From positions 1,424,803 to 1,488,802 of the forward strand of contig NZ_RYEV01000004.1 of assembly GCF_004138485.1 (NCBI RefSeq): DNA of 64,000 nt. The letters are read 5' to 3'. The translations under genes and the position numbers were made by a program. Of the stretch, positions 1 through 64,000 are shown in pieces (within the stretch, counting starts at the first letter, position 1; the number at the start of each line of letters is the position of its first letter). The DNA comes from Peristeroidobacter soli (GTDB lineage Bacteria; Pseudomonadota; Gammaproteobacteria; Steroidobacterales; Steroidobacteraceae). The notes below the pieces were generated by a model. The model searched no databases, was not told the origin of the DNA, and saw nothing but the letters and a program-made list of their open reading frames with translations.

Positions 1-10
1 GCACCCGTTC

Positions 11-24
11 GTACTGATCAGTAC
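11..24. repeat. 14-bp perfect palindrome in the flank beyond hup
   Basis: Bases 1-93 lie downstream of hup and contain no gene I can support. Within them GTACTGATCAGTAC reads the same on both strands. It could be a protein-binding site or chance. No tRNA or coding start is visible in this short piece. Confidence 0.3.
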
Positions 25-93
25 TCGCGTAACCCGCTCAATCAGAACCCTGGCGAGCGAGAGGTTGTTCAGACCCCCCGTTTCGAAGGCGCG

Positions 94-366
94 CTAATTT
101 ACAGCATCCTTCAGCGCCTTACCAGCTTTGAAACCAGGAACTTTGCTGGCAGGAATCTGGATGGCTTCGTTGGTGCGCGGATTACGTCCGGTACGGGCTG
201 CACGAGCCTTCACGACGAACGTGCCGAAACCCAGCAGCGACACGGAGTCGCCGGCCTTCAGCGCGCCCGTGACGGCATCGAAAACCGCATCGACGGCACG
301 CGTGGCTTCCGCCTTCTGGAGGCCCGTCTTGCTGCTCACGGCGTCGATCAGTTCCGCTTTGTTCAT
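94..366 (-). CDS. hupB: DNA-binding protein HU
   Basis: Small nucleoid protein of 90 residues that bends and compacts DNA as a dimer. It begins [10 protein letters not shown] and has the HU/IHF signature in its second half: GFGTF, then a beta-arm with GRNPRTNE, then the basic C-terminal helix. The reading frame stays open upstream, but the start at 366 fits the family length exactly and has an AAGGA ribosome site a few bases before it. It lies directly downstream of lon on the same strand, the usual gammaproteobacterial order, which supports hupB rather than hupA or an ihf gene. Confidence 0.95.
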
Positions 367-505
367 ATCCGGTTTCCTTCTTGTAGAAAGCCTCGTTCCA
401 GACCAGTACGTCAGGAACGGGGGCGCGTTATAGCAGCGGGCGACTGAGAAAGGAAGCGCCGCGCGGCAGTGGCTGTCGGGGGATTTTAGACGGAGCGCGG
501 CAGAA

Positions 506-547
506 ACCGGGCTGGCATCGCGAAATTTATCGCGATCCAGCCCCGGT
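506..547 (-). terminator. Long hairpin between lon and hup
   Basis: An inverted repeat of about 17 base pairs with two single-base bulges and a 6-base AT-rich loop lies 11 bases past the lon stop and 140 bases before the hup start. There is only a short T run after it on the minus strand, so it may be an attenuator or RNA-processing hairpin as well as a lon terminator. Confidence 0.6.
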
Positions 548-557
548 GACGGTCCTG

Positions 558-3035
558 TCAATGCGCCCTGACCTGCTTGCTGGCGCGCTTGGCGATCCGC
601 CGCTGGCGCGGTTTGTCATTGCCGCGCGACGGCTCAGAAGCGGCCGTGGTCGGTGCAGGCATGTGTTTGAGTGCTACCTGCAACACCTCGTCGATCCATT
701 TCACCGGCTTGATCTCCAGGTTGTCCTTGATGTTCTGCGGAATCTCCGCGAGGTCCTTGGTGTTGTCGTCCGGGATCAATACCGTGCGAATGCCGCCGCG
801 GTGAGCAGCGAGTAATTTTTCCTTGAGTCCGCCGATCGGCAGTACCTGTCCGCGCAACGTGATTTCGCCCGTCATGGCGACATCCGAGCGCACCGGCACC
901 TTGGTGAGCGCCGAGACCAGCGCCGTGCACATGCCGATACCGGCGCTCGGGCCGTCCTTCGGCGTCGCGCCCTCGGGCACGTGAATGTGCACGTCTACCT
1001 TCTGGTAGAAATCCGGGTCGAGGCCCAGCACGGCCGCACGGCTGCGCACGACCGTCATCGCGGCCTGAATGGACTCCTGCATCACCTCGCCGAGCTGGCC
1101 GGTGTGAGTGAGCTTGCCCTTGCCTGCCACGATGGCCGACTCGATCGTCAGCAGTTCGCCGCCAACCTCGGTCCAGGCCAGTCCGGTCACTTGACCGATA
1201 TGATCCTGCTCCTCGGCCCGGCCGTAACGGAAGCGACGCACGCCGAGGTATTTCGACAGATTCTTCGGCGTGATCGAGATGTGATCCGGTTCGCCCTTGG
1301 TGAGCAACTGCTTCACAGCCTTGCGACACAGCTTCGACACTTCGCGCTCGAGGTTACGGACACCGGCTTCGCGCGTGTAGTAACGAATGATGTCGAGCGT
1401 GGTGCTTTCGGAGACCTTCAGCTCGTTGTCCTTCAACCCGTTCTGCTTCATCTGCTTCGGGATCAGGTAACGCTGCGCGATCGCGGACTTCTCGTCTTCG
1501 GTGTAGCCAGGCAGACGAATGACTTCCATGCGATCCAGCAGCGGCGCCGGAATGTTCAGGCTGTTGGCGGTACACACGAACATCACCTCGGACAGATCGA
1601 AGTCCACTTCGAGGTAATGATCGTTGAACGTCGAGTTCTGCTCGGGGTCGAGCACTTCGAGCAGCGCCGAGGACGGATCGCCACGGAAGTCCATGGCCAT
1701 CTTGTCGATCTCGTCCAGCAGGAACAGCGGATTGTGCACGCCGGTCTTGACCATGTTCTGGATGATCTTGCCCGGCATGGAGCCGATGTACGTGCGACGG
1801 TGACCGCGGATCTCGGCTTCGTCCCGCACGCCACCGAGTGACATGCGCACGAACTTGCGATTGGTGGAACGCGCGATCGACTGACCCAGCGACGTCTTGC
1901 CCACGCCCGGCGGACCGACCAGACACAGGATCGGACCCTTGAGCGTCTTCACGCGCTGCTGGACGGCGAGGTACTCGACGATGCGCTCCTTCACCTTCTC
2001 CAGCCCGTAGTGATCCTCGTCGAGCACTTTCTCGGCGAGATTGATGTCGTTGTGGACCTTGGTCTTCTTCTTCCAAGGTGCCTTGACCAGCCAGTCGACG
2101 TAGTTGCGCACGACGGTGGCTTCGGCGGACATGGGCGACATCAGCTTCAGCTTGTTCAGCTCGCTCATCGCCTTGTCGCGCGCTTCCTTCGGCATGCCGG
2201 CCTTCTGGATGCGCTGCTCGAGCTCGGCGAGCTCGTTGGGCGCGTCTTCGATTTCGCCCAGCTCCTTCTGAATGGCCTTCATCTGCTCATTCAGGTAGTA
2301 CTCGCGCTGGCTCTTCTCCATCTGCTGCTTGACGCGGCCACGGATGCGCTTCTCGATCTGCAGGACATCCATCTCGCCTTCGATCAGCGCGAGGATGTGC
2401 TCCAGACGCTTGCGCACGTCCTGGATCTCCAGAACTTTCTGCTTGGCGTCGAGCTTGAGCGACATGTGCGCGGCGACGTTGTCCGCCAGGCGGCCCGGCT
2501 GTTCGATACCTGCAAGCGCCGTCAGCACCTCCGGCGGCACTTTCCGATTCAGTTTTACGTACTGCTCGAACTGCGAAGTGACCGAGCGCGCGAGGACGTC
2601 CATCTCGCGCTCGTCGTAGTTCTCGATGTCCTTGAACGGGCTGGTATCGGCGGAGAAGTACTGGCCGGTGACCAGCTTCTCGATCTTGGCGCGCTCGGCG
2701 CCTTCCACCAGCACCTTGACCGTGCCGTCGGGCAGTTTCAACAACTGCAGAATGGTCGCGACCGTGCCGAGGCGGTACAGGTCCTGCGCACTCGGATCGT
2801 CGACGTCGGCCTGCTTCTGCGCGACCAGCAGGATCTGTTTGCCGGTGCGCATCGCTTGATCGAGGGCGAGGATGGATTTCTCCCGGCCGACGAACAGCGG
2901 GATCACCATGTGCGGATAGACGACGACGTCGCGCAACGGCAGGACGGGCAGCGCCGCTGGCGGAGTCTTGTCGGATTCGGGAGCGTCAGGGGTATCGGTG
3001 CTCACGCGCTGTACTCTTGTGGTGAGCGCCGGCAC
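558..3035 (-). CDS. lon: ATP-dependent protease Lon
   Basis: Cytoplasmic AAA+ serine protease that degrades misfolded and regulatory proteins. About 825 residues from the GTG at 3035. A second in-frame GTG at 3005 gives 815 residues, and neither has a convincing ribosome site, so the start is uncertain. Order: N-terminal LON domain (about 30-230), Walker A GPPGVGKT near 374, Walker B FLLDEIDK near 438, and a protease domain with Ser697 in the DGPSAG motif and Lys740 in GGLKEK. The Ser-Lys spacing of 43 residues matches the E. coli dyad. The C-terminus carries a basic tail ([11 protein letters not shown]) beyond the conserved domain. Transcribed toward hup. Confidence 0.97.
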
Positions 3036-3212
3036 GAATCACCGGCGCCGCGATAAAGAAGATCTGTTCGGACCGAAAATACCGGAAGCAACGCAGCCCT
3101 GCCAGTTCTGTGCCACGCAAATGCGCTCGGGTTTTCCGATGTATGGAAAAACTGTGAGGCGGTGCGTGTCGCGACGAACGCGATTTACAGGGTCGGGCTG
3201 ATTGCCCCGGAT

Positions 3213-3250
3213 AAGAAAAACCCACCGCCTCATCGCTGAAGCGGTGGGTC
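3213..3250 (-). terminator. Rho-independent terminator of clpX
   Basis: On the minus strand a 9-bp perfect stem (ACCCACCGC with GCGGTGGGT) and a 12-base loop are followed by a run of T residues. It starts 13 bases past the clpX stop, so lon must have its own promoter in 3036-3212. I could not pick out a clear heat-shock promoter there. Confidence 0.85.
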
Positions 3251-3262
3251 TGTTGCTACGTC

Positions 3263-4579
3263 TCAGTGGTCGCTGCCCGTCGGGCGGCGCTCTTCAACCG
3301 CGGCGAGACGGCCGTCGTCGGCGTTGCCGTACAACACATACGGCTTGCTCTCTCCGAGGATGACCTGCTCATCGACCACGACTTTTTGCACGTTACGCAG
3401 CGACGGCAATTCGTACATGGTTTCGAGCAGCACATTCTCCAGAATGGTGCGCAGACCGCGCGCGCCCGTCTTACGCTGCATGGCTTTCTTGGCCACGGCC
3501 TTGAGCGCGTCGGTGCGGAACTCCAGCTCCACGCCTTCCATGTCGAACAGCTTGCGATACTGCTTGCTGAGCGCGTTCTTGGGCTCGAGCAGGATCGACA
3601 CCAGCGCGGCTTCGTCCAGCTCATCGAGCGTCGCCACCACCGGCAGACGGCCGACGAATTCCGGAATCAGGCCGAACTTGATCAGATCCTCCGGCTCCAC
3701 ATCGTGGAACACGTCGGAGCCATGCGGACGCTCGCTGGTCTGACGCACGTCGGCGGTGAAGCCGATGCCCGTCTTCTGCGTGCGGTTCATGATGATCTTT
3801 TCCAGCCCCGCGAAGGCGCCACCGCAAATGAACAGGATGTTGCTGGTGTCCACCTGCAGGAATTCCTGCTGGGGATGTTTACGACCGCCCTGCGGCGGCA
3901 CCGAGGCGATCGTGCCTTCGATGAGCTTCAACAGTGCCTGCTGCACGCCCTCGCCCGACACGTCGCGCGTGATGGACGGGTTGTCGGACTTGCGCGAGAT
4001 CTTGTCGATTTCGTCGATGTAGACGATACCGGTCTGCGCCTTCTCGACGTCGTAGTCGCACTTCTGCAGCAGCTTCTGAATGATGTTCTCGACGTCCTCG
4101 CCGACGTAACCGGCTTCGGTCAGCGTCGTGGCATCGGCAATCGTGAACGGAACGTTCAACAGACGGGCCAGCGTCTCGGCCAGCAACGTCTTGCCGCAGC
4201 CGGTCGGGCCGATCAGCAGGATGTTGCTCTTGGCGAGCTCGACTTCGTCTTTGGCGCGCGCTTCCGAGGTCTTGGTCTGCAATCGCTTGTAGTGATTGTA
4301 GACGGCCACCGACAACACCTTTTTGGCGCGCGGCTGACCGATCACATACTCGTCGAGGACCTTCTTGATCTCGTGGGGGCGCGGGAGTTTGTCTCGCGTG
4401 CGCTCGGCGCGTTCTTCGAGCTCTTCACGAATGATGTCGTTACAGAGCTCCACGCACTCGTCGCAGACGAACACCGACGGACCGGCGATCAGCTTGCGTA
4501 CTTCGTGTTGGCTCTTGCCGCAGAACGAGCAGTACAGAAGCTTGCCGTCGTCGTGTTTGCCGCGGGAATCGTCGGACAT
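3263..4579 (-). CDS. clpX: ATP-dependent Clp protease ATP-binding subunit ClpX
   Basis: AAA+ unfoldase of 438 residues that feeds proteins to ClpP. The N-terminus has the four-cysteine zinc-binding domain (CSFC near 18-21, CDEC near 38-41). Walker A is GPTGCGKT, Walker B is IVYIDEIDK, and the [13 protein letters not shown] region and the C-terminal small AAA domain follow. GAGGG before the ATG at 4579 supports this start. It lies 248 bases downstream of clpP on the same strand, with two hairpins between them, so it may have its own promoter or be partly attenuated. Confidence 0.97.
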
Positions 4580-4700
4580 GCATTACCCTCGAAAACCGGG
4601 ACGAATCAGACACTTCTTCAGGTCCCAGCGTGTTACGAAATCGCGTCACGGTCGCGACACTATTGCGTCCGGGCTATATAGCACGCGCCGCTATCAGGCT

Positions 4701-4728
4701 GCAAAGACGCTCTTTCCAGCGTTTTTGC
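4701..4728. repeat. 11-bp inverted repeat in the clpP-clpX gap
   Basis: GCAAAGACGCT and AGCGTTTTTGC form an 11-pair stem with one G-U pair and a 6-base loop, about 120 bases upstream of the clpX start. Its place in the leader makes an attenuator or processing role possible. There is no T tract beyond it in the direction of clpX. Confidence 0.4.
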
Positions 4729-4797
4729 AGGCTTCTCCCCCGCCAGGGAGTGCAGGGAAACCCCTACCGAAATCGCCCTTCCTGTATGCCATCAATG

Positions 4798-4816
4798 AGG
4801 CCGTCGGAGACGGCCT
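4798..4816 (-). terminator. Hairpin just after clpP
   Basis: AGGCCGTC and GACGGCCT form a perfect 8-bp stem with a 3-base loop, 12 bases past the clpP stop. It lacks a T run, so it may only weakly stop transcription and allow read-through into clpX. Confidence 0.4.
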
Positions 4817-4827
4817 TCAATGGCTCT

Positions 4828-5457
4828 TCAGCGCCCGCCCGCCACAGCCGCCACCAAGGCCGGCTCGCCGCGCTTTTCCATCACGCGATCGATCAGCCCA
4901 TAGCCCACCGCAGCCTCGCCGCCCATGAAATTGTCACGGTCGGTGTCTTTGCCGATGCGTTCGACCGTCTGGCCGGTGTGCTTGGACAGGATGCGGTTCA
5001 GCCGCTCGCGGGTTTCCAGCACCTCGCGGGCATGAATGTCGATGTCCGAAGCCTGGCCCTGGAAGCCGGCCAACGGCTGATGAATCATCATCCGGGAGTG
5101 CGGCAGGGCATAGCGCTTGCCCTTGGCACCGCCCGCCAGCAGCACGGCGCCCATGCTGGCCGCCTGGCCGACGCACATGGTGCTCACGTCCGGCTTGATG
5201 AACTGCATGGTGTCGTAGATCGACAGGCCGGCGCTGACCGAGCCGCCCGGCGAGTTGATATACAGCGAAATGTCCTTGTCCGGATTTTCCGATTCCAGGA
5301 ACAGCAGCTGCGCCACCACCAGGTTGGCCATGTGGTCCTCGATCGGACCCACGATGAAGATCACGCGCTCTTTCAGCAGCCGCGAGTAGATGTCATAAGC
5401 GCGTTCGCCGCGAGCGGTCTGCTCGACGACCATCGGGACAAGATTCATGGTGGCCAT
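4828..5457 (-). CDS. clpP: ATP-dependent Clp protease proteolytic subunit ClpP
   Basis: Serine peptidase of 209 residues that forms the double-heptamer chamber of ClpXP/ClpAP. The triad is Ser101 (GQAASMGA), His126 (MMIHQP) and Asp175 (TDRDNF), each four residues beyond the mature E. coli numbering. The oxyanion strand SPGGSVSAG is also present. The start MATMNLVP has only a weak ribosome site, and Met4 is an alternative. It lies between tig and clpX on the same strand, as usual. Confidence 0.97.
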
Positions 5458-5590
5458 CTATGGTTGCTGCTTTAACGTAAACGGTGAAGAAAGCGGGTCA
5501 GCGATGAGTGGGGTCTAGTTTAGAAGAGGCAAGTGCCCCTGCACTAGCGACCGCCGCACGCCGTTCCCGCTTTCTGCCAGGAAGTCAGGA

Positions 5591-6883
5591 TTACGCGCCG
5601 AAATTCATGATTTCCTTGAAACTCGACGCCTTGTCGGCGACCTGGGCGCGCTGCGCGAGCCAGTCGATGACCTGATCCTCCAGCACCGCCGATTCCATCT
5701 GCCGGCGGAACTGCGGATTGGCGCGGTACTGCTGCAGGGCCTGGCCCTGGTCCGGATACTGCGCGGCCAGCTCTTCGAAACGGGCCTGCACCTGCGCCTG
5801 GTCGACCTGGATGCTGGCGTTGCGGATGATCTCGCCGATCAGCAGCGACAGCGCCACGCGCCGACGCGCCGGCTCCTGGAAACCGTCCGGCGGCGGGATC
5901 TGCGAGGCGTCGCGAGCGCCCATGCGACGGGCGGCGTCGAGCTGCAGCTCACGCACCTGGGCGTCGACCATGGACTTCGGCAGCTCGATCGGATTGGCGG
6001 CCAGCAGGCCGTCCAGGATCTGCTTTTTGACGCGCGCCTTGATGGCCTCGCCCAGCTCCCGCTCCATGTTCTCCTGGACTTCGGTGCGCAGGCGCTCGAT
6101 GCCGCCCTCTTCCACCCCGTAGACCTTGGCGAACTCGTCGTTCAGCTCGGGCAGCTGGCGCTCTTCGACCTTGTGCACAGTGACGGCGAATTTGGCCTGT
6201 TTACCGGCCAGATTGGCGGCATAGCTGGCCGGGAAGGTCATTTCGATGTCCTTCTTGTCGCCCGCCTTGGCACCGCGCAGACCGGCCTCGAAATCGGCCA
6301 GCATGCGGCCGGCACCGAGGTCGATCGGGAAGTTCTCGGCCTTGCCGCCTTCGAACGGCACGCCGTCGATGGTGCCGTCGAAATCGATGGTGACGCGATC
6401 GGTGTCGCGCGCTTCACGCTCCACGGCGTTGTAGGTCGGACGCTGCTCGCGCAGGTTCTGGATCATGGCGTCCACGTCGGCTTCGCTGACCGTCGCGGCC
6501 GGACGCTCGACGTTCAGGCTCTCGACGCCCTTGATCTCGATCTGCGGCACGACCTCGAAGATCGCGGCATATTTCAGGTCCGCGCCCTGCTCGAGATTGA
6601 TCGGTTCGATGCGCGGGCCACCGGCCGGCGTCAGCTTTTCCTGCACCACGGCTTCGTTGAACGTGCTCTGCATGACATCGCCCAGCACTTCCTGACGGAC
6701 CTGCTGGCCAAACTGCTGGCGCACTACTTTCACCGGCACTTTGCCCGGCCGGAAGCCCTTCAGGCGTACCGTGCGGCTCATGCGCTGCAGCCGCTCGTCG
6801 ACGGCCTTTTCGACGCGTTCGGCCGGAACCTGCACTTCCATCCGGCGCTCCAGGGCCCCGGTCGATTCAACTGAAACCTGCAT
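5591..6883 (-). CDS. tig: Trigger factor, ribosome-associated chaperone and prolyl isomerase
   Basis: 430 residues. It docks at the ribosome exit tunnel and shields nascent chains. The N-terminal ribosome-binding domain has the signature GFRPGKVP around residue 45. The FKBP-like isomerase domain follows (TIDFDGTIDGVPFEGG to about 245), then the helical C-terminal domain. The frame is open 30 codons further upstream into the tRNA gene region; the ATG at 6883 gives the family N-terminus MQVSVES and has a GAGG about a dozen bases before it. It is the first protein gene of the tig-clpP-clpX-lon run. Confidence 0.96.
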   Translation of the reverse strand: MQVSVESTGALERRMEVQVPAERVEKAVDERLQRMSRTVRLKGFRPGKVPVKVVRQQFGQQVRQEVLGDVMQSTFNEAVVQEKLTPAGGPRIEPINLEQGADLKYAAIFEVVPQIEIKGVESLNVERPAATVSEADVDAMIQNLREQRPTYNAVEREARDTDRVTIDFDGTIDGVPFEGGKAENFPIDLGAGRMLADFEAGLRGAKAGDKKDIEMTFPASYAANLAGKQAKFAVTVHKVEERQLPELNDEFAKVYGVEEGGIERLRTEVQENMERELGEAIKARVKKQILDGLLAANPIELPKSMVDAQVRELQLDAARRMGARDASQIPPPDGFQEPARRRVALSLLIGEIIRNASIQVDQAQVQARFEELAAQYPDQGQALQQYRANPQFRRQMESAVLEDQVIDWLAQRAQVADKASSFKEIMNFGA

Positions 6884-6931
6884 GGTCGAAACCTGCCTCA
6901 AGTCACGAATGAGTAATGCGTTAAAGGCGCC

Positions 6932-7016
6932 TGGTGCGAAAGGAGGGACTCGAACCCTCACGGGGTTACCCACTGGAACCTAAATCCAGCGCGTCTACCA
7001 GTTCCGCCACTTTCGC
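6932..7016 (-). tRNA. tRNA-Leu (anticodon UAG)
   Basis: Minus-strand cloverleaf of 85 bases with encoded CCA. The acceptor stem pairs GCGAAAG with CTTTCGC. The anticodon stem CTGGA/TCCAG holds loop TTTAGGT, so the anticodon is UAG and reads CUA codons. A variable arm and the GGTTCGAGTCC T-arm are present. It sits 48 bases upstream of tig on the same strand. Confidence 0.95.
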
Positions 7017-7308
7017 GGTCCACCGCCGCCGAGCCGTCGTTCAAGACCGCCTTCGGCCCCTAACCCACACATATATATGCGTTTTGGGACCGGCTCAGCC
7101 GGCCTCCCCCGCGGGGGGCCGCGGAGTATACCCGAGCAGCCCTTGCCATTCGAGAACGCCGGAGAACCCAAGCCCTGAACCCGACGCCCGGCGCCCGGAC
7201 TGTCGCCATTCGGCCATGGCGCGGGCCACATCTGTTGTCCGAGGGGTGGCGAACATCCAGGAGCTTCCGGCGCATCCCCCGCGCCGGGCTCGCCACTCAA
7301 GGACGTTC
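7017..7308. other. Gap between tRNA-Leu and the chitinase gene
   Basis: No gene is supported here. It must hold the tRNA-Leu/tig promoter (minus) and the chitinase promoter (plus). A GC-rich imperfect inverted repeat lies around 7101-7120. I cannot assign promoter elements with confidence. Confidence 0.4.
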
Positions 7309-8889
7309 ATGAACCCAACTCTCGCTCGCAACCAACGCTGGTTGTTGTCGCTGCTGTTACTGGCCGCGATGACGTTGTTCTTCTCGGCCTCCCACGCGCA
7401 ATCGATTCCCGCGTGGGCACCCAACACCGCGTATGCGGTGAACTCAAAGGTCACTTACCAAGGAGCTGTTTATCAATGTCGTCAGGCCCACACGTCGCTC
7501 GTCACCTGGGAGCCGATCAACACACCGGCACTGTGGCTGAACATCGGCACTGACACCGGCGGAGGTGGTGGAGGCGGTGGCGGTGACACTCAAGCGCCGA
7601 CCGCGCCGAGGAATGTGAGAATCACCGGCACGACGTCATCGAGTGTTTCGCTTGCGTGGGATGCATCGACCGACAACGTCGGCGTGACTCGCTACGACAT
7701 CGTTCAGAATGCCGCCACACTCACGGGCAGCGCGGCGACGACGTTCACCTCTTCAGGTCTGTCACCGAGCACGACGTACACCTATTCCGTTCGCGCTCGC
7801 GATGCCGCGGGCAACCTGTCTCCTGCGAGCAATCAGGTCAGCGCGACGACGCTGCCCAATAACAATGGCGGCGGTGGCGGCGGACCGGTGCCGGGACGCA
7901 CGTTCGTCGGCTACTGGCACAACTTCGAGAATGGCTCGGGCTTCATCAAGCTGCGCGACGTGTCGCGCGATTTCGATGTGATCAATCTGTCGTTTGCCGA
8001 ATCGGCGCCGGGCAGCCGATCGCTGATTCAGTTCGTTCCGGACACGCGCACGTCGCAGGCCGAGATTCAGTCGGACGTGGCTCAGTTGAAGCGCGAAGGC
8101 AAGAAAGTGCTGCTGTCGATCGGCGGTGCGAACACGGTCGTCGAGCTGAACAATGAGACTGACAAACAGAATTTCATCAACTCGGTCGCGAACATCATCA
8201 CGGTGTATGGACTGAACGGCGTCGACATCGACTTCGAAGGCAGCTCGCTGAGTCTGAACGCAGGCGATCTGGATTTCCGTTCGCCGACCACGCCGAAGGT
8301 GGTGAATTTGATCTCGGCGCTGAGGACGCTGAAGTCACGTTTCGGTAGCGATTTCATTCTGTCGATGGCGCCGGAAACGTTCTATGTGCAGGTGGGCTTC
8401 CAGGCCTACGGTGGCGCGGCCGGCGCGTATCTGCCGGTGATCCATGGCGTGCGTGACATTCTGACGTTCATTCACGTGCAGCACTACAACACGGGCACGG
8501 TGCTCGGGTTGGATGGTGTGGCATACGCGTCGGCTACCGCGGACTTTCAAGTGGCGATGGCGGAGATGCTGATGACCGGCTTCCCGGTCGCCGGCAATCC
8601 AGATCGTTTCTTCCCCGCCTTGCGCCCCGATCAAGTCATGATCGGCCTGCCCTCGTCCCCTCAGGCCGCCGGCAGCGGCTACACGCCGCCTGCCGAAGTT
8701 GCTAAAGCCATCAACTATCTGGTTCGCGGCCAGTCGTACGGCGGGCGCTATGTGCTGCGGAATCCCGGCGGATATAACAACTTCCGCGGCGTGATGACGT
8801 TCTCGATCAACTGGGATCGGTTCAACGGGTTTGTGTTTTCACGCGGCGTGAGGCCGGTGTTGAATGGCCTGCCGGCTGTAACTCGCTAA
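7309..8889 (+). CDS. Exported GH18 chitinase with chitin-binding and FnIII modules
   Basis: Hydrolyses beta-1,4 links of chitin outside the cell. 526 residues. A signal peptide (1-31, ending SASHAQ) is followed by a CBM5/12-type chitin-binding module (about 32-80, with the aromatic residues typical of AWAPNTAY...WEPI), a glycine linker, a fibronectin type III domain (about 95-182), a second glycine linker, and the GH18 barrel (about 198-526). The barrel motif GVDIDFE puts the catalytic acid at Glu310, and SIGG precedes it on strand 3. I chose the ATG at 7309 because it begins the signal peptide; the frame is open far upstream without homology. It is a single gene, and transcription runs into the tandem-repeat region at 9.1 kb. 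Confidence 0.9.
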   Translation: MNPTLARNQRWLLSLLLLAAMTLFFSASHAQSIPAWAPNTAYAVNSKVTYQGAVYQCRQAHTSLVTWEPINTPALWLNIGTDTGGGGGGGGGDTQAPTAPRNVRITGTTSSSVSLAWDASTDNVGVTRYDIVQNAATLTGSAATTFTSSGLSPSTTYTYSVRARDAAGNLSPASNQVSATTLPNNNGGGGGGPVPGRTFVGYWHNFENGSGFIKLRDVSRDFDVINLSFAESAPGSRSLIQFVPDTRTSQAEIQSDVAQLKREGKKVLLSIGGANTVVELNNETDKQNFINSVANIITVYGLNGVDIDFEGSSLSLNAGDLDFRSPTTPKVVNLISALRTLKSRFGSDFILSMAPETFYVQVGFQAYGGAAGAYLPVIHGVRDILTFIHVQHYNTGTVLGLDGVAYASATADFQVAMAEMLMTGFPVAGNPDRFFPALRPDQVMIGLPSSPQAAGSGYTPPAEVAKAINYLVRGQSYGGRYVLRNPGGYNNFRGVMTFSINWDRFNGFVFSRGVRPVLNGLPAVTR

Positions 8890-9101
8890 CTCGAGGTAGC
8901 GTTCGGCGGCGCGGGCGTCAGTGGCCCGCGCCGCCCCGGGCTGACCATCTCCTCCCGGCACCGCGGCGCACGCCGGAGCATCGCTTCGCTCGCGCTGTCG
9001 CGCGCTCCGTTGCTGTACATCCATGTAGCTGCTATCGGACCACCGTCCCCGGTGGATCCAATTGCCGGGAGAACATAGTCAGCCCCGGCCGTCGCCACAA
9101 C

Positions 9102-9535
9102 GTTTGTCTCGATTGCAAAGAGGGCCGGAATCGGCAGCCCTAGCGAGCGTTGGCCTCAATTGCAAAGAGGCCGCCGGAATCGGCAGCCCTAGCGAGCGTT
9201 GGTCTCAATTGCAGAGGGGCCGCCGGAATCGGCAGCCCTAGCGAGCGTTGGTCTCAATTGCAGAGGGGCCGCCGGAATCGGCAGCCCCAGCTAGCGTTGG
9301 TCTCAATCGCAAGGAGGCCGCCGGAATCGGCAGCCCCAGCGAGCGTTGGTCTCAATTGCAAAGAGGCCGCCGGAATCGGCAGCCCCAGCTAGCGTTGGTC
9401 TCAATTGCAAAGAGGGCCGGAATCGGCAGCCCCAGCTAGCGTTGATCTCAATTGCAGGAGGCCGCCGGAATCGGCGGCCCCAGCTGGCGTTGGTCTCAAT
9501 TGCAAGGAGGCCGCCGGACTGCGGCGGCCTCTTGC
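9102..9535. repeat. Tandem array of nine 49-bp units
   Basis: Units begin near 9102, 9149, 9198, 9247, 9296, 9345, 9394, 9441 and 9489; the period is 49 bases, with two units of 47 and one of 48. Each has GTTGGTCTCAATTGCA, then an imperfect hairpin GGCCGCCG-gaat-CGGCAGCC, then CCCAGCTAGC or a near variant. The unit around 9460-9479 has the mismatch repaired to a perfect stem (CGGCGGCC). The rest of 8890-9581 has no gene. The array lies between the converging chitinase and dienelactone hydrolase genes. Because 49 is not a multiple of 3, a protein repeat is ruled out. Confidence 0.95.
9501..9535. terminator. Strong hairpin that closes the repeat array
   Basis: In the last unit the stem is GAGGCCGCCG/CGGCGGCCTC, extended by TGCAAG/CTTGCA with one bulged G, giving 15-16 pairs around a 5-base loop. 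There is no long T run on either side, although the plus strand soon reads into TTGCAAAAAATT. It is a candidate two-way terminator for the converging genes. Confidence 0.6.
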
Positions 9536-9581
9536 ATCAGCGGAAATTGCAAAAAATTAGCGGCGGCGTTATGCGGTAAGG

Positions 9582-10472
9582 TCACGACGCCCGCAGGTTC
9601 TCCTTGAAAAATTCAATCGTCCTCTTCCACGCCAGATCCGCCGCCTCCTTGTTATATCTCGGCGTCGTGTCGTTGTTGAAACCGTGCTGTGTCCCGGGAT
9701 AGATATACGCCGTGTACTTCACACCCGCCTTCTTCAACGCCTCTTCCGACGCCGGCCACGCCGCATTGATCCGCTCATCCGTCTCCGCAAACTGCAGTAA
9801 CAACGGCGCCTTGATATTGCCAGCCTCTTCCGGCGCCGGCGGCGTCCCGTAGAACGGTACGGCTGCAGCGAGATCGGCCACCTTGGTGGCGAGGAAGTTC
9901 GCAACACCGCCGCCGTAGCAGAAACCGGTCACACCGACCTTGCCACTCCCGCCCGGCAGCTTCTTCAAGTACGCCGCGGCCGCGACGAAATCTTCACGCG
10001 TCTTGGCCTGATCCAGTTTCTGGAACAGCTCGCGCGCCTTGTCCTCATCGCCCGGATAGCCTCCGAGAGGAAACAATGCATCCGGCGCGAACGCGATGAA
10101 GTTCTCCAGCGCGACTCGGCGAGCCACATCCTCGATATGAGAATTCAAGCCTCGGTTCTCGTGCACGACCAGCACCGTCGGCAACTTGCCCTTCGCGGAG
10201 GCGGGCTTCACCAGATAGCCACGCAACTTGCCGTAACCCGGCACCGGAATCTCGACGTACTCCGCCTTGATGCGCGCATCCGTCGGTGCGATCTGCTGGG
10301 CTTCAGCGAACTTCGGATTGAGCGCATCGAGAATCGCCGCGCCGCTCATGCCAGCGACGGCAAACGCGCCGGCGCCGTCGATGAATTCACGCCGCGAGAT
10401 CGCGCCGTGCACGTACTTGTCGAACAGCTTCCAGACTTCGGGCGGAAATTTTTGGGTTGGGTTGTTGCTCAT
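9582..10472 (-). CDS. Dienelactone hydrolase family protein with Tat-like leader
   Basis: Alpha/beta hydrolase of 296 residues. The catalytic set expected for this family is visible: Cys185 in GFCYGG, Asp232 in ETDERI and His263 in QHGF. The N-terminus has SRREFIDGAG followed by a small hydrophobic stretch (about 34-50), a Tat-type signal, so the enzyme probably acts in the periplasm. Relatives open lactone rings of chlorocatechol products, but many members have other ester or lactone substrates, so the substrate is unknown here. It is 50 bases downstream of the rhodanese-like gene on the same strand and may be cotranscribed with it. Confidence 0.85.
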   Translation of the reverse strand: MSNNPTQKFPPEVWKLFDKYVHGAISRREFIDGAGAFAVAGMSGAAILDALNPKFAEAQQIAPTDARIKAEYVEIPVPGYGKLRGYLVKPASAKGKLPTVLVVHENRGLNSHIEDVARRVALENFIAFAPDALFPLGGYPGDEDKARELFQKLDQAKTREDFVAAAAYLKKLPGGSGKVGVTGFCYGGGVANFLATKVADLAAAVPFYGTPPAPEEAGNIKAPLLLQFAETDERINAAWPASEEALKKAGVKYTAYIYPGTQHGFNNDTTPRYNKEAADLAWKRTIEFFKENLRAS

Positions 10473-10522
10473 GGGCTGCCTTCACCTGACGGGAGAGTCC
10501 ATCGCGACGATCTATAACACAA

Positions 10523-10987
10523 TCAGTGTTGAGCCGCCGCCTGTGCATTTTTCTGCTGTCCGGCCGGCGCCTTGGGCGCAATCCTGGTGAGCTTGCCGCC
10601 CTCCGCCTCATAATTTTGCACGCCGACGCGACCGACCACGTTGAAGCCCCTGGCGGCGAGCAGATCGCCGGCCTTACCGGCGCGGCCCGCGTGGTTGGAC
10701 ACGGTCACGATCTTCCGGTCCTTGGGAATCCATGCCAGGCTCTTGTCCAGATCCGCCGCCTGAATGCTGAGATAGACCGGCAAGCCACCGACCGTGGTGA
10801 GCTCATCCGGGCGCCGCAGGTCGATGATGAGCAGTTGGTCCGGCCTGGCCAGCAATTGATCGAACTGCGCGCGCGTCAGGACCGGTGTCTTCGACTCGTC
10901 CTTGCCTTGAGCGAACGCGAGAGACGCAACCAGACTGACCAGCAGCACGGACAGCGCCCGGAACGAAAACGAACGTGACACTCGCAT
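10523..10987 (-). CDS. Exported rhodanese-like protein lacking the active-site cysteine
   Basis: 154 residues with a cleavable signal (1-26, ending SLAFAQ) and one rhodanese domain (about 35-135: LLIIDLRRPDE near the start). Where active sulfurtransferases have a cysteine at the start of the loop, this protein reads SNHAGRAG, with Asn in its place. It therefore probably cannot carry a persulfide and may bind a ligand or act as a scaffold. It is divergent from the sigma-54 activator gene and lies just upstream of the dienelactone hydrolase gene. Confidence 0.8.
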   Translation of the reverse strand: MRVSRSFSFRALSVLLVSLVASLAFAQGKDESKTPVLTRAQFDQLLARPDQLLIIDLRRPDELTTVGGLPVYLSIQAADLDKSLAWIPKDRKIVTVSNHAGRAGKAGDLLAARGFNVVGRVGVQNYEAEGGKLTRIAPKAPAGQQKNAQAAAQH

Positions 10988-11194
10988 GACAGACTCCAGC
11001 GGAGATTGGAAAAGTCCGCGCAGTCTAAGAGCCGCTCAGCGCGGCCGTGAGAGGTAACAATGCATTTACAGATAACGTTTCCAGCTGTGACAAACCAGTC
11101 ACGGTCCGATTGCTCATGAGCTGATATCGCCCCGCTCTTTGTGCATGGATTGCGAGTCGTCAATACTGGTTGCGTCAACCACCCGCGGAATTTT

Positions 11195-12289
11195 ATGAGC
11201 GATCCCCACGGACGATTACTCGTGTATCCCGACGCCTCCGCTCATCCCACCTCGATCCGCGCCAAGGCGGCGATCTTCGCCGATCCGAAATCGCGAACGC
11301 TGCTTCAGCAGCTGGATCGAGTGGCGCCGGCCGCTGCGCCGGTGCTGATCGTCGGCGAAACCGGCACCGGCAAAGAACTCATCGCGCGTCACCTGCATTC
11401 GCAGAGCGGACGCAAAGGTGCGTTCGTCGCGGTCAACTGCGGTGCCTTGTCACAATCGCTGGCGGAAGCGGAGCTGTTCGGTCATCAGGCCGGCTCGTTC
11501 ACCGGTGCCGATGAAACTCGCGCCGGCTGGTTCGAAGCGGCGAACGGCGGCACGTTGTTTCTGGATGAGATCGGCGATCTGCCGTTGCCGCTGCAAGTGA
11601 AGTTGTTACGCGTCTTGCAGGAGCGTGAGGTTGTTCGCGTCGGCTCACGCAAGGCGATCCCGCTCGACGTGCGGCTGGTGGCAGCCACGAACGTCAATCT
11701 GGCTGAAGCGGTGACCGCCGGACGCTTCCGCCTCGATCTGTACTATCGACTCAACGTCGCAACTTTTGACCTGCCGCCACTGCGTGAACGGCACGGCGAC
11801 ATCATGCCGTTAGCCGAGCACTTTCTATCCAAGTACGCGCAGCAGCTGCGTGTGCGCCCGCCCGTGCTGGGGTTGGACACGCGTCGAGCCCTGCTGAGTT
11901 ATGCGTGGCCCGGCAACATTCGTGAGCTGGAGAATGTCATTCACTTCGCACTGCTGTCGGCAGACGGGGATATTCGTCCGGAACATCTCCGCTTCGCCGC
12001 CGCGCCTCAGACCGCGGCACTGACTCCAACGTTGAGCCCGATCGAAAACATTGCCACGCAGCTCGACAAGCTGTTCGCGAGTTCGCCGACCGAGTTGTAT
12101 CAGTCGCTGGAAGAATTGATCGTGCGCCGCGCGTTCTCTTACTGCAGCCAGAATCAGGTGCAGACGGCGCGCTTGCTGGGAATCTCCCGCAACGTCCTGC
12201 GCACGTTGCTCAAGCGCCTCGGGCTCATCAGCAACGACGCGGTGGCGGATGAATATCCAGACTTGCGACTCGTTCCCGCATCCGACTGA
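11195..12289 (+). CDS. Sigma-54-dependent activator without sensor domain, SfnR-like
   Basis: 364 residues from the ATG at 11195; a start at 11141 adds 18 unconserved residues. It has an AAA+ domain with Walker A GETGTGKE (54-61), the sigma-54 contact loop GSFTGA (100-105, a variant of GAFTGA) and Walker B GTLFLDEIGD (119-128), then a Fis-type helix-turn-helix at the C-terminus (about 320-355). It has no receiver, PAS or GAF domain. Such short activators include SfnR, which turns on sulfur-scavenging genes in Pseudomonas. The adjacent sulfate-binding protein gene has a matching sigma-54 promoter at 13507-13522, which supports a role in sulfur supply. That assignment is inference. Confidence 0.85.
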   Translation: MSDPHGRLLVYPDASAHPTSIRAKAAIFADPKSRTLLQQLDRVAPAAAPVLIVGETGTGKELIARHLHSQSGRKGAFVAVNCGALSQSLAEAELFGHQAGSFTGADETRAGWFEAANGGTLFLDEIGDLPLPLQVKLLRVLQEREVVRVGSRKAIPLDVRLVAATNVNLAEAVTAGRFRLDLYYRLNVATFDLPPLRERHGDIMPLAEHFLSKYAQQLRVRPPVLGLDTRRALLSYAWPGNIRELENVIHFALLSADGDIRPEHLRFAAAPQTAALTPTLSPIENIATQLDKLFASSPTELYQSLEELIVRRAFSYCSQNQVQTARLLGISRNVLRTLLKRLGLISNDAVADEYPDLRLVPASD

Positions 12290-12408
12290 ACGAGCGCGGT
12301 CAGTTGGTTTGTCCGGCACAGCGGTCCCGAGGGCTGTCGCTTCCCGCCCCAGCCGGGCCCGCCGTGCTGTAGGTTGAATCGTCTCGCCGGCGGCACTGGC
12401 TCGATCAC

Positions 12409-12438
12409 GGCGCCTGCGATGTCATCATTGCAGGCGCC
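12409..12438. terminator. Hairpin between converging genes
   Basis: GGCGCCTGC and GCAGGCGCC form a perfect 9-bp stem with a 12-base loop, placed between the sigma-54 activator (plus) and sbp (minus) genes, 14 bases past the sbp stop. There is no T run. It is a candidate bidirectional terminator; the rest of 12290-12452 shows nothing else. Confidence 0.5.
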
Positions 12439-12452
12439 TGACTTGTCCACGA

Positions 12453-13475
12453 TCAGGTCGTCGGCGAGTAGATCTTGTCGAACACGCCACCATCGGCGAA
12501 GTGCTTGGCTTGCGCCTTGGTCCAGCCGCCGAAGTCGGCGATGGTCACCAGCGTGCCAATCTTCGGGAAGGTCTTGCTGTACTTCGCCAGGATCGCGGGC
12601 GTGGTCGGGCGATAGTAATTCTTCGCCGCCACTTCCTGACCCGCGTCGGTGTAGAGATATTCCAGATACGCCTTCGCAACGGCGCTCGTGCCATGACGCT
12701 CGGCGTTCTTGTCGACCACCGCGACCGGCGGCTCGGCGAGCACGCTGACCGAGGGCGCGACGATTTCGAACTTGTCGGCACCGAATTCCTTGAACGCGAG
12801 GAACGCTTCGTTCTCCCACGCGAGCAACACATCGCCCAGACCGCGCTGAGCAAACGTCGTGGTCGAACCGCGAGCGCCGCTGTCCAGCACGGGCACATTC
12901 TTATAGAGCTTCTGCACGAACGCCTGCGCCGTCGCATCGCTGCCGCCCGGCTGCTTCAGCGCCCAGCCCCACGCCGCGAGATAATTCCAACGCGCGCCGC
13001 CCGAGGTCTTCGGGTTCGGCGTGATCACGGAGATACCCGGCTTCACCAGGTCACCCCAATCCTTGATGCCCTTCGGATTTCCCTTGCGCACCAGGAACAC
13101 GATGGTCGAGGTGTACGGCGAGCTGTTGTGCGGCAGGCGGGCGGCCCAGTCGTTCGACAGCAGCTTGGCATGGTCGGCGATGCCGTCGATGTCCGCGGCC
13201 AGCGCGAGCGTGACCACATCCGCTTGCAAACCATCGATCACCGAGCGCGCCTGTTTGCCAGAGCCGCCGTGCGACTGCTTGACGATCACCTTGTCGCCGG
13301 TCTTCTGCTGCCAGTAGGCGCCGAAGACTTTGTTGTATTCCTCGTAGAGCTCGCGCGTCGGATCGTAGGAAACATTGAGCAGCTCCACGTCCTTGGCCTG
13401 GACGGGACCGCCCAGCAAAGTGAGGGTCGCAGCCGCGGCGGCCAGCAGACTGCTATGGATGAAACGGCGTGACAT
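12453..13475 (-). CDS. sbp: Periplasmic sulfate-binding protein of an ABC transporter
   Basis: 340 residues. Binds sulfate (or thiosulfate) in the periplasm for a CysTWA-type importer. A signal peptide (about 1-27, ending GGPVQA) precedes a mature protein with family motifs [40 protein letters not shown] and [24 protein letters not shown]-like regions. The start at 13475 has GGAGAT eight bases before it; an in-frame start 39 bases upstream is less likely. No permease or ATPase gene is nearby, so it must use a transporter encoded elsewhere. A sigma-54 promoter lies 32 bases upstream. Confidence 0.93.
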
Positions 13476-13506
13476 GAAGGATCTCCGGAGTTGGGAATCT
13501 GATGTG

Positions 13507-13522
13507 AGCAACATGTGTGCCA
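13507..13522 (-). promoter_or_regulatory. Sigma-54 promoter of sbp
   Basis: On the minus strand TGGCACACATGTTGCT matches the -24/-12 consensus (TGGCAC, five bases, TTGCW). Transcription would start near 13495, about 20 bases before the sbp ATG. An SfnR-like sigma-54 activator is encoded within 2.3 kb. Confidence 0.8.
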
Positions 13523-13642
13523 GCGTAAAAGATCCCGGTTGGCGCGGCTTTTGCGCTGCTTCGCCGACCCAGGCTGCACAGGACTCAGCAGCAATGTCGG
13601 TGGAGTGTGCAAGTCTCAGCAGTTGTTACAATCACGTGACGG

Positions 13643-14773
13643 CTAGCTCAGCCCTTTGGAGGCCAGCAGCACACGTGTGTTGTCGAAGTAGATAGCTTGC
13701 TTTTGCTCGGACGTAAGCGCGGTATCGAGCGTATCGAGTGCCGGCCCGACATCGCCGCGATCCCCACCGCCGACACCATAGTCGGTGCCGAACAGGATGC
13801 GGTCCGCGCCGATCTTGTCGCACGCGTAACGCACCCAGCCGGCGTTGCGCACCGAGTACGGGCCAGTGTCGATGTAAATCCGTCGCAGCTTCTGCAGCGG
13901 GTCCGCAACACCGTTGGCGCGCGCTGCCGGAATGATGCTGTCGAACAAATGAGTGAAGAAGCCACCGAGCATGATGATCTCGACACTCACATCCGGATAC
14001 GGATCGAGGAAGTCGGTCAGCCCGAGCGTGATCGCGCCGGCCGCGAGATGCGAGTTGCTGATGAGATTCCAGCGCGCGTAGGCCGTGTCTTCCGGCACGA
14101 CCAACGGCGGCTGACCGGGGACGCGATCGCTGGCCGGACCGCGATGAATAAAAAAATGACTGTTGAGCTTCTGTGCCGCATCGAACAGCGGCTGCAACGT
14201 CCGGGCACCAGCCAGCGTGGAGAACGCATTCAACGGCAGCGAACCACCGATGAAGCCCAGCTCACGATGCGCACGCGTCAACTCTTGCGCGGCCCAGACT
14301 GGATCCGACGCCGGCAGCGCCGCCACCGCAAGGAACCGCGGACGATGCTTCGAGACGATCTCAGCGAGCTCATCGTTGAATGCGCGATACAGCGTGCGCT
14401 GTTCTTCGATCGGCAAGCTCGCATCGAACCCCAACGCCACCGTGTGCGTGAGCAGCTGTCGTTGAATGCCGTTCTTGTCGAGATTGCGCAGGCGCGCCTG
14501 AATGTCGGACGGCGCAAAGGCGCCCGGTCCGCCGACGGCAGACACCGTCGTCGCGTTGTCGAGTTGAGTGATGCCCTCAGCGCCAGTCACCAGTTTCGGT
14601 GGCTGCGTTCGCGTCGCGAGGAATTTCATTTCGGCACGCGACACGTAATGACTGTGCCAATCCACTAACGCTCGCGGTGTGCCGGCCGCAAAGAGCGGAC
14701 GGGTATGCAATCCAGTCGAAAGCGTCGCGGCCGTAGCGAGCGCGCCATTGAGAAACTGACGTCGATTGAACAT
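13643..14773 (-). CDS. Exported metal-dependent amidohydrolase (ACMSD-like family)
   Basis: 376 residues with a Tat-like leader (NRRQFLNGALATAATL) and a TIM-barrel amidohydrolase_2 domain. Visible metal-ligand candidates are His40 and His42 (DWHSHY), a His in HFFIHRGP near 215 and an Asp in LFGTDYG near 335. The family includes decarboxylases and hydrolases acting on aromatic or dicarboxylic compounds; the substrate cannot be told. The sbp promoter lies between its stop and sbp, so the two need not be coregulated. Upstream on the same strand is a small membrane-anchored protein. Confidence 0.8.
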   Translation of the reverse strand: MFNRRQFLNGALATAATLSTGLHTRPLFAAGTPRALVDWHSHYVSRAEMKFLATRTQPPKLVTGAEGITQLDNATTVSAVGGPGAFAPSDIQARLRNLDKNGIQRQLLTHTVALGFDASLPIEEQRTLYRAFNDELAEIVSKHRPRFLAVAALPASDPVWAAQELTRAHRELGFIGGSLPLNAFSTLAGARTLQPLFDAAQKLNSHFFIHRGPASDRVPGQPPLVVPEDTAYARWNLISNSHLAAGAITLGLTDFLDPYPDVSVEIIMLGGFFTHLFDSIIPAARANGVADPLQKLRRIYIDTGPYSVRNAGWVRYACDKIGADRILFGTDYGVGGGDRGDVGPALDTLDTALTSEQKQAIYFDNTRVLLASKGLS

Positions 14774-14824
14774 GTGAACTCGCGCGCCGGGAGCCGGCAG
14801 CGCCTCAGCTGATTCGAGTTGTTT

Positions 14825-15055
14825 TTAGATCAGAGCACTCACGCCAGCAGCGGCGATGCCCGCCAAGGCGACAGCAGACAGGAGAAACTTGCCGAGCAAT
14901 CCGCCGAGGCTGACCGTCGGCGTCGTCTCCACTTGCTGCCAGTTCTCGGCTGCCGCTTCTTCGCGCGACTCCAAGCGAAACTTGTGCACGTAGCCGTCGA
15001 TCGGCACGCAGCCGCGATACTCGCGCGGCGGAGCTGCTTGGGTGAGCGACTGCAT
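14825..15055 (-). CDS. Small protein with a C-terminal membrane segment, function unknown
   Basis: 76 residues. The first 45 are polar (PIDGYVHKFRLES...), and residues about 50-74 form one hydrophobic helix (LLGKFLLSAVALAGIAAAG), so it is probably tail-anchored in the inner membrane. No family is recognised. It fills the space between the siderophore-interacting protein gene and the amidohydrolase gene on the same strand, which is the main support for it being real. Confidence 0.5.
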   Translation of the reverse strand: MQSLTQAAPPREYRGCVPIDGYVHKFRLESREEAAAENWQQVETTPTVSLGGLLGKFLLSAVALAGIAAAGVSALI

Positions 15056-15147
15056 GATGGGCTCGCGGGTCGGAACAGACGCAGCAGTCTAGTCCCGGCC
15101 GGGTCACGAACTCAGTCGCGAGCCGGTTTCATTTCGGTCACGTCGAG

Positions 15148-15939
15148 TCAGTCTTCGACTACGACGTGCGAGCCGACGGCGCCGCGTTGCCAATAGCCCG
15201 CCGCTTTCACCCAACGCTTGTCGAAGCCCCGCCCTTCGACCAGATATCGACGAATCGCGCGGACCGCCTGTGTCTCGGTCGCCGCCCAGGCAAAACACCC
15301 TTCCTTCATGATCGGCAGATCGTCCAGCGCCCCAAGTAGAGACTCACCTGTCACGGCGTTTGGATCCGTTCTCGGCACCCACATGACTTGCAGATTGGCG
15401 CGACTCGACAACGGCAATTCAAAACCTGGCGCCACTTCGGCAACGACCAGAGCATTCGTCCCCGCCGGCAGTTCCTCCAGGCGACGAGCGATAGCGGGCA
15501 ACGCGGTTTCATCGCCGATCAACAGATGCAGGCCGATGCCTTCCGTGGAAATGACCGCCGAGCCTCGCGGCCCACCGACGCCGAGCACGCTGCCGATTCT
15601 GGCATTGGCTGCCCAAGTGGTCGCCGGCCCGTCGTCGTGAATCACGAAGTCGACCGCCAACACGCCGGCCTCCGCATCGAAACTACGAGGCGTGAAGTCA
15701 CGCATGACTCGTTCCGACGCGCCGTCCGCGCCCGGTGGAGCGAGGTTCAACTCGCCGTCCGGATTTGGAAAAATCAACTTGATGTGATCGTCGAAGCCGA
15801 GCGAAGTGAAGCCGCGCAGCTCGTCGCTCTTCACGGTGATTCGCTTCATCTTCGGCGCGATCGTTTCGACGTGCGACACGACCGTGCGCCGCATGCGCAC
15901 CTCGTGTCGCACCCGAGTGATATTCGGCAGGTTACTCAT
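15148..15939 (-). CDS. Siderophore-interacting FAD protein, probable ferric-chelate reductase (YqjH-like)
   Basis: 263 residues. It probably reduces ferric chelates with NAD(P)H through FAD in the cytoplasm, releasing iron. The flavin motif RDFTPRSF (near residue 80) and the C-terminal region WVKAAGYWQRGAVG are typical of the SIP/ViuB family. The start at 15939 overlaps the stop of the PadR gene by 8 bases, so translation is probably coupled; the longer frame upstream is only the overlap. In E. coli the homologous pair YqjI-YqjH is divergent; here the regulator is upstream in the same operon. Confidence 0.85.
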   Translation of the reverse strand: MSNLPNITRVRHEVRMRRTVVSHVETIAPKMKRITVKSDELRGFTSLGFDDHIKLIFPNPDGELNLAPPGADGASERVMRDFTPRSFDAEAGVLAVDFVIHDDGPATTWAANARIGSVLGVGGPRGSAVISTEGIGLHLLIGDETALPAIARRLEELPAGTNALVVAEVAPGFELPLSSRANLQVMWVPRTDPNAVTGESLLGALDDLPIMKEGCFAWAATETQAVRAIRRYLVEGRGFDKRWVKAAGYWQRGAVGSHVVVED

Positions 15940-16567
15940 TGTCGCGACCTTGTGAGATTTCCTCGGCGGCAGCTTCGATGATCCGGCGCACGCGCTCGGT
16001 CTCTGCTTCGCTCCAACCGCCACGATGAAACATCAGCGCCGCCCGCAACGTATGCATGGCGTGATGCAGATCTTCCGGCGGCATTTCGCCCGACGCCGCG
16101 CGCGCCGCCATCGCCATGCGCTTTCTGACGCTGTTCAGCATCGCTTCGTTCTCGCGCAAGTAACGCCGACCCTCGTCGGTGATCTCGTACAGGCGCTTGC
16201 TGCCTTCGGTCGTGGTGGAGCGCACCTGCCCCAACTCTTCGAGCAGCGTGAGCGTGGGATACACCGAGCCGGGACTCGGCGCATACGAGCCACCGAACTT
16301 CAGCTCGAGCTCCTTGATCAGCTCATAACCGTGGCGCTGCTTCTCCTCGATCAAAGACAGCAACATCAATCGCAGATCGCCGGGCCCGAACCGGCGACCA
16401 CCGCCGCCACCGCCCCGCCCGAAACCGCCGCGGCCGCCCGGGCCGCCGAAAAACATGCCGCGCGGCCCGCCGCCGCCCCCTCGACCACCCCAATGACCGA
16501 AGTGATGGTGATGAGCATGGCGCTCGAAACCCTGGCCATGGTGGCCAAAAAACATTCTATGAAACAT
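15932..16567 (-). CDS. PadR-family repressor with His/Gly-rich N-terminus (YqjI-like)
   Basis: 211 residues. Residues 1-60 are extremely rich in His (HAHHHHFGHW) and Gly and resemble the metal-binding leader of E. coli YqjI, a nickel-sensitive repressor of the ferric reductase gene yqjH. The winged-helix PadR domain (about 65-140) has the family motif HGYELIKELE, and YAPSPGSVYPTL follows. A C-terminal helix provides the dimer interface. AAAGG lies 9 bases before the ATG at 16567. It heads the operon with the SIP gene, and palindromes at 16586-16617 are likely operators. Nickel or iron sensing is inferred from the E. coli pair. Confidence 0.88.
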   Translation of the reverse strand: MFHRMFFGHHGQGFERHAHHHHFGHWGGRGGGGGPRGMFFGGPGGRGGFGRGGGGGGRRFGPGDLRLMLLSLIEEKQRHGYELIKELELKFGGSYAPSPGSVYPTLTLLEELGQVRSTTTEGSKRLYEITDEGRRYLRENEAMLNSVRKRMAMAARAASGEMPPEDLHHAMHTLRAALMFHRGGWSEAETERVRRIIEAAAEEISQGRDNE

Positions 16568-16585
16568 GAACTTAAACCTTTATTG

Positions 16586-16617
16586 GTACTTGAGTACGGG
16601 ACAAACGATATATCGTT
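16586..16617. promoter_or_regulatory. Candidate PadR operators upstream of the PadR-SIP operon
   Basis: Two inverted repeats lie 20-50 bases upstream of the PadR start: GTACT-TG-AGTAC at 16586-16597 and the perfect palindrome AACGATATATCGTT at 16604-16617. The position fits autorepression. The neighbouring TSUP gene on the plus strand begins 128 bases further on. Confidence 0.6.
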
Positions 16618-16744
16618 CCAATGTATCTTTCAAGAGCATCTTTCATCCGACCAACCCGTAAGGCCCGTCCGCGCGCCACCTCATGGCAAGATGCGCGCGC
16701 CCAGAACAAACACTCCAGTCCGCGCTCATACCGAGCGGTCGTCC

Positions 16745-17512
16745 ATGCTCACCGATCCAACGTTCTATCTACTCGCCATCCCCGCGGTCATCCTGCTCGG
16801 CCTCGCTAAAGGCGGCTTCGCCGGCGTCGGTGCCATCGCCCTGCCCTTGCTCGCGCTCAGAATTTCGCCGGTGCAGGCGGCCGCGATCCTGCTGCCGGTC
16901 CTCGTCGTGCAGGACGCGGTGGGGGTGTGGGCCTTTCGAAAGAATTGGGATCGCGAGGTGCTCGCGTTGATGATTCCATCCGCGATGGCCGGCATCGTCG
17001 CAGCCTATTTTCTGGCCGCAAAAGTATCCGCGACCGTGGTGCTCGCGGTTCTCGGCGCGATCTCAGTCGTGTTCGCGTGCTATCGCCTGTGGATTTCTCG
17101 CGGCGGCCGCGTGCCCGTTTCCAGCAATGCCCCTCGCGCACTCGGCGCAGCGCTTGGCTTTGCATCGGGATTCACATCGCAAGTCGCGCATGCAGGCCAG
17201 CCCCCTTTTCAAATGTGGGTGCTGCCGAAAGGGTTGTCGCCTCAAGTGCTGGTCGGCACCACGGCGATCTTTTTCGCGGTCATCAACCTGTTCAAGATTC
17301 CGGCGTACATGGCGCTCGGACAGTTCACGCACGAGAACCTGACCGCCGCGGCGGTGCTGGTGCCCCTGGCAATCGCCTCGACCCTGCTCGGCGTGTGGCT
17401 GGTCAGGCGCGTCAACGCCGAGCGCTTCATCACTATTATTTATGTGTTGATGATCGTGGTGGGACTGGAATTGCTGTTCAAGGCGTGGCCCCACCTTGAC
17501 CTCATAGATTAG
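16745..17512 (+). CDS. TSUP (TauE/SafE) family permease
   Basis: 255 residues with about eight hydrophobic segments in two halves, typical of the sulfite/organic-anion exporter family. Visible family features are the N-terminal AKGGFAGVGAIALPLLAL and the second-half GFASGFTSQVAHAGQPPFQMWVLP. The start at 16745 begins MLTDPTFY; a much longer open frame upstream overlaps the PadR gene on the other strand and is not coding. Substrate may be sulfite, a sulfonate or another anion. It converges on the TonB-receptor remnant with a 4-base overlap. Confidence 0.85.
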   Translation: MLTDPTFYLLAIPAVILLGLAKGGFAGVGAIALPLLALRISPVQAAAILLPVLVVQDAVGVWAFRKNWDREVLALMIPSAMAGIVAAYFLAAKVSATVVLAVLGAISVVFACYRLWISRGGRVPVSSNAPRALGAALGFASGFTSQVAHAGQPPFQMWVLPKGLSPQVLVGTTAIFFAVINLFKIPAYMALGQFTHENLTAAAVLVPLAIASTLLGVWLVRRVNAERFITIIYVLMIVVGLELLFKAWPHLDLID

Positions 17513-17725
17513 AACCGATAGGTCAGTGTAGCCCCGTACATTCGTGGCGCCCCGAGCGAACCCGCACGGGAGGGAGCGGCACCGGGCTTCACGTTGGCCT
17601 GACTCAGATAACGCTCATCGAACGCATTGCGTATCCAGCCGGAGAGCGACCAGTCATTGTCCGCTGAGCTGAGCGCGAGCGAGGCGTTGAGCAATCCATA
17701 AGAGTCCTGCACGTTCAACGCGTCG
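17509..17725 (-). pseudogene. TonB-dependent receptor, C-terminal remnant
   Basis: About the last 70 residues of an outer-membrane TonB receptor. They show the final beta strands (YGLLNASLAL, WSLSGWIRNAFDERYL), the RMYGATLTYRF ending and the terminal aromatic residue needed for barrel assembly. A complete receptor has 700-1000 residues, so the barrel front and plug are missing. The frame runs up to about 17725, where it meets the plus-strand D-aminoacylase remnant. It is not expected to be functional. Confidence 0.85.
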
Positions 17726-17726
17726 T

Positions 17727-18425
17727 TATAAATGTGCCGGCGTGCGCAACTGGGGCCGGGCCGACGAGTTGCTCGGATTGATCGACTCCGCCCGCCGCGA
17801 GCAACCCGTGCATCTCGATTGCTATCCCTATACAGCCGGCTCCACCATCATTCGGCCCGACCTGGCCGACGGCGAGGTCGAAATCCTGATCAACTGGTCC
17901 ACCCCCCACCCCGAAGTGGCCGGACGCACGCTGAAGAGCATCGCCGAAGAGTGGGGACTGACCGAAGCGCTCGCCGCCGAGCAACTCATGCCTGGCGGCG
18001 CCAGTTATTTTCAGATGCGCGAGCAGGACATGCGGCAGATCATGCAACACCGCCGCTGCATGATCGGCTCCGATGGATTGCCCCACGATTCCTTGCCCCA
18101 TCCGCGCTTGTGGGGCACGTTTCCCCGCGTGCTCGGTCGTTATGCGCGCGATCTGCAGGTGCTCAGTCTGGAGACTGCCGTTCACAAGATGACCGGTCTG
18201 TCCGCGGCAACCTTCGCTCTTCGCGATCGTGGCCGGATCGCGGTGGGCATGAAGGCCGACATCACTGTTTTCGATCCGGAAACGATCATCGACCGCGCCA
18301 CCTACGAATCCCCTGCTCAGATGGCCGAGGGAGTGGTGCATGTTTTCGTCAACGGCGCACTCGCATGGACCGAGCGCGCCGCGACGCCGACACGCAACGG
18401 CCGATTCCTGCCTCGTACTCTCTGA
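17727..18425 (+). pseudogene. N-acyl-D-amino-acid deacylase, C-terminal remnant
   Basis: About 233 codons encode the C-terminal half of a D-aminoacylase-type amidohydrolase. The frame enters at the motif YKCAGVRNWGRA, which follows the metal-site lysine region in this family, and continues through HLDCYPYTAGST, MIGSDGLPHD and the end of the barrel plus the small beta domain (GMKADITVFDPE). The enzymes normally have 480-550 residues, so the signal, first half and first metal ligands are gone. There is no upstream start with homology. The break coincides with that of the receptor remnant on the other strand. Confidence 0.88.
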
Positions 18426-18428
18426 GTC

Positions 18429-19373
18429 TCAATACGGCCCACCGCTGCTCCCGTTTGAATTCGGGTTCACATTCTTGATGCATGCGCAGGGACCGATGAG
18501 TGGCCCAAGCTTCTCTTTCGCAAGCTGTTGCATGATGCGGTAGCCCGCTCGGTTTGGATGCACACCGTCGTTGCCGAGCTCTGGCTTGAGCTCACCGGCG
18601 GCCCCAGCGAGCGCTGCATGATAGTCGATGTATTCCAATCGATTCTGGGCCGCGTACTCACGCAACCAGGTATTGAGCGCCCTGATTGCCGGCACAGGGT
18701 CGATCTGGGGGCGCCAGTTGAATGAGGCAGTGGGCGGAATGCTGCCTAGAACGACACGGATGCCATTGGCCCGCGCCAGCTCCACCATGGAAAGGATATT
18801 GTTCTTCACGTCCTGAGCCGTCGTTGGCCCGGTGTTGCCGGCAACGTCGTTGGTACCGGCCATGATGTGCACGACCGTTGGCTTGAGCGCAACGACATCG
18901 GCACGAAAGCGCACCAGCAGCTGCGGTGTCGTCTGCCCGCCGATGCCTCGATTGACCACACCCTGCTCGAAAAATTTGGGATCCGCGAGCAACCAGTTCT
19001 CGGTGATCGAATCTCCAATGAAAACCACGCGAGGCCGTTCACCGCTGGCCTGCAGAGCTTCGTTGGCCGCGCGGTAACGACACAAGCCCGCCCAGTCCTG
19101 GGCACCGAGCCGACGATTCGCCTCGACGAAGCGGCTGAAATCGGGATCCTTGATCAGCCGCTCGATGTCGGCAGGCTCGAGCCGGCGAGATTTCATGAAC
19201 AGATCCTCGAGCAGATCGCGTGCGCCAGCACTGAGAGGCGTGGCGGCAGGGCACGGCTGGTCGACGATACCCACCGGCGCCTTGGTCTGCTGAGGGTCCG
19301 CGCTCTGAGCCTGGACCAGCGGTGCCAGCAATAGCGCGGTCAGCACCGGCATCGACGACCACATCGGTTTCAT
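18429..19373 (-). CDS. Exported SGNH/GDSL-family esterase
   Basis: 314 residues from the ATG at 19373, which has GGGGAA a few bases upstream; the longer frame adds 18 unlikely residues. It has a signal peptide (1-22, ending LVQAQ). SGNH blocks: Ser122 in FIGDSITENW, Gly in NRGIGGQTT near 145, Asn175 in AGTND, and Asp269 and His272 in DGVHPN. It should cleave ester bonds of acylated sugars, lipids or glycan acetyl groups in the periplasm or outside. It is divergent from an HSL-type esterase, with a LacI-type operator (19424-19435) between them. The nearby sucrose phosphorylase locus shares this operator, so a sugar ester is the likely substrate class. Confidence 0.88.
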   Translation of the reverse strand: MKPMWSSMPVLTALLLAPLVQAQSADPQQTKAPVGIVDQPCPAATPLSAGARDLLEDLFMKSRRLEPADIERLIKDPDFSRFVEANRRLGAQDWAGLCRYRAANEALQASGERPRVVFIGDSITENWLLADPKFFEQGVVNRGIGGQTTPQLLVRFRADVVALKPTVVHIMAGTNDVAGNTGPTTAQDVKNNILSMVELARANGIRVVLGSIPPTASFNWRPQIDPVPAIRALNTWLREYAAQNRLEYIDYHAALAGAAGELKPELGNDGVHPNRAGYRIMQQLAKEKLGPLIGPCACIKNVNPNSNGSSGGPY

Positions 19374-19423
19374 CAGTTCCCCGTTTACTCTGACGCGCCC
19401 CGCGAGCGACATTAATCCCTTAT

Positions 19424-19435
19424 GCAAACGATTGC
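19424..19435. promoter_or_regulatory. LacI-type operator 1 (GDSL esterase / HSL esterase)
   Basis: GCAAACGATTGC, within TATGCAAACGATTGCTA, has the central CG and dyad symmetry of LacI/GalR operators. It lies 50 bases upstream of the GDSL start and 60 bases upstream of the HSL-esterase start. Near-identical copies occur at 25199 and 27565. Confidence 0.75.
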
Positions 19436-19494
19436 TACAACTTTGCAGACAGATCCGATACAGTGCTCCCGCTCAACGAATCCAGGGGGAGTTC

Positions 19495-20622
19495 ATGCGC
19501 ATCCATCGCCTCCGGCGTGGCAATCGTTGCCGCGCCATCCAGCTTCTGGCGCTCGCCGGGCTGTGCTTCGCCGTGTCGAATGCAAGCCTGGCCCAGACCG
19601 CCTCGACACCACCGGCGGTCGAAATCGACCAGGACGGCACTGTGCATGTTCCGTCGCACAGCGTACCGATGTCCGCGTTCCTGAGCCCAGCAGGCAAGGC
19701 GTACGTCACGGAGCATCTGCTGAACATGCAGAACCCCGCGATGCGCGGCGAAGAAAACGGCATTCCTGTGCTGCTGAAAGGCTATCTCGCGCGCCAGAAG
19801 GCGCTGTTCGAAGTCGAGCGCAAAGACATTTCACTAGGTGGCGTGCACGCCTACGAGTACCTGCCGAAGAGCGGCGTGTCCTCGCCCAATCGCAATCGGG
19901 TGCTCATCAACCTCCATGGTGGAGGATTCATGGGCTGCTGGCCGGCATGCGCGGAACTGGAATCCATCCCGGTCGCCGCAATGGGACGCATCCGGGTGGT
20001 GAGTCTCGATTACCGGCAAGGTCCTAAACATCGGTTTCCCGCCGCGAGCGAAGACGTCGCCTCTGCCTATCGCGAACTGCTCAAGAGCTATCGAGCCGAA
20101 GATATCGGGATCTATGGTTGTTCCGCCGGCGGCATGCTCACCGGCATGGCGGTGGCGTGGTTTCAGCAGCATTCGCTGCCTCGCCCGGGAGCGGTGGGAA
20201 TTCTTTGTGCGGGTATGACGCTCGCGCCAAACGGATTCGGCGGCGACGCCGCGTATACGAGCGCTGCGATTGGCGAGAGCCGCGTGCCGCCGCGCGCACC
20301 TCGCGGAGACACACCTGCAACTTCCGCCCTTCCCTACCTTGCCGGTGTATCGATCACCGATCCTTTGGCCGCCCCAGCCAGCTCGCCCGCGGTTCTCGCC
20401 AAATTTCCTCCCACGCTCATCGTCTCGGGTACGAGAGCTTTCGATCTGAGTTCCGCCGTGCACACGCACGCTCTGCTCGTGAAGCAAGGCGTCGAAACGG
20501 ACCTGCATGTCTGGGAGGGCATGTTTCACGGCTTCTTCTACAACGTCGACGTGCCCGAATCTCGCGACTGCTACGACGTCATCGTGAAGTTCTTCGACAA
20601 ACATCTGGGGCAGAAGACATGA
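19495..20622 (+). CDS. Exported alpha/beta hydrolase of the hormone-sensitive-lipase type
   Basis: 375 residues starting at 19495 with GGGGGAG just upstream. Signal peptide 1-34 (ending ASLAQ). HSL family features: oxyanion motif HGGG at 141-144, nucleophile Ser210 in GCSAGG, and probable acid Asp317 and His345 (MFHGFF). It should hydrolyse short-chain or aryl esters outside the cytoplasm. Its stop overlaps the next hydrolase start by 4 bases (ATGA), so the two are cotranslated. A LacI-type operator lies 60 bases upstream. Confidence 0.88.
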   Translation: MRIHRLRRGNRCRAIQLLALAGLCFAVSNASLAQTASTPPAVEIDQDGTVHVPSHSVPMSAFLSPAGKAYVTEHLLNMQNPAMRGEENGIPVLLKGYLARQKALFEVERKDISLGGVHAYEYLPKSGVSSPNRNRVLINLHGGGFMGCWPACAELESIPVAAMGRIRVVSLDYRQGPKHRFPAASEDVASAYRELLKSYRAEDIGIYGCSAGGMLTGMAVAWFQQHSLPRPGAVGILCAGMTLAPNGFGGDAAYTSAAIGESRVPPRAPRGDTPATSALPYLAGVSITDPLAAPASSPAVLAKFPPTLIVSGTRAFDLSSAVHTHALLVKQGVETDLHVWEGMFHGFFYNVDVPESRDCYDVIVKFFDKHLGQKT

Positions 20623-21605
20623 CTCGCCTCGACCGCCGCCAGCTGCTCACCGCAGGAGGCTCGCTGCTGCTGGCAGCAACTACAGCCCACTCGGCCGCCG
20701 CAACGACCAAACCCAGCGCTCCGCGCCGTCCCAGAATCCTGCCGCAGAGCTGGATCGATGCGCCGACCCTTCCGGTCTGGCCGGGCGACGCTCCCGGCGC
20801 ATCCGATTTCAAGCCCCAGCCATTGCCGCCGGACTCACCGCCGGTGTTCTTGCGTAATGTTCTGAAACCCGATCTTCACGTGTTTCGACCCGAGCGCGCC
20901 AATGGTCACGCCGTGCTCGTCATCCCCGGCGGCGCGTACTGGTTCGTATCGGTGGCCAACGAAGGTGCGGAGCTTGCAGAACGCTTGACTCCCATGGGAA
21001 TCACGGTCTTCGTGCTCACGTATCGCCTGCCTGGCGAAGGTTGGAAACATCGTGCCGACGTGCCGCTCCAGGATGCACAGCGGGCCATGCGTGTCATACG
21101 TTCCAACGCGTCGCGATTCGCGATCGACGCCGACAAGGTGAGCGTATTGGGCTTCTCGGCCGGCGGACATCTGGCCGCGACGCTCGCGACAAGCTACGCC
21201 GACCCAGCGTACGCCCGTGTCGATTCAGCAGATGAGCTGAGTGCGCAGCCACTCGCCGTCGCGCTGATCTATCCCGTGATCACGATGGACGCAAAGTGGA
21301 CTCATGAGATGTCACGCAAGCTGCTGCTCGGTGACCAACCCAGCGATGCCGAGATCCAGCGGCGTTCGGCGGAACGACACGTCAGCGCCGGCACACCGCC
21401 TGGCTTTGTCGTGCACGCATACGACGATGAAGCCGTCCCCGTCGAGAACAGCATCCGCTTCGTGGACGCGATGCGCGCCGCGAAGCGACCGGTCGAAGCG
21501 CATTTTCTGCAGCAGGGAGGCCATGCGTTCGGCGTCGGCATCCCCGGCACATCATCGGACGAATGGACGCCGACCTTTGCCAAATGGCTCGCCAGAACGG
21601 CGTGA
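20619..21605 (+). CDS. Exported alpha/beta hydrolase resembling feruloyl/acetyl-xylan esterases
   Basis: 328 residues with a Tat-like leader (MTRLDRRQLLTAGGSLLLAATTAHSAAA). It has the BD-FAE/Axe1-like pattern: IPGGAYWF oxyanion strand, nucleophile Ser180 in GFSAGGHLA, acid Asp270 (YDDEAVPVENS) and His302 (GGHAFG). Relatives remove acetyl or feruloyl groups from plant glycans and sugars. The open frame extends 500 bases upstream through the HSL gene but is not coding there; the ATGA overlap fixes the start. It belongs to the LacI-operator group. Confidence 0.87.
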   Translation: MTRLDRRQLLTAGGSLLLAATTAHSAAATTKPSAPRRPRILPQSWIDAPTLPVWPGDAPGASDFKPQPLPPDSPPVFLRNVLKPDLHVFRPERANGHAVLVIPGGAYWFVSVANEGAELAERLTPMGITVFVLTYRLPGEGWKHRADVPLQDAQRAMRVIRSNASRFAIDADKVSVLGFSAGGHLAATLATSYADPAYARVDSADELSAQPLAVALIYPVITMDAKWTHEMSRKLLLGDQPSDAEIQRRSAERHVSAGTPPGFVVHAYDDEAVPVENSIRFVDAMRAAKRPVEAHFLQQGGHAFGVGIPGTSSDEWTPTFAKWLARTA

Positions 21606-21606
21606 C

Positions 21607-21629
21607 GCCCCTGACCTGAGGTCAGGGGC
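21607..21629. terminator. Perfect hairpin between converging genes
   Basis: GCCCCTGACC and GGTCAGGGGC form a 10-bp stem with a 3-base loop between the esterase operon (plus) and the ceramidase-like gene (minus). The hairpin includes the stop codon of the latter. No T run follows in either direction, so it is a probable but not certain terminator. Confidence 0.6.
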
Positions 21630-22965
21630 TGGCGGTTTCGCCGATCAGGTCCAGCAAGCCGTCGACGATGGCGGTTTCGGCGCAGCCGGGCTTCAGTTTC
21701 GAAGACACGACCTCGAACGTGTTGTAGCCGAACGCCGCATCGTTGGGGATGTAACCCGACGGTGCCGCGCCATTGGTGAGCGTCGCCATCATCGTATGTT
21801 TCAGCGGCGATTCCGACTTCAAGCGCTGGGCGATGGTGTTGAAGACCTCTGCGTTGACGCCGGCGATCGCGATGTCCCCCAGCCTCACCAGGCTGAGCTG
21901 AATCGGAATCGGATCGGCGTCCACGTACGTGCCGGCAAATCCAGCGCGACCGGTATCCGTGCGCTTGCGCCCCGGACAGCTCACTGATTTCTGCGCGCCC
22001 GCAATCCGTGCCTCGGTCATCGGACGCTCTGCATTCGCGCGCATGACGTGCAGCACCTCTTCGCCGAGCATCTGCCCCATCGAGTTTGCCATCTGCCGCT
22101 GTTGTTTCATCAGCTTCGCAACTCGGGGGTCGCGCTTGTTCAGGCCCTGCCCTCCCGGTGGCATGGCATTACTGATGTCGATGCCGCGAGTCGCATGTTC
22201 CTTGATACGAATGTCCCGTAAATCGTAGGTCTGTTGAAAGTAGATCGGATTCTGATCCCCGGCCGCGCCCGTGGACCAGACCGCCACAGCTTGATCGTCG
22301 AGGGAGTCCTCGATGTATCGCGAGGCCGCGCCGGGAATGTCGCCGCTGATCTGATCGAGCTGTCCATTCAGCACGGCATGCACGGCGTAGTTGTAGTACA
22401 CCGCGATGGGGCGACCATCGAGCGCCTCGAAATCGAGGACCGCGACCGTCTTGTCGGAAACGCCTTCGTAGTTCGGCCCCTCCCACCACCGATGCGTCTT
22501 GGGATCGATGATGTTGCGGTTGACATTGATATAGGAAACACCCGTGCCGTAAGCGATGCGCGCGGGCTGCAGCCGGCCAGCTGCTTGCGAGATCGCCGCG
22601 ACGATACGCGGCGCTAACTCCCGTGCGATACCGAAGGGGACGCTGTGGGTATGAGTGGCGGTGAGCAGCACATGACTCGCAGGAATTCGAAGCTCACGCT
22701 CCGCCTGCTGACTGACCTGTGTATAGACATCCGTGGGTAGGCCGCCAGCATCGACTGTGACCAATGCGGCCCGAGTCGCTCCGTCATCGACCACGATGGC
22801 ACGAATGAAAATCGGATCGTTGATGCCCTCGTACCCTTTCGGTAGCGCTTTCTCACTGGGCGTGATGTCGGCTCGCGCCGCACCGACGCTCAGCGCCGCG
22901 CTGACTGGCGGCGAAGCGAGACAGCCAACCACCAAGCCAGCGACCACGAGCGATTGAAATGTCAT
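21622..22965 (-). CDS. Exported neutral/alkaline-ceramidase-like hydrolase
   Basis: 447 residues with a signal peptide (1-23, ending PPVSA). The N-terminal domain of the neutral ceramidase family is recognisable: GAARADITPSE at the mature start, LLTATHTHSVP (zinc ligands) and YYNYAVHAVLN with a further His. It is shorter than true bacterial ceramidases (about 650 residues) and lacks their C-terminal domain, as do many bacterial relatives of unknown amide or ester substrate. It follows a TonB receptor gene by 17 bases, so receptor and hydrolase form an operon. The context suggests a sugar conjugate rather than ceramide. Confidence 0.8.
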   Translation of the reverse strand: MTFQSLVVAGLVVGCLASPPVSAALSVGAARADITPSEKALPKGYEGINDPIFIRAIVVDDGATRAALVTVDAGGLPTDVYTQVSQQAERELRIPASHVLLTATHTHSVPFGIARELAPRIVAAISQAAGRLQPARIAYGTGVSYINVNRNIIDPKTHRWWEGPNYEGVSDKTVAVLDFEALDGRPIAVYYNYAVHAVLNGQLDQISGDIPGAASRYIEDSLDDQAVAVWSTGAAGDQNPIYFQQTYDLRDIRIKEHATRGIDISNAMPPGGQGLNKRDPRVAKLMKQQRQMANSMGQMLGEEVLHVMRANAERPMTEARIAGAQKSVSCPGRKRTDTGRAGFAGTYVDADPIPIQLSLVRLGDIAIAGVNAEVFNTIAQRLKSESPLKHTMMATLTNGAAPSGYIPNDAAFGYNTFEVVSSKLKPGCAETAIVDGLLDLIGETASP

Positions 22966-22982
22966 GCGAGCTCCTCGATCGG

Positions 22983-25082
22983 TTACTGGAAGTCCGCTCG
23001 AAACCGCAGACCGACCGTGCGAGGCGTCGGCCCCGCACCGGAGTCCCGCCCGGCGTTGCCGATAATCGAAGGTCCTCGCTCGTCGGTGAGATTGTCGCCA
23101 ATGAGCGCAACCTCGTACGCGCCCAAGCGCACGCCGAGCGTTGCGTTTATCAGGCTGTATGAGTCGGCATACTGCCCAATCGACTGCAAACGGTTGCCGA
23201 CCTGGCCATAGCCCACGTTGCCGAAGCCCTCCAGCGCGTCCGTGAAGCTGGTGCTGTAGGAAACATCGAGGCGCGAGGTGCGCTGGATCGAGTTGACCAT
23301 GCGCGAGCCCGGCCGGAACAACGGCAGCGCGGCTTGCACCGCCGGAGCGACTCGATCGAACTCCGATTTGTTGGCGTTACCGACCCAGCCGACGATGAGT
23401 CCCTCGAGCGGCGTGTGCCATTGGATCTCATAATCCAGCCCCTTCGAGGTCGCATCGCCGAAGTTCGAGAATCCGTTCACGCCGACGATGCCACCGGGAG
23501 TATTCGTCTGCAGGTTTTTGTACTCGGTCTGGTATAGATTCAAGCCGATCGAGAGATCGCGGCTCGGCAGGCGCCATTTCAGTCCGACTTCATAGTTCTT
23601 GGAAGTCTCCGGCTCGAGCGCGATGTCCGCTGGCACGCCCGCCAGCCGCAGCGACTCGGCTTGCACCTGCGATTGGACGATACCCGCCCGGAAGCCGGTG
23701 GACGCAGTGACGAACATGGTCAGATCGTCGGTCGGGAGCCAGGAAAGGTTCACACGCCAGGTGTCGACATCCTTGGTCGACTCCAACGAACTGGTCGCAT
23801 CCTCGAACGTGCGCTTGTCGTGATACGTGCGCAGTCCCAATAGCGGCACGAGCTTGCCATCGAACAGGTCGTAGCTGACTTCACCGAAGAACGCGTAGTT
23901 CTCCGTCAGGGTGTTGTTATCGGCATCGATGGAGACGCCGGGGCGTTCGAGCTGATTGTCCTGCGGTCCTTCACCGTCCTGGTAGGACGCACCAACGACC
24001 CAGTGCAGCGGTCCCGCGCCGGTCGAGTACGCGCGCAGCTCTTGAGCAAACATTTCAGGATAGAACTGACTCGAAAAGAAGCCCGACGGGGATTGCGGAA
24101 TGTTGATGCCGAAGTGACCTTTCAGATCGCTGGTGGCACTGGTGATCGAGAAGCTCTCGAAGTCGATGTTGGCGGTGAAGCTCCACAACTCGAAATTGCC
24201 GTCCGCAAAACTGTTCTGTCCAGCCGTATTCTGATAGTACGACCCCGAGACCGAAGCCAGATTTCCCGTGAACCCCTGCCTCGGACGAAACTTCCAGTAT
24301 TGACCGTGCAAGCTGATGTTGTCGGTGGGCTTGAACAGCGCGGCGACCCGGATGTCGTCATCGTTCACCTCGTTGACCCCCTTCCGATCCGGCGTGCCGT
24401 CGTAAAGCCCGTTGTACGCGTCCGCCCAGCCCGGGTTGTACGAGTGACCGCCGCTGATACGAACGGCAAGACGATCCTGGAGCAACGGGATCGAAACCGC
24501 GCCCGCAACGCCATAGTTCATGGAGTCGGCGCCCTCGGTCGATCCGACTTCGGCTTCACCGATGAACTTGAAATCGTTGAGGTCCGGATCGCGTGAGTGA
24601 AAGATGAAGACACCGCCGGAAGAGCCCTGGCCGTACAGCGTTCCTTGCGGACCGCGCAGCACTTCCACCCGCTCTATGTCGATGAATCGCACCGGCGGTG
24701 CGATACCAAAATTGGTGACGATGAACGGCACATCGTCGAGGTAGTAGCCGATCGGCGAATCGCCGTTGGCATTGCTGCCGCCGGCACCGCGCAGATTGTA
24801 GGACCGCGACGCGACCGACTGCCGCTGCCCTTCGAACGCGCCGGGGATGGCGGTCACCAGATCGTCGATGGTCGCGATGTTCCTTTCCTTCAGCGACTCA
24901 CCGTCGAAAGCCTGGATGGCCAGCGGCACCTCCTGCAACGATTGCGCCCCGGTCTTCGCCGCCGTGACCGTGACCTCTTCGAGTCCGGTACGCGACACAT
25001 TGGAACGTTCAGCGTTCTGCGCCAAGGCCAGATTGGACATGGTCGCAAGCATGCCCAGGCTCACCAATCTCACTCTATCCAC
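22983..25082 (-). CDS. TonB-dependent outer-membrane receptor
   Basis: 699 residues. Signal peptide (about 1-21, ending NLALAQ), a plug domain (about 35-155; LEEVTVTAAKTG near the start, VEVLRGPQGTLYGQGSSGGV at its end), then a 22-strand barrel ending GLRFRADFQ with the terminal aromatic residue. No STN signalling domain is present. It should import a large or scarce solute using TonB energy. It heads an operon with the ceramidase-like hydrolase and is divergent from fructokinase, with LacI-type operator 2 between them. The cargo is probably a sucrose-type conjugate, by context only. Confidence 0.92.
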   Translation of the reverse strand: MDRVRLVSLGMLATMSNLALAQNAERSNVSRTGLEEVTVTAAKTGAQSLQEVPLAIQAFDGESLKERNIATIDDLVTAIPGAFEGQRQSVASRSYNLRGAGGSNANGDSPIGYYLDDVPFIVTNFGIAPPVRFIDIERVEVLRGPQGTLYGQGSSGGVFIFHSRDPDLNDFKFIGEAEVGSTEGADSMNYGVAGAVSIPLLQDRLAVRISGGHSYNPGWADAYNGLYDGTPDRKGVNEVNDDDIRVAALFKPTDNISLHGQYWKFRPRQGFTGNLASVSGSYYQNTAGQNSFADGNFELWSFTANIDFESFSITSATSDLKGHFGINIPQSPSGFFSSQFYPEMFAQELRAYSTGAGPLHWVVGASYQDGEGPQDNQLERPGVSIDADNNTLTENYAFFGEVSYDLFDGKLVPLLGLRTYHDKRTFEDATSSLESTKDVDTWRVNLSWLPTDDLTMFVTASTGFRAGIVQSQVQAESLRLAGVPADIALEPETSKNYEVGLKWRLPSRDLSIGLNLYQTEYKNLQTNTPGGIVGVNGFSNFGDATSKGLDYEIQWHTPLEGLIVGWVGNANKSEFDRVAPAVQAALPLFRPGSRMVNSIQRTSRLDVSYSTSFTDALEGFGNVGYGQVGNRLQSIGQYADSYSLINATLGVRLGAYEVALIGDNLTDERGPSIIGNAGRDSGAGPTPRTVGLRFRADFQ

Positions 25083-25198
25083 GATGCGCCCCCTTCTCGT
25101 TCGTTATCGGCTCTTCTAATTTGCAATCGGCAGCTCGAGCGCCGCGACGCGCCGGCTCCATCGGTTGCGGATGACGATACCCCGACTTTCCCGGTAAT

Positions 25199-25210
25199 GC
25201 AATCGATTGC
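25199..25210. promoter_or_regulatory. LacI-type operator 2 (TonB receptor / fructokinase)
   Basis: GCAATCGATTGC is a perfect 12-bp palindrome with central CG, 33 bases upstream of the fructokinase start and 117 bases upstream of the receptor start. Confidence 0.75.
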
Positions 25211-25242
25211 GCAACCGATGCAGGCGAGCCTACAGTCAGGCC

Positions 25243-26091
25243 ATGAGTACAACGGTAGCGTGCATCGGCGAGTTGCTATGGGACATCCTGCCGGCGCACC
25301 GCGTGCTGGGCGGGGCGCCCGCCAATGTGGCCCATCATCTGTCGCGGCTGGGATGGGACTCACGGCTCATCACTCGCGTCGGCACCGACGAACGCGGCGA
25401 AGCTGCGCTCAGGACCTTGAACCAGCGCGGCGTACGGACGACGGACGTTCAAGTCGACCTGGCGCTCCCCACTGGCGCCGCCTATGTGAAGCTGGAAGGC
25501 GCGCAGGCACAGTACGAGTTCGAGACCCCTGCCGCATGGGATGCGATCGAGGCACCCGCTGCTCGCATGGATGCCGTGATATTCGGCTCGCTGGCTCAGC
25601 GTGACCCAAGATCCGCTGCAGCGATTCGCAAGCTGGTGCGCGAAGCCTCAATGTCGTTCTACGATGTGAATCTGCGAGCGCCATACACCAAACTCGACCT
25701 CGTCATCGAATCGCTGCAGCTTGCCACGGTGGTGAAGGTCAATGAAACCGAGATCGCCGCACTGGCATGTGAGCTTCGTCTGCCGATTCAGCCAGCGGAA
25801 TTCTCAGCTGCCATCGCTGGCATGTTTCCCGTACGGATGGTGTGTGTGTCGTTGGGAGCACGAGGCGCGGGCCTTTGGAGCGGTGGCCGATGGATCGAAC
25901 TGCCGGCTCCGCGTATCGCAGTTGTCGACACGATCGGTGCGGGCGACGCGTTCTTCGCGGGCCTGGTGGACGGCCTGTTGAGCGCGCGCTCGCTCGACGA
26001 CGCGCTGTCACGCGCCATCACATTGGGCAGTTTCGTCGCAACCCGCTCGGGAGGCACGCCCGACTATCAGGCGCAAGACCTGGCACTCTGA
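25243..26091 (+). CDS. PfkB-family carbohydrate kinase, probable fructokinase
   Basis: 282 residues starting at 25243; a longer frame from 25207 would run through the operator. Ribokinase fold: N-terminal CIGELLWDI and GGAPANVAHHLSRLG sugar-binding segment (GGAPAN is typical of fructokinases), and DTIGAGDAFFAG near the C-terminus with catalytic Asp235. It should phosphorylate the fructose released by sucrose phosphorylase. It converges with that gene, with only 4 bases between the two stops. Confidence 0.88.
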   Translation: MSTTVACIGELLWDILPAHRVLGGAPANVAHHLSRLGWDSRLITRVGTDERGEAALRTLNQRGVRTTDVQVDLALPTGAAYVKLEGAQAQYEFETPAAWDAIEAPAARMDAVIFGSLAQRDPRSAAAIRKLVREASMSFYDVNLRAPYTKLDLVIESLQLATVVKVNETEIAALACELRLPIQPAEFSAAIAGMFPVRMVCVSLGARGAGLWSGGRWIELPAPRIAVVDTIGAGDAFFAGLVDGLLSARSLDDALSRAITLGSFVATRSGGTPDYQAQDLAL

Positions 26092-26095
26092 GGAC

Positions 26096-27532
26096 TCAAG
26101 CCGACGGGGTGGCTCGAACCTCGAAGCGGCGGCGGCGCAAGTCCACGTCGAGCTCGAGCTTGTGCCGTTCGAGCGACCACTGCATCGACAGTACATGCGA
26201 GGGCGCATCGCGTAGCGTGAACGTACCCTGCATCGCCGGGTGATGATTGCGTAGCCGGATCAACTCGAACAGGCGCTGCGTCATCGGTTTCGCAAGCGCC
26301 TCCTGGATTTCTTCCGGCGAGAAATAGTGCCGGTTGATATCTCGCCCCACGCCCGTGCGCGCGAGCAGGTCCATGTCGTTCGTGCCTCCGAGCAGACCGA
26401 CATAGTAGATCTGAGGAATACCCGGCAAGAAAAGCTGGATGGCACGCGCCGCAAGATATGCCTCGACATCACGGCCACAAGCATCGAAGTAAGTGCAGTT
26501 CACCTGGTAGAGGTCGAGGTTGGATGCCGACTCGCCCGTCGCGAGCCGGCTCTGCCCACGGCTGTTTTCGTGAATGTAGTCCACCAGCTGCTCCAGCTCG
26601 CCTGGCGGCACCAGCCCCGGCCGACTGCCGGCGCTGCCGATATCGACGATGCCGATACCGTCGTGTGTATCCAGCACCGTGATGGAATTGTTCGGACGCA
26701 GCTGGATCCAGCGGGCCAGTGGGCCGGCATTCCCATGGCAGAACGCGTGCAGAATGAGTGGCGGCAATGCGAAGTCGTAGACCCAATCCACTTGTGCCGC
26801 GATGGCGAGCTGAGTCTCATAGTGCGAATGAATTTCGACCAGCACTTCCATGCCCCGCCGGCGCGCGTCATCGGTGAGCTCGCGAATGAAGGCAAAGGTC
26901 TCGGGCAGCATGAAGCAGCTCGTGCCACGCCGTTTGATGGCGTATCCCACCGCATCGAGGCGGATCGAACGCACGCCCGAGCGCTCGAAGCGCTCGAGGA
27001 TCGAGGCGAGATAAGCCTTCCCTGCCGCGCCCTCCACATCGATGTCGATCTGGTTGCGGGTGAATGTGGTCCACACCTCGCGGGTCTCCCCACTTGCCAG
27101 TGTTACCTCACTGAAGGGGTGTGCGGACTGTGTTCGGTAGATGAGATCGAGTTCGGCCTGCGTGGCGCCACCGGGAAACACGGCACCCGGCTTCAGGACC
27201 AGGCCGCTCCAGGGCGATGCATCTCCTCGCGCGATGAAGTCGAGAAACTGCGGCGACTCGCTCGAGATGTGATTCACGATCAGGTCTGCCATCACCTCGA
27301 CGCGCTCGCTCAACGCAGCGAGGTCGCTCCATGTGCCGAGTCGCGGATCGATCTTGGTATGATCCTTCGGATCGAAACCCGCATCGGCGCCGTCGATGGG
27401 ATCGAAGAACGGCAGCACATGGACGCCTCCGAACAAACCCGCCAACGGACCGTCGAGCAACGCCGAGAGCTGCGCGATGCCGCCACCCGAGAGTCGATCG
27501 ACATAACATACCAGTTGGGTTTGCGGCTTCAT
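26096..27532 (-). CDS. Sucrose phosphorylase (GH13)
   Basis: 478 residues. Converts sucrose and phosphate to glucose-1-phosphate and fructose in the cytoplasm (no signal peptide). The start at 27532 gives the family N-terminus MKPQTQLVCYVDRL; no strong ribosome site is visible. Catalytic residues are Asp193 (RLDAVGY, nucleophile), Glu233 (VEIHSHYE, acid/base) and Asp291 (DTHDGIG), each one position beyond the well-studied Bifidobacterium adolescentis enzyme. Some relatives act on sucrose-6-phosphate or glucosylglycerate, so the acceptor should be checked. It is divergent from the MFS carrier gene, with LacI-type operator 3 between them. Confidence 0.9.
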   Translation of the reverse strand: MKPQTQLVCYVDRLSGGGIAQLSALLDGPLAGLFGGVHVLPFFDPIDGADAGFDPKDHTKIDPRLGTWSDLAALSERVEVMADLIVNHISSESPQFLDFIARGDASPWSGLVLKPGAVFPGGATQAELDLIYRTQSAHPFSEVTLASGETREVWTTFTRNQIDIDVEGAAGKAYLASILERFERSGVRSIRLDAVGYAIKRRGTSCFMLPETFAFIRELTDDARRRGMEVLVEIHSHYETQLAIAAQVDWVYDFALPPLILHAFCHGNAGPLARWIQLRPNNSITVLDTHDGIGIVDIGSAGSRPGLVPPGELEQLVDYIHENSRGQSRLATGESASNLDLYQVNCTYFDACGRDVEAYLAARAIQLFLPGIPQIYYVGLLGGTNDMDLLARTGVGRDINRHYFSPEEIQEALAKPMTQRLFELIRLRNHHPAMQGTFTLRDAPSHVLSMQWSLERHKLELDVDLRRRRFEVRATPSA

Positions 27533-27564
27533 GGAGGAGCATGCTAGCGGTTTTGCAACAGTAT

Positions 27565-27576
27565 GCAAACGATTGT
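27565..27576. promoter_or_regulatory. LacI-type operator 3 (sucrose phosphorylase / MFS carrier)
   Basis: GCAAACGATTGT, within TATGCAAACGATTGTAA, differs by one base from operator 1. It lies 33 bases upstream of the sucrose phosphorylase start and 39 bases upstream of the carrier start. Confidence 0.75.
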
Positions 27577-27614
27577 AATCTGTGTAAAGTACGCCATCGC
27601 CGCTAGTGGACACC

Positions 27615-28850
27615 ATGACGCGCACAGATCATCCGGCCACCGACTTCGTGCTCCGCGCCCTGCTGTGCGCCATGTTTTTCGTATTTGCGATGACCACCGA
27701 CGCGGTCGGCAGCATCATTCCGCTGGTCATCGATGAATTTCATCTGTCGCTGTCACAGGCCAGCGCCTTTCAGTACGCGACCATGGGGGCCATCGCCGTA
27801 GGTGCCGTGCTCTTCGGATCCCTGGTCGAAAAGCTCGGACGCAAAGCGACCATAGTGATCGGCCTGAGCGCTTACGCGGCCGCCTGCCTCGCGTTTCTCG
27901 GCGGCAACTCGTTTGTGATATTCACCGCACTACTCTCTCTCGGGGGTGTGGGGATTGCCGTGTTCAAGGTCGGCGCGCTCGCATTGCTGGGTGATATCTC
28001 CCCGACTCAGACACGGCACACCTCGACAATGAACCTGATCGAAGGATTCTTTGCCGTGGGCGCCATCGTCGGTCCGGCACTGGTTGCGCTCCTGATCGCA
28101 GCAGACATGCATTGGAAATACTTGTATGCAATCGCTGCCGGGTTTTGTGGGCTACTCATCGTCATTGCGATAGCCACGCCTTTCCCGCGATATCAGCACG
28201 CCGGCACGGAGCGCGTCAGCCTCTGGCGCACCCTCTCGTTCGTTCGCGATCCGCACGCGCTCGGCTTCTCCGTTCTCATCATGCTGTATGTCGGCATCGA
28301 AACCGCCATCTATGTCTGGATGCCTACCTTCCTGAAGCTCGGCCCGTCCGGCGCAGTGTCCGCCTGGGCACTGAGCGCTTTCTTCATGTGCCGCGCGATC
28401 GGCCGTTTCCTTGGCGCCTGGCTGCTGACCCGCTTCTCCTGGCAAGCGACGCTAGGCGTCTTCAGTGTGGCCATCCTCGCGTGCTTCGCAGGCAGCTTGT
28501 TCGGCGGCCCCGCGCTCGCTGCGTACCTCCTGCCGGCCTCCGGCCTGTTCATGTCCGTGATGTATCCGAGCCTCAATTCCAAGGGCATCAGCGGATTTGC
28601 GCGTCATGACCACGCGGCGGTGGCAGGACTGATTCTGTTCTTCACCGCGATTGCCGCTGCAGCGGCCCCGCTGGCGATGGGCGCAGTGGGTGACGCGTTT
28701 GGGGGCGTCGGCGCGGGCTTCGGGCTGGCGACAATATGGGCCGCCTTGCTCGCTCTCGCGCTCATCTATAACTGGCTGCGCGATCCCGCCGGCAGTCGGC
28801 TGGCCAGAGTGGAAACCGAACGCGCTTCAGCCGTCCCGGGCCTGTCGTAA
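27615..28850 (+). CDS. MFS sugar transporter
   Basis: 411 residues from the ATG at 27615 (a GTG at 27606 is possible). Twelve hydrophobic segments, with the MFS loop 2-3 motif region GSLVEKLGRKATI. Overall it resembles sugar:proton symporters. It should bring the sugar released in the periplasm into the cytosol for sucrose phosphorylase. The LacI regulator gene follows on the same strand after 49 bases. Confidence 0.85.
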   Translation: MTRTDHPATDFVLRALLCAMFFVFAMTTDAVGSIIPLVIDEFHLSLSQASAFQYATMGAIAVGAVLFGSLVEKLGRKATIVIGLSAYAAACLAFLGGNSFVIFTALLSLGGVGIAVFKVGALALLGDISPTQTRHTSTMNLIEGFFAVGAIVGPALVALLIAADMHWKYLYAIAAGFCGLLIVIAIATPFPRYQHAGTERVSLWRTLSFVRDPHALGFSVLIMLYVGIETAIYVWMPTFLKLGPSGAVSAWALSAFFMCRAIGRFLGAWLLTRFSWQATLGVFSVAILACFAGSLFGGPALAAYLLPASGLFMSVMYPSLNSKGISGFARHDHAAVAGLILFFTAIAAAAAPLAMGAVGDAFGGVGAGFGLATIWAALLALALIYNWLRDPAGSRLARVETERASAVPGLS

Positions 28851-28899
28851 GACATGGGGTACACTGCGCCCGACGCAGGTCACCGACTGCCGGCTCCGA

Positions 28900-29943
28900 A
28901 TGACCAAACGCACTCGAAAAACAGCTGACAAAGCCCCAAAGATGGCCGACATCGCCCGGCTCGCGGGGGTTCATGTATCGACTGTATCGCGCGCGCTCGC
29001 CGGCAATCCGTTGGTGGAAAGCACCCAACGAGAGAAAATCCTCAAGATCGCCCAAGACCGTGGCTATGTGCCGAACACAGCCGCCGCCAACCTGAGACTA
29101 CGGCGGACCCAAACCTTGAGCGTGGTCATCCCGCTTCATCACGAGGCCGGCCAGGCGCTCACCGACCCCTTCTTCGTCAGCATGCTCGGCCACCTCGCCG
29201 ATGAGATTACGCAACGCGGCTATGGGATGTATTTGAAGAAGGTGCTGCCGCCGGCGACCAACTGGCTGCAAGGGCTGGTTCAGTCGCATCGTGCCGATGG
29301 CGTCATTGTCATCGGGCAAAGCACCGAGCACGCGGCTATCGAAGCCGTCTCGAAAACCTATCCTCCATTGGTTGTTTGGGGCGGCCACTTGCAGCAGCAA
29401 TCCTATTGCACGGTGGGTAGCGACAACGTGGGTGGAGCGCGTGCAGCCGTGGAGCATCTCATCCAGAGCGGACGCAAGCGCATCGTGTTCATGGGCGATT
29501 CGAACATCCCCGAGATGCGCCTGCGTCAGGACGGTTATCGACTGGCGCTCGCACAAGCATCACGGAGCGCCACTGCGGATGTGCAGATTCCCTCACATAT
29601 GACCGCAGACGCTGCATACGAGGCGATGCGAGCATACATCCGCGAGGGCGAGAAGTTTGACGCCGTTTTCGCGGCCACGGATGTCATTGCCATCAGCGCT
29701 ATTCGCGCGCTTGCCGCGTCCGGCCTCTCTGTGCCGAAGGATGTCGCCGTTGTCGGGTTCGACGACATCCCGATGTCCGCCTATACCAACCCACCGCTGA
29801 CCACGGTGCGTCAGGATTTGCAGCGTGGCGCGAAGATCCTGGTCGACCTCGTGCTACGACGCATCGATGGCGAAGACACGCCTTCGGCCACCATGCCGGC
29901 TGAGCTGATCGTTCGGGAATCGAGCGGAGCGCGCCGCAAGTAG
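28900..29943 (+). CDS. LacI-family transcriptional regulator
   Basis: 347 residues from the ATG at 28900; the longer upstream frame lies within the MFS gene. The helix-turn-helix (about 15-65: MADIARLAGVHVSTVSRALAGN, hinge TAAANLRLRRT) is followed by a periplasmic-binding-protein-like effector domain (LSVVIPL, GVIVIGQ, AVVGFDDIP). It is the only LacI protein in the window and is very likely the protein that binds the three GCAAACGATTGC-type operators at 19.4, 25.2 and 27.6 kb. It has no such operator of its own and may be read through from the MFS promoter. Confidence 0.92.
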   Translation: MTKRTRKTADKAPKMADIARLAGVHVSTVSRALAGNPLVESTQREKILKIAQDRGYVPNTAAANLRLRRTQTLSVVIPLHHEAGQALTDPFFVSMLGHLADEITQRGYGMYLKKVLPPATNWLQGLVQSHRADGVIVIGQSTEHAAIEAVSKTYPPLVVWGGHLQQQSYCTVGSDNVGGARAAVEHLIQSGRKRIVFMGDSNIPEMRLRQDGYRLALAQASRSATADVQIPSHMTADAAYEAMRAYIREGEKFDAVFAATDVIAISAIRALAASGLSVPKDVAVVGFDDIPMSAYTNPPLTTVRQDLQRGAKILVDLVLRRIDGEDTPSATMPAELIVRESSGARRK

Positions 29944-30175
29944 GATGCTTTCGACCACGGCGCGGCGGTAAGCCGCTGGAAAGTGCTCCCGATGGACACT
30001 CCTCACTGCAACGGGCCGCCTCGTGAGGCGACGTACTGCGACAGACACAGAGCCGTTCATGGCCGATAGGCCCAAAAACGACCTCTAAGAAATAGCATAA
30101 TAATCAATAAGATGCGTTGCAGATGGTCGCATTCAGTTGCAGCCTGTGACACGGCTGTTAACATGCGCGTCCCGT

Positions 30176-30252
30176 CGGGGCATGGCGCAGTCTGGTAGCG
30201 CATCTGCTTTGGGAGCAGAGGGTCGCAGGTTCGAATCCTGCTGCCCCGACCA
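30176..30252 (+). tRNA. tRNA-Pro (anticodon UGG)
   Basis: 77-base cloverleaf with encoded CCA. The acceptor stem pairs CGGGGCA with TGCCCCG. The anticodon stem TCTGC/GCAGA holds loop TTTGGGA, so the anticodon is UGG. The T-arm is GGTTCGAATCC. The gap from the LacI stop (29944-30175) shows no other gene. Confidence 0.95.
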
Positions 30253-30321
30253 CCTCACCCTGGAGCAGGGTTGCAGGGTTTAGCCGGATCAGGCCGCTCG
30301 TTCGTTACCGGACAGTCTCCC

Positions 30322-32499
30322 TCAACGTCGCCACTGCTTCATCACGCGCCACCGCGCGTACTGCTCGACCTTCGCCGCATCGTCGTCTTCACGATCCAGC
30401 AACCAGAAACTGAACCAGTCCAGATTCCGCTGCATCGAATAAAAGCGGTGCTCGGGTCGGTAGAAGCTATGTCCCTCCGCTGGATAGACGTAGAGCTCGA
30501 CCGGGACGTTGCGGGCACGCAAGGCTGCGTACATCTCCATCTGATAGTGGGCAGCGAACGCATCCGCCTCCACCAGCACGGGCGCGCGTACCCGATGAGT
30601 ACGCAATGCCGGCGACCTGGCAATGTAGTTATCCAACGTTGGCGGATATGGCGGACCGCCCCAATAATGCTCCTGGACGATCCGTCCGGCTTCCTTGCCG
30701 GTGTACCAGTACGTGCCAGGCTCGGCGAGGCTGCCACCATTCAGCACGCCAGCGACGCGGATCAGATCCGGCCTCTCGGTGATAGCGAATTGCACCCAAA
30801 AGCCGCCCCAACTATGGCCCGTGAAGCCTACCTTGTCGCGATCGATGAGCCCCTCGCCGGCCAGCCGTTCGATCGCGGCTTCGAGCGTCGCCAACGGCTC
30901 GAGCGCCAGTGCCGCCAGGCCGCTGCTGCCGGTCACACCTTGGTCCACGCGAGGGCCGTTGATCAGTAGCACGGCGATGCCCCGCTCGCTCAAAGGCTGT
31001 GCGGGATAAGACGTGAGCTGAGCGCTGGCGGCAGTCACGAATTCGCCATTGAAGTTGTACGCCATCACCAGCAACGGATAACCACTTTCGGGACGCTGCG
31101 TGGTAGGCGTCAACAAATAGCCGGTCGCCTCCAGGCCGGAACGATTGCGCCAGCGCAGTTCCTGCACGTGAGTAAGCGTCGCCGTGTCGAGGTCGGGGTT
31201 GATGAGCACGTTCTTCAGTACACGCTGCTTGCCCGAACGCAGATCGACGATGGCCAGTCGCGGCGGCAGATTGGGTGACTGCACGATGCACGCCACCTGC
31301 GTGCCCACCACCACGCCGCAGTCCGACACCTTGAACTCTTCCGAGGACAATCGCTGCAGCCGCGAACCATCGCCAGAAAGGTGATACAGACCAGTCTTGG
31401 CTCGACGCTCGCGCGTACCGGTCAGCTCGACGACAAAACCCGCTGCGGATTGCAGGAACGGTCCGAACTGCGCTGCGATGTCATCACGGATCTGCGTCTC
31501 TCGACCCGAGGCAATATCGATGTCGCTCAGCGTCCGACGCTGCAACATCTCCTGATAATGCATCACGGCCAGGCGCGCACCGTCGTTCGACCACGCCAGA
31601 GCATCGTGAGATTCGGAGACGTCCCACGCCTTGGACAACACCCTCACCTGCCCGCTGTTCATCTCGAGCAACGCCACGCCTGCGCCGAGATCACTCTTCG
31701 TTTGCTGGCCCTCGAAGGCGAACGCAATGCTCGCCGCATCGGGCGCCCACCTCAGCAGCGTGATCGCGGCGCCTTGCGCGGCTGTCGTTTGCCACAGCAA
31801 TCGCGGTGCCTGCGAGTCCAAACAGTGCACGAACAACTGCGCCACGTACTGGTGATAGAGCGAGCCCATCGACATGTTTCGGTCGTCATACAGCACGCCC
31901 GCCCGCACATGCTCATCGCCCGCGACGGGAAAGACCTGGCTTCGCGCCGTAAAAGCGATACAACGCCCATCGGGCGAGGCCACGTACTCAATGACGCCGA
32001 TCGGTGTCGTCTGCCCCGGCGTCATTTGCTTCGACCAGTCATCGGGCGCCGTCGTTCGATGCTGAATCAGCGGCGTCACCGTCCCATTCAGCGACGTCCG
32101 CCACAGCTGCTTCGAACCGCCGCGCGTCGACAGAAACGAAAGCGCCTGACCGTCGCGCATCCAGTGCAGCCCCGAGATTTCCTCTTCCTCGATGAGTTTG
32201 CGTGGCGCCCCGCCCGACACATCGGCCAGGTACAAGGCCGCGCGATAACAGTCGCAATCACGGAACGCCTGCTTCACCACGAACGCCACCTGGCGACCGT
32301 CCGGCGAAAGCTGCGGTTCACGAAACTCACGCAGCGAAACGATCTCATCCAAAGTGATCGGCGCCGGCGCAGTCGACGACCGAGTGCGCGTCAGCGCGAT
32401 ACGTGACTGCGCCTGAGGCTCGGCGAGCGCCGGTAGCGAAGCTAATGAGCACAGTGCTATCGCGCTGAGTATGGCCACCCCCGCAGGAGTGCGCATCAT
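30322..32499 (-). CDS. Exported S9-family peptidase, lasso-peptide-isopeptidase-like
   Basis: 725 residues from the ATG at 32499, which overlaps the receptor stop as ATGA. Signal peptide (about 1-27), a beta-propeller (about 45-430; LSPDGRQVAFV, VASPDGRCIAF and WSNDGARLAV repeats) and an alpha/beta hydrolase domain with Ser563 (GHSWGG), Asp646 (EADAF) and His677 (AEGHSF). It fits the prolyl-oligopeptidase family. Its operon (ECF sigma, FecR, STN receptor, S9 peptidase) has the same membership as loci of the Atxe-type isopeptidases that open imported lasso peptides, and the segment before the nucleophile domain reads similarly. No lasso precursor or cyclase gene is present, so an uptake-and-digestion role for peptides made by others is inference. 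Confidence 0.8.
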   Translation of the reverse strand: MMRTPAGVAILSAIALCSLASLPALAEPQAQSRIALTRTRSSTAPAPITLDEIVSLREFREPQLSPDGRQVAFVVKQAFRDCDCYRAALYLADVSGGAPRKLIEEEEISGLHWMRDGQALSFLSTRGGSKQLWRTSLNGTVTPLIQHRTTAPDDWSKQMTPGQTTPIGVIEYVASPDGRCIAFTARSQVFPVAGDEHVRAGVLYDDRNMSMGSLYHQYVAQLFVHCLDSQAPRLLWQTTAAQGAAITLLRWAPDAASIAFAFEGQQTKSDLGAGVALLEMNSGQVRVLSKAWDVSESHDALAWSNDGARLAVMHYQEMLQRRTLSDIDIASGRETQIRDDIAAQFGPFLQSAAGFVVELTGTRERRAKTGLYHLSGDGSRLQRLSSEEFKVSDCGVVVGTQVACIVQSPNLPPRLAIVDLRSGKQRVLKNVLINPDLDTATLTHVQELRWRNRSGLEATGYLLTPTTQRPESGYPLLVMAYNFNGEFVTAASAQLTSYPAQPLSERGIAVLLINGPRVDQGVTGSSGLAALALEPLATLEAAIERLAGEGLIDRDKVGFTGHSWGGFWVQFAITERPDLIRVAGVLNGGSLAEPGTYWYTGKEAGRIVQEHYWGGPPYPPTLDNYIARSPALRTHRVRAPVLVEADAFAAHYQMEMYAALRARNVPVELYVYPAEGHSFYRPEHRFYSMQRNLDWFSFWLLDREDDDAAKVEQYARWRVMKQWRR

Positions 32500-35369
32500 T
32501 GCCACCGCCCCGTCAGCTGCACGTAGACGTAGCGGCCGCGAATGTCCCCTTGCGCCGGGTCGTAGCCGACGATGCTCGATTGGAAGCTCGACACTTGCGG
32601 CAGGCGATCGAGCAGATTGACCACTCCCACATCGATGGCGAACGACTGCATCAGCCGGGACTGCGGCAGATATGCGCCGGGGTTGATCTGAGCGCTGGCG
32701 TCCATCAGCCAGAAGTTTCCGATCCTACGGTCACCGTCATAGTCGGTGTAGCGCCCCACGTAGCGCCCCACCACCCTCGTGCTGAGTGCCGCGGACTGCC
32801 ACGCGAGCGAAGCCGAACCTCGCCATCGGGGTGCCCAGTTGCCGCTACTCTGCGCAAAGCCCGCTGCGTCGACGCTTGGCGCGCCAGGAATCAAGCTCAC
32901 GTCGTACTTGTAAGTCTGAGTCGCGGCAAGCGATGGCTGCAGCTTGCCGCGACCGATCGCAATGGCATACGCAGCTCGATAGTCGAGGCCCGCGACCTGC
33001 AACTCTCCGAAGTTCACCGCGGTCGAATCGACTCGCGTGATCGGACAAGGCAACCCGCCGATACAGCTCGACGCTCGTGTAACGTTCGCACCGAACAGCG
33101 GCTCGTTGTCGATCAACGTCTGTGGCGACAGCGACTGCACGGCATGCTCCAGTCGCAGGTCCCAATGTGTGATCGACAACTGCAGATCAGGATTCTGCTC
33201 ATCGGCGTACACCACACCAAACGAGGTCGACCGGCCGGTTTCCGGATCGAGCCCGGGATTGCCGCCGCTCACACAAGTCGTGATCCCGCCCTCGTGGTTG
33301 CGCAGGGGATCGACGATGGTGCAGGTGTTGGACACTACTTGCGGCCGATGCAGCGCGTACAGCGACGGGGCCTTGAATGCCCGGCCGTAGTCGGCACGTA
33401 TCAGCCATGCCGCATGCGGCCGCCACTCCAACCCGACTTGCGGCGTCCATTCGCTGCCGAAGTCGTCGTAGTCATCGAAACGACCGGCGAGCGTGATGCC
33501 GAGCGTGTCGCGACGAGCACCCGACGCGTCGCCGCCGATCAACGGCAAGCGAGCCTCGGCAAACACGCTGCTGTTCTGGCGTCGGTACTCGCTGTACGTG
33601 TTGAGCGGGTAGTACGGCAGCTCGTTGATGATGTTCGTCGACAGTCGGGTCCGGTTGTATTCAGCTCCCACGGCCAACTGCATCGCGCCCGCCGGCAGCA
33701 TCAGAGGCTCGCCCCGAAGCAGCGCCGAGACGGTCATCGTGCGGCCCTCATAGGCACGCCGCCAGTCGAAGAACAGCGAATCGAGCACCGCGCTTCTGGC
33801 AGGCACACCCGTGGTCAACGGATTGAGTGCGGTGGCCGGATCGCTGGAGTTCAAGGCACTCTGAATCGCCGCGACGTTGGATCCGCCGTGAGTCTGTCGC
33901 GTGTCGCTGTCATCACGCGCATCCGTGAACACCAGCTCCCAATCCCACATGCTGCCGAACTTGCCTCGGGCGCCGCCGACGAGATTCATGAAATCGCTGT
34001 GCAGCTCCAGGGTCGGAATCGGCACGTGATCGAAGAAGTAGGTGACGCCGACGGCCTGCCCGAAAGGATTGAACGGATTGTTCGCACCCAGCGTATACGC
34101 GGAATAGCGCGAAGCCGGCACCCCGATCAGATTCTGGCGAACCACGGCACTGGCCTGATCGACACGCGTCAACATGGCATTGAAGAACAACTCGGTCGCA
34201 GGCGTGAGCGCGTACTCTCCTCGCACGATCATCCCTACTCGTTCCGACTTCGGAATGATTCCGCTCTCGCCACGCACGTTGCAACTGTTCAAGGTGCCCG
34301 CGGTTGGCAAGAAGTCCGCTGTCGTCAACGTGCCACTCGCGCCGCTCGGAACAGCCGCGTATGAAGCGCCGCCAAGACCGGGCAATGGCGAACCATCGAG
34401 GCTGAATACATTCCCTGGATTGCAGGCCAGCGGCTCGATCGAGCCCACTGCATTGGTCGTCACTTCGCGCTCATCGGCCGTGAGTGTGGACCGCGTTTGA
34501 TAGCTGCCGATCACCGACAGGTTGCCGCGCTCCCAGGTGCGCCCCCAACCCAGGTCCGCAAACTGCTCGTCCGTATCGTTCGCCGCTCCGTAGCGCAGAT
34601 GCCCTTCGAAACCGTCGAGGTGTTCCTTCAAGGCGATGTTCACGACACCCGCGATGGCATCGCTGCCGTAAATCGCCGACGAGCCTTGCGCCAGAATCTC
34701 GACTCGCTCGACCGCCGCCAGCGGAATGTTGTTCAGATCGAAGTATGTGCCCCCCTGCGCGCCGGAGGTCACCACCCGCCGCCCATCCACCAGCACCAGG
34801 GTCGTGCCGAGCGGCAGGCCGCGCAGTTGCACTGTCGTGGCGCCGCCGAGGCTGGTGTAACCATTCTCTGTCCTCGCGACCGAGACTTCGGGCAGCGTAT
34901 TGAAAAAGTCCGCCAGCGTGGTCTGGCCGCTCTGTTCGATCTGCGCGCGGCTATATCGTTTGACGTCCTGCGGACCTTCGGCGGCTCGCGCAATACGCGA
35001 GCCCGTTACCACGATCTCCTGAAGCTGCGCACCTTCCTGCAACGACTGCTTTGGCTCCTTCACACGAATCGCCACGGTTTTCTCGCTCACGAATTCGAAT
35101 TGCAAGCCGGTCCCTGCGAGCAGTTTCTCGAGGGCCTCCCGACTCGTGGCGGCCACGTGTAAAGCCGGCGCCATGACATCGGCAACGACCGGTGGATCGA
35201 ACAGAACATTCAGTCGGGCTTGCGCACCCAAGGCGCGTAATGAATCTGCCAGCGGCTGCCGCGGCAAATCGAACTGCATGGCCGATTGAGCGAAGGCCAG
35301 CGTGGCCGCACCCATCAGCAGCGTGCTCGCCACGAGATGGCGAACATGACGACGAACATTGAAAGACAT
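32496..35369 (-). CDS. TonB-dependent transducer with STN signalling domain
   Basis: 957 residues. The ATG at 35369 has GGGGAG eight bases upstream; a GTG nine bases earlier sits against that site and is unlikely. Signal peptide (about 1-28), secretin/TonB short N-terminal (STN) domain (about 30-105, FDLPRQPLADSLRALGAQ), plug (LQEIVVTGSRIAR near 120 to IYGSDAIAGVVNI) and barrel ending YVYVQLTGRWQ. The STN domain contacts FecR in the periplasm, so substrate binding outside can switch on the FecI sigma encoded upstream. It is cotranslated with the S9 peptidase, whose substrate it probably imports. Confidence 0.93.
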   Translation of the reverse strand: MSFNVRRHVRHLVASTLLMGAATLAFAQSAMQFDLPRQPLADSLRALGAQARLNVLFDPPVVADVMAPALHVAATSREALEKLLAGTGLQFEFVSEKTVAIRVKEPKQSLQEGAQLQEIVVTGSRIARAAEGPQDVKRYSRAQIEQSGQTTLADFFNTLPEVSVARTENGYTSLGGATTVQLRGLPLGTTLVLVDGRRVVTSGAQGGTYFDLNNIPLAAVERVEILAQGSSAIYGSDAIAGVVNIALKEHLDGFEGHLRYGAANDTDEQFADLGWGRTWERGNLSVIGSYQTRSTLTADEREVTTNAVGSIEPLACNPGNVFSLDGSPLPGLGGASYAAVPSGASGTLTTADFLPTAGTLNSCNVRGESGIIPKSERVGMIVRGEYALTPATELFFNAMLTRVDQASAVVRQNLIGVPASRYSAYTLGANNPFNPFGQAVGVTYFFDHVPIPTLELHSDFMNLVGGARGKFGSMWDWELVFTDARDDSDTRQTHGGSNVAAIQSALNSSDPATALNPLTTGVPARSAVLDSLFFDWRRAYEGRTMTVSALLRGEPLMLPAGAMQLAVGAEYNRTRLSTNIINELPYYPLNTYSEYRRQNSSVFAEARLPLIGGDASGARRDTLGITLAGRFDDYDDFGSEWTPQVGLEWRPHAAWLIRADYGRAFKAPSLYALHRPQVVSNTCTIVDPLRNHEGGITTCVSGGNPGLDPETGRSTSFGVVYADEQNPDLQLSITHWDLRLEHAVQSLSPQTLIDNEPLFGANVTRASSCIGGLPCPITRVDSTAVNFGELQVAGLDYRAAYAIAIGRGKLQPSLAATQTYKYDVSLIPGAPSVDAAGFAQSSGNWAPRWRGSASLAWQSAALSTRVVGRYVGRYTDYDGDRRIGNFWLMDASAQINPGAYLPQSRLMQSFAIDVGVVNLLDRLPQVSSFQSSIVGYDPAQGDIRGRYVYVQLTGRWQ

Positions 35370-35453
35370 GTGGTTCACTCCCCATTGCCGCCTTCCCTTG
35401 CGACGTTGCTGTTATCGAGGAGTTAGACACCGCGGCACCAGGTAACCCCCTCG

Positions 35454-36452
35454 CTACCTGGCGTGCCCCGAAATGACGATGCGTTCGGGCTCTTCCCGAA
35501 TCATCAGACCGTGCGTCCTGGCCAGAGCGCGGGCGAACTCCACTGAGTCGCCGGCTTGAAAAATGCCGCTCACGCGCACTTCATTCGCTCCGTCGCCGAT
35601 CTCGATCGGCAGGCCACTATAGCGATTCATCTCGGCAACGGCTTCCGCCAGCGGCGTCCGGTCGAGGGAGATCAGACCACGCTGCCACGCCGTGGCGCGT
35701 TCGATGTCCGGCCGGTCCAGGGTCGCGGGTCGATCGGTCGACAGCGTCAGACGCTGCCCTGGCGCGAGCACGACGGCTTGCGATACCGCGGGGCCCGCGG
35801 TTACCGGGTCGGCAGGAGCAATCGACACTTTTCCCTCGATCAGAGTGATTGCAATGTCATCGACAATCTTCCGCACGGTGAACGAAGTACCCAGCGCGCG
35901 GACCTCCTGCTCGCCAACCGCCACCACGAACGGCCAGGCCTCGTCGCGGGCGACATCGAAGCGAGCCTCACCGGATTGCAACAGCACCCGCCGCTGCGAT
36001 CGATCGAAGCTCACCCGCAAGCGAGTCGCAGTGTTGAGCGTGACTCGAGTGCCGTCATCGAGCTTCACCGTGCGCCGCTCTCCCACACCTGACGACAGCG
36101 TCGTGCCGCCCAACCCCGGCACCAGGAACGCAAACGCAAGCATGGCGATCAGTATGCAAGCCGCCGACGCGCGCAACCACGCTTGGCGCCTGGAGGCTGC
36201 TTGCGCATGGCTGTGCGCCAACTTGCCTCGCTGACGGCTGAGCACGTTGCTCTTCAGACGGGACGACTGTTCCCACAGCTCCGTCATACGCTCGAACACC
36301 ACGGGATGCACCGGGTCCGCCGCCAACCAGCGTTGAAAACTCTGCTCGTCCGCTGCGGTCCGATCGTTGCCATGCAGGCGAGCGAGCCAGGCCGCGGCTT
36401 CGGCTCGAACCGCCACGGACGACTGCGCCGCCGCCCCTGACTCGCGCGTCAT
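35454..36452 (-). CDS. FecR-family anti-sigma regulator
   Basis: 332 residues with one membrane segment. The cytoplasmic N-terminus (about 1-90) has WLARLHGNDRTAADEQSFQRWLAADP, typical of FecR. The hydrophobic helix is about 93-112. The periplasmic FecR domain has GERRTVKLDDGTRVTLNTATRLRV, and a C-terminal STN-like part follows. It relays the signal from the outer-membrane transducer to the ECF sigma factor. Its start overlaps the sigma gene stop by 4 bases. Confidence 0.93.
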   Translation of the reverse strand: MTRESGAAAQSSVAVRAEAAAWLARLHGNDRTAADEQSFQRWLAADPVHPVVFERMTELWEQSSRLKSNVLSRQRGKLAHSHAQAASRRQAWLRASAACILIAMLAFAFLVPGLGGTTLSSGVGERRTVKLDDGTRVTLNTATRLRVSFDRSQRRVLLQSGEARFDVARDEAWPFVVAVGEQEVRALGTSFTVRKIVDDIAITLIEGKVSIAPADPVTAGPAVSQAVVLAPGQRLTLSTDRPATLDRPDIERATAWQRGLISLDRTPLAEAVAEMNRYSGLPIEIGDGANEVRVSGIFQAGDSVEFARALARTHGLMIREEPERIVISGHAR

Positions 36453-36949
36453 GTTTTCTCCCTCTCCTCGTCGGCCTGCGACAGCGCCAGCATCGCACGG
36501 GCAATGCGCCGCTCCACCGCCTTGGCCGTCGTGCCACAGAGCGCTGCGATCTGCGTGTAACTCAACCCCTCCACCCGATGCAGCAGAAAGGCCTCACGGG
36601 TCGGCTCGCTGAGGCACCCGAGGGTGCGCTCCATCCGCCGCAGACTTTGCTCGGCTGCGAGCAACTCGTCCGATCCGGGAGACGCAACCTCGTCCTCCAA
36701 GATCAACATGCCGGCCTCGGCATTGAGTCGACGGCGAACATCGCGATGGGCGTTGATCGACAGCCGTATCGCGGTTCGAACCAAGAAAGCCTCCGGCTCG
36801 CGCACTTCTCCGCCTTTCTGGTAGTACGCCTGCAGCCGCAGGAAAGCGCTCTGGATCACATCCTCCGCATCCTCGGCTCGCTGAACCCTGCCGCGCAGCA
36901 GTCGCTGCAGCCGAACTCGCAGACTCGCCAATACGGACGTCGCAGTCAT
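36449..36949 (-). CDS. ECF sigma factor, FecI-like
   Basis: 166 residues. Region 2 (about 20-85: AEDAEDVIQSAFLRLQ) and region 4 (about 105-155: LSEPTREAFLLHRVEGLSYTQIAALCGTTAKAVERRIARA) are clear. It should direct RNA polymerase to the promoter of the receptor and peptidase operon when FecR is signalled. It is the first gene of the operon. I could not assign its own promoter in 36950-37109. Confidence 0.93.
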   Translation of the reverse strand: MTATSVLASLRVRLQRLLRGRVQRAEDAEDVIQSAFLRLQAYYQKGGEVREPEAFLVRTAIRLSINAHRDVRRRLNAEAGMLILEDEVASPGSDELLAAEQSLRRMERTLGCLSEPTREAFLLHRVEGLSYTQIAALCGTTAKAVERRIARAMLALSQADEEREKT

Positions 36950-37109
36950 GTCAACGCAGTATGGATAGGGGAGCGCTACGAACCAAGCTGATTATTTTTG
37001 TGGATGTCGCGGGGGTTTCGGGACGCGGAGGTGTCCTTGCAGACAGCAGGCCGTACCACGGATGCGCATGCTTCCGGCCCACCAAGCGGTGAGTGAAGCT
37101 CGCCTCCTA

Positions 37110-38537
37110 TCACGAGGAACCGAATCGAACCGTGCCGAGCCGCGCGTCGGGATTGAACAGTCTCTGCAAGTCTCCCGCGATCGCCAGGCGGTTCGCGGCG
37201 GTGTAGCGCTCATACATGGCAACGTTGTAGGGCCCGACGCCGTGCTCGGCGCTGAAGCTGCCACGAAACTGCCGCACGAGAGCATCGTAAACAAACTCGC
37301 GCACATGCTGGATGGTTGCCGCATCGGGCGGCACGCCGCAATCGTGCGGCCACACCAGATTGAGATGCAGGCCGCCATCGCCGAGGTGTCCGAAATCGCA
37401 GACCTGCAGGTGCGGCCAACGTTGCCGCAATTCCTGGATCATGAAGTCGCGCAACGCCAGTATCGCCGAGCGACGCACGGAAATATCGAATGCGATGACC
37501 GTGCCGGCGTCCCGCAAACAGTCGCTGATCCCATGTCGCAACTGCCAACTCTCCTCTGCCCGTCCAAGCAGTGCGTCCGCCAACGGCGCTTCGTCGCCAT
37601 CGGCCAAGGCAGCCAGAGCACTTTCGAGAATACGTTCCAGATCGACGCCCATCGACGTGGACGCCGCCGATGTGAGCTCGACCAGGATCGCCAGTTCCGG
37701 CACGTCCGCGTCGAAAGGATTTCGGACCTGCGGACGAAAACGAAACACACACTCCATCGCGGCACGAGACATTGCCTCGAACGACGTCAGCAACTCTCCA
37801 CAACTCATTTCGAGGGTACGCAGCAGTTCCATAGCTGACGCAGCAGTCCGCGGCACCAGTAGGGCTGTTGCACGCTGCCGCGGCAACGGATGGACTTCGA
37901 GCACAGCCGCAGTGATAAATCCGAAAGCGCCACTGGTTCCGACGAAAAGTTGTTTGAGATCGACGCCCGAATTGTCCTTGCGCAGGCCACTCATCAGCTC
38001 GAGGTGGGTGGCGTCCTCGTTCGCCAGCACGACCTCCAACCCCAGCAGGTTGCGCCGGACATCGCCGTACTTCATCAAGCGGGCGCCGCCGGTATTGGCG
38101 GCAATCATCCCGCCGATCGACGGATTGGCGCCGAGATCGATCGGGAAACAAAGGCCATGCGGGCGGAGCCGATCGTTCAAGGACTGCAGCAGGACCCCGG
38201 CGCCGACACGAACGGTACGGTTGTGAACATCCAGATCGATCTCGTGCCGCATGCGCTCGAAGCTGACGATGACCTGATCGCCGCTGTCATCTGGCGAAGC
38301 GGCTGCGACCAGACCGGTATTTGCTCCCTGCGCGATCAGACGCAGCCCATGCTTGTGAGCCCATCGCACGATTTGCTGAACTTCAAGCGCATCGCGAGGG
38401 CGGACGACACACGCGGCGCGGCCTGAGCCATATCGCGTGCCGCGCTCATATCCCGCAAGCTCGGCGGGGTCGGACAGCACAGCCTTAGGCCCGAGAAGCG
38501 CGATCAACTCGGTAAGCGTCGCATCCCGATCGACCAT
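37110..38537 (-). CDS. FAD-linked oxidoreductase, probable D-2-hydroxyglutarate dehydrogenase
   Basis: 475 residues. FAD-binding type 4 domain (about 35-215; GYERGTRYGSGRA, QGANTGLVAAA, NPSIGGMIAANTGGARLMKYG) and FAD-linked oxidase C-terminal domain with the metal motif HLGDGGLHLN near 405. The family oxidises D-2-hydroxy acids (D-lactate, D-2-hydroxyglutarate, glycolate). The gene directly upstream, 13 bases away, encodes a DUF1338 protein of the kind that makes D-2-hydroxyglutarate from 2-oxoadipate, so D-2-hydroxyglutarate is the best guess. Cytoplasmic; the electron acceptor is unknown. Confidence 0.82.
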   Translation of the reverse strand: MVDRDATLTELIALLGPKAVLSDPAELAGYERGTRYGSGRAACVVRPRDALEVQQIVRWAHKHGLRLIAQGANTGLVAAASPDDSGDQVIVSFERMRHEIDLDVHNRTVRVGAGVLLQSLNDRLRPHGLCFPIDLGANPSIGGMIAANTGGARLMKYGDVRRNLLGLEVVLANEDATHLELMSGLRKDNSGVDLKQLFVGTSGAFGFITAAVLEVHPLPRQRATALLVPRTAASAMELLRTLEMSCGELLTSFEAMSRAAMECVFRFRPQVRNPFDADVPELAILVELTSAASTSMGVDLERILESALAALADGDEAPLADALLGRAEESWQLRHGISDCLRDAGTVIAFDISVRRSAILALRDFMIQELRQRWPHLQVCDFGHLGDGGLHLNLVWPHDCGVPPDAATIQHVREFVYDALVRQFRGSFSAEHGVGPYNVAMYERYTAANRLAIAGDLQRLFNPDARLGTVRFGSS

Positions 38538-38550
38538 GTTTCGAAGATCC

Positions 38551-39573
38551 TTACGCGACCGCAGTCATCTTGAAAATGCCCTGCGCGTTGCCGCTGTCGA
38601 AGCTCAAGTCGAGCCGGCCTTGTGAGTCTGGCAGCGGATCGCGCTCGATAAATTCATAGAACGAACCGGGCACTGCGCGCTTCACCAGAGCACCCTCCTG
38701 GGCAACGAAATCGCGCTTCACGCTGGCAGCAAAATACGCCGTCTGCCGCACGCGGCCTGAGCCGGAGATCTCGACCGCGGCCTTCATCGGGCGCCCGAGA
38801 GCCTTCTGAGCATCGGCCACGGCCCCGATGTGTCGCACCCGCTCAGTGACGTGATTGAAAGCGTTGCCTTCCGTCGCGATCCAGGCCATCTCCGCCGATT
38901 CACGCAGCAGGGTCTCATAGTCCGCCAGGTTTGGTGCCGCGTGCTGTCGCTCGAAACACGGCACGATCTGCGACAACAACGTGCGCGCCTGGTCATAGGG
39001 CAGCTCACGCTCATGACGCAGGCGAGCCAGGGACAAATGCGCCTCCTTCGGTAAGGGGTCACGAGAGGTGCCGATGACGCGCTCCGCCGCGGCTCGAAAC
39101 TCAAACGAAAAATCTGTCAGCGAAATCTCGCTGACGAAGAACTGCGCGATATCTTCAGGGTGATCTTTGTGAGTAAAGGCCCGCCCCACCATGTGAATGC
39201 GCGGCAGCGGGTATGTTCCAGTCACCTCGAAGCCCAGCGGTTCGAGAATGCGAGCAAACGCGTGATGACCACTGGGCAGCGCGAGCGGCGTCGAGCATGC
39301 GACCGTGCGTAGAGCGCCGTGATCGAAGTGCACGCGACCGCCTTCACTCACAACGTCGCCGACTCGCTGCGCGGCCGCTGGCACACGTTCCAGCAGATCC
39401 GCGAACAGAATCATATTCATCGCTTGGGCGAGCACCGCGCGCGGGACGCGGGCGTGGTGATCCTCGAGCAAGGACGGCGCTACGAAAACCTGCGCCAGAA
39501 GATTTCCCGCCCGCACTGGACCGACGCAGTCACGCAGCAGCTTTTCGAGGGTCGACGGTGTTGGATTGGTCAT
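38551..39573 (-). CDS. DUF1338 protein, probable 2-oxoadipate dioxygenase/decarboxylase
   Basis: 340 residues from the ATG at 39573. The metal-site signature of the family is visible in VHFDHGALRT near 90, with further conserved stretches SEISLTDFSF and RQTAYFAAS. HglS of Pseudomonas putida, a longer member, is an iron enzyme that turns 2-oxoadipate from lysine catabolism into D-2-hydroxyglutarate. The next gene encodes a D-2-hydroxy-acid dehydrogenase, which would complete the route to 2-oxoglutarate. A LysR gene is divergent from it. The shorter length leaves some doubt about the exact substrate. Confidence 0.8.
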   Translation of the reverse strand: MTNPTPSTLEKLLRDCVGPVRAGNLLAQVFVAPSLLEDHHARVPRAVLAQAMNMILFADLLERVPAAAQRVGDVVSEGGRVHFDHGALRTVACSTPLALPSGHHAFARILEPLGFEVTGTYPLPRIHMVGRAFTHKDHPEDIAQFFVSEISLTDFSFEFRAAAERVIGTSRDPLPKEAHLSLARLRHERELPYDQARTLLSQIVPCFERQHAAPNLADYETLLRESAEMAWIATEGNAFNHVTERVRHIGAVADAQKALGRPMKAAVEISGSGRVRQTAYFAASVKRDFVAQEGALVKRAVPGSFYEFIERDPLPDSQGRLDLSFDSGNAQGIFKMTAVA

Positions 39574-39662
39574 GGAAATAGTGTCACGGCACGTCGGCAC
39601 TTGCGCAAACGATGTTGTCTCGTGCCATCATTAGAAAAACTCATGACCCCGGACGACGACCC

Positions 39663-40547
39663 ATGCTGCGCTTCCTGCCCTCGATGATCAGCCTGCAGGC
39701 TTTCGAGTCGGCTGCACGTCATCTCAGTTTTTCCAAAGCCGCGGAGGAGCTGAGCATCACGCAAAGCGCGGTCAGCCAGCAGATGCGCTCACTCGAGACG
39801 CTGCTGCGAGTGAAGCTGTTTCACCGCACGCGACAACGGCTGTCGCTGACCGAGGCCGGTCTCGCCTATCTTCCGGACGTGCGGCAATGCCTGTCGCGCA
39901 TGGAAGCGGCAACGTTGCAGCTGATGTCGCATCAGGGCACCGGCGGCGTGCTCAACCTCGCGATTCTGCCGACCTTCGGCACCCGCTGGCTCATTCCCCG
40001 CATGAGCTCCTTCGGGCAGGCTCATCCTCACGTGACGGTGAACTTCTCCACTCGTGCGGTGAAATTCGATTTCTCGACGGAACGGCTCGACGCGGCCATC
40101 CACTTTGGCGACGTCGCATGGCCGGGAGTCATCGCACACCGCTTGATGGGCGAGAACGTCGTGCTGGTCTGCGCCCCTGCCCTGCTCAAGCGTCTGCGCT
40201 CACCGAAGGACCTGGCACATCACACGCTGCTTCAGCACGCGACGCGTCCACATGCCTGGCAGGAGTGGTTGGCCGCGGTGGGCGTACCGGACGTGAATCC
40301 CATGAAGGGCCCCCGCTTCGAGCATTTCTCGATGGTCATCCAGGCCGCTGTCGCGAAGCTCGGCGTCGCCATCCTGCCCGAATTCCTGATCCAGCAGGAA
40401 CTCGCCGCCGGCGAGCTGGTTCAGCCTTTCGAACATCCGGTGCGCAGCGCCCATGCTTATTATCTGGTGTACCCGGAGGAGAACCGTGACTTGCCGGCGC
40501 TCAAAGCATTCCGCGAGTGGCTGTTGAATCAAGTGGCGGCCGCCTGA
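39663..40547 (+). CDS. LysR-family regulator, GcvA-like
   Basis: 294 residues from the ATG at 39663. N-terminal winged helix with MISLQAFESAARHLSFSKAAEELSITQSAVSQQ, then a substrate-binding effector domain (LNLAILPTFGTRWLIPRM). The N-terminal spelling is typical of the GcvA subgroup. It is divergent from the DUF1338/D-2-hydroxy-acid dehydrogenase operon (start-to-start distance 90 bases) and is its most likely regulator. The formaldehyde gene frmA lies 117 bases downstream on the same strand. Confidence 0.9.
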   Translation: MLRFLPSMISLQAFESAARHLSFSKAAEELSITQSAVSQQMRSLETLLRVKLFHRTRQRLSLTEAGLAYLPDVRQCLSRMEAATLQLMSHQGTGGVLNLAILPTFGTRWLIPRMSSFGQAHPHVTVNFSTRAVKFDFSTERLDAAIHFGDVAWPGVIAHRLMGENVVLVCAPALLKRLRSPKDLAHHTLLQHATRPHAWQEWLAAVGVPDVNPMKGPRFEHFSMVIQAAVAKLGVAILPEFLIQQELAAGELVQPFEHPVRSAHAYYLVYPEENRDLPALKAFREWLLNQVAAA

Positions 40548-40664
40548 GGCCGGACTCCCGCTCACGTTGGAAATGCGCGCTGGATCAAATCGGTGCACCG
40601 GCAGGCAAGCCCCTGCCTCGATGGCTCACTACTCTGAGGGATCGCAACCGGGGATGCCTCAACG

Positions 40665-41774
40665 ATGAAGACACAAGCCGCAGTCGCCTTTCAGGCGGGC
40701 CAGCCACTGGAGGTGGTGACGTTGGACCTGGAGGGTCCGCGAGCCGGTGAAGTTCTGGTGGAGCTCAAGGCAACCGGCGTCTGCCACACCGATGAGTTCA
40801 CACGCTCCGGCGCCGATCCGGAAGGCATCTTCCCCGCCATCTTCGGCCACGAAGGCGCGGGTATCGTCGTCGACGTCGGACCCGGCGTGACTTCCGTCAA
40901 GAAGGGCGACCACGTCATCCCGCTGTACACGCCGGAATGCAGACAGTGCAAGTCATGCCTGTCACGCAAGACCAATCTGTGTACCGCGATTCGCGCGACT
41001 CAAGGCAAAGGATTGATGCCTGATGGAACCTCGCGATTCTCTTTCGACGGCAAGCCCGTGTATCACTACATGGGCTGCTCGACGTTCTCGAACTACACGG
41101 TACTCCCGGAAATCGCCGTCGCGAAGATTCGCGAGGACGCACCGTTCGACAAGGTCTGCTACATCGGCTGCGGTGTCACGACCGGAATCGGTGCCGTCAT
41201 CAACACGGCCCAGGTCGAACCTGGCGCGAACGTCGTGGTGTTCGGGCTGGGCGGCATCGGTCTCAATGTGATTCAAGGCGCGCGCATGGTGGGCGCGAAC
41301 AAGATCATTGGCGTCGACATCAATCCCGGGCGCAAGGCACTCGCCGAACGGTTCGGCATGACTCATTTCGTCGATCCCAAGGAAGTGGGCACCGATCTGG
41401 TCGCGCACCTGATCGGCTTGACCGACGGTGGTGCGGATTACAGCTTCGAATGTGTCGGCAATGTCGATCTGATGCGCCAGGCCCTCGAGTGCTGCCATCG
41501 CGGCTGGGGAATGTCCGTGATCGTAGGCGTCGCGGGCGCGGGCCAGGAGATCAAGACGCGGCCATTCCAGCTCGTCACCGGCAGAGTCTGGAAAGGCACG
41601 GCATTCGGCGGCGCGCGCGGCCGCACCGATGTGCCCAAGATCGTCGACTGGTACATGGAAGGCAAGATCAACATCGACGACCTGATCACTCACAAGCTGC
41701 CGTTGAACCGAATCAACGAAGCCATCGATCTCATGCACAGCGGCGCTTCGATCCGGTCCGTGATCACTTACTAA
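40665..41774 (+). CDS. frmA: S-(hydroxymethyl)glutathione dehydrogenase / class III alcohol dehydrogenase
   Basis: 369 residues. Oxidises S-hydroxymethylglutathione, the formaldehyde adduct, to S-formylglutathione with NAD+. Catalytic zinc ligands are in [14 protein letters not shown] and [10 protein letters not shown]. The structural zinc loop is [17 protein letters not shown], and the NAD fold has [12 protein letters not shown]. Full family length. It is followed after 16 bases by gfa, so the two form a formaldehyde-detoxification operon. No S-formylglutathione hydrolase gene is adjacent. Confidence 0.96.
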
Positions 41775-41790
41775 CCCAGGAAACCGACTC

Positions 41791-42366
41791 ATGCCAATTT
41801 CGCTCCACCCCGCCATCGATAACGGCATTCAACCGGGCGTGAAGGATTTCGCCGGCGGCACGCTCACCTGCAAATGCGCGAGCGCTCCGGTCTGCGTCAG
41901 TCTCAAAGGCAATGTCGCCTTCAATCACGCCTGCGGCTGCACCAAGTGCTGGAAGCCGGACGGCGCGAAGTTTTCGATCGTCGCGGTCATCTCGCGCGAC
42001 AATCTGAAAGTCACGACGAACGAGAGCAAGCTGAAGATCGTCGATCCGGCCGCAGTCATCCAGCGCCATGCCTGCTCCGGCTGCGGCGTACACATGTACG
42101 GTCGCATCGAGAACAAAGCTCATCCGTTCTACGGCCTGGACTTCGTTCATGTCGAACTGTCGAAGGACCTCGGCTGGGCGGCACCGGAGTTCGCTGCATT
42201 CGTTTCTTCCATCATCGAAGGCGGCGGTGCCAAGCCGGACGAAATGAGCGCAGTCCGCAGCCGGCTGAGCGAGCTCGGCTTGACGCCCTATGACTGCCTG
42301 TCGCCGCCCCTGATGGACCTGATTGCCACGCACACGGCCAAACAGAAGGGTGTGCTGGCGGCTTGA
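41791..42366 (+). CDS. gfa: S-(hydroxymethyl)glutathione synthase (glutathione-dependent formaldehyde-activating enzyme)
   Basis: 191 residues. Speeds condensation of formaldehyde with glutathione. Zinc ligands of the Gfa family are visible in [21 protein letters not shown] and [19 protein letters not shown] lies a few bases before the ATG. It is cotranscribed with frmA, the next step. It converges with the AraC gene, with 2 bases between the stops. Confidence 0.95.
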
Positions 42367-42368
42367 GA

Positions 42369-43319
42369 TCAGCAGTCGTGGCAGTTTCGGCGCTGAGCAC
42401 TCAACATCGCGGACGGCGACTGGCCGTAGCGACGCTTGAAGCTGCGGCTGAAATGCGATGAACTGCTGAAGCCGGCGGCGAAGGCGAGCTCGGTCAAGCT
42501 TGCCGTCCCGCCGGCCTTGATGATCTCGCGCCGACATCGCTCCAGTCGCGACGCCCAAAGATATTCGCTGGCGGTCGTCCCCTCTTCCGCGAAAGCGAGC
42601 TGCAAATAGCGCTTCGAGCACGCGAGTGCGGCGACGACCCTCTCGATATCCAACGCCGGATCGCCCAGATGCTCATCGATGTATGTCTTCGCTCGCCTCA
42701 GCAACGACGCGCGAGGCGTCAGATGCGACCGCGACCCGGCCTGCTGGAGCGACAATCGCAACGATCGTAGCAACAGATCCGCCATCTGTTCGCTGGCGCC
42801 CGCATCGACCCCGTCGAGCGAAGCTTCCACCAGCTCGCGCGTGACGTGACCGATGCCGCGTTGAGCCGCGAACCTTTGCGAGCCTATGTCGGCAAGATGC
42901 AGATCGTAGCTGGCCGCAAGATCCTGTGGGATGACGACGACGAGATGCTCGCTCAACGACGGGCTCAGCACGATATGCGGTCGAGAAACATCGTAGGCGA
43001 GGCAGTCACCCGCGTTCACATAGACGCGCGTCGCGTCCTGTTCGAAGACCGAGCTGCCCCGAAGCTGCAACATCACTTTCACGACTGCATGCTGCTCATC
43101 GCCGCGCGCATCGCTCACCGATGACAGCCGATGCGGGCTTGCAACGATGCGACTGAGCTTCAATCGCTCCAACGTTCGCGTCTCGATGCGTCCATCGATC
43201 GATTCCACGCCGTAGCCGCCCACCCTCATCGGCCCACACAGGCCCGCGAGCGTCCTGCCCCAACGAAACAGCCGTTCACCCGCAGCGATGTCCGCAGTCT
43301 CGAATACAGTTGTGCTCAC
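42369..43319 (-). CDS. AraC-family regulator
   Basis: 316 residues from a GTG at 43319. The N-terminal part (about 60-170) resembles the AraC-binding-like cupin domain (VMLQLRGSSVFEQ, GDCLAYDVSRPH). The C-terminus has two helix-turn-helix motifs (about 205-305; LACSKRYLQLAFAEEG and LTELAFAAGFSSSSHFSRSFKRRYGQSPS). The target is unknown. It is not adjacent to a divergent catabolic gene, and the small HTH gene lies just upstream. Confidence 0.88.
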   Translation of the reverse strand: MSTTVFETADIAAGERLFRWGRTLAGLCGPMRVGGYGVESIDGRIETRTLERLKLSRIVASPHRLSSVSDARGDEQHAVVKVMLQLRGSSVFEQDATRVYVNAGDCLAYDVSRPHIVLSPSLSEHLVVVIPQDLAASYDLHLADIGSQRFAAQRGIGHVTRELVEASLDGVDAGASEQMADLLLRSLRLSLQQAGSRSHLTPRASLLRRAKTYIDEHLGDPALDIERVVAALACSKRYLQLAFAEEGTTASEYLWASRLERCRREIIKAGGTASLTELAFAAGFSSSSHFSRSFKRRYGQSPSAMLSAQRRNCHDC

Positions 43320-43369
43320 CAGCCGGCTCTCGTTAGTTGGCCTGCCGGGATTCTAGCCCGGCCGCGTCG

Positions 43370-43579
43370 CTATTTCGCCGCGCTCCGCAGCGAAATGCCG
43401 TGCAGCCCCGCCTTGTTGCGAATGGCCGACTCCGTTCTGCGCAACCGCAGGGCGATGTCGGCAGGCGCAACTCCTTCTTGCGCGAGCTGGCGCAACTCGC
43501 GCAAGTCTTCCGACTTCCAGAGCTTGAGAGAGCTCGACGGCCGGCGATACGACACGGAGGACTGTTCGGGCAGGGACAT
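43370..43579 (-). CDS. Small helix-turn-helix protein, function unknown
   Basis: 69 residues (72 from a GTG at 43588). The second half, LWKSEDLRELRQLAQEGVAPADIALRLRRTESAIRNKAGLHGISLR, looks like a SANT/Myb-like or homeodomain-type three-helix unit found in many small proteobacterial proteins. It probably binds DNA, but no role is known. It is divergent from the cytochrome c fusion gene, and a GntR-type operator at 43631-43646 lies between the two starts. Confidence 0.6.
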   Translation of the reverse strand: MSLPEQSSVSYRRPSSSLKLWKSEDLRELRQLAQEGVAPADIALRLRRTESAIRNKAGLHGISLRSAAK

Positions 43580-43630
43580 CGTCAACACAACTCCAATGAT
43601 CGGATTGACTGGCGCGGTCGAGTCCGATTA

Positions 43631-43646
43631 ACTACGTTAACTATGT
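43631..43646. promoter_or_regulatory. GntR-type operator A (small HTH / cytochrome c)
   Basis: ACTACGTTAACTATGT matches 13 of 16 bases of the cluster consensus ACCTAGTTAACTACGT, and a second half-site TTAACTACG overlaps it upstream. It lies 104 bases before the cytochrome start and about 52 bases before the small HTH start. Confidence 0.6.
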
Positions 43647-43750
43647 GATCAAGAATGAAGTGCCCCGCTGTGCCCTGTCAATCGATCATTCCCCGACAGC
43701 GGCCGCGCGACGGGCATTGAACGACTGCTGACTTCGATCGAGGAAAGTCG

Positions 43751-44839
43751 ATGCGCACGACAATGTTCGGCGGACTGATGACCATGTTCGCGACCCTCAC
43801 ATCGGCGGCCCCGCCGACACTCTCCCCGCTGCTCGGCACGTGGCAAGCGGACATTGATCATTCCACCTTTCAGGGCCGCGCACCGTATCGCTCCGGCACG
43901 ATGACCTTCTCGGCCGTCGATGGATCGAAAGTCCGCGTCGTGTCGGATGTCATGACCGCGAGCAGCGTGCCTTTCCATTTCGAGTACCAGGGCGCGGAAG
44001 ACGATACTGTCGTGCCAGTCTCCGGCAATCCTTACTACGACAGCGCATCGAATGCCTGGACGGACGAGCGCACGCTGACAAGAACCGAGCGCCGAGCCGG
44101 CAAAGTCACGGGCACGACGTCGATGCAGCTCGCGCCCGATCGAAAGTCCTTTACGGCGAAAGGCCAGCGCCTGACGCCTGACGGCGTGAACTACGTTACG
44201 TCGATCGTGTGGACGCGCGTCGCTGCGAACGACGCACCCGTGCCGACGAAATCGGCAGCCGCCTCATCATCACCTGCCGGTGATGCAGCGAGAGGCAAGT
44301 CACGAAGCGGCGAGCTGTACTGCGACGCCTGCCACGGCGTCAATGGCAACAGCGAGAACGCAGAGTGGCCGTCGCTGGCGGGCCAGAATGCAACATACAT
44401 CACCAGACAATTGCAGCTGCTGCGTTCGGGTACGCGATCGAGTTCTGAGATGCAGCCGATTGCCGCCACATTGAGTGACTCCGACATCGTCGATCTGGCC
44501 GCGCATTACTCTGCTCAGGCCTTGCAAGCCAGCACCGCAGACACCTCCGAGTCGAAGGCCATCGAGTCGTTGTATCGCGATGGCGATCCGACGCGTGCGA
44601 TCGTTGCATGCAGCTCGTGCCATGGCGCTGACGGCCGTGGCAACGCGGTGACGGGCGATCCGGCCCTTCGCGCCCAGCAACCGGTTTATTCCAGCCGGCA
44701 GCTCGAAGCTTATGCGAAGCGCACGCGCTACACATCCGAACAGAAGAGCGGAAATCTGGAGACCATGTACACGATCTCGGAGAAACTCACGGCCGAGGAG
44801 ATGCGCGGCCTGGCCGACTATCTCCACGCCATGCATTGA
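43751..44839 (+). CDS. Exported fusion of an unknown domain with a di-heme cytochrome c
   Basis: 362 residues. After a signal peptide (1-20), residues 25-155 form a domain of unknown function (LLGTWQADIDHSTFQG, YRSGTMTF, VPVSGNPYYDS, RTERRAGKVTGTT). Two c-type heme domains follow: CDACH at 191-195 and CSSCH at 287-291, with Met234 and Met339 as likely axial ligands, c4-like. The first domain is clearly related to the stand-alone protein at 54909. The fusion suggests that electrons from a reaction tied to that domain pass to the respiratory chain. GAGGAAA precedes the ATG. Confidence 0.85.
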   Translation: MRTTMFGGLMTMFATLTSAAPPTLSPLLGTWQADIDHSTFQGRAPYRSGTMTFSAVDGSKVRVVSDVMTASSVPFHFEYQGAEDDTVVPVSGNPYYDSASNAWTDERTLTRTERRAGKVTGTTSMQLAPDRKSFTAKGQRLTPDGVNYVTSIVWTRVAANDAPVPTKSAAASSSPAGDAARGKSRSGELYCDACHGVNGNSENAEWPSLAGQNATYITRQLQLLRSGTRSSSEMQPIAATLSDSDIVDLAAHYSAQALQASTADTSESKAIESLYRDGDPTRAIVACSSCHGADGRGNAVTGDPALRAQQPVYSSRQLEAYAKRTRYTSEQKSGNLETMYTISEKLTAEEMRGLADYLHAMH

Positions 44840-44842
44840 GCT

Positions 44843-45448
44843 CTACACCTCGAGGAGCTCGATCAGCTCGCCGGCGTGACCGACGATGGTCGCGACCCGG
44901 CCGCCGAATTCCTTCCCCAGCGGATTGTCCACTGGCGCCGCGATGAACTTCGACGCATGCCGCTCGAAACTGGAGCATTCGAAAGTGGCGATGGCGAGTC
45001 CGGGCGGCAGGCCTCCGGCGACACGCGGTCGAGGACGGCCCGGGCCCCTGTGCTCATCCACCTCGAGCCTGGAGCCGTTACTCAAAGTGACCGTCGCCAG
45101 CGCGAACGATGGCAGTCGACGGATCGGACTCGGATTGTTGCCAAACGTGCTGCGATAGAAATCGATCGAGCCCTGCAGATCCGGCGATGTTTGTGCCGCC
45201 AGAAAGCAGCGCCCCACGAACGACTTCGCTGCTGCCAGGTCCGGTCGCGGCTCGGTGATCCAGGTGAAGGCCAGGCGCTCACCGCCCGGCCCTTCCGCGC
45301 CCAGCGGACGAAAATACGGATAGATGGGAATCGTTCCCGGCGGTCCGCGCATCTTGAAAGGCGAGTCTTTCAAACGCGCATAGAGCTCGTCGCCATTTTG
45401 AACGGTGATCTCGGTGGTGCGCCAGCCGAAGGTTTCTTTGAGATCCAG
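44843..45448 (-). pseudogene. VOC-family protein, N-terminally truncated
   Basis: About 200 codons related over their whole length to the second two thirds of the exported VOC protein at 52693: TFGWRTTEITVQN, KDSPF, LAFTWITEPRPDLA, AKSFVGRCF and GELIEL are shared. The homologous frame begins right after the flavoprotein stop and has no start codon there; the first in-frame ATG is at 45373, inside the conserved region. The Tat leader and first VOC repeat (about 110 residues) are missing. It may be a decaying duplicate, or a short cytoplasmic single-domain protein read by coupling to the flavoprotein gene. Confidence 0.65.
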
Positions 45449-45482
45449 CCCACCCCTGCACCTATGAGCTGCCGTCTGCTGA

Positions 45483-47030
45483 TCATGATTTCTTCCCGAG
45501 ATCGATAATCTTTTCTCCCAGCAACTTCCCGAAGGTGAGCGCTGGAGTCACGCTCGCACCGTTGGTGTGCGCTTTGCCGCCGGTCGAGGCGCCGAGAACC
45601 TCGCCCGCGGCGTAAAGGTTGGGAATGACTTTGCCCGCCTTGGTGGTGACCTGCAGATCCTTGTTCACGCCCAGCCCGGCGTACGATTTGAGCGTCCAGG
45701 TCTGCGATCGGATCGCGTAGAACGGTCCATTGGTGAGCGACACGGGCCGATGCTCGCGCATCAAGGGATCGCTCTTTTGTTGCTCGATGGCCTCGTTGTA
45801 CGTCGCCACGGTTTTCTGCAGCGTGGCGGGATCGACTCCGGCGCGTACGCCCAGCTCCGTCCAGGTCGCGCCACGATGAAACATCGGATGTTTGTTGAAT
45901 GCCTCGATCAATTGCTCGCGCTTCCAGCGCGGAATGAGCAGCGGCGCCTCATCGAGTACACGCTGGTCGAACACGGCCCAGAAACGATGACCCGGTTGTC
46001 GATCCATCGTGCGATCGCGCTCGCTCATGCTCGGATGATCCTCGCGAACGAATCGTTCGCCGCGCATGTTCACGTAGATCTCCCAGGGCTTGCGAATGCG
46101 GTGATCGATCATCATGTCGGCCGCAGCCGTCGACGGCCACTGATCGCTCTGAGCGATGGAGCCGTAATAGCCCACGTAATTCTCGGCGCAGCGCAGATAG
46201 CCGCCGGCAGCGAGCCCGAGCGTGAGCCCCGCCCCCTGGCTCGAAGGCATTGCCGCCCGTCGATAGAGCGGCACGCCATGCAAGGCTTCGAACATGCTCG
46301 GATTGCCCGCGCAGCCCCCGGTTGCGACGACGGTGTTGAGACCACGCACGTCCGAACGTTTGCCATTGCTGTCCTCGACCACGACGCCGTTGATCGCGCC
46401 TTTCGCATCCTGGATCAGATCGACCGCACCGGCGTCAGTCATGAGCGTGATGCGCCCCGACTGCACCCGCTTGTCGAACTCGGGTTTCATCACGGCGAGG
46501 ATGGAGCGGCCGTTCTGCGCGCCCCAGTGATAGCGGGGCACGGAGTAGTAATCGTAGAGAGTGCCGACGGAGGGTTGTTCGTCCGGAATCTTCAGGCCGA
46601 TGTCGGCGAGCCAATTGACCATGGAACCTGCGTTGTCCGCCCAAAGCCGCGCCATCTCGGGGACCGCAGTGTTGCTGCTGATCTTCATGATGTCGTCGTA
46701 GTGCTGTTGGGCCGAGTCCCGAATGCCCTTGGCCTTCTGGAACACGGTGCCGGCAGCGCCCATCATGCCGCCGGAAACCACCAGCGTGCCGCCGACGCTC
46801 GCACCCTTTTCGATCACGATCACGTTCGCGCCGCGGTCGGCAGCGAAGATCGCCGCGATCATGCCGGCGGTGCCGCCGCCGATAATTACGAGCGGGTTGG
46901 CTTGTTGCGCGTAAGCCTTTCGCATCGACCACGGCAATGTCGAGAGTGCGGTGGCCGCCGCGGCCGCTTTCAGCACGGAGCGTCGAGAGAAGGACGGAGT
47001 GTGCTCGCTCCGATCATCGTGGTTCGGCAT
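45483..47030 (-). CDS. Tat-exported FAD-dependent oxidoreductase (flavocytochrome c / ketosteroid-dehydrogenase type)
   Basis: 515 residues. Twin-arginine leader SRRSVLK at 15-21 with a hydrophobic stretch to about 42, then the dinucleotide fold LVIIGGGTAGMIAA (48-60), a FAD_binding_2 domain with GGTLVVSGGMMG, a fumarate-reductase-like capping domain, and the C-terminal YAAGEVLGASTGGKAHTNGASVTPALTFGKLLGE. Enzymes of this group reduce or oxidise carbon-carbon double bonds next to carbonyls. Export through Tat with bound flavin places the reaction in the periplasm. It is the middle gene of the operon behind operator B, between the alpha/beta hydrolase and the VOC remnant. Confidence 0.85.
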   Translation of the reverse strand: MPNHDDRSEHTPSFSRRSVLKAAAAATALSTLPWSMRKAYAQQANPLVIIGGGTAGMIAAIFAADRGANVIVIEKGASVGGTLVVSGGMMGAAGTVFQKAKGIRDSAQQHYDDIMKISSNTAVPEMARLWADNAGSMVNWLADIGLKIPDEQPSVGTLYDYYSVPRYHWGAQNGRSILAVMKPEFDKRVQSGRITLMTDAGAVDLIQDAKGAINGVVVEDSNGKRSDVRGLNTVVATGGCAGNPSMFEALHGVPLYRRAAMPSSQGAGLTLGLAAGGYLRCAENYVGYYGSIAQSDQWPSTAAADMMIDHRIRKPWEIYVNMRGERFVREDHPSMSERDRTMDRQPGHRFWAVFDQRVLDEAPLLIPRWKREQLIEAFNKHPMFHRGATWTELGVRAGVDPATLQKTVATYNEAIEQQKSDPLMREHRPVSLTNGPFYAIRSQTWTLKSYAGLGVNKDLQVTTKAGKVIPNLYAAGEVLGASTGGKAHTNGASVTPALTFGKLLGEKIIDLGKKS

Positions 47031-47053
47031 GGGCTCGCTCGAAGAATGGGAGA

Positions 47054-47998
47054 TCAGATTCGTTCGTCTTGATAGCGGCGCATGGCGTCCGCTATCGGAC
47101 CGGGGTTGTTGTGCAGGTCACGCAAGACGAAGTTGTCAGGCAGCACCTTGGCCTGCTTCGACGACTTGAGCATGCCGACGACCTTCTCGCTCATCTCGCG
47201 GGCCGAGAACTTGAACAGGCCCGACTCTTTCGAGCCGTCTTCGATCACGATGAGCGCCACCGGTTGCGTGAGTTGGGCGAGTCGGGCATCGAAGCGCTGG
47301 CTGTATTCGAACGCCGCGGCATGACCGTATTCGTAGCGAGTCAATGGCCGCAGTTCCTCCACCGCCATTCGGCCCCACACTGTATCGTCGACTCGAGATT
47401 TTTCGCGCGACTTGATTCGCTTCGGCAGTCGCTCACAGAACAGCGTGAAGGCTTCTTCGGAAGACTCGGGGTGATGGACATTGTCCAGCAGCTTCTTCAT
47501 CTCTTCCGGCGGCACGACCGACACGCCCGAGAGCCCCATCATCACGCGACGGACCATCCCGGGCTCGGTGGCCGCAATCTCGGCGACGATGCGCGAGCCG
47601 GTGTGGAAGCCGAAGACATCGATCTGACGCTGCGGCCCGTAGCCCAGATTCTTCAGTGCGACGCGCATCGCCGCCGCATAGTCTTCGATGCGGGGAATTT
47701 CCTTCGGCCCGTCCGATCCGCCGTGTCCCGGAGTGTCGAGCGCGATCACGACCCGGTCCTTGCCGAGCGCCTGCACCAGCTCGTTGTACTCGACCGAGGA
47801 ATTGGGCGACTGGTGGAATAGAACCAGATCCGGTTTGTTCTTATCGCCGCCGCCCGGCGGCGCGACGGTCGAGTAGTGCAGCTGACCGTACGGCATATCG
47901 ACGTAACCGTGGCGCAACGCCGGCTCGTCGGCGGCGCAGGCCGGCGCATGCATCGCAAGCACGGCCAGGCATGCCAACGCGGATCCGCAGCGAAACAT
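47054..47998 (-). CDS. Exported alpha/beta hydrolase-fold protein with altered nucleophile elbow
   Basis: 314 residues, signal peptide 1-22 (ACAAD). The fold is recognisable (LVLFHQSPNSSVEYNEL, DTPGHGGSDGP), but the nucleophile elbow reads FGFHTGS, so His132 stands where Ser is expected and Thr133 follows. The protein may use another residue, catalyse a non-hydrolytic reaction (such as ring cleavage by cofactor-free dioxygenase relatives) or only bind a ligand. GAGGAG precedes the ATG at 47998. It is the first gene of the operon with the Tat flavoprotein; operator B lies 31 bases upstream. Confidence 0.8.
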   Translation of the reverse strand: MFRCGSALACLAVLAMHAPACAADEPALRHGYVDMPYGQLHYSTVAPPGGGDKNKPDLVLFHQSPNSSVEYNELVQALGKDRVVIALDTPGHGGSDGPKEIPRIEDYAAAMRVALKNLGYGPQRQIDVFGFHTGSRIVAEIAATEPGMVRRVMMGLSGVSVVPPEEMKKLLDNVHHPESSEEAFTLFCERLPKRIKSREKSRVDDTVWGRMAVEELRPLTRYEYGHAAAFEYSQRFDARLAQLTQPVALIVIEDGSKESGLFKFSAREMSEKVVGMLKSSKQAKVLPDNFVLRDLHNNPGPIADAMRRYQDERI

Positions 47999-48028
47999 GA
48001 ACTTCTCCTCTGACGGGGACTTTCTCTC

Positions 48029-48044
48029 TCGTAGTTAACTACGT
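48029..48044. promoter_or_regulatory. GntR-type operator B (alpha/beta hydrolase operon)
   Basis: TCGTAGTTAACTACGT contains the perfect 14-bp palindrome CGTAGTTAACTACG, 31 bases upstream of the hydrolase start. It is the most symmetrical site of the set. Confidence 0.8.
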
Positions 48045-48105
48045 TTTCTACGCCAACCCAGAGGCAAGAGTCGCCGCAACCCTCGACACCTGTCAAGAAC
48101 CAAGA

Positions 48106-49005
48106 TCAGCGTCGCGAGGACAGCGCGATACCGCCGACGATGAGCACGAACGCGACGCCGTGAAACCAGCGAGGGGGCTCGCCCAGCACGGCGGACGACA
48201 GAATCGCCGCGAAGACCGGCGTCAGATTGTTGAAGAAGGACGCGACCGCCGGCCCGGCCCGCTCCACGCCCACGCCCCAGCAGCGATAAGCGATGAGCGA
48301 CGGTCCGATCGCAACGTAGATCAACAGCGCCACGATCCAGCCGCTCCATTCCACATGCGCCAGTCCCGCCGACCATTCCCCGAACGCCGCGAGGCTCGCC
48401 CACAGAGCGCCGAACATGACCTGGGCCAGCAGGAACTCGGCCCACGGCCAGGAACGAATCGACGGCTCGCGCGGCCGCGCCAGCATCCAGCTATAAAAAG
48501 ACCAGGAGATGATGGCCACCAGCACGAACAGATCGCCCGTAACGAGCTGCACGTTCGCGAGCGACTTCCAGTCGCCGCGGGACAATACGAGAAGCACGCC
48601 GGCGAGCGACACCAGGGCGCCGAGGATCTGCATCCGGTGCGGCTTTTCGCCGTACCAGAACGCGCCCACGCACAGCGTCCACACCGGCAGGCTCGACGTG
48701 ATCAGAGTGACATTGATGGGCGTCGACGTTTGTAGAGCCAGATACTGAAAGGCGTTGTAGCTGCCGACCCCGAGTAGACCGAGCAACAGGAAGTAGCCGG
48801 CACGGCGCCACAGCGGACCGTCGGCACGCAGGATCCGGTGCCCGAGCGGCAACAGGATCGCGAAGGCCAGCGCCCACCTGAGCGCATTCAGTAACAAAGG
48901 CGAGATCGATCCGACCGACATCCGTCCCAAGATGGCATTCCCCGCCCACAGCAGCGGCGGCAGCATCAACAGGAGCGCGGTACGAGCAGTGAGTCCAGGG
49001 GCCAT
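48106..49005 (-). CDS. EamA/DMT-family transporter
   Basis: 299 residues with ten hydrophobic segments in two EamA repeats (LLWAGNAILGRMSVGSISPLLLNALRW near the start; a second repeat from about 150). It probably exports or imports a small metabolite. No operator lies close to its start: the nearest (49121) is 116 bases upstream and may serve the divergent receptor gene. It lies tail-to-head before the operator-B operon on the same strand, 61 bases from the operator. Confidence 0.85.
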   Translation of the reverse strand: MAPGLTARTALLLMLPPLLWAGNAILGRMSVGSISPLLLNALRWALAFAILLPLGHRILRADGPLWRRAGYFLLLGLLGVGSYNAFQYLALQTSTPINVTLITSSLPVWTLCVGAFWYGEKPHRMQILGALVSLAGVLLVLSRGDWKSLANVQLVTGDLFVLVAIISWSFYSWMLARPREPSIRSWPWAEFLLAQVMFGALWASLAAFGEWSAGLAHVEWSGWIVALLIYVAIGPSLIAYRCWGVGVERAGPAVASFFNNLTPVFAAILSSAVLGEPPRWFHGVAFVLIVGGIALSSRR

Positions 49006-49120
49006 CGAGAATCGTCAGCGTCAACTTGGCCGGCCATGGTAGTGCACGCGCCCGGTGCATAGGTAATTTCCGGCGCCCCCGAACCGCGCGATGTACTGCT
49101 CCACTATAACAACCTAGTGC

Positions 49121-49136
49121 ACATAGATAACTAAGT
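49121..49136. promoter_or_regulatory. GntR-type operator C (TonB receptor 1)
   Basis: ACATAGATAACTAAGT matches 13 of 16 consensus bases. A second partial copy, ACCTAGTGCACATAGA, overlaps it at 49112-49127. It lies 103 bases upstream of the receptor start and 116 bases upstream of the EamA start. Confidence 0.55.
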
Positions 49137-49238
49137 GTTGACGGTTAAATAAGTGAAGAGTTAGCCTGATTTCGAGAGCGGCAGACGCGCCTCGCGTCGC
49201 ATTCCGCTGGCGAACAACTTCAACATGGGGAGCTAACG

Positions 49239-51446
49239 ATGCCGATCCGTTTACCTGTCCGCCCGTCCCTTCTTGCCACTCTCACCGCGCTCGTTCCGGC
49301 GGTAGGTGGCGCTCAAACCGTATCCACGCCGCAATCGGAGGGGACGACGCTGGAGGAAGTCAGCGTGACCGCGGAGCGCTACCGCGCTACCGTTCAGACC
49401 ACTCCGGTTGCCGTCACCGCCATTTCCGCCGAAGCCCTCGCCGATCGTCAGGTCGGTAACGTGCTGCAGGCCGCTGCTGACATTCCAGGCACGGTCATCA
49501 TGCCGAACATCAACAGCAGCAATAACGCGCGCATCGTCATGCGCGGCGCCGGCCAGGAAAACAGCGGCATCAACTTCGACCAGGGCGTCGGCGTCTATAT
49601 CGACGATGTGATTCAGCCGCGCGTCAACGGTGCCTTCTTTGATTTCTTCGACGTGAGCTCCATCGAAGTGCTGCGCGGTCCGCAGGGCACGCTGTACGGG
49701 CGCAACTCATCGGGCGGCGCCGTCAAGATCATCACCAAGCGCCCCTCCTTCACCTGGACCGGCGGCGCCGAGGCGGCCGCGGGCAACTGGAATGCGCTCA
49801 ACGGCAAGGCCTATCTCAGCGGTCCGTTGATCGGCGACAAGCTGGCCTTCTCGTTGAGCGCCTCGAGCAACGAGCGTGACGGTTATTTGTACAACCCTTA
49901 CTACGACAAGCGCGTCGGCGACGTGAAGAACAGCGCCGAACGCATCAAGTTCCTGTACACGCCCACCGACAATCTCGAGTTCCAGCTCGAATATCACTTC
50001 ATCCAGGATTATTCGGAGTCGACGTACGGGGTGCCCCTGCTGGTGGCACCGAATGTCGTCGGCACGCAAGCGAACGGCACGCGCAATCGCAGCCTCACGA
50101 TCACGGAGAACCTGGGCACGCCGGGCAACCCGTTCCTCTACAACGACGGCGGCTCACTGCACGCGAGCTGGAACGACGGTCCGTTTTCGGTGAATTACAT
50201 CGGCGGCATCGGCAATCTGCGCACCTTCAGCGACGGCACCGTGCAGCTCACATTGACCCGCGCAGCGCAAGTCGCCTACGAGAACGGTACCGAAGCGCCG
50301 GCCGGCGCCAACGAAGGCCGCGCCCGCGTGCAGTGGTATAGCCACGAGCTCAACTCGACCTACTCGACGGAGCGCATCAAGGGCGTCGTCGGTCTCTACT
50401 ATTACAACGAAGAAGGCTCCAGCCGATCCTTCGCGGCCGACAGCCCCACGATCGACCAGGACCGCGGCGTCGATGCCTGGGCCGCATACGCGCAGGGCAC
50501 CTACACGCTCGACAACGGCCTGGGCTTCACAGCGGGCGTCCGGCATACGGAAGAAACAGCCGACTTCACTCAGTACTACCGCTTGCAGCTCGCCGCCCCT
50601 CAGTCCGATACAAAGACCTTCACTGCCGACACCATCAAGCTCGGCCTCAATTGGCAAATCACGGATGACATCCTGACGTACGCCTCCTATACCGAAGGCT
50701 TCAAGTCCGGCGGCTTCAATCCCGTGCCGCCAGCCAACAGCATCGGCGGCGGACAGATCGGTCGTCCGGTGCCCTACGATCCGGAGAACGTGGAGAGTTA
50801 CGAAGCCGGCGGCAAATTCACGATGTTCGATCGTCGCGTGCGCCTGAACCTGGCGGTGTTCCGAGCCGAATACTCCGGCATGCAGCTGCCGCAGTTCTTC
50901 CCTGGCACGACCACGAGCTACACCACCAACGCCACCGGCGCGATCGTCGAAGGCATCGAGTTCGAGCCCACCTGGCAAGCGCTGGATGACCTGCAGATCT
51001 ACGCCAGCGGCTCGTTGATGAGAGGTCACTACACCGCCTCGTTCAATTGCTCCCTGTCGACCACGCAGGTCGTCGATTGCTCCGGCAACGACCTGAAGGC
51101 GCTGACCCCGCGCAAGATGACCTTGGGCGTCAAGTACACGCCGCAGCTCGCCTTCGTGCCGGGACAGCTGACGTTCAATGGTTCCTGGAATTACAACAGC
51201 AGCTTCTACACCAACCTGTCGAACGAGCGGGCGGTGTTCCAGCCGGAACAGGCGGACCTGTTCAACGCGTCCATCGCCTGGACGGATGACTCAGGCAAGT
51301 ACAAGGCGGCGCTCGAGGGTCGCAACATTCTCGACGACCACTTCATCATGAACGGCGTGCAGCTCGCGAGCCCGACGGCGCCGCAGATCACGGGCTATCC
51401 GAACGAGCCCCGCACCATCATGTTCCGGCTCGGCGTGAACTTCTGA
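49239..51446 (+). CDS. TonB-dependent receptor 1 of the GntR cluster
   Basis: 735 residues; GGGGAG lies 6 bases before the ATG. Signal peptide (about 1-26), plug domain (LEEVSVTAERYRA to VLRGPQGTLYGRNSSGGAVKI) and barrel ending TIMFRLGVNF. There is no STN domain. It is clearly paralogous to the receptor at 60446: both share the TTPVAVTAISAEAL-type start, an arrangement like MRGAGQENSGINFDQGVGVYIDD and YASYTEGFKSGGFNP. It should import the cluster substrate across the outer membrane. Confidence 0.93.
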   Translation: MPIRLPVRPSLLATLTALVPAVGGAQTVSTPQSEGTTLEEVSVTAERYRATVQTTPVAVTAISAEALADRQVGNVLQAAADIPGTVIMPNINSSNNARIVMRGAGQENSGINFDQGVGVYIDDVIQPRVNGAFFDFFDVSSIEVLRGPQGTLYGRNSSGGAVKIITKRPSFTWTGGAEAAAGNWNALNGKAYLSGPLIGDKLAFSLSASSNERDGYLYNPYYDKRVGDVKNSAERIKFLYTPTDNLEFQLEYHFIQDYSESTYGVPLLVAPNVVGTQANGTRNRSLTITENLGTPGNPFLYNDGGSLHASWNDGPFSVNYIGGIGNLRTFSDGTVQLTLTRAAQVAYENGTEAPAGANEGRARVQWYSHELNSTYSTERIKGVVGLYYYNEEGSSRSFAADSPTIDQDRGVDAWAAYAQGTYTLDNGLGFTAGVRHTEETADFTQYYRLQLAAPQSDTKTFTADTIKLGLNWQITDDILTYASYTEGFKSGGFNPVPPANSIGGGQIGRPVPYDPENVESYEAGGKFTMFDRRVRLNLAVFRAEYSGMQLPQFFPGTTTSYTTNATGAIVEGIEFEPTWQALDDLQIYASGSLMRGHYTASFNCSLSTTQVVDCSGNDLKALTPRKMTLGVKYTPQLAFVPGQLTFNGSWNYNSSFYTNLSNERAVFQPEQADLFNASIAWTDDSGKYKAALEGRNILDDHFIMNGVQLASPTAPQITGYPNEPRTIMFRLGVNF

Positions 51447-51459
51447 GACATCGGTACAC

Positions 51460-51485
51460 GGGCGCGGAGCGATAACTCCGCGCCC
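51460..51485 (+). terminator. Hairpin after TonB receptor 1
   Basis: GGGCGCGGAG and CTCCGCGCCC form a perfect 10-bp stem with a 6-base loop, 14 bases past the receptor stop. There is no T run, so efficiency is uncertain. The remaining bases up to 51572 show no gene. Confidence 0.6.
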
Positions 51486-51572
51486 TCTGCACACCGCCCG
51501 GCATGCGAGCCCGCACCTGAGAAAGGCCGCCCCCATCGCGAGACCGCCGCCCACCCATCGGACCCGAGCAAC

Positions 51573-51608
51573 AAAAAAGCCGTGACGCCGGCGTATCGGC
51601 GTCACGGC
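51573..51608 (-). terminator. Rho-independent terminator of the bicupin operon
   Basis: On the minus strand a 12-bp perfect stem (GCCGTGACGCCG with CGGCGTCACGGC) and a 6-base loop are followed by six T residues. It ends the operon DABB-VOC-bicupin 23 bases past the bicupin stop. Confidence 0.9.
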
Positions 51609-51631
51609 CTGGTTTGGAAATTCTACGCTTG

Positions 51632-52672
51632 TTACCTGGCGATATAGGTCGGCGCCTCGATCGGCGTCGGCGTGTCGGTCCAGCGGGTGCCCTTCGCGTA
51701 AGTCACTTCCAACCACACGACACCGCCCGTGCTGGCGGCGCTGGGCGACAGACCGACGATGGCCATCGGCGGACGCTCGAAGTAGAAGTGCTTGGACAAC
51801 TTGAAGGTCTCGGGCTTGCCGCCGGGCGCGGAGTACGCGTCGATCGACAGATCGCCGTTGATGACGAAGTTGAACTGATGAGCGTCCTTGTAATAGTACG
51901 GCCGCAGCTGCGCCGGCGTCTTGGCATTCGCTTCCAGGAAGTACATCGTGGCGCGATAGCCGTGCGAGGGATCGTCGATGAGATATTTGACGTTGAGGCC
52001 GGGCACATCCTCGACCGGCTGCCACGGCATCTTTTCGAGCGTATCGATGATACGCGGCGTCGACCAGTGCTGGATCTTCTTGTAGTCCGGGTTGTATTTC
52101 ATGCCGGGACCGGTGCTCGGCGGGCTGTTACGAACCGCCGGATCGACCGTGAACGAGCCCGCGTTCACATTGCTCTCTTCCATGATCATGATGACCGCGC
52201 CGATCTGCGAGGCCATATGTTTCATACGGCCCTTCTCGCCACCGTGCAGGCTGTAAGGCGGCCGCGACAGGAAGTTGCCTTCGCGGAAACGCTGCAGTGG
52301 ACCAGCGACGTTGTCCGGCGTCGTGGACTCGTTGTTGGTGAAGTCGCCCTGGATGTTATAGGCCCACTCGTGGAACTCGTGATAGTGCACGTAGGCACCT
52401 TCGGCACCGGGCGGCACATACAGGATTCTCAGCGCGCCGCCATCATTGGGGGCCTGGAACAACGTACGTGTCCCCCAACCCGAACCGGCGCGAGGCGCGG
52501 CGATCGGCATTTTCTCGACATCGATCACGCGAATGGCGGCATGCGGCGCGGCGGCCGTCGATCGCTTTTCGTGCGCGGGAACATCGGCAGCGATCGACGG
52601 CGTCGCTACCAACGCCGCCGTGGCCCAAAGGGCGGCCGCGGCCAGGCGGTGAGTGTGCACAACTGAAGGCAT
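51632..52672 (-). CDS. Exported bicupin 1, function unknown
   Basis: 346 residues from the ATG at 52672, which has GGGAG six bases upstream (an ATG 18 bases earlier is weaker). Signal peptide 1-29 (PSIAAD). The N-terminal half has a cupin-like metal motif, YVHYHEFHEW (His96, His98, Glu99), then LSRPPYSLHGGEKG with His143. The C-terminal half has a second cupin-like unit ending WLEVTYAKG. It is paralogous to the protein at 59280. A metal-dependent dioxygenase or isomerase role in the periplasm is possible but unproven. It is the last gene of the operon behind operator D. Confidence 0.75.
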   Translation of the reverse strand: MPSVVHTHRLAAAALWATAALVATPSIAADVPAHEKRSTAAAPHAAIRVIDVEKMPIAAPRAGSGWGTRTLFQAPNDGGALRILYVPPGAEGAYVHYHEFHEWAYNIQGDFTNNESTTPDNVAGPLQRFREGNFLSRPPYSLHGGEKGRMKHMASQIGAVIMIMEESNVNAGSFTVDPAVRNSPPSTGPGMKYNPDYKKIQHWSTPRIIDTLEKMPWQPVEDVPGLNVKYLIDDPSHGYRATMYFLEANAKTPAQLRPYYYKDAHQFNFVINGDLSIDAYSAPGGKPETFKLSKHFYFERPPMAIVGLSPSAASTGGVVWLEVTYAKGTRWTDTPTPIEAPTYIAR

Positions 52673-52692
52673 ATTGTTCTCCCGGGTCATTC

Positions 52693-53631
52693 TCAGGTTT
52701 CCACAAGCTCGATCAGCTCCCCGGCATTGCCGTACATCGTCGCGCAGGTCTTGCCGGAAAAAGGTTCGAGAGCATTCGGAGCAGCGGGCGCAATGAAGTC
52801 GCGCGAGTGCCTGGCCAGGTCGGAGCAGGAGAAAGTGACAACCGCCATGCCGGCCGGCAGCCCCTTCCCGATGCGCTCACGTTTCTTGCCGCTCGGCCCG
52901 TGCTGGTCCACTTCGATCTTGGCGCCGTCTTTCAAAGTGACGACGGACAGCGCCATGCTGGGCAGCTTGCGGATGGGGCTCGCGGTGTTGCCGAAGCGGT
53001 CCTTGTACCACTGCAACGAGCCCGGCAGGTCCGGCGACAGTTGCGTGGCGATGAAACATCGACCCACGAACGATTTCGCCACGGCCAGATCGGGACGGGT
53101 CTCGGTGATCCAGGTGAGCGCCAGGCGTTCGCCTGCCGGACCGACGGCGCCCATCGCTTTCAGATAGGAATAGGTCGGCACCAGTTGCGGCGGCCCGCGG
53201 ACGATGAACGGCGAATCCTTCAGCCGCTGATACAGCTCGTCGCTGTTTTGAACGGTGATCTCGGTGGTGCGCCAGCCGAACGTATCTTTATCGTCGTGGC
53301 CGGCCGGGGCTGCCTGTTCGACGAAACGCAGGTACGTCGGCTCACCGCTGTCCGGCCCGAGAATGACGTATCCCTTGCCGGCCAGATCGGGTGCGCCCCA
53401 ACTCGCCGCGGTCGCGGCCGGCAGCTTGCCTCGACTGACGAGGCGATAGCCCATGTACTTCGTCCAGGCCTGCTCCACTTCGGGCAAGCTCTTCGCCGTA
53501 TGCGTGACGGCACGAATCGCGCCGAGCGTCGCATTTGGCGCGGGCGGTGCCGGTTGCGCACGTGCCGACATGCCCACCGACAGCACTGCGCTGCCACCCA
53601 ACATCTGCAACACATCGCGTCGATTGATCAT
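52693..53631 (-). CDS. Exported VOC-family protein with two repeats
   Basis: 312 residues. The N-terminus NRRDVLQMLGGSAVLSVGMSARAQ is a Tat-like leader. Two vicinal-oxygen-chelate units follow (about 38-170, IRAVTHTAKSLPEVEQAWTKYMGY; about 170-312, FVGRCFIATQLSPDLPGSLQWYKDRFG). VOC proteins bind a metal and catalyse isomerisation, ring opening or dioxygenation. GGGAG lies six bases before the ATG. It is the middle gene between the DABB protein and bicupin 1; its paralogue at 44843 is truncated. Confidence 0.82.
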   Translation of the reverse strand: MINRRDVLQMLGGSAVLSVGMSARAQPAPPAPNATLGAIRAVTHTAKSLPEVEQAWTKYMGYRLVSRGKLPAATAASWGAPDLAGKGYVILGPDSGEPTYLRFVEQAAPAGHDDKDTFGWRTTEITVQNSDELYQRLKDSPFIVRGPPQLVPTYSYLKAMGAVGPAGERLALTWITETRPDLAVAKSFVGRCFIATQLSPDLPGSLQWYKDRFGNTASPIRKLPSMALSVVTLKDGAKIEVDQHGPSGKKRERIGKGLPAGMAVVTFSCSDLARHSRDFIAPAAPNALEPFSGKTCATMYGNAGELIELVET

Positions 53632-53677
53632 CGCAGCTCCCGCGTTTGATTTGAGAAGTGGTTCGAGTCGTGGCCGC

Positions 53678-54790
53678 TCAGGGCAGCGGCACCAGGCTGG
53701 TCTCGATGGCCCGATACTGCATGTCCCAATGATTGAGTGCGTGGGGGAACAGCACTTTGGTGACGCGCTCGAGACGATCGCCCTGGTTGCCGAGCGCCTC
53801 CCAGTTCTTCTGCATGATCTCCAGCAGCTTCGCGCCCGGTGGCGTTTCGTAATAAGTGATGATGGTGTAGGTGTTCTTGAAGAACGATCCGAAGTTGATG
53901 GAGGTGTCGGTGCGCACCTCGCCGTCCATCGTCACGCCGGGCTGCGGCACATAGAGCTGCGAGGATCCGCCGAGCTCTTCATTCTTATAACCAGTGCGGG
54001 CCGCCTCCGCTCCCTGCGGCGCCAGGGTCGTCACGATCGTCACTCCCCGGTAGCCGGGAATGCCTTTCATCACGGCATAGGTTTCGTTGTACGCCTCGAG
54101 AAAGGCCGACAGCTGCTTCGCCTCGACCTGGAAATATTCCTTGAACCAGTTGGTGCTGGAAGGATGCGGCTCGAGCGACAGTCCATCGGCGTCCTTGCCG
54201 CCGCTGGCCGTGCCCGGCTCGACCGGCAGACCGGTCTTGATCAGATGAAAACGTTCTTCCCAGAAATTGTTGGCCAGCGGATAAAGCGTGCGCGCCAGAT
54301 ACTCGGCGTACTTCTCTCCTTTGTGAGCGGCCGCGTGCCGGCTCTCGAGGTTGCCGCGGAAGGTCGCGGCGTCCTGCCACGTCTGCAGACTGTGCACGAT
54401 CACGACATTGTGAGTCCGGCGCAGCAGGTTGCCGACGTTGATGACCTTCCTGGTCAGCGTCTCGCCTTCGAGGTGCACGCCGTAGTGCCCGAGAAACATT
54501 TTTTCGCCGAACAGGTTCGGCCGCGACGGATTCTCCGGATCGGGCGTATTGGTGAGGAACGTGTAGCCGCGGTATCCGGGAATCCGACGAGCCAGCGAAT
54601 ACACATCGCGTTTATAGACTTTGACGAATTCATCGAAGCGCTCCGGCTTCACATCCCAGTATTCCTCGACCCAGGCGGCCGGCCCGGTGCGCAGCCCCGC
54701 GGGCTCCTCAGCCCGGGATTCATTGGTCAGAAAGGCGGCACAGAGCAATACCAGCGACAACGTCAGCAGACCGCGGCGTGATCGAATCAC
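53678..54790 (-). CDS. Exported protein with two dimeric alpha/beta-barrel repeats, function unknown
   Basis: 370 residues from a GTG at 54790 with GGGGAG upstream. Signal peptide about 1-27 (ESRAE). Two similar halves begin WVEEYWDVKPERFDEFVKVY (about 40) and WFKEYFQVEAKQLSAFLEAY (about 216); each is followed by IPGYRG and a later strand (VVIVHSLQTW, YTIITYYETP). This pattern resembles NIPSNAP/ABM-type dimeric barrels fused in tandem. Such folds bind hydrophobic or aromatic ligands, sometimes as monooxygenases without cofactor. It is the first gene of the operon behind operator D. Confidence 0.7.
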   Translation of the reverse strand: MIRSRRGLLTLSLVLLCAAFLTNESRAEEPAGLRTGPAAWVEEYWDVKPERFDEFVKVYKRDVYSLARRIPGYRGYTFLTNTPDPENPSRPNLFGEKMFLGHYGVHLEGETLTRKVINVGNLLRRTHNVVIVHSLQTWQDAATFRGNLESRHAAAHKGEKYAEYLARTLYPLANNFWEERFHLIKTGLPVEPGTASGGKDADGLSLEPHPSSTNWFKEYFQVEAKQLSAFLEAYNETYAVMKGIPGYRGVTIVTTLAPQGAEAARTGYKNEELGGSSQLYVPQPGVTMDGEVRTDTSINFGSFFKNTYTIITYYETPPGAKLLEIMQKNWEALGNQGDRLERVTKVLFPHALNHWDMQYRAIETSLVPLP

Positions 54791-54855
54791 AATCCATCTC
54801 CCCTGGCTCTTGTTGTGACCGCGACTTGCATCGCAGCTGAAAGTCAGGCTAGCTC

Positions 54856-54871
54856 ACCTAGTTATCTACGT
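54856..54871. promoter_or_regulatory. GntR-type operator D (DABB operon / unknown-domain protein)
   Basis: ACCTAGTTATCTACGT matches 15 of 16 consensus bases. It lies 66 bases upstream of the DABB start and 38 bases upstream of the divergent gene at 54909. A half-site (ATTACGTTAT) follows at 54874. Confidence 0.8.
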
Positions 54872-54908
54872 CAATTACGTTATCCAGACTCAGTCGCGAG
54901 AGGCCGGC

Positions 54909-55409
54909 GTGCTCAGATCGATCGTTACATTCGCGTTGGTTGCATTGCTGACGACATTGGCGTCGCCGGCGCATGCGGCGAGCGATGCTCTGCTCGGCCA
55001 GTGGGTGTTCGACGCCAGCCGCTCGACGTTTGACGGCGCCATGCCCTACCGCAGCGGCAGATACACATTCACGCGCACCGCCGGTGGCGTGCAAGTGCTG
55101 GCGGAAATCGTCGAAGCGAACGGTCAGCTGTTGCGCTTCGAATATCTGGATCGCGAGGACGGCAGCTTCGTGCCAGTGAGCGGCAACCCGTTCTATGACA
55201 GTCAATCGACAGCCTGGGTCGACAGTCGCACCGCCGTGCGCACCGAGCAGCGCCAGGGCCAAGTCACCGGCACTACGACATTCAGTGTTTGCGCGGATGG
55301 ACGCTCCTACTCGGCACGAGCCAGTCGCAGGCTGCCGAACGGGCGTTTGTACACCTCGGTGATCTTCTGGAACCGGGCGCAGACCGCGCCGGGGTCTCGG
55401 CGTCAGTGA
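54909..55409 (+). CDS. Exported stand-alone copy of the unknown domain fused to cytochrome c elsewhere
   Basis: 166 residues from a GTG at 54909 with GAGG five bases before it. Signal peptide 1-23 (SPAHAA). The mature part (LLGQWVFDASRSTFDG, MPYRSGRYTF, VPVSGNPFYDS, RTEQRQGQVTGTTTF) aligns along its length with residues 25-155 of the cytochrome fusion at 43751. No known family is recognised. It is divergent from the DABB operon, sharing operator D, and the GntR gene follows on the same strand. Confidence 0.75.
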   Translation: MLRSIVTFALVALLTTLASPAHAASDALLGQWVFDASRSTFDGAMPYRSGRYTFTRTAGGVQVLAEIVEANGQLLRFEYLDREDGSFVPVSGNPFYDSQSTAWVDSRTAVRTEQRQGQVTGTTTFSVCADGRSYSARASRRLPNGRLYTSVIFWNRAQTAPGSRRQ

Positions 55410-55426
55410 TCGCGGTGTATACTTAC

Positions 55427-55442
55427 ACCTAGTTAACTTTCA
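55427..55442. promoter_or_regulatory. GntR-type operator E (upstream of the GntR gene)
   Basis: ACCTAGTTAACTTTCA keeps the left half and core of the consensus. It ends 18 bases before the GntR start, a position that implies autoregulation. Confidence 0.75.
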
Positions 55443-55460
55443 TAGACATGGAAAACCAAT

Positions 55461-56267
55461 ATGACCAGGACGAGCGCCGCTCCCGTCAAGGCCGCACGCC
55501 CGCGGCAGGCCATCCAGAAGTCCACCAGCGTGGTGGCACCGAAGCTGTCACACATCATCGCCGACCGGCTGCGCGAGCAGATTGCCCGCGGCGAATTGCG
55601 CCACGGTGACACCCTGCCGCCCGAGGCAGAGCTGGTACGGCAGTTCGGCGTGTCCCGCCCCATCCTTCGCGAGTCGTTGCGCGTGCTCGAGGCGGAAAGT
55701 CTGATTGCGCTGGGCCGGGGGGCGCGCGCCGGCGCCATGGTGCTGTCGCCGAGCACCAACACAGCGGCGAAGTACGGCGGGTTATATCTTGCGACTCACG
55801 GCACGACGCTTGGAGAGATTCACGAGGTGCGCACGCTGCTGGAGCCGACACTGGCGGCGCTGCTTGCCGAACGCCACGACCAGACAGTCCTCGACGATCT
55901 GGCCGAATGCGTGGCGGACCAGCATACCGCGGCGGAGGCACGTGATCACGCCGCCACGATCGGCGCCATCAACGAATTCCATCAACGCATGATCGGCCAT
56001 TCGAAGAACAGCGCCCTGCGCCTGCTGGTTGGCATCATCAGCGAGCTGTCGGTGTCGAGCTATCCGAAGCTGTTGCTGAGCCGGCCGAACCAGAAGGCCA
56101 TCTGGACTCGAACCGAGGAGTCCGTCGCTGCCCACGAACAGGTGTTGAAGTTGATCGCGGGTGGCAAATCGGCCCAGGCGGAAACGTTCTGGCGCAAGTA
56201 CATGCAGGAGACCGCGGACTTCCTGGTGAAGCACGGCCTGGCCAGCATGCGCGTCGACAGCATCTGA
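55461..56267 (+). CDS. FadR-subfamily GntR regulator
   Basis: 268 residues. Winged helix at about 30-100 (IIADRLREQIARGELRHGDTLPPEAELVRQFGVSRPILRESLRVLEAE) and an FCD effector domain at about 118-250 with the helix EVRTLLEPTLAALLAE and candidate metal/effector His residues in INEFHQRM and SVAAHEQVL. The FCD group usually senses carboxylic acids. The recurring palindrome ACCTAGTTAACTACGT, including the site in its own promoter, is the expected form for a FadR-type operator, so this protein is the likely regulator of the whole 43-63 kb set. Confidence 0.92.
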   Translation: MTRTSAAPVKAARPRQAIQKSTSVVAPKLSHIIADRLREQIARGELRHGDTLPPEAELVRQFGVSRPILRESLRVLEAESLIALGRGARAGAMVLSPSTNTAAKYGGLYLATHGTTLGEIHEVRTLLEPTLAALLAERHDQTVLDDLAECVADQHTAAEARDHAATIGAINEFHQRMIGHSKNSALRLLVGIISELSVSSYPKLLLSRPNQKAIWTRTEESVAAHEQVLKLIAGGKSAQAETFWRKYMQETADFLVKHGLASMRVDSI

Positions 56268-56281
56268 CCCCCACTCCGAAG

Positions 56282-56308
56282 GGTCGACAGCACTGATCGC
56301 TGTCGACC
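56282..56308. terminator. Hairpin between GntR and methyltransferase genes
   Basis: GGTCGACAGC and GCTGTCGACC form a perfect 10-bp stem with a 7-base loop between converging genes. No T run follows on either strand. It is a candidate two-way terminator. Confidence 0.55.
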
Positions 56309-56330
56309 GCTGCGCCGAGGGCCCGCAACT

Positions 56331-57398
56331 TCAGGCAGGCTTGCGCGCGCTGATATAAGTCCAGGGAAAGCGCCACGCCTTCACGGCCGCGAGATCGACG
56401 TCGGCCGTTTCGCTGAACGGTTCGATCCTGATATCCACGAACCCCTTCGCAGCGAGCGTCTTCGGCAGGTCCAGCTCCGCCAGCGGCTGCATGTAGGGTT
56501 CGTTGTTGCGACGGCCATGCCCGTAGTGCAGGAAGCGCGTGAACGGATCGGGCATGTGCCAGAAATCCAGGTGTACCATCCGCCCGCCCGGCTCGAGCAG
56601 CCGGAAACACTCATCGAGGACCCGATCCAGCACCTTGAGCGGGATCTCGTGCAGGAACATCGTCGATGTGACCAGATCGAAACTGGCGTCGGCGAAACCG
56701 GGATTGCTGGCATCGCGCTGGGCAAAACTGACATTGGTCAGTCCCGCCTTGGTCGCGTTGCTCGCTGCCAGCTTCAGGCAGGGCGCGGCGAGATCGATGC
56801 CGCGAATCGATGCCTCCGGCAGTTTGCTGGCAAACGGCATCGTGCTCTTGCCGAAGCCGCAGGCGAGATCGAGCACGCGCGCCGGCCTGCCGCCCTCGAG
56901 AATCTTGTCGGTGAAGCGGGCGTGCAGATCGCCGTGCGAGGCGCCTAACAGCGGCGTCGTGCTGCGCGCACCGTGTTGATACACAAGTCCTGCCGTGGGC
57001 TCGGACCACACACCGCCCGGGTGTTGATGAATATCGGTCGCGACGTAATAAGAAGGCATGCGCAGCGCCGGATCCAGCTCAAGATTCGACGACTGTCCCG
57101 CCGCGCCGTCGAGGTCTTTCAACACCTCATCGGCATGCTCGCGATAGTAATGCGCCAGACCGTAACGCCCGGAATACTTGGCGATCTGCAGGTGGCGCTC
57201 CAGCCAGGCGAAGTATCGATACACGGTTAGATCTTCCGCGACCGCCGCCACTTGCGGGACCGTGGTCGGCTCGACGCCCTGCGCGGCGCACCGCTCACCA
57301 TACTGCTCTCGCAAGTTGGTATAGAGCTGCGTGGTCCAGAAGCCCTTGGCCGCCAGAATGAAACGCTGCGCGGAATCGAATGAAGTCTCGGCGGTCAC
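56331..57398 (-). CDS. SAM-dependent class I methyltransferase
   Basis: 355 residues, cytoplasmic. The Rossmann-type SAM motif VLDLACGFGKS is at 175-185, followed by IRGIDLAAPCL and SFDLVTSTMFLHEIP. About 150 unusual residues precede the SAM domain. The substrate is unknown; the cluster context suggests a catabolic intermediate. Its start overlaps the stop of a 108-codon gene by 4 bases, and both lie behind operators F and G. Confidence 0.82.
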   Translation of the reverse strand: MTAETSFDSAQRFILAAKGFWTTQLYTNLREQYGERCAAQGVEPTTVPQVAAVAEDLTVYRYFAWLERHLQIAKYSGRYGLAHYYREHADEVLKDLDGAAGQSSNLELDPALRMPSYYVATDIHQHPGGVWSEPTAGLVYQHGARSTTPLLGASHGDLHARFTDKILEGGRPARVLDLACGFGKSTMPFASKLPEASIRGIDLAAPCLKLAASNATKAGLTNVSFAQRDASNPGFADASFDLVTSTMFLHEIPLKVLDRVLDECFRLLEPGGRMVHLDFWHMPDPFTRFLHYGHGRRNNEPYMQPLAELDLPKTLAAKGFVDIRIEPFSETADVDLAAVKAWRFPWTYISARKPA

Positions 57399-57721
57399 TG
57401 CGGATTCTCCTCTGTACGCGCGGTGCGGGCGAGACTGAATCTGCCAGCGGCGCCGCGCGCCTGTTGCACACCCAATAGCGGACGAAACAACGCTTCCGCC
57501 AGCGCCGCGGCATCGGCGTGCTCTGCGGCATGCGCCTCTGCATCGGGAACCAGGCCGGCGGCGCTCAGCCGACGCTCGAGCACGTGCACGCGATCGAGCA
57601 ACACGTAATGCTCGGTCGCGAGCGCGAGGACCACGCCCATCAGCCGGTCCACGGCCGGATCTTCGAAGAACACCTGCTCGCTGCGCTGCTCGCCGTCGCT
57701 CTTGTCGCTCGTCATATACAT
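57395..57721 (-). CDS. Hypothetical 106-108-residue protein cotranslated with the methyltransferase
   Basis: Starts at 57721 or 57715. No family is recognised. The middle is helical and may form a coiled coil (LMGVVLALATEHYVLLDRVHVLERRLSAAG, about 27-56), followed by an Ala/His-rich stretch (AEAHAAEHADAAALAEALF). The ATGA overlap with the methyltransferase suggests that the two proteins act together, perhaps as a complex. Operator F is 55 bases upstream. Confidence 0.65.
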   Translation of the reverse strand: MYMTSDKSDGEQRSEQVFFEDPAVDRLMGVVLALATEHYVLLDRVHVLERRLSAAGLVPDAEAHAAEHADAAALAEALFRPLLGVQQARGAAGRFSLARTARTEENPQ

Positions 57722-57775
57722 CCGCCCTCGCCCACTCGGTGGCGCGATTGTAGAGGGCGCCGGGTTAAATATTCA

Positions 57776-57791
57776 ACCTAGTTAACTATGT
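57776..57791. promoter_or_regulatory. GntR-type operator F
   Basis: ACCTAGTTAACTATGT matches 15 of 16 consensus bases. It lies 55 bases upstream of the small gene on the minus strand and 85 bases upstream of the MFS gene on the plus strand. Confidence 0.85.
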
Positions 57792-57833
57792 TCTTCCCCG
57801 TAACGGCTCCGGGGAGTTGCGCACTTACGGTAA

Positions 57834-57849
57834 ACCTAGTTAACTTCGT
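57834..57849. promoter_or_regulatory. GntR-type operator G
   Basis: ACCTAGTTAACTTCGT matches 15 of 16 consensus bases and ends 26 bases before the MFS start. F and G are 58 bases apart centre to centre, about 5.5 helical turns. Confidence 0.85.
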
Positions 57850-57875
57850 CGGGAATATAACGGGGAGCGGATTGC

Positions 57876-59222
57876 ATGAACACAGACGAGCGCGACCAGG
57901 GCGACTACCCGAGCGCGACCTATAGCTGGTATGTGGTCGCAGTACTGACGCTCACCTACACCGTCTCCTTCGTCGACCGGCAGATCATGGCGCTGCTGAT
58001 CGAGCCGATCCGCCGCGACCTGCAGATCTCCGACACGCAAGTGAGCTTGCTGATCGGACTGGCGTTCGCAGTGTTCTACACGCTGCTCGGCGTTCCCATC
58101 GCCCGCCTCGCCGACCGCCGCAGCCGGCGCGTGATCATCGCGGCCGGCATCACCATCTGGTGCTTCATGACCGCGGCATGTGGCGTAGCCCGCAACTATC
58201 TGCAACTGTTCGCGGCCCGAATCGGCGTCGGCGTCGGTGAAGCCGCACTGAGCCCGAGCGCGCTGTCGATGCTCAGCGATTACTTTCCGAAGCGCACGCG
58301 AGGCCGGGCGGTCGCCGTCTACAACACAGGCATCACGTTGGGTACCGGCCTGGCGATGATCGTCGGCGGCCAGGTCGTCATGCACGTCGCCAATGCGCCG
58401 CCAGTGGTGCTGCCGGTCGTCGGCCAGCTGTACGCCTGGCAGACGGTGTTCATCGTCGTCGGCCTGCCAGGTTTGCTGATGGCGTTGCTGATGACGACGG
58501 TGAAAGAGCCGCGACGGCGCGAACAGATGGTCAACGAGCGCGGCGATGCCAACCTGGCCTTCAGCGAGGTCGTGAAGTTCGTCGGCGACCGCTTCCGCAT
58601 GTACGGCAGCCATTTCTTCGGCATGTCGACGGTGGCCATTCTCGCTTACGGCTTGTTTGCCTGGGTGCCCTCGATGTTCATTCGCACCTGGGGCTGGACG
58701 ATTGCGGAGATCGGCCTTGCCTACGGCATCGTCACACTGGTGGCGGGCCCCGTGGCAGTGCTGTTCGTTTCCATGGTGAGCGAGCGGCTCATTGCGCGCG
58801 GCTATCAGGACGCACAGATGCGGACCGCGCTGATTTCCATTCTGGTCGGCGTAGCCGGCGCCATTGCTACCGCGCTATCGCCCTCGCCCGAGCTCGCCGT
58901 CGCGATGCTGCTGCCAGCATCGGTGGGCACGACAGCGGCAACTGCCGCAGGACTCTCGGGCCTCATGACAGTCACGCCCAACCAGATGCGCGCACAAACA
59001 TCTGCTCTCTATTATCTGGTCGTAAATCTGTTCGGCTTGACGGTCGGCCCGACCGGCATCGCGATGTTCACGGACTATGTGTTCGCGGACACGAACATGC
59101 TGCGCTACTCGGTCGCGTCGGTTGCCACGATCGCGGGTGTGATCGCAGCCATCGTGCTCTCTTACAACTTGAAGCACTATCGCCGCAGCTTCGCGGAGTC
59201 GCAGAGCTGGAGCGTGAGCTGA
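57876..59222 (+). CDS. Spinster-type MFS transporter
   Basis: 448 residues, twelve hydrophobic segments, GGGGAG eight bases before the ATG. Motifs: TVSFVDRQIMALLIEPI in the first helix, GVPIARLADRRSRRVII in loop 2-3 and GEAALSPSALSMLSDYFP, all typical of the spinster-like group that takes up organic acids or aromatic compounds. It is the inner-membrane carrier of the GntR cluster, so part of the pathway must end in the cytoplasm. Confidence 0.88.
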   Translation: MNTDERDQGDYPSATYSWYVVAVLTLTYTVSFVDRQIMALLIEPIRRDLQISDTQVSLLIGLAFAVFYTLLGVPIARLADRRSRRVIIAAGITIWCFMTAACGVARNYLQLFAARIGVGVGEAALSPSALSMLSDYFPKRTRGRAVAVYNTGITLGTGLAMIVGGQVVMHVANAPPVVLPVVGQLYAWQTVFIVVGLPGLLMALLMTTVKEPRRREQMVNERGDANLAFSEVVKFVGDRFRMYGSHFFGMSTVAILAYGLFAWVPSMFIRTWGWTIAEIGLAYGIVTLVAGPVAVLFVSMVSERLIARGYQDAQMRTALISILVGVAGAIATALSPSPELAVAMLLPASVGTTAATAAGLSGLMTVTPNQMRAQTSALYYLVVNLFGLTVGPTGIAMFTDYVFADTNMLRYSVASVATIAGVIAAIVLSYNLKHYRRSFAESQSWSVS

Positions 59223-59231
59223 GCCCACAAA

Positions 59232-59262
59232 AAACCCGTCATCCAGCCACTGGATGACGGGC
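59232..59262 (-). terminator. Rho-independent terminator of the receptor 2 / bicupin 2 operon
   Basis: On the minus strand a perfect 12-bp stem (CCCGTCATCCAG with CTGGATGACGGG) and a 3-base loop are followed by a T run. It lies 18 bases past the bicupin 2 stop, between it and the converging MFS gene. Confidence 0.92.
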
Positions 59263-59279
59263 GCTCGAGACGCTCAGTC

Positions 59280-60404
59280 CTATTGAATCCGCTTCACATC
59301 TTCGATCGGGCCGCCGCCGTGCTTCAGGCCCTTGGCGTACGTGACTTCCAGCCAGATCGCGCCACGCTCACTGACCGAGCCGGGGCCATAGCCCCAGATC
59401 GAACGCGGCGGCTGATAGATGAAATAGTCCTCGGATACTTTGACAGCCTTGCCCGCGTCCTTCGGATCCTTGAACTGCCACACCTTCATCTCGCCCCATA
59501 CCATGTAGCGCAGGCGATTGGCGTTTTCGAAATACGTCTTCTGCCACTCGGGCGGCGCGGTCCAGCCCGGCGGAATCTTCACCAGCTGCGAACGAAAGCC
59601 GTCGGCGGTCGCATCGTCCAGCCATTTCACGAACCGACCCGGCACTTGCGGATCTTCTTCCCAATCCACGTCGCGCACGCTGTCGAGCAACCACGGACGA
59701 GTGAACTGCTTCACCTGACGATAGTCGCCGACCGTGCCGGGCGGCGGACCTTTGCCGTCGCGCCCGCGATACACGCCGGGCTCGCCATTGCGGTTCGTGT
59801 TGATCACGTGACCGTCGCCTTCTTCGAAGATGATCAGGTTGTAAGGCAGCTGGTTACGCATGCCGCCGACGTTCCAGGAGCCGCCGTGCAATGAATAGGG
59901 AGGCCGCGACAGCCAGCCGCCTTCCTTCTTGCGATAGAGCATGCCGTTGTGCTGCTCGGGGCTGACGGGCTCGGGCATGATGGAGTCGCCCTTCAGCGTG
60001 TAACCCCACTCGTAGAACTCGTGGTAGTGAGACACGCCATCGGGCTTGCCCAGGTTCATGTTGAACGTCGGCTGATATTCGAGATGAATCAGCTGGCCCA
60101 CCGGCAGCTCGCTGCCCGGCCCGGCTTCGGGACTCTGGAAAATGGTTTTGGAGGTCGGTCCGAGCGGCGGCTTCTTCAGCGCCGAGCCCGGCGTCGCGTC
60201 GAACGGATACTCGCGCACGTACACGAAGCCGAGTTGATTCCAGGTGTCCGGCCTGGCCTCGAGAATGCCGATGATGGGCTTGGTGTTCGCCGGCGGCGCC
60301 GGAGTCGTGTCCTGCTTGGCGTTCTGTGCCAGCGCCGCGCTGCTGAGCACCGCGGTCACTGCGACGGCGAGCCACGAGCGCCGCCAACTCTTAGGTTTGT
60401 TCAT
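59280..60404 (-). CDS. Exported bicupin 2, function unknown
   Basis: 374 residues with a signal peptide (1-26, SSAALA) and GGGAG before the ATG. It has the same pattern as the protein at 51632: a metal motif SHYHEFYEW (His126, His128, Glu129), LSRPPYSLHGGSW and a C-terminal IWLEVTYAKGLK. It is longer between the two halves. Like bicupin 1, it is tied to a TonB receptor, here the gene just upstream in the same operon. Metal-dependent chemistry in the periplasm is inferred only from the cupin-like motif. Confidence 0.75.
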   Translation of the reverse strand: MNKPKSWRRSWLAVAVTAVLSSAALAQNAKQDTTPAPPANTKPIIGILEARPDTWNQLGFVYVREYPFDATPGSALKKPPLGPTSKTIFQSPEAGPGSELPVGQLIHLEYQPTFNMNLGKPDGVSHYHEFYEWGYTLKGDSIMPEPVSPEQHNGMLYRKKEGGWLSRPPYSLHGGSWNVGGMRNQLPYNLIIFEEGDGHVINTNRNGEPGVYRGRDGKGPPPGTVGDYRQVKQFTRPWLLDSVRDVDWEEDPQVPGRFVKWLDDATADGFRSQLVKIPPGWTAPPEWQKTYFENANRLRYMVWGEMKVWQFKDPKDAGKAVKVSEDYFIYQPPRSIWGYGPGSVSERGAIWLEVTYAKGLKHGGGPIEDVKRIQ

Positions 60405-60445
60405 TGTCCGCTCCCACTAGATTCGTAAAACGATCGAATCGATTC

Positions 60446-62671
60446 TCAGAACTCCGTGCCGAAACGCAGGAAGTACTCGCGCGGCGCGTTCGGGAACGCG
60501 CTGACGGCGGGACGCACGGCATTGGTCTGCTGCAGACCTGCCAGCGAGTAGTGCTTGTTGGCGATGTTTCGTACATCCAGCGTCACGTTGTAACGCTGCT
60601 GCGGGCTGGTCCAGCTGAGGCCCGCGTTGTAGATGCTCGCCGCGACCGTGCGCACCAACGGACCCTCGTTGGCCACGTTGTTGAAGTAGTCGCTGTGATT
60701 GTTCCAGGAGCCGTTGATGCGCAGCTCGCCGGGCATCGGCAGCATCGGCGAGAAACGGAAGCCCAGTTGATACTTCTCCGGAATCAGACCGACCAGGTCG
60801 CGATCGCGACAGTCGATGAAGGCGCCGTACTGGTTCGCGCAAATGAACGAGCCGGTGTATTCGCCGGTGTTGAGCGAGGCGTTACCGTACAGCTGCAAGC
60901 TGTCGAGGACCTGCCAGGTCGGCTCGAACTCGATGCCTTTGACGATGCCGCCGGTCGCGTTCGAGGTGTAGATGGTGCTGGTGCCAGGGAAGAACACCGG
61001 CAGTTGCATGCCATCGTACTCGGCGCGGAATGCCGCGAGATTGAAACGCATCGTCCGATCCGGCGTCGTGTACTTGATGCCCACCTCGTAGCTGTCCACT
61101 TCCTCGGGATTGTACGGCGTCGGCGAACCGATCTGCCCGGTGCCGGTGTTGGAGCTGGGCGGAATCGGATTGAAGCCGCCGCTCTTGAAGCCCTGCGTGT
61201 ACGAGGCATAGAGCAGCAAGTCATCGGTCGCCTGCCAGTTCACGCCGAACTTCGGCGTGGTCGCGGTGAACGTCTTGCTGGCGCTCTGCGGAGTGGCGAG
61301 TTGTTGACGATAGAACTGGGTGAAGTCCGCCGTCTCGCGCGTGTAGCGGATGCCAGCCGTCAGACCCACGCCCCAACCGACCGTATACGTGCCCTGCGCA
61401 AACACCGCGCTCGCCTCGGTCAAACGGTCTTGATCGATGGTGGGACTGTCCGCGGTGGTCGCACGACTCTGACCCTCTTCATCGAAGTAGAACAGACCCA
61501 CCACGCCTTTGAACTGCTCGCTGCTATAGGTCGCGACGAACTCCTGACTCCAGAACTCGTTGCGCGTGGTGCCTTCGTTGGTGCTCGGCGCGGTCACGTT
61601 CAGGCCCGCGTCTTTCTGCGCCTGCTGAGCCAGCGAGACGAAGTTCGTCGAGCCGGTGCTGTAGGTACGCTGATTGCCGTAGCCGGTGATCGACGCCAGC
61701 TCCAGGTTGTCGTTGACGGAGAAACGGATGTTGAGTGCGCCGCCGGTGTTGTTGATCGAGCCGGCGCCGAACGGGCCGTAGATCTCGGTGCGCGTCAGAT
61801 CGCGATTGAAGGTGCCGTTCGCCTCCGGCATGTTGATGCCAGGAAATACTTGCAGCGGCACCGGCACGCCCGCTTCCGAATAGTCCTGCAACGCGAACGC
61901 GGACAGCTCGACCTCCAGCCGATCCGTCGGCGTGTACAGCAACTTCACCCGCTCGCCGCGAGTATCCATGTTACCGATACGACGGCCGTACTCGACACCA
62001 TAGATATAGCCGTCACGCTTGCGCATCAGGCCGCTGGCGGAAAACGCCAGCTTGTCGGTGATCGGGCCGCTCAGCCAGCCTTTCGCGGACCATGCATCAT
62101 AGTTGCCGGCACCGATCTCGGCCTTGCCGGTCCAGTCGAACTCCGGACGCAAAGTGGCGAGCTTGATTGCGCCGCCCGAGCTGTTACGACCGTACAGCGT
62201 GCCCTGCGGGCCGCGCAGCACCTCCATATTCGCCAAGTCGAAGAACTCGAAGAACGCGCCGTTGATTCGTGGCTGGTAGACGCCATCGATATAGATGCCG
62301 ACGGCGGGATCGAAATTGATGCCGGCGGTGCTCTGCCCGACGCCGCGCATGATGATGCGAGCGCTGGTGTTGCTGCCCTGAGCCGGCGTGATCATCACGC
62401 CCGGAATTTCGGTGGCCGCGGTCAACACGTTGGTCACCTGTCGTTCCATCAGAGCTTCGGCGCTGATCGCCGTGATGGCCACCGGCGAGCTCTGCACGGT
62501 GGCGGCGAAGCGCTCCGCCGTGACTGTCACTTCCTGCAGAACGGCGCTCGACTCGGTCTGCCCCGTCTGGTCCTGCGTCGCCTGCTGCCCGAATGCGTTG
62601 ACCGCCGTCAACGCCAGACCGGCACACAACGCAGAACGCCCCGAACGAACCACGAACTTACTCAACGTCAT
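60446..62671 (-). CDS. TonB-dependent receptor 2 of the GntR cluster
   Basis: 741 residues from the ATG at 62671; a TTG nine bases earlier is less likely. Signal peptide (about 1-28, NAFGQ), plug (LQEVTVTAERFAATV to VLRGPQGTLYGRNSSGGAIKL) and barrel ending REYFLRFGTEF. It is closely related along its length to the receptor at 49239. The operon continues to bicupin 2. Operator H lies 111 bases upstream. The two receptors may take up related substrates or be an undiverged duplicate. Confidence 0.93.
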   Translation of the reverse strand: MTLSKFVVRSGRSALCAGLALTAVNAFGQQATQDQTGQTESSAVLQEVTVTAERFAATVQSSPVAITAISAEALMERQVTNVLTAATEIPGVMITPAQGSNTSARIIMRGVGQSTAGINFDPAVGIYIDGVYQPRINGAFFEFFDLANMEVLRGPQGTLYGRNSSGGAIKLATLRPEFDWTGKAEIGAGNYDAWSAKGWLSGPITDKLAFSASGLMRKRDGYIYGVEYGRRIGNMDTRGERVKLLYTPTDRLEVELSAFALQDYSEAGVPVPLQVFPGINMPEANGTFNRDLTRTEIYGPFGAGSINNTGGALNIRFSVNDNLELASITGYGNQRTYSTGSTNFVSLAQQAQKDAGLNVTAPSTNEGTTRNEFWSQEFVATYSSEQFKGVVGLFYFDEEGQSRATTADSPTIDQDRLTEASAVFAQGTYTVGWGVGLTAGIRYTRETADFTQFYRQQLATPQSASKTFTATTPKFGVNWQATDDLLLYASYTQGFKSGGFNPIPPSSNTGTGQIGSPTPYNPEEVDSYEVGIKYTTPDRTMRFNLAAFRAEYDGMQLPVFFPGTSTIYTSNATGGIVKGIEFEPTWQVLDSLQLYGNASLNTGEYTGSFICANQYGAFIDCRDRDLVGLIPEKYQLGFRFSPMLPMPGELRINGSWNNHSDYFNNVANEGPLVRTVAASIYNAGLSWTSPQQRYNVTLDVRNIANKHYSLAGLQQTNAVRPAVSAFPNAPREYFLRFGTEF

Positions 62672-62782
62672 GACTCTCAACCTCTCCCCTCTTCTGTAAT
62701 ATTTGATGCGTCGACGGCTGCTGCCTCATCGGGCCAGCTTGTTTATTGCGTGATTCTCCAGGTCGCGGGCTGTCAAACACTC

Positions 62783-62798
62783 ACTTGGTTAACTACGT
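62783..62798. promoter_or_regulatory. GntR-type operator H (TonB receptor 2 operon)
   Basis: ACTTGGTTAACTACGT matches 14 of 16 consensus bases. It lies 111 bases upstream of the receptor start and touches the leuD stop codon at 62799. Confidence 0.75.
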
Positions 62799-63458
62799 TC
62801 ACTCAACGGTGCCCAACCCGGGCTCCCCTGTCAAGCGCCTTTGGCAGGCGCTCGCGGTCCACGGCCGGCGCGCGGCCAGAGCCTGCTCGAACGCCTCGAT
62901 CTGCGGCATCTGGCGCAGCGCGAGGCCGATCTCATCGACGCCCTCCAGCAGGCAGTCGCGCCAGAAAGCGTCCAGGCTGAAAGCGATCGGCTCGCCGTCG
63001 CCGTACCGGATCGTTTGCGATGGCAAATCAACGGTGAGCGACGGATCGCTCGCGGCGTGCAGAATTTTTCTAAGCGCGGCCGCGTCGACGACGCTGATCA
63101 GCGCCGGCAGCACACCGTTGCGCAAGCAATTGTTATAGAAGATGTCACCGAAGCGGGGAGCGATCACGACACGGATACCGTAATCGCCGAGCGCGTACAC
63201 GGCCCCTTCTCTGGATGACCCGCAACCGAAATTCTCGTCGGCCACCAGGATGCGCGCGGCACGGAACGGGTCGCGATTGAGGATGAATTCCGGTCGCTCC
63301 CGCCCCTCCATCTCGAAGCGCAGGTCATGAAACAGAAAGCGTCCATAGCCGGACGCGCGGTCGAACTTCAGGAAGCGCGCGGGAATGATCTGATCCGTAT
63401 CGACATTGACGCCTTCGATCGGTGCCGCGATGGCGCGGAAGTCCCGGAAGTGGCTCAC
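62799..63458 (-). CDS. leuD: 3-isopropylmalate dehydratase small subunit
   Basis: 219 residues from a GTG at 63458 that overlaps the leuC stop (GTGA). With LeuC it isomerises 2- and 3-isopropylmalate in leucine synthesis. Family motifs: [16 protein letters not shown] near the start, [21 protein letters not shown] in the middle, and [16 protein letters not shown]. The longer frame upstream lies inside leuC. Housekeeping gene; it marks the end of the GntR-controlled island. Confidence 0.93.
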
Positions 63459-64000
63459 GCGCGTTTCCTCGTCGGCAGGCGGCGAACATCCGAGAGTCGT
63501 CCCGTGACCGCAGCGGCGGCCGCCATCGCCGGACTCATCAGATGCGTGCGAGCGTTCGGCCCCTGTCGACCCATGAAATTCCGGTTCGAGGTCGATGCGC
63601 AACGCTCGCCTGGCGCGACAACGTCACCATTCATCGCGACACACATCGAACATCCGGCGTGTCGCCATTCGAAACCAGCGGCGAGAAAGACCTGATCGAG
63701 CCCCTCGGCCTCCGCCGCACGGCGCACCGACTCCGAGCCAGGCACGACGATCGCGGGCACGACCGCTTTGCGACCGGCCGCAACCGCGGCCGCGGCTCGC
63801 AAATCTTCGATGCGACTGTTGGTGCATGAACCGATGAACACCCGATCGATGGCAATGTCGGTCAGCGGCGTGTTCGGCTGGAGCCCCATGTATTCCAGAG
63901 CTGCGTGCGCGGTTGCCCGCTCAGCGCCGCTCAGCCGTTCGGGATCGGGAACACGCGCATCGATCGGCAACGCTGCATCGGGACTGGTACCCCAAGTAAC
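63455..64000 (-). CDS. leuC: 3-isopropylmalate dehydratase large subunit, partial
   Basis: Only the C-terminal 181 residues are in the window; the gene continues past 64000. The frame enters with VTWGTSPDA, and the iron-sulfur cysteines are visible in [12 protein letters not shown] and [26 protein letters not shown] is the usual late motif. The enzyme is an aconitase-type [4Fe-4S] protein that works with LeuD. Confidence 0.94.

Follow-up and report, generated by a model that had tools for sequence, protein, structure and literature searches.

A predicted FadR-type GntR regulon covering a catabolic island in Peristeroidobacter soli

Introduction

PdhR, NanR and LldR are FadR-type GntR regulators, in which a GntR winged-helix domain is joined to an FCD domain. 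The FCD metal site consists of an aspartate and three histidines, and some members lack it. In regulons of this subfamily, genes of a local set carry short inverted repeats as sites, one of them preceding the regulator's own gene. For example, GntR1/2 of C. glutamicum control several genes via short operators, and the operator consensus of the subfamily is TNGTNNNACNA, as far as the available part of the source goes (PMC2230225). For cyclic imide catabolism, the available part of a second source describes a PuuE-related imidase followed by an amidase, as with the HxnM imidase of A. nidulans and the imidase of P. putida YZ-26, the product being a hydroxyglutarate (PMC9304392).

Comparable gene clusters are carried by sphingomonad plasmids. 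We compared the loci of Sphingobium TomTYG65, Sphingomonas JE1, Novosphingobium RL4 and THN1 (four of eight records matched) with the locus described here. VOC, alpha/beta-hydrolase and LeuCD genes are shared by all four. An MFS transporter is shared by three (RL4, TomTYG65, JE1), as are a methyltransferase (RL4, TomTYG65, THN1) and the combination of a PuuE pair with an isochorismatase-family gene; TonB receptors are shared by two, and CoA-transferase and HMG-CoA lyase are annotated in two. These clusters differ in being plasmid-borne and in the absence of the motif described below from the fetched stretches of the four loci. GntR genes occur in both annotated clusters, and that of JE1, the only one scanned, is of the UTRA type.

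Here we analyze a 64,000-nucleotide stretch of P. soli DNA (the window). Its locus resembles the known FadR/FCD regulons in the domains of its regulator and, by prediction, in the control of several local genes through short sites. The core of its dyad differs: it is TAGTTAACTA (GT-N2-AC), with two central bases, in contrast to the GT-N3-AC core with three. The predicted operator accordingly does not fit the FadR-subfamily consensus, which is a deduced one rather than a strict criterion. In addition, the known cyclic imide route yields a hydroxyglutarate, while the imidase- and amidase-like steps predicted here would lead on to LeuCD and a C-C lyase.

Results

The regulator gene (55461..56267, + strand) encodes a 268-aa FadR-type protein with Pfam matches to GntR (6.9e-17) and FCD (1.2e-16). 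Both domains score well above their cut-offs (PF00392, 61.3 bits against 27; PF07729, 61.7 bits against 24.3), while the protein lies below every NCBIfam cut-off, the top model being NanR (92.1 bits against 260). The genome has 24 FCD matches, one of which is in the cluster. At the four usual FCD metal-ligand positions, judged by eye in the three relatives, H174 and H225 were kept, while the aspartate and last histidine seemed not to be conserved.

Eight 16-bp dyads, with half-sites approximating ACNTAGTTA, are present in the window at the coordinates reported by the initial annotation; they carry no strand and are termed operator sites after their predicted role. Site A (43631..43646, ACTACGTTAACTATGT, matrix score 21.6) lies in the divergent gap between an AraC-family regulator gene (42369-43319) and the cytochrome c gene, 104 bases before the latter. 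Site B (48029..48044, TCGTAGTTAACTACGT, 24.6) precedes the alpha/beta-hydrolase gene by 30 bases. Divergent gaps also hold site C (49121..49136, ACATAGATAACTAAGT, 25.2), between the EamA and TonB-receptor genes, and site D (54856..54871, ACCTAGTTATCTACGT, 24.2), between those for the ABM-domain and 166-aa proteins. Site E (55427..55442, ACCTAGTTAACTTTCA, 19.3) precedes the GntR start codon by 18 bases, in a tandem gap of 51 bp. The divergent gap between the 108-aa/methyltransferase genes and the MFS gene contains both F1 (57776..57791, ACCTAGTTAACTATGT, 27.2) and F2 (57834..57849, ACCTAGTTAACTTCGT, 24.8), the latter 26 bases before the MFS gene. Site G (62783..62798, ACTTGGTTAACTACGT, 23.2) is 102 bases before the TonB2-cupinA genes. 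A ninth site, ACTTAGTTACCTACGT, is found at C3:1492266, just past the window edge, where window numbering would give position 67464. With it, the sites stretch over about 24 kb rather than the 20 kb first proposed.

The eight sites are genuine and not explained by chance. A pattern search of the window found six places within three mismatches of ACCTAGTTAACTACGT (12 strand matches; shuffle mean 0.03). The original description of the dyads as near-identical is too strong for 43631 and 55427, which have four mismatches each and are not among these six. With the full matrix, the sites score 19.3-27.2 and no other position in the window exceeds 12.7, so the observation that the first 43 kb holds no equal match stands. 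Every site also outscores all non-site positions of the window in leave-one-out analysis. The site before the GntR gene is there as claimed, yet it is the weakest of the eight, scoring 16.5 when left out, a level at which about 14 chance places are expected genome-wide, and 14.1 with a matrix from other genomes. The flanks of the sites differ, and their likeness is limited to the 16 bp.

All eight window sites are intergenic, although gaps make up 8.9% of 43320-62799 in our own gene models. Classed by gene orientation, sites occur in 4/4 divergent, 3/6 tandem and 0/3 convergent gaps longer than 40 bp. As three tandem gaps have no site, labelling them intra-operon is partly a choice. The EamA gene, earlier named as a possible exception, is not clearly one, since site C, in the gap between the divergent EamA and TonB genes, lies 115 bases upstream of EamA. 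Scanning 47900-63000 for sigma-70 promoters gave no more promoter-like sites than shuffles (2 vs 2.5), and a relaxed promoter scan of the gaps gave nothing beyond weak matches. One of the two sigma-70-like matches abuts site F1.

The motif is clustered within the 9.37-Mb genome. Counts were made by matching a two-wildcard consensus with mismatches rather than by a matrix scan. All seven places with up to one mismatch and eight of ten with up to two fall inside the cluster; the two outside are within genes, named by eye as alaS and a sugar-transferase-like reading frame. At up to three mismatches there is no enrichment across the whole genome (54 places, compared with 310 when the pattern was reversed as a control). 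A matrix score of at least 21 is expected at 0.52 places in 9.37 Mb and is attained by eight cluster sites. Outside the cluster, one of 40 scored places reaches it, in alaS; these 40 come from 50 of the 54 places. By the mismatch pattern, sites of equal quality are not scattered over the genome, the outcome that the initial annotation had named as refuting its reading. Together with the gap counts, the eight of ten places at up to two mismatches present a shared predicted operator at promoters and hardly elsewhere, as in a single-regulator regulon.

The motif is also conserved together with the regulator. The regulator is found at E <= 1e-40 in 3/217 family genomes and the motif in 4/217, including all three with the regulator, where it lies in the regulator's cluster; the fourth (G105) has one motif match without the regulator. 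A separate regulator search, which catches close relatives alone, gave, apart from one locus, 23 others with identities of 25-41%, the top value covering a short stretch; G011 was not recognized among them. The GntR relatives are 61% (G175) and 51% (G011, another genus) identical in the alignment. G175 has 8 of its 28 places at up to three mismatches within 24.6 kb around its GntR gene, and its gap matching that of F1 and F2 also contains two sites. Its sites are weaker, with one place at up to one mismatch and two of three at up to two in the cluster. In G011, sites scoring 18.6, 12.6 and 22.5 occur at both start regions of a compact cluster. The same dyad is present at equivalent promoters in two other genomes. 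A matrix from their sites ranks the window's eight sites 1-8, a result that is not fully independent because those sites were chosen with the window's matrix.

Gene models were drawn from ORF lists, and leaders and names so marked below were judged by eye. Following site A is a protein (43751..44839, +) whose N-terminal domain resembles the 166-aa protein and whose cytochrome c part was matched over two stretches by profile search; the two parts are separate genes in G175. On the - strand follow an N-terminally short relative of the VOC-like protein (44843..45373), a FAD_binding_2 oxidoreductase (45483..47030; PF00890, 3.2e-53) with a Tat-like leader (TAT_signal 21.0 bits, slightly below the cut-off of 22.7), an alpha/beta-hydrolase with a leader by eye (47054..47998) and the EamA-family transporter (48106..49005). 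TonB-dependent receptor 1 (49239..51446, +) is followed by three - strand genes whose products have leaders by eye: cupin-like protein B (51632..52690; no Pfam match, cupin by motif), the VOC-like protein (52693..53631; no Pfam match itself, its plasmid relative weakly matching Glyoxalase) and a protein with a weak ABM match (53678..54790; PF03992, 5e-6). The 166-aa protein (54909..55409, +) has no assigned family and a leader by eye, and its relative adjoins GntR in G011. Beyond the regulator are the methyltransferase-domain protein (56331..57398, -) and the 108-aa protein (57395..57721, -), which go together in all three genomes, the MFS transporter (57876..59222, +), cupin-like protein A (59280..60404, -; HxHxxxE metal-type motif and leader by eye), TonB-dependent receptor 2 (60446..62680, -) and a LeuD-type hydratase small subunit (62799..63602, -). 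LeuC crosses the window edge; to its right come two proteins resembling PuuE, one of the isochorismatase family and a PrpB-like lyase. The system is larger than initially proposed: its catabolic-end genes straddle the right edge of the window.

Structure models were unusable (mean pLDDT 47.4 for the ABM-type and 29.1 for the cupin-type protein). Sequence searches of the PDB gave one match for the ABM protein (E 0.17) and none for cupinA, which likewise had no match in the plasmid search and is present in 2/369 class genomes.

Discussion

The data point to a single control system, as the initial annotation proposed, whose task would be the import and degradation of a compound; the concentration of sites in the cluster and the recurrence of the regulator-motif pairing in G175 and G011 support this. 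From sequence comparison we propose with good confidence that the dyad is the operator of the FadR-type GntR, which would bind it presumably as a dimer, and that nine such operators, spread over about 24 kb and including that of the regulator gene itself, place a catabolic island under its control. The transcription units under its control would encode two TonB receptors, cytochrome c, MFS and methyltransferase proteins and a set of probably exported enzymes (FAD, VOC, cupin, ABM and alpha/beta-hydrolase proteins), and tandem genes without their own site would be co-transcribed. Because the ninth site lies just outside the window, the predicted regulon also takes in the catabolic genes at or past its edge: LeuCD, the two PuuE-like imidase kin, the isochorismatase-family amidase and the PrpB-like lyase. 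The regulator probably acts as a repressor released by a pathway metabolite, rather than as an activator.

By family resemblance, imidase-, amidase-, hydratase- and C-C-lyase-like genes are brought together here, the PuuE-like pair and the isochorismatase-family, LeuCD and PrpB-like genes being adjacent. The inferred function is TonB import, exported enzymes, imidase-like ring opening, an amidase, an isopropylmalate-dehydratase-like hydratase and a C-C lyase; an order of ring opening, deamidation, hydration and C-C cleavage is somewhat favored. The PrpB-like protein matches solved structures named for 2,3-dimethylmalate lyase and methylisocitrate lyase and falls under the PrpB equivalog cut-off (286.9 vs 354.4 bits). 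Its top matches carry the names of methylisocitrate lyase and of carboxyvinyl-carboxyphosphonate phosphorylmutase, so its specificity is not fixed by name. The cluster end differs under the same regulator, with CoA-transferase and HMG-CoA-lyase-like genes in the G011 cluster. Either ending could in principle cleave a 2-methyl-3-R-malate, and the G011 ending suggests a 2-methyl-3-substituted malate as the intermediate.

A substrate other than a maleimide, under the same regulon, has an even chance of being right. It could be a hydantoin, a pyrimidine, another alkaloid or a steroid-linked compound, with LeuCD and the lyase acting on another side chain. The isochorismatase-family protein is closest to the biuret amidohydrolase and RutB models, and the PuuE-/AllB-like proteins to allantoinases, all far below family cut-offs. 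In addition, TomTYG65 is from a tomatine-treated-soil collection, according to the available part of its source (PMC10653915). Imidase-type opening combined with LeuCD and a PrpB-like lyase would nonetheless best fit a five-membered imide, and the shared potential of the two endings to cleave 2-methyl-3-R-malate argues the same way. Tomatine itself was considered because of strain TomTYG65 and rejected as the substrate; isopropylmalate, deacetylase, isochorismatase and GntR have no occurrences in the main text of PMC10653915.

A more specific and rather unlikely proposal is that the regulon would allow a bacterium to degrade tetrapyrrole debris (fragments of chlorophyll, heme or bilins) by a complete route, with a single GntR operator code, shared by three genomes, in control. 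TonB import and oxidative cleavage by the exported enzymes would yield methyl-R-maleimides, for example methylethylmaleimide and hematinic acid. Their opening by imidase and amidase, followed by LeuCD hydration, would give 2-methyl-3-R-malate, which the lyase would cleave to pyruvate and butyrate- or glutarate-type acids. A literature search whose coverage omits most subscription papers found no gene cluster for tetrapyrrole or maleimide breakdown, no literature on pJE1 and, by title, nothing on point for the enzyme combination or bilin catabolism clusters. The available part of a paper on bacterial transformation of fossil porphyrins mentions maleimides, and such a gene set was not seen there (PMC8669743).

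It is improbable that another protein binds the dyads, such as the AraC-family regulator, whose gene adjoins site A, or one of the 23 other FCD regulators among the genome's 24 FCD matches. A short palindrome such as this dyad is what a GntR dimer would be expected to bind, and in G011 the motif lies ~0.5 kb from a GntR gene whose product is 53% identical. The AraC protein, in contrast, has no tblastn match in the fetched stretches of G175 (E <= 1e-8) or G011 (E <= 1e-12). Very probably, it is the FadR-type GntR that binds the dyads. Several like copies in a short stretch could also suggest mobile-element leftovers or a structural repeat family, a reading that is hardly credible and was rejected, being largely refuted by the differing flanks, the absence of all eight from convergent gaps and genes, and the conservation of the dyad at equivalent promoters.

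The regulator, its probable operator and a delimited set of genes form one testable package, which would place several proteins of unassigned family in a single catabolic system. Clusters headed by relatives of the regulator have different enzyme endings, which narrows the chemistry of the substrate. If that substrate were a tetrapyrrole-derived maleimide, these would be genes that take chlorophyll and heme remnants to central metabolites.

Eight dyads mark the cluster

The initial annotation described eight near-identical 16-bp dyads at 43631, 48029, 49121, 54856, 55427, 57776, 57834 and 62783, and all eight match the sequence at these coordinates. Six of them lie within three mismatches of ACCTAGTTAACTACGT (shuffle mean 0.03), but 43631 and 55427 differ from it at four positions each, too many for "near-identical". 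In leave-one-out scoring, every site exceeds every non-site position in the window. With the full matrix the sites score 19.3-27.2 and the top non-site position 12.7, in agreement with the statement that the first 43 kb contain no equal match.

The genome (9.37 Mb, 17 contigs) was scanned for a concentration of sites using the pattern ACNTAGTTAACTANGT with mismatches allowed. All seven places with at most one mismatch fall within the cluster, as do eight of the ten with at most two. The two outside places are both within coding sequence, which we take by eye to be alaS in one case and an undecaprenyl-phosphate sugar transferase-like long frame in the other. At up to three mismatches there are 54 places versus 310 for the reversed control, and the pattern is therefore uninformative genome-wide at that stringency; the 50 of these 54 that were listed include ten in the cluster, among them 55427 and a chance place, 44181, within the cytochrome gene. 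From the score distribution, 0.52 genome places are expected to score at least 21. Eight cluster sites reach this score, and among the 40 outside places listed only the alaS place does (21.0). About 14 places per genome are expected at a score of 16, so that on its own the weak site 55427 would be inconspicuous.

Outside the window, at position 1492266 of the same contig, is a ninth site, ACTTAGTTACCTACGT (score 21.5), flanked by genes of the isochorismatase and PrpB/PEP-mutase families. Leftward of it come two PuuE-like genes (polysaccharide-deacetylase family), then LeuC and LeuD; LeuD ends at window position 62799. The regulon extends about 24 kb from first to last site, and the regulated system is larger than originally described. 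Also to the right of the window (L016:10693-18164) are two adjacent very long reading frames, presumably, judged by eye, for WD40-repeat proteins whose C-terminal part resembles a caspase.

Placement relative to genes

By our own gene models, 8.9% of 43320-62799 is intergenic, and all eight sites fall in this fraction. Thirteen gaps longer than 40 bp were grouped by orientation: a site is present in all four divergent gaps (two sites in one of them), three of six tandem gaps and none of three convergent gaps. The occupied tandem gaps measure 107, 51 and 118 bp and the empty ones 109, 46 and 41 bp; whole-cluster control therefore requires co-transcription of the genes behind the empty gaps. Sites in the window lie 18-115 bases upstream of the nearest start codons, AraC excepted. 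EamA, named as a possible exception to control, is not clearly one, as site 49121 falls in the divergent EamA/TonB gap.

The gene at 44843-45373 (minus strand) encodes a 176-aa VOC relative, C-terminal half only, with 57% identity to the VOC protein of 52693-53631, and is a truncated paralogue or remnant. At 43751-44839 (plus strand), the cytochrome c part follows an N-terminal domain resembling the 166-aa protein; in G175, another genome of the family, each part has its own gene, the two lying side by side, and the window gene therefore looks like a fusion. Left of the regulon, 40665-42366 (plus strand) encodes a zinc alcohol dehydrogenase along with a protein of the GFA family, which is of formaldehyde-glutathione type; neither has a motif alongside, and the two might handle formaldehyde.

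Regulator and mode of control

The candidate regulator (55461..56267, plus strand, 268 aa) contains GntR and FCD domains, reaches no NCBIfam cut-off, and is the only one of 24 FCD matches in the genome to lie in the cluster. Three GntR relatives are similar in the DNA-binding region. The GT...AC frame of FadR-type operators is also present in the predicted core TAGTTAACTA, here with two central bases, compared with three in the consensus TNGTNNNACNA (PMC2230225).

The regulator was found at E <= 1e-40 in 3 of 217 family genomes (the window's own, G175 and G011) and the motif at up to one mismatch in four (the same three and G105). Leaving out the window's genome as the motif's source, both regulator genomes are among the three motif genomes of 216 (chance about 1 in 7,700). 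Within the genus, the regulator is present at E <= 1e-30 in 2 of 14 genomes. The G105 match has no cluster gene alongside within 13 kb.

In G175, 8 of 28 places at up to three mismatches are within C14:34511-59143, around its GntR gene. Single sites precede VOC, a cupin and a second cupin; another lies in the amidohydrolase/GntR interval, within the longest amidohydrolase frame and upstream of its likely start. Two sites occupy the dehydrogenase/hydrolase gap and two the 108-aa-methyltransferase/MFS gap, which also holds two in the window. The G175 stretches L022 and L055 (about 39 kb) contain ten non-duplicate positions scoring at least 12, two of them overlapping; 15 control loci chosen without the motif contain six in 346 kb. 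Adjoining the cluster, L055:10376-17432 encodes citrate synthase-like, MmgE/PrpD, PrpB-like lyase, VOC-related and second AllB-like amidohydrolase proteins, with no motif match of at least 10 beyond L055:9129.

G011 belongs to a different genus. Its compact cluster comprises TonB, two VOC, two cupin, 108-aa, methyltransferase, MFS, AllB-like, LeuCD, HMGL, CoA-transferase, 166-aa and GntR genes. Sites occur at L079:14026, L079:14046 and L080:2415, with no further position scoring at least 11 in these two stretches and one scoring 12.3 in neighbouring L081. Since the sites overlap start regions of listed reading frames, the true start codons there are provisional. A matrix built from the G175 and G011 sites ranks the window's eight sites 1-8, an ordering of limited independence given that those sites were picked with the window's matrix.

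The main proposal of the initial annotation, that the dyads and the FadR-type GntR form one control system, is upheld, and it is highly likely that this protein pairs with the motif, with binding predicted. A GntR dimer would occupy the operators, including that of its own gene, and would keep transcription off, with release on binding of a pathway acid to the FCD domain. Repression is the more likely mode, but the protein may instead activate, as no promoter location is firm enough to decide.

Related clusters and predicted pathway

Searching plasmids with the VOC protein gave eight records, all from sphingomonads. Four were compared, two of them annotated (TomTYG65, JE1). Relatives of VOC, alpha/beta-hydrolase and LeuCD occur in all four stretches, and MFS, methyltransferase, and the PuuE pair with isochorismatase each in three; none of the four contains the motif. 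The JE1 regulator has a UTRA domain, whereas the window GntR has FCD. Two clusters (L060, L059) are near VapC-type toxin genes, that of JE1 also near an integrase; together with plasmid location, this suggests horizontal spread of the sphingomonad clusters.

The isochorismatase-family protein is present at E <= 1e-50 in 8 of 398 phylum genomes, including the window's. The 20 kb fetched from each of the other seven always includes a PuuE-like gene, and in six cases both members of the pair. In two same-class genomes (L072, L075), genes for a FAD protein, the PuuE pair, isochorismatase, lyase, GntR and LeuCD form a compact set, which may represent a minimal form of the pathway; its GntR appears UTRA-like by similarity to the JE1 regulator. 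The L075 set adjoins TRAP transporter-like genes, judged by eye, and its LeuC is split across two reading frames.

The predicted pathway ends with a PrpB-like lyase in the window genome and with CoA-transferase and HMGL in G011 and G175; G175 has a PrpB-like gene further off, without motif, near citrate synthase and PrpD relatives. On general chemistry, either ending could yield pyruvate by cleavage of a 2-methyl-3-substituted malate. No isochorismatase relative was found in the compared stretches of the AllB-bearing G011 or G175, and their amidase step therefore has no assigned gene. PuuE kin include cyclic imidases, and such an imidase followed by an amidase is described for A. nidulans (PMC9304392). 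Imide-type ring opening, then hydration and C-C cleavage, is a reasonably probable route. As the simplest precursor we infer a substituted maleate derived from a maleimide, and we tentatively propose a maleimide as substrate. Methylethylmaleimide, methylvinylmaleimide and hematinic acid are described as oxidation products of chlorophyll and heme. This tetrapyrrole link is a lead only, and such an origin of the substrate is unlikely. No description of the controlled pathway was found in the literature searched, which had limited coverage. A local FCD-controlled catabolic regulon is an already known kind of system.
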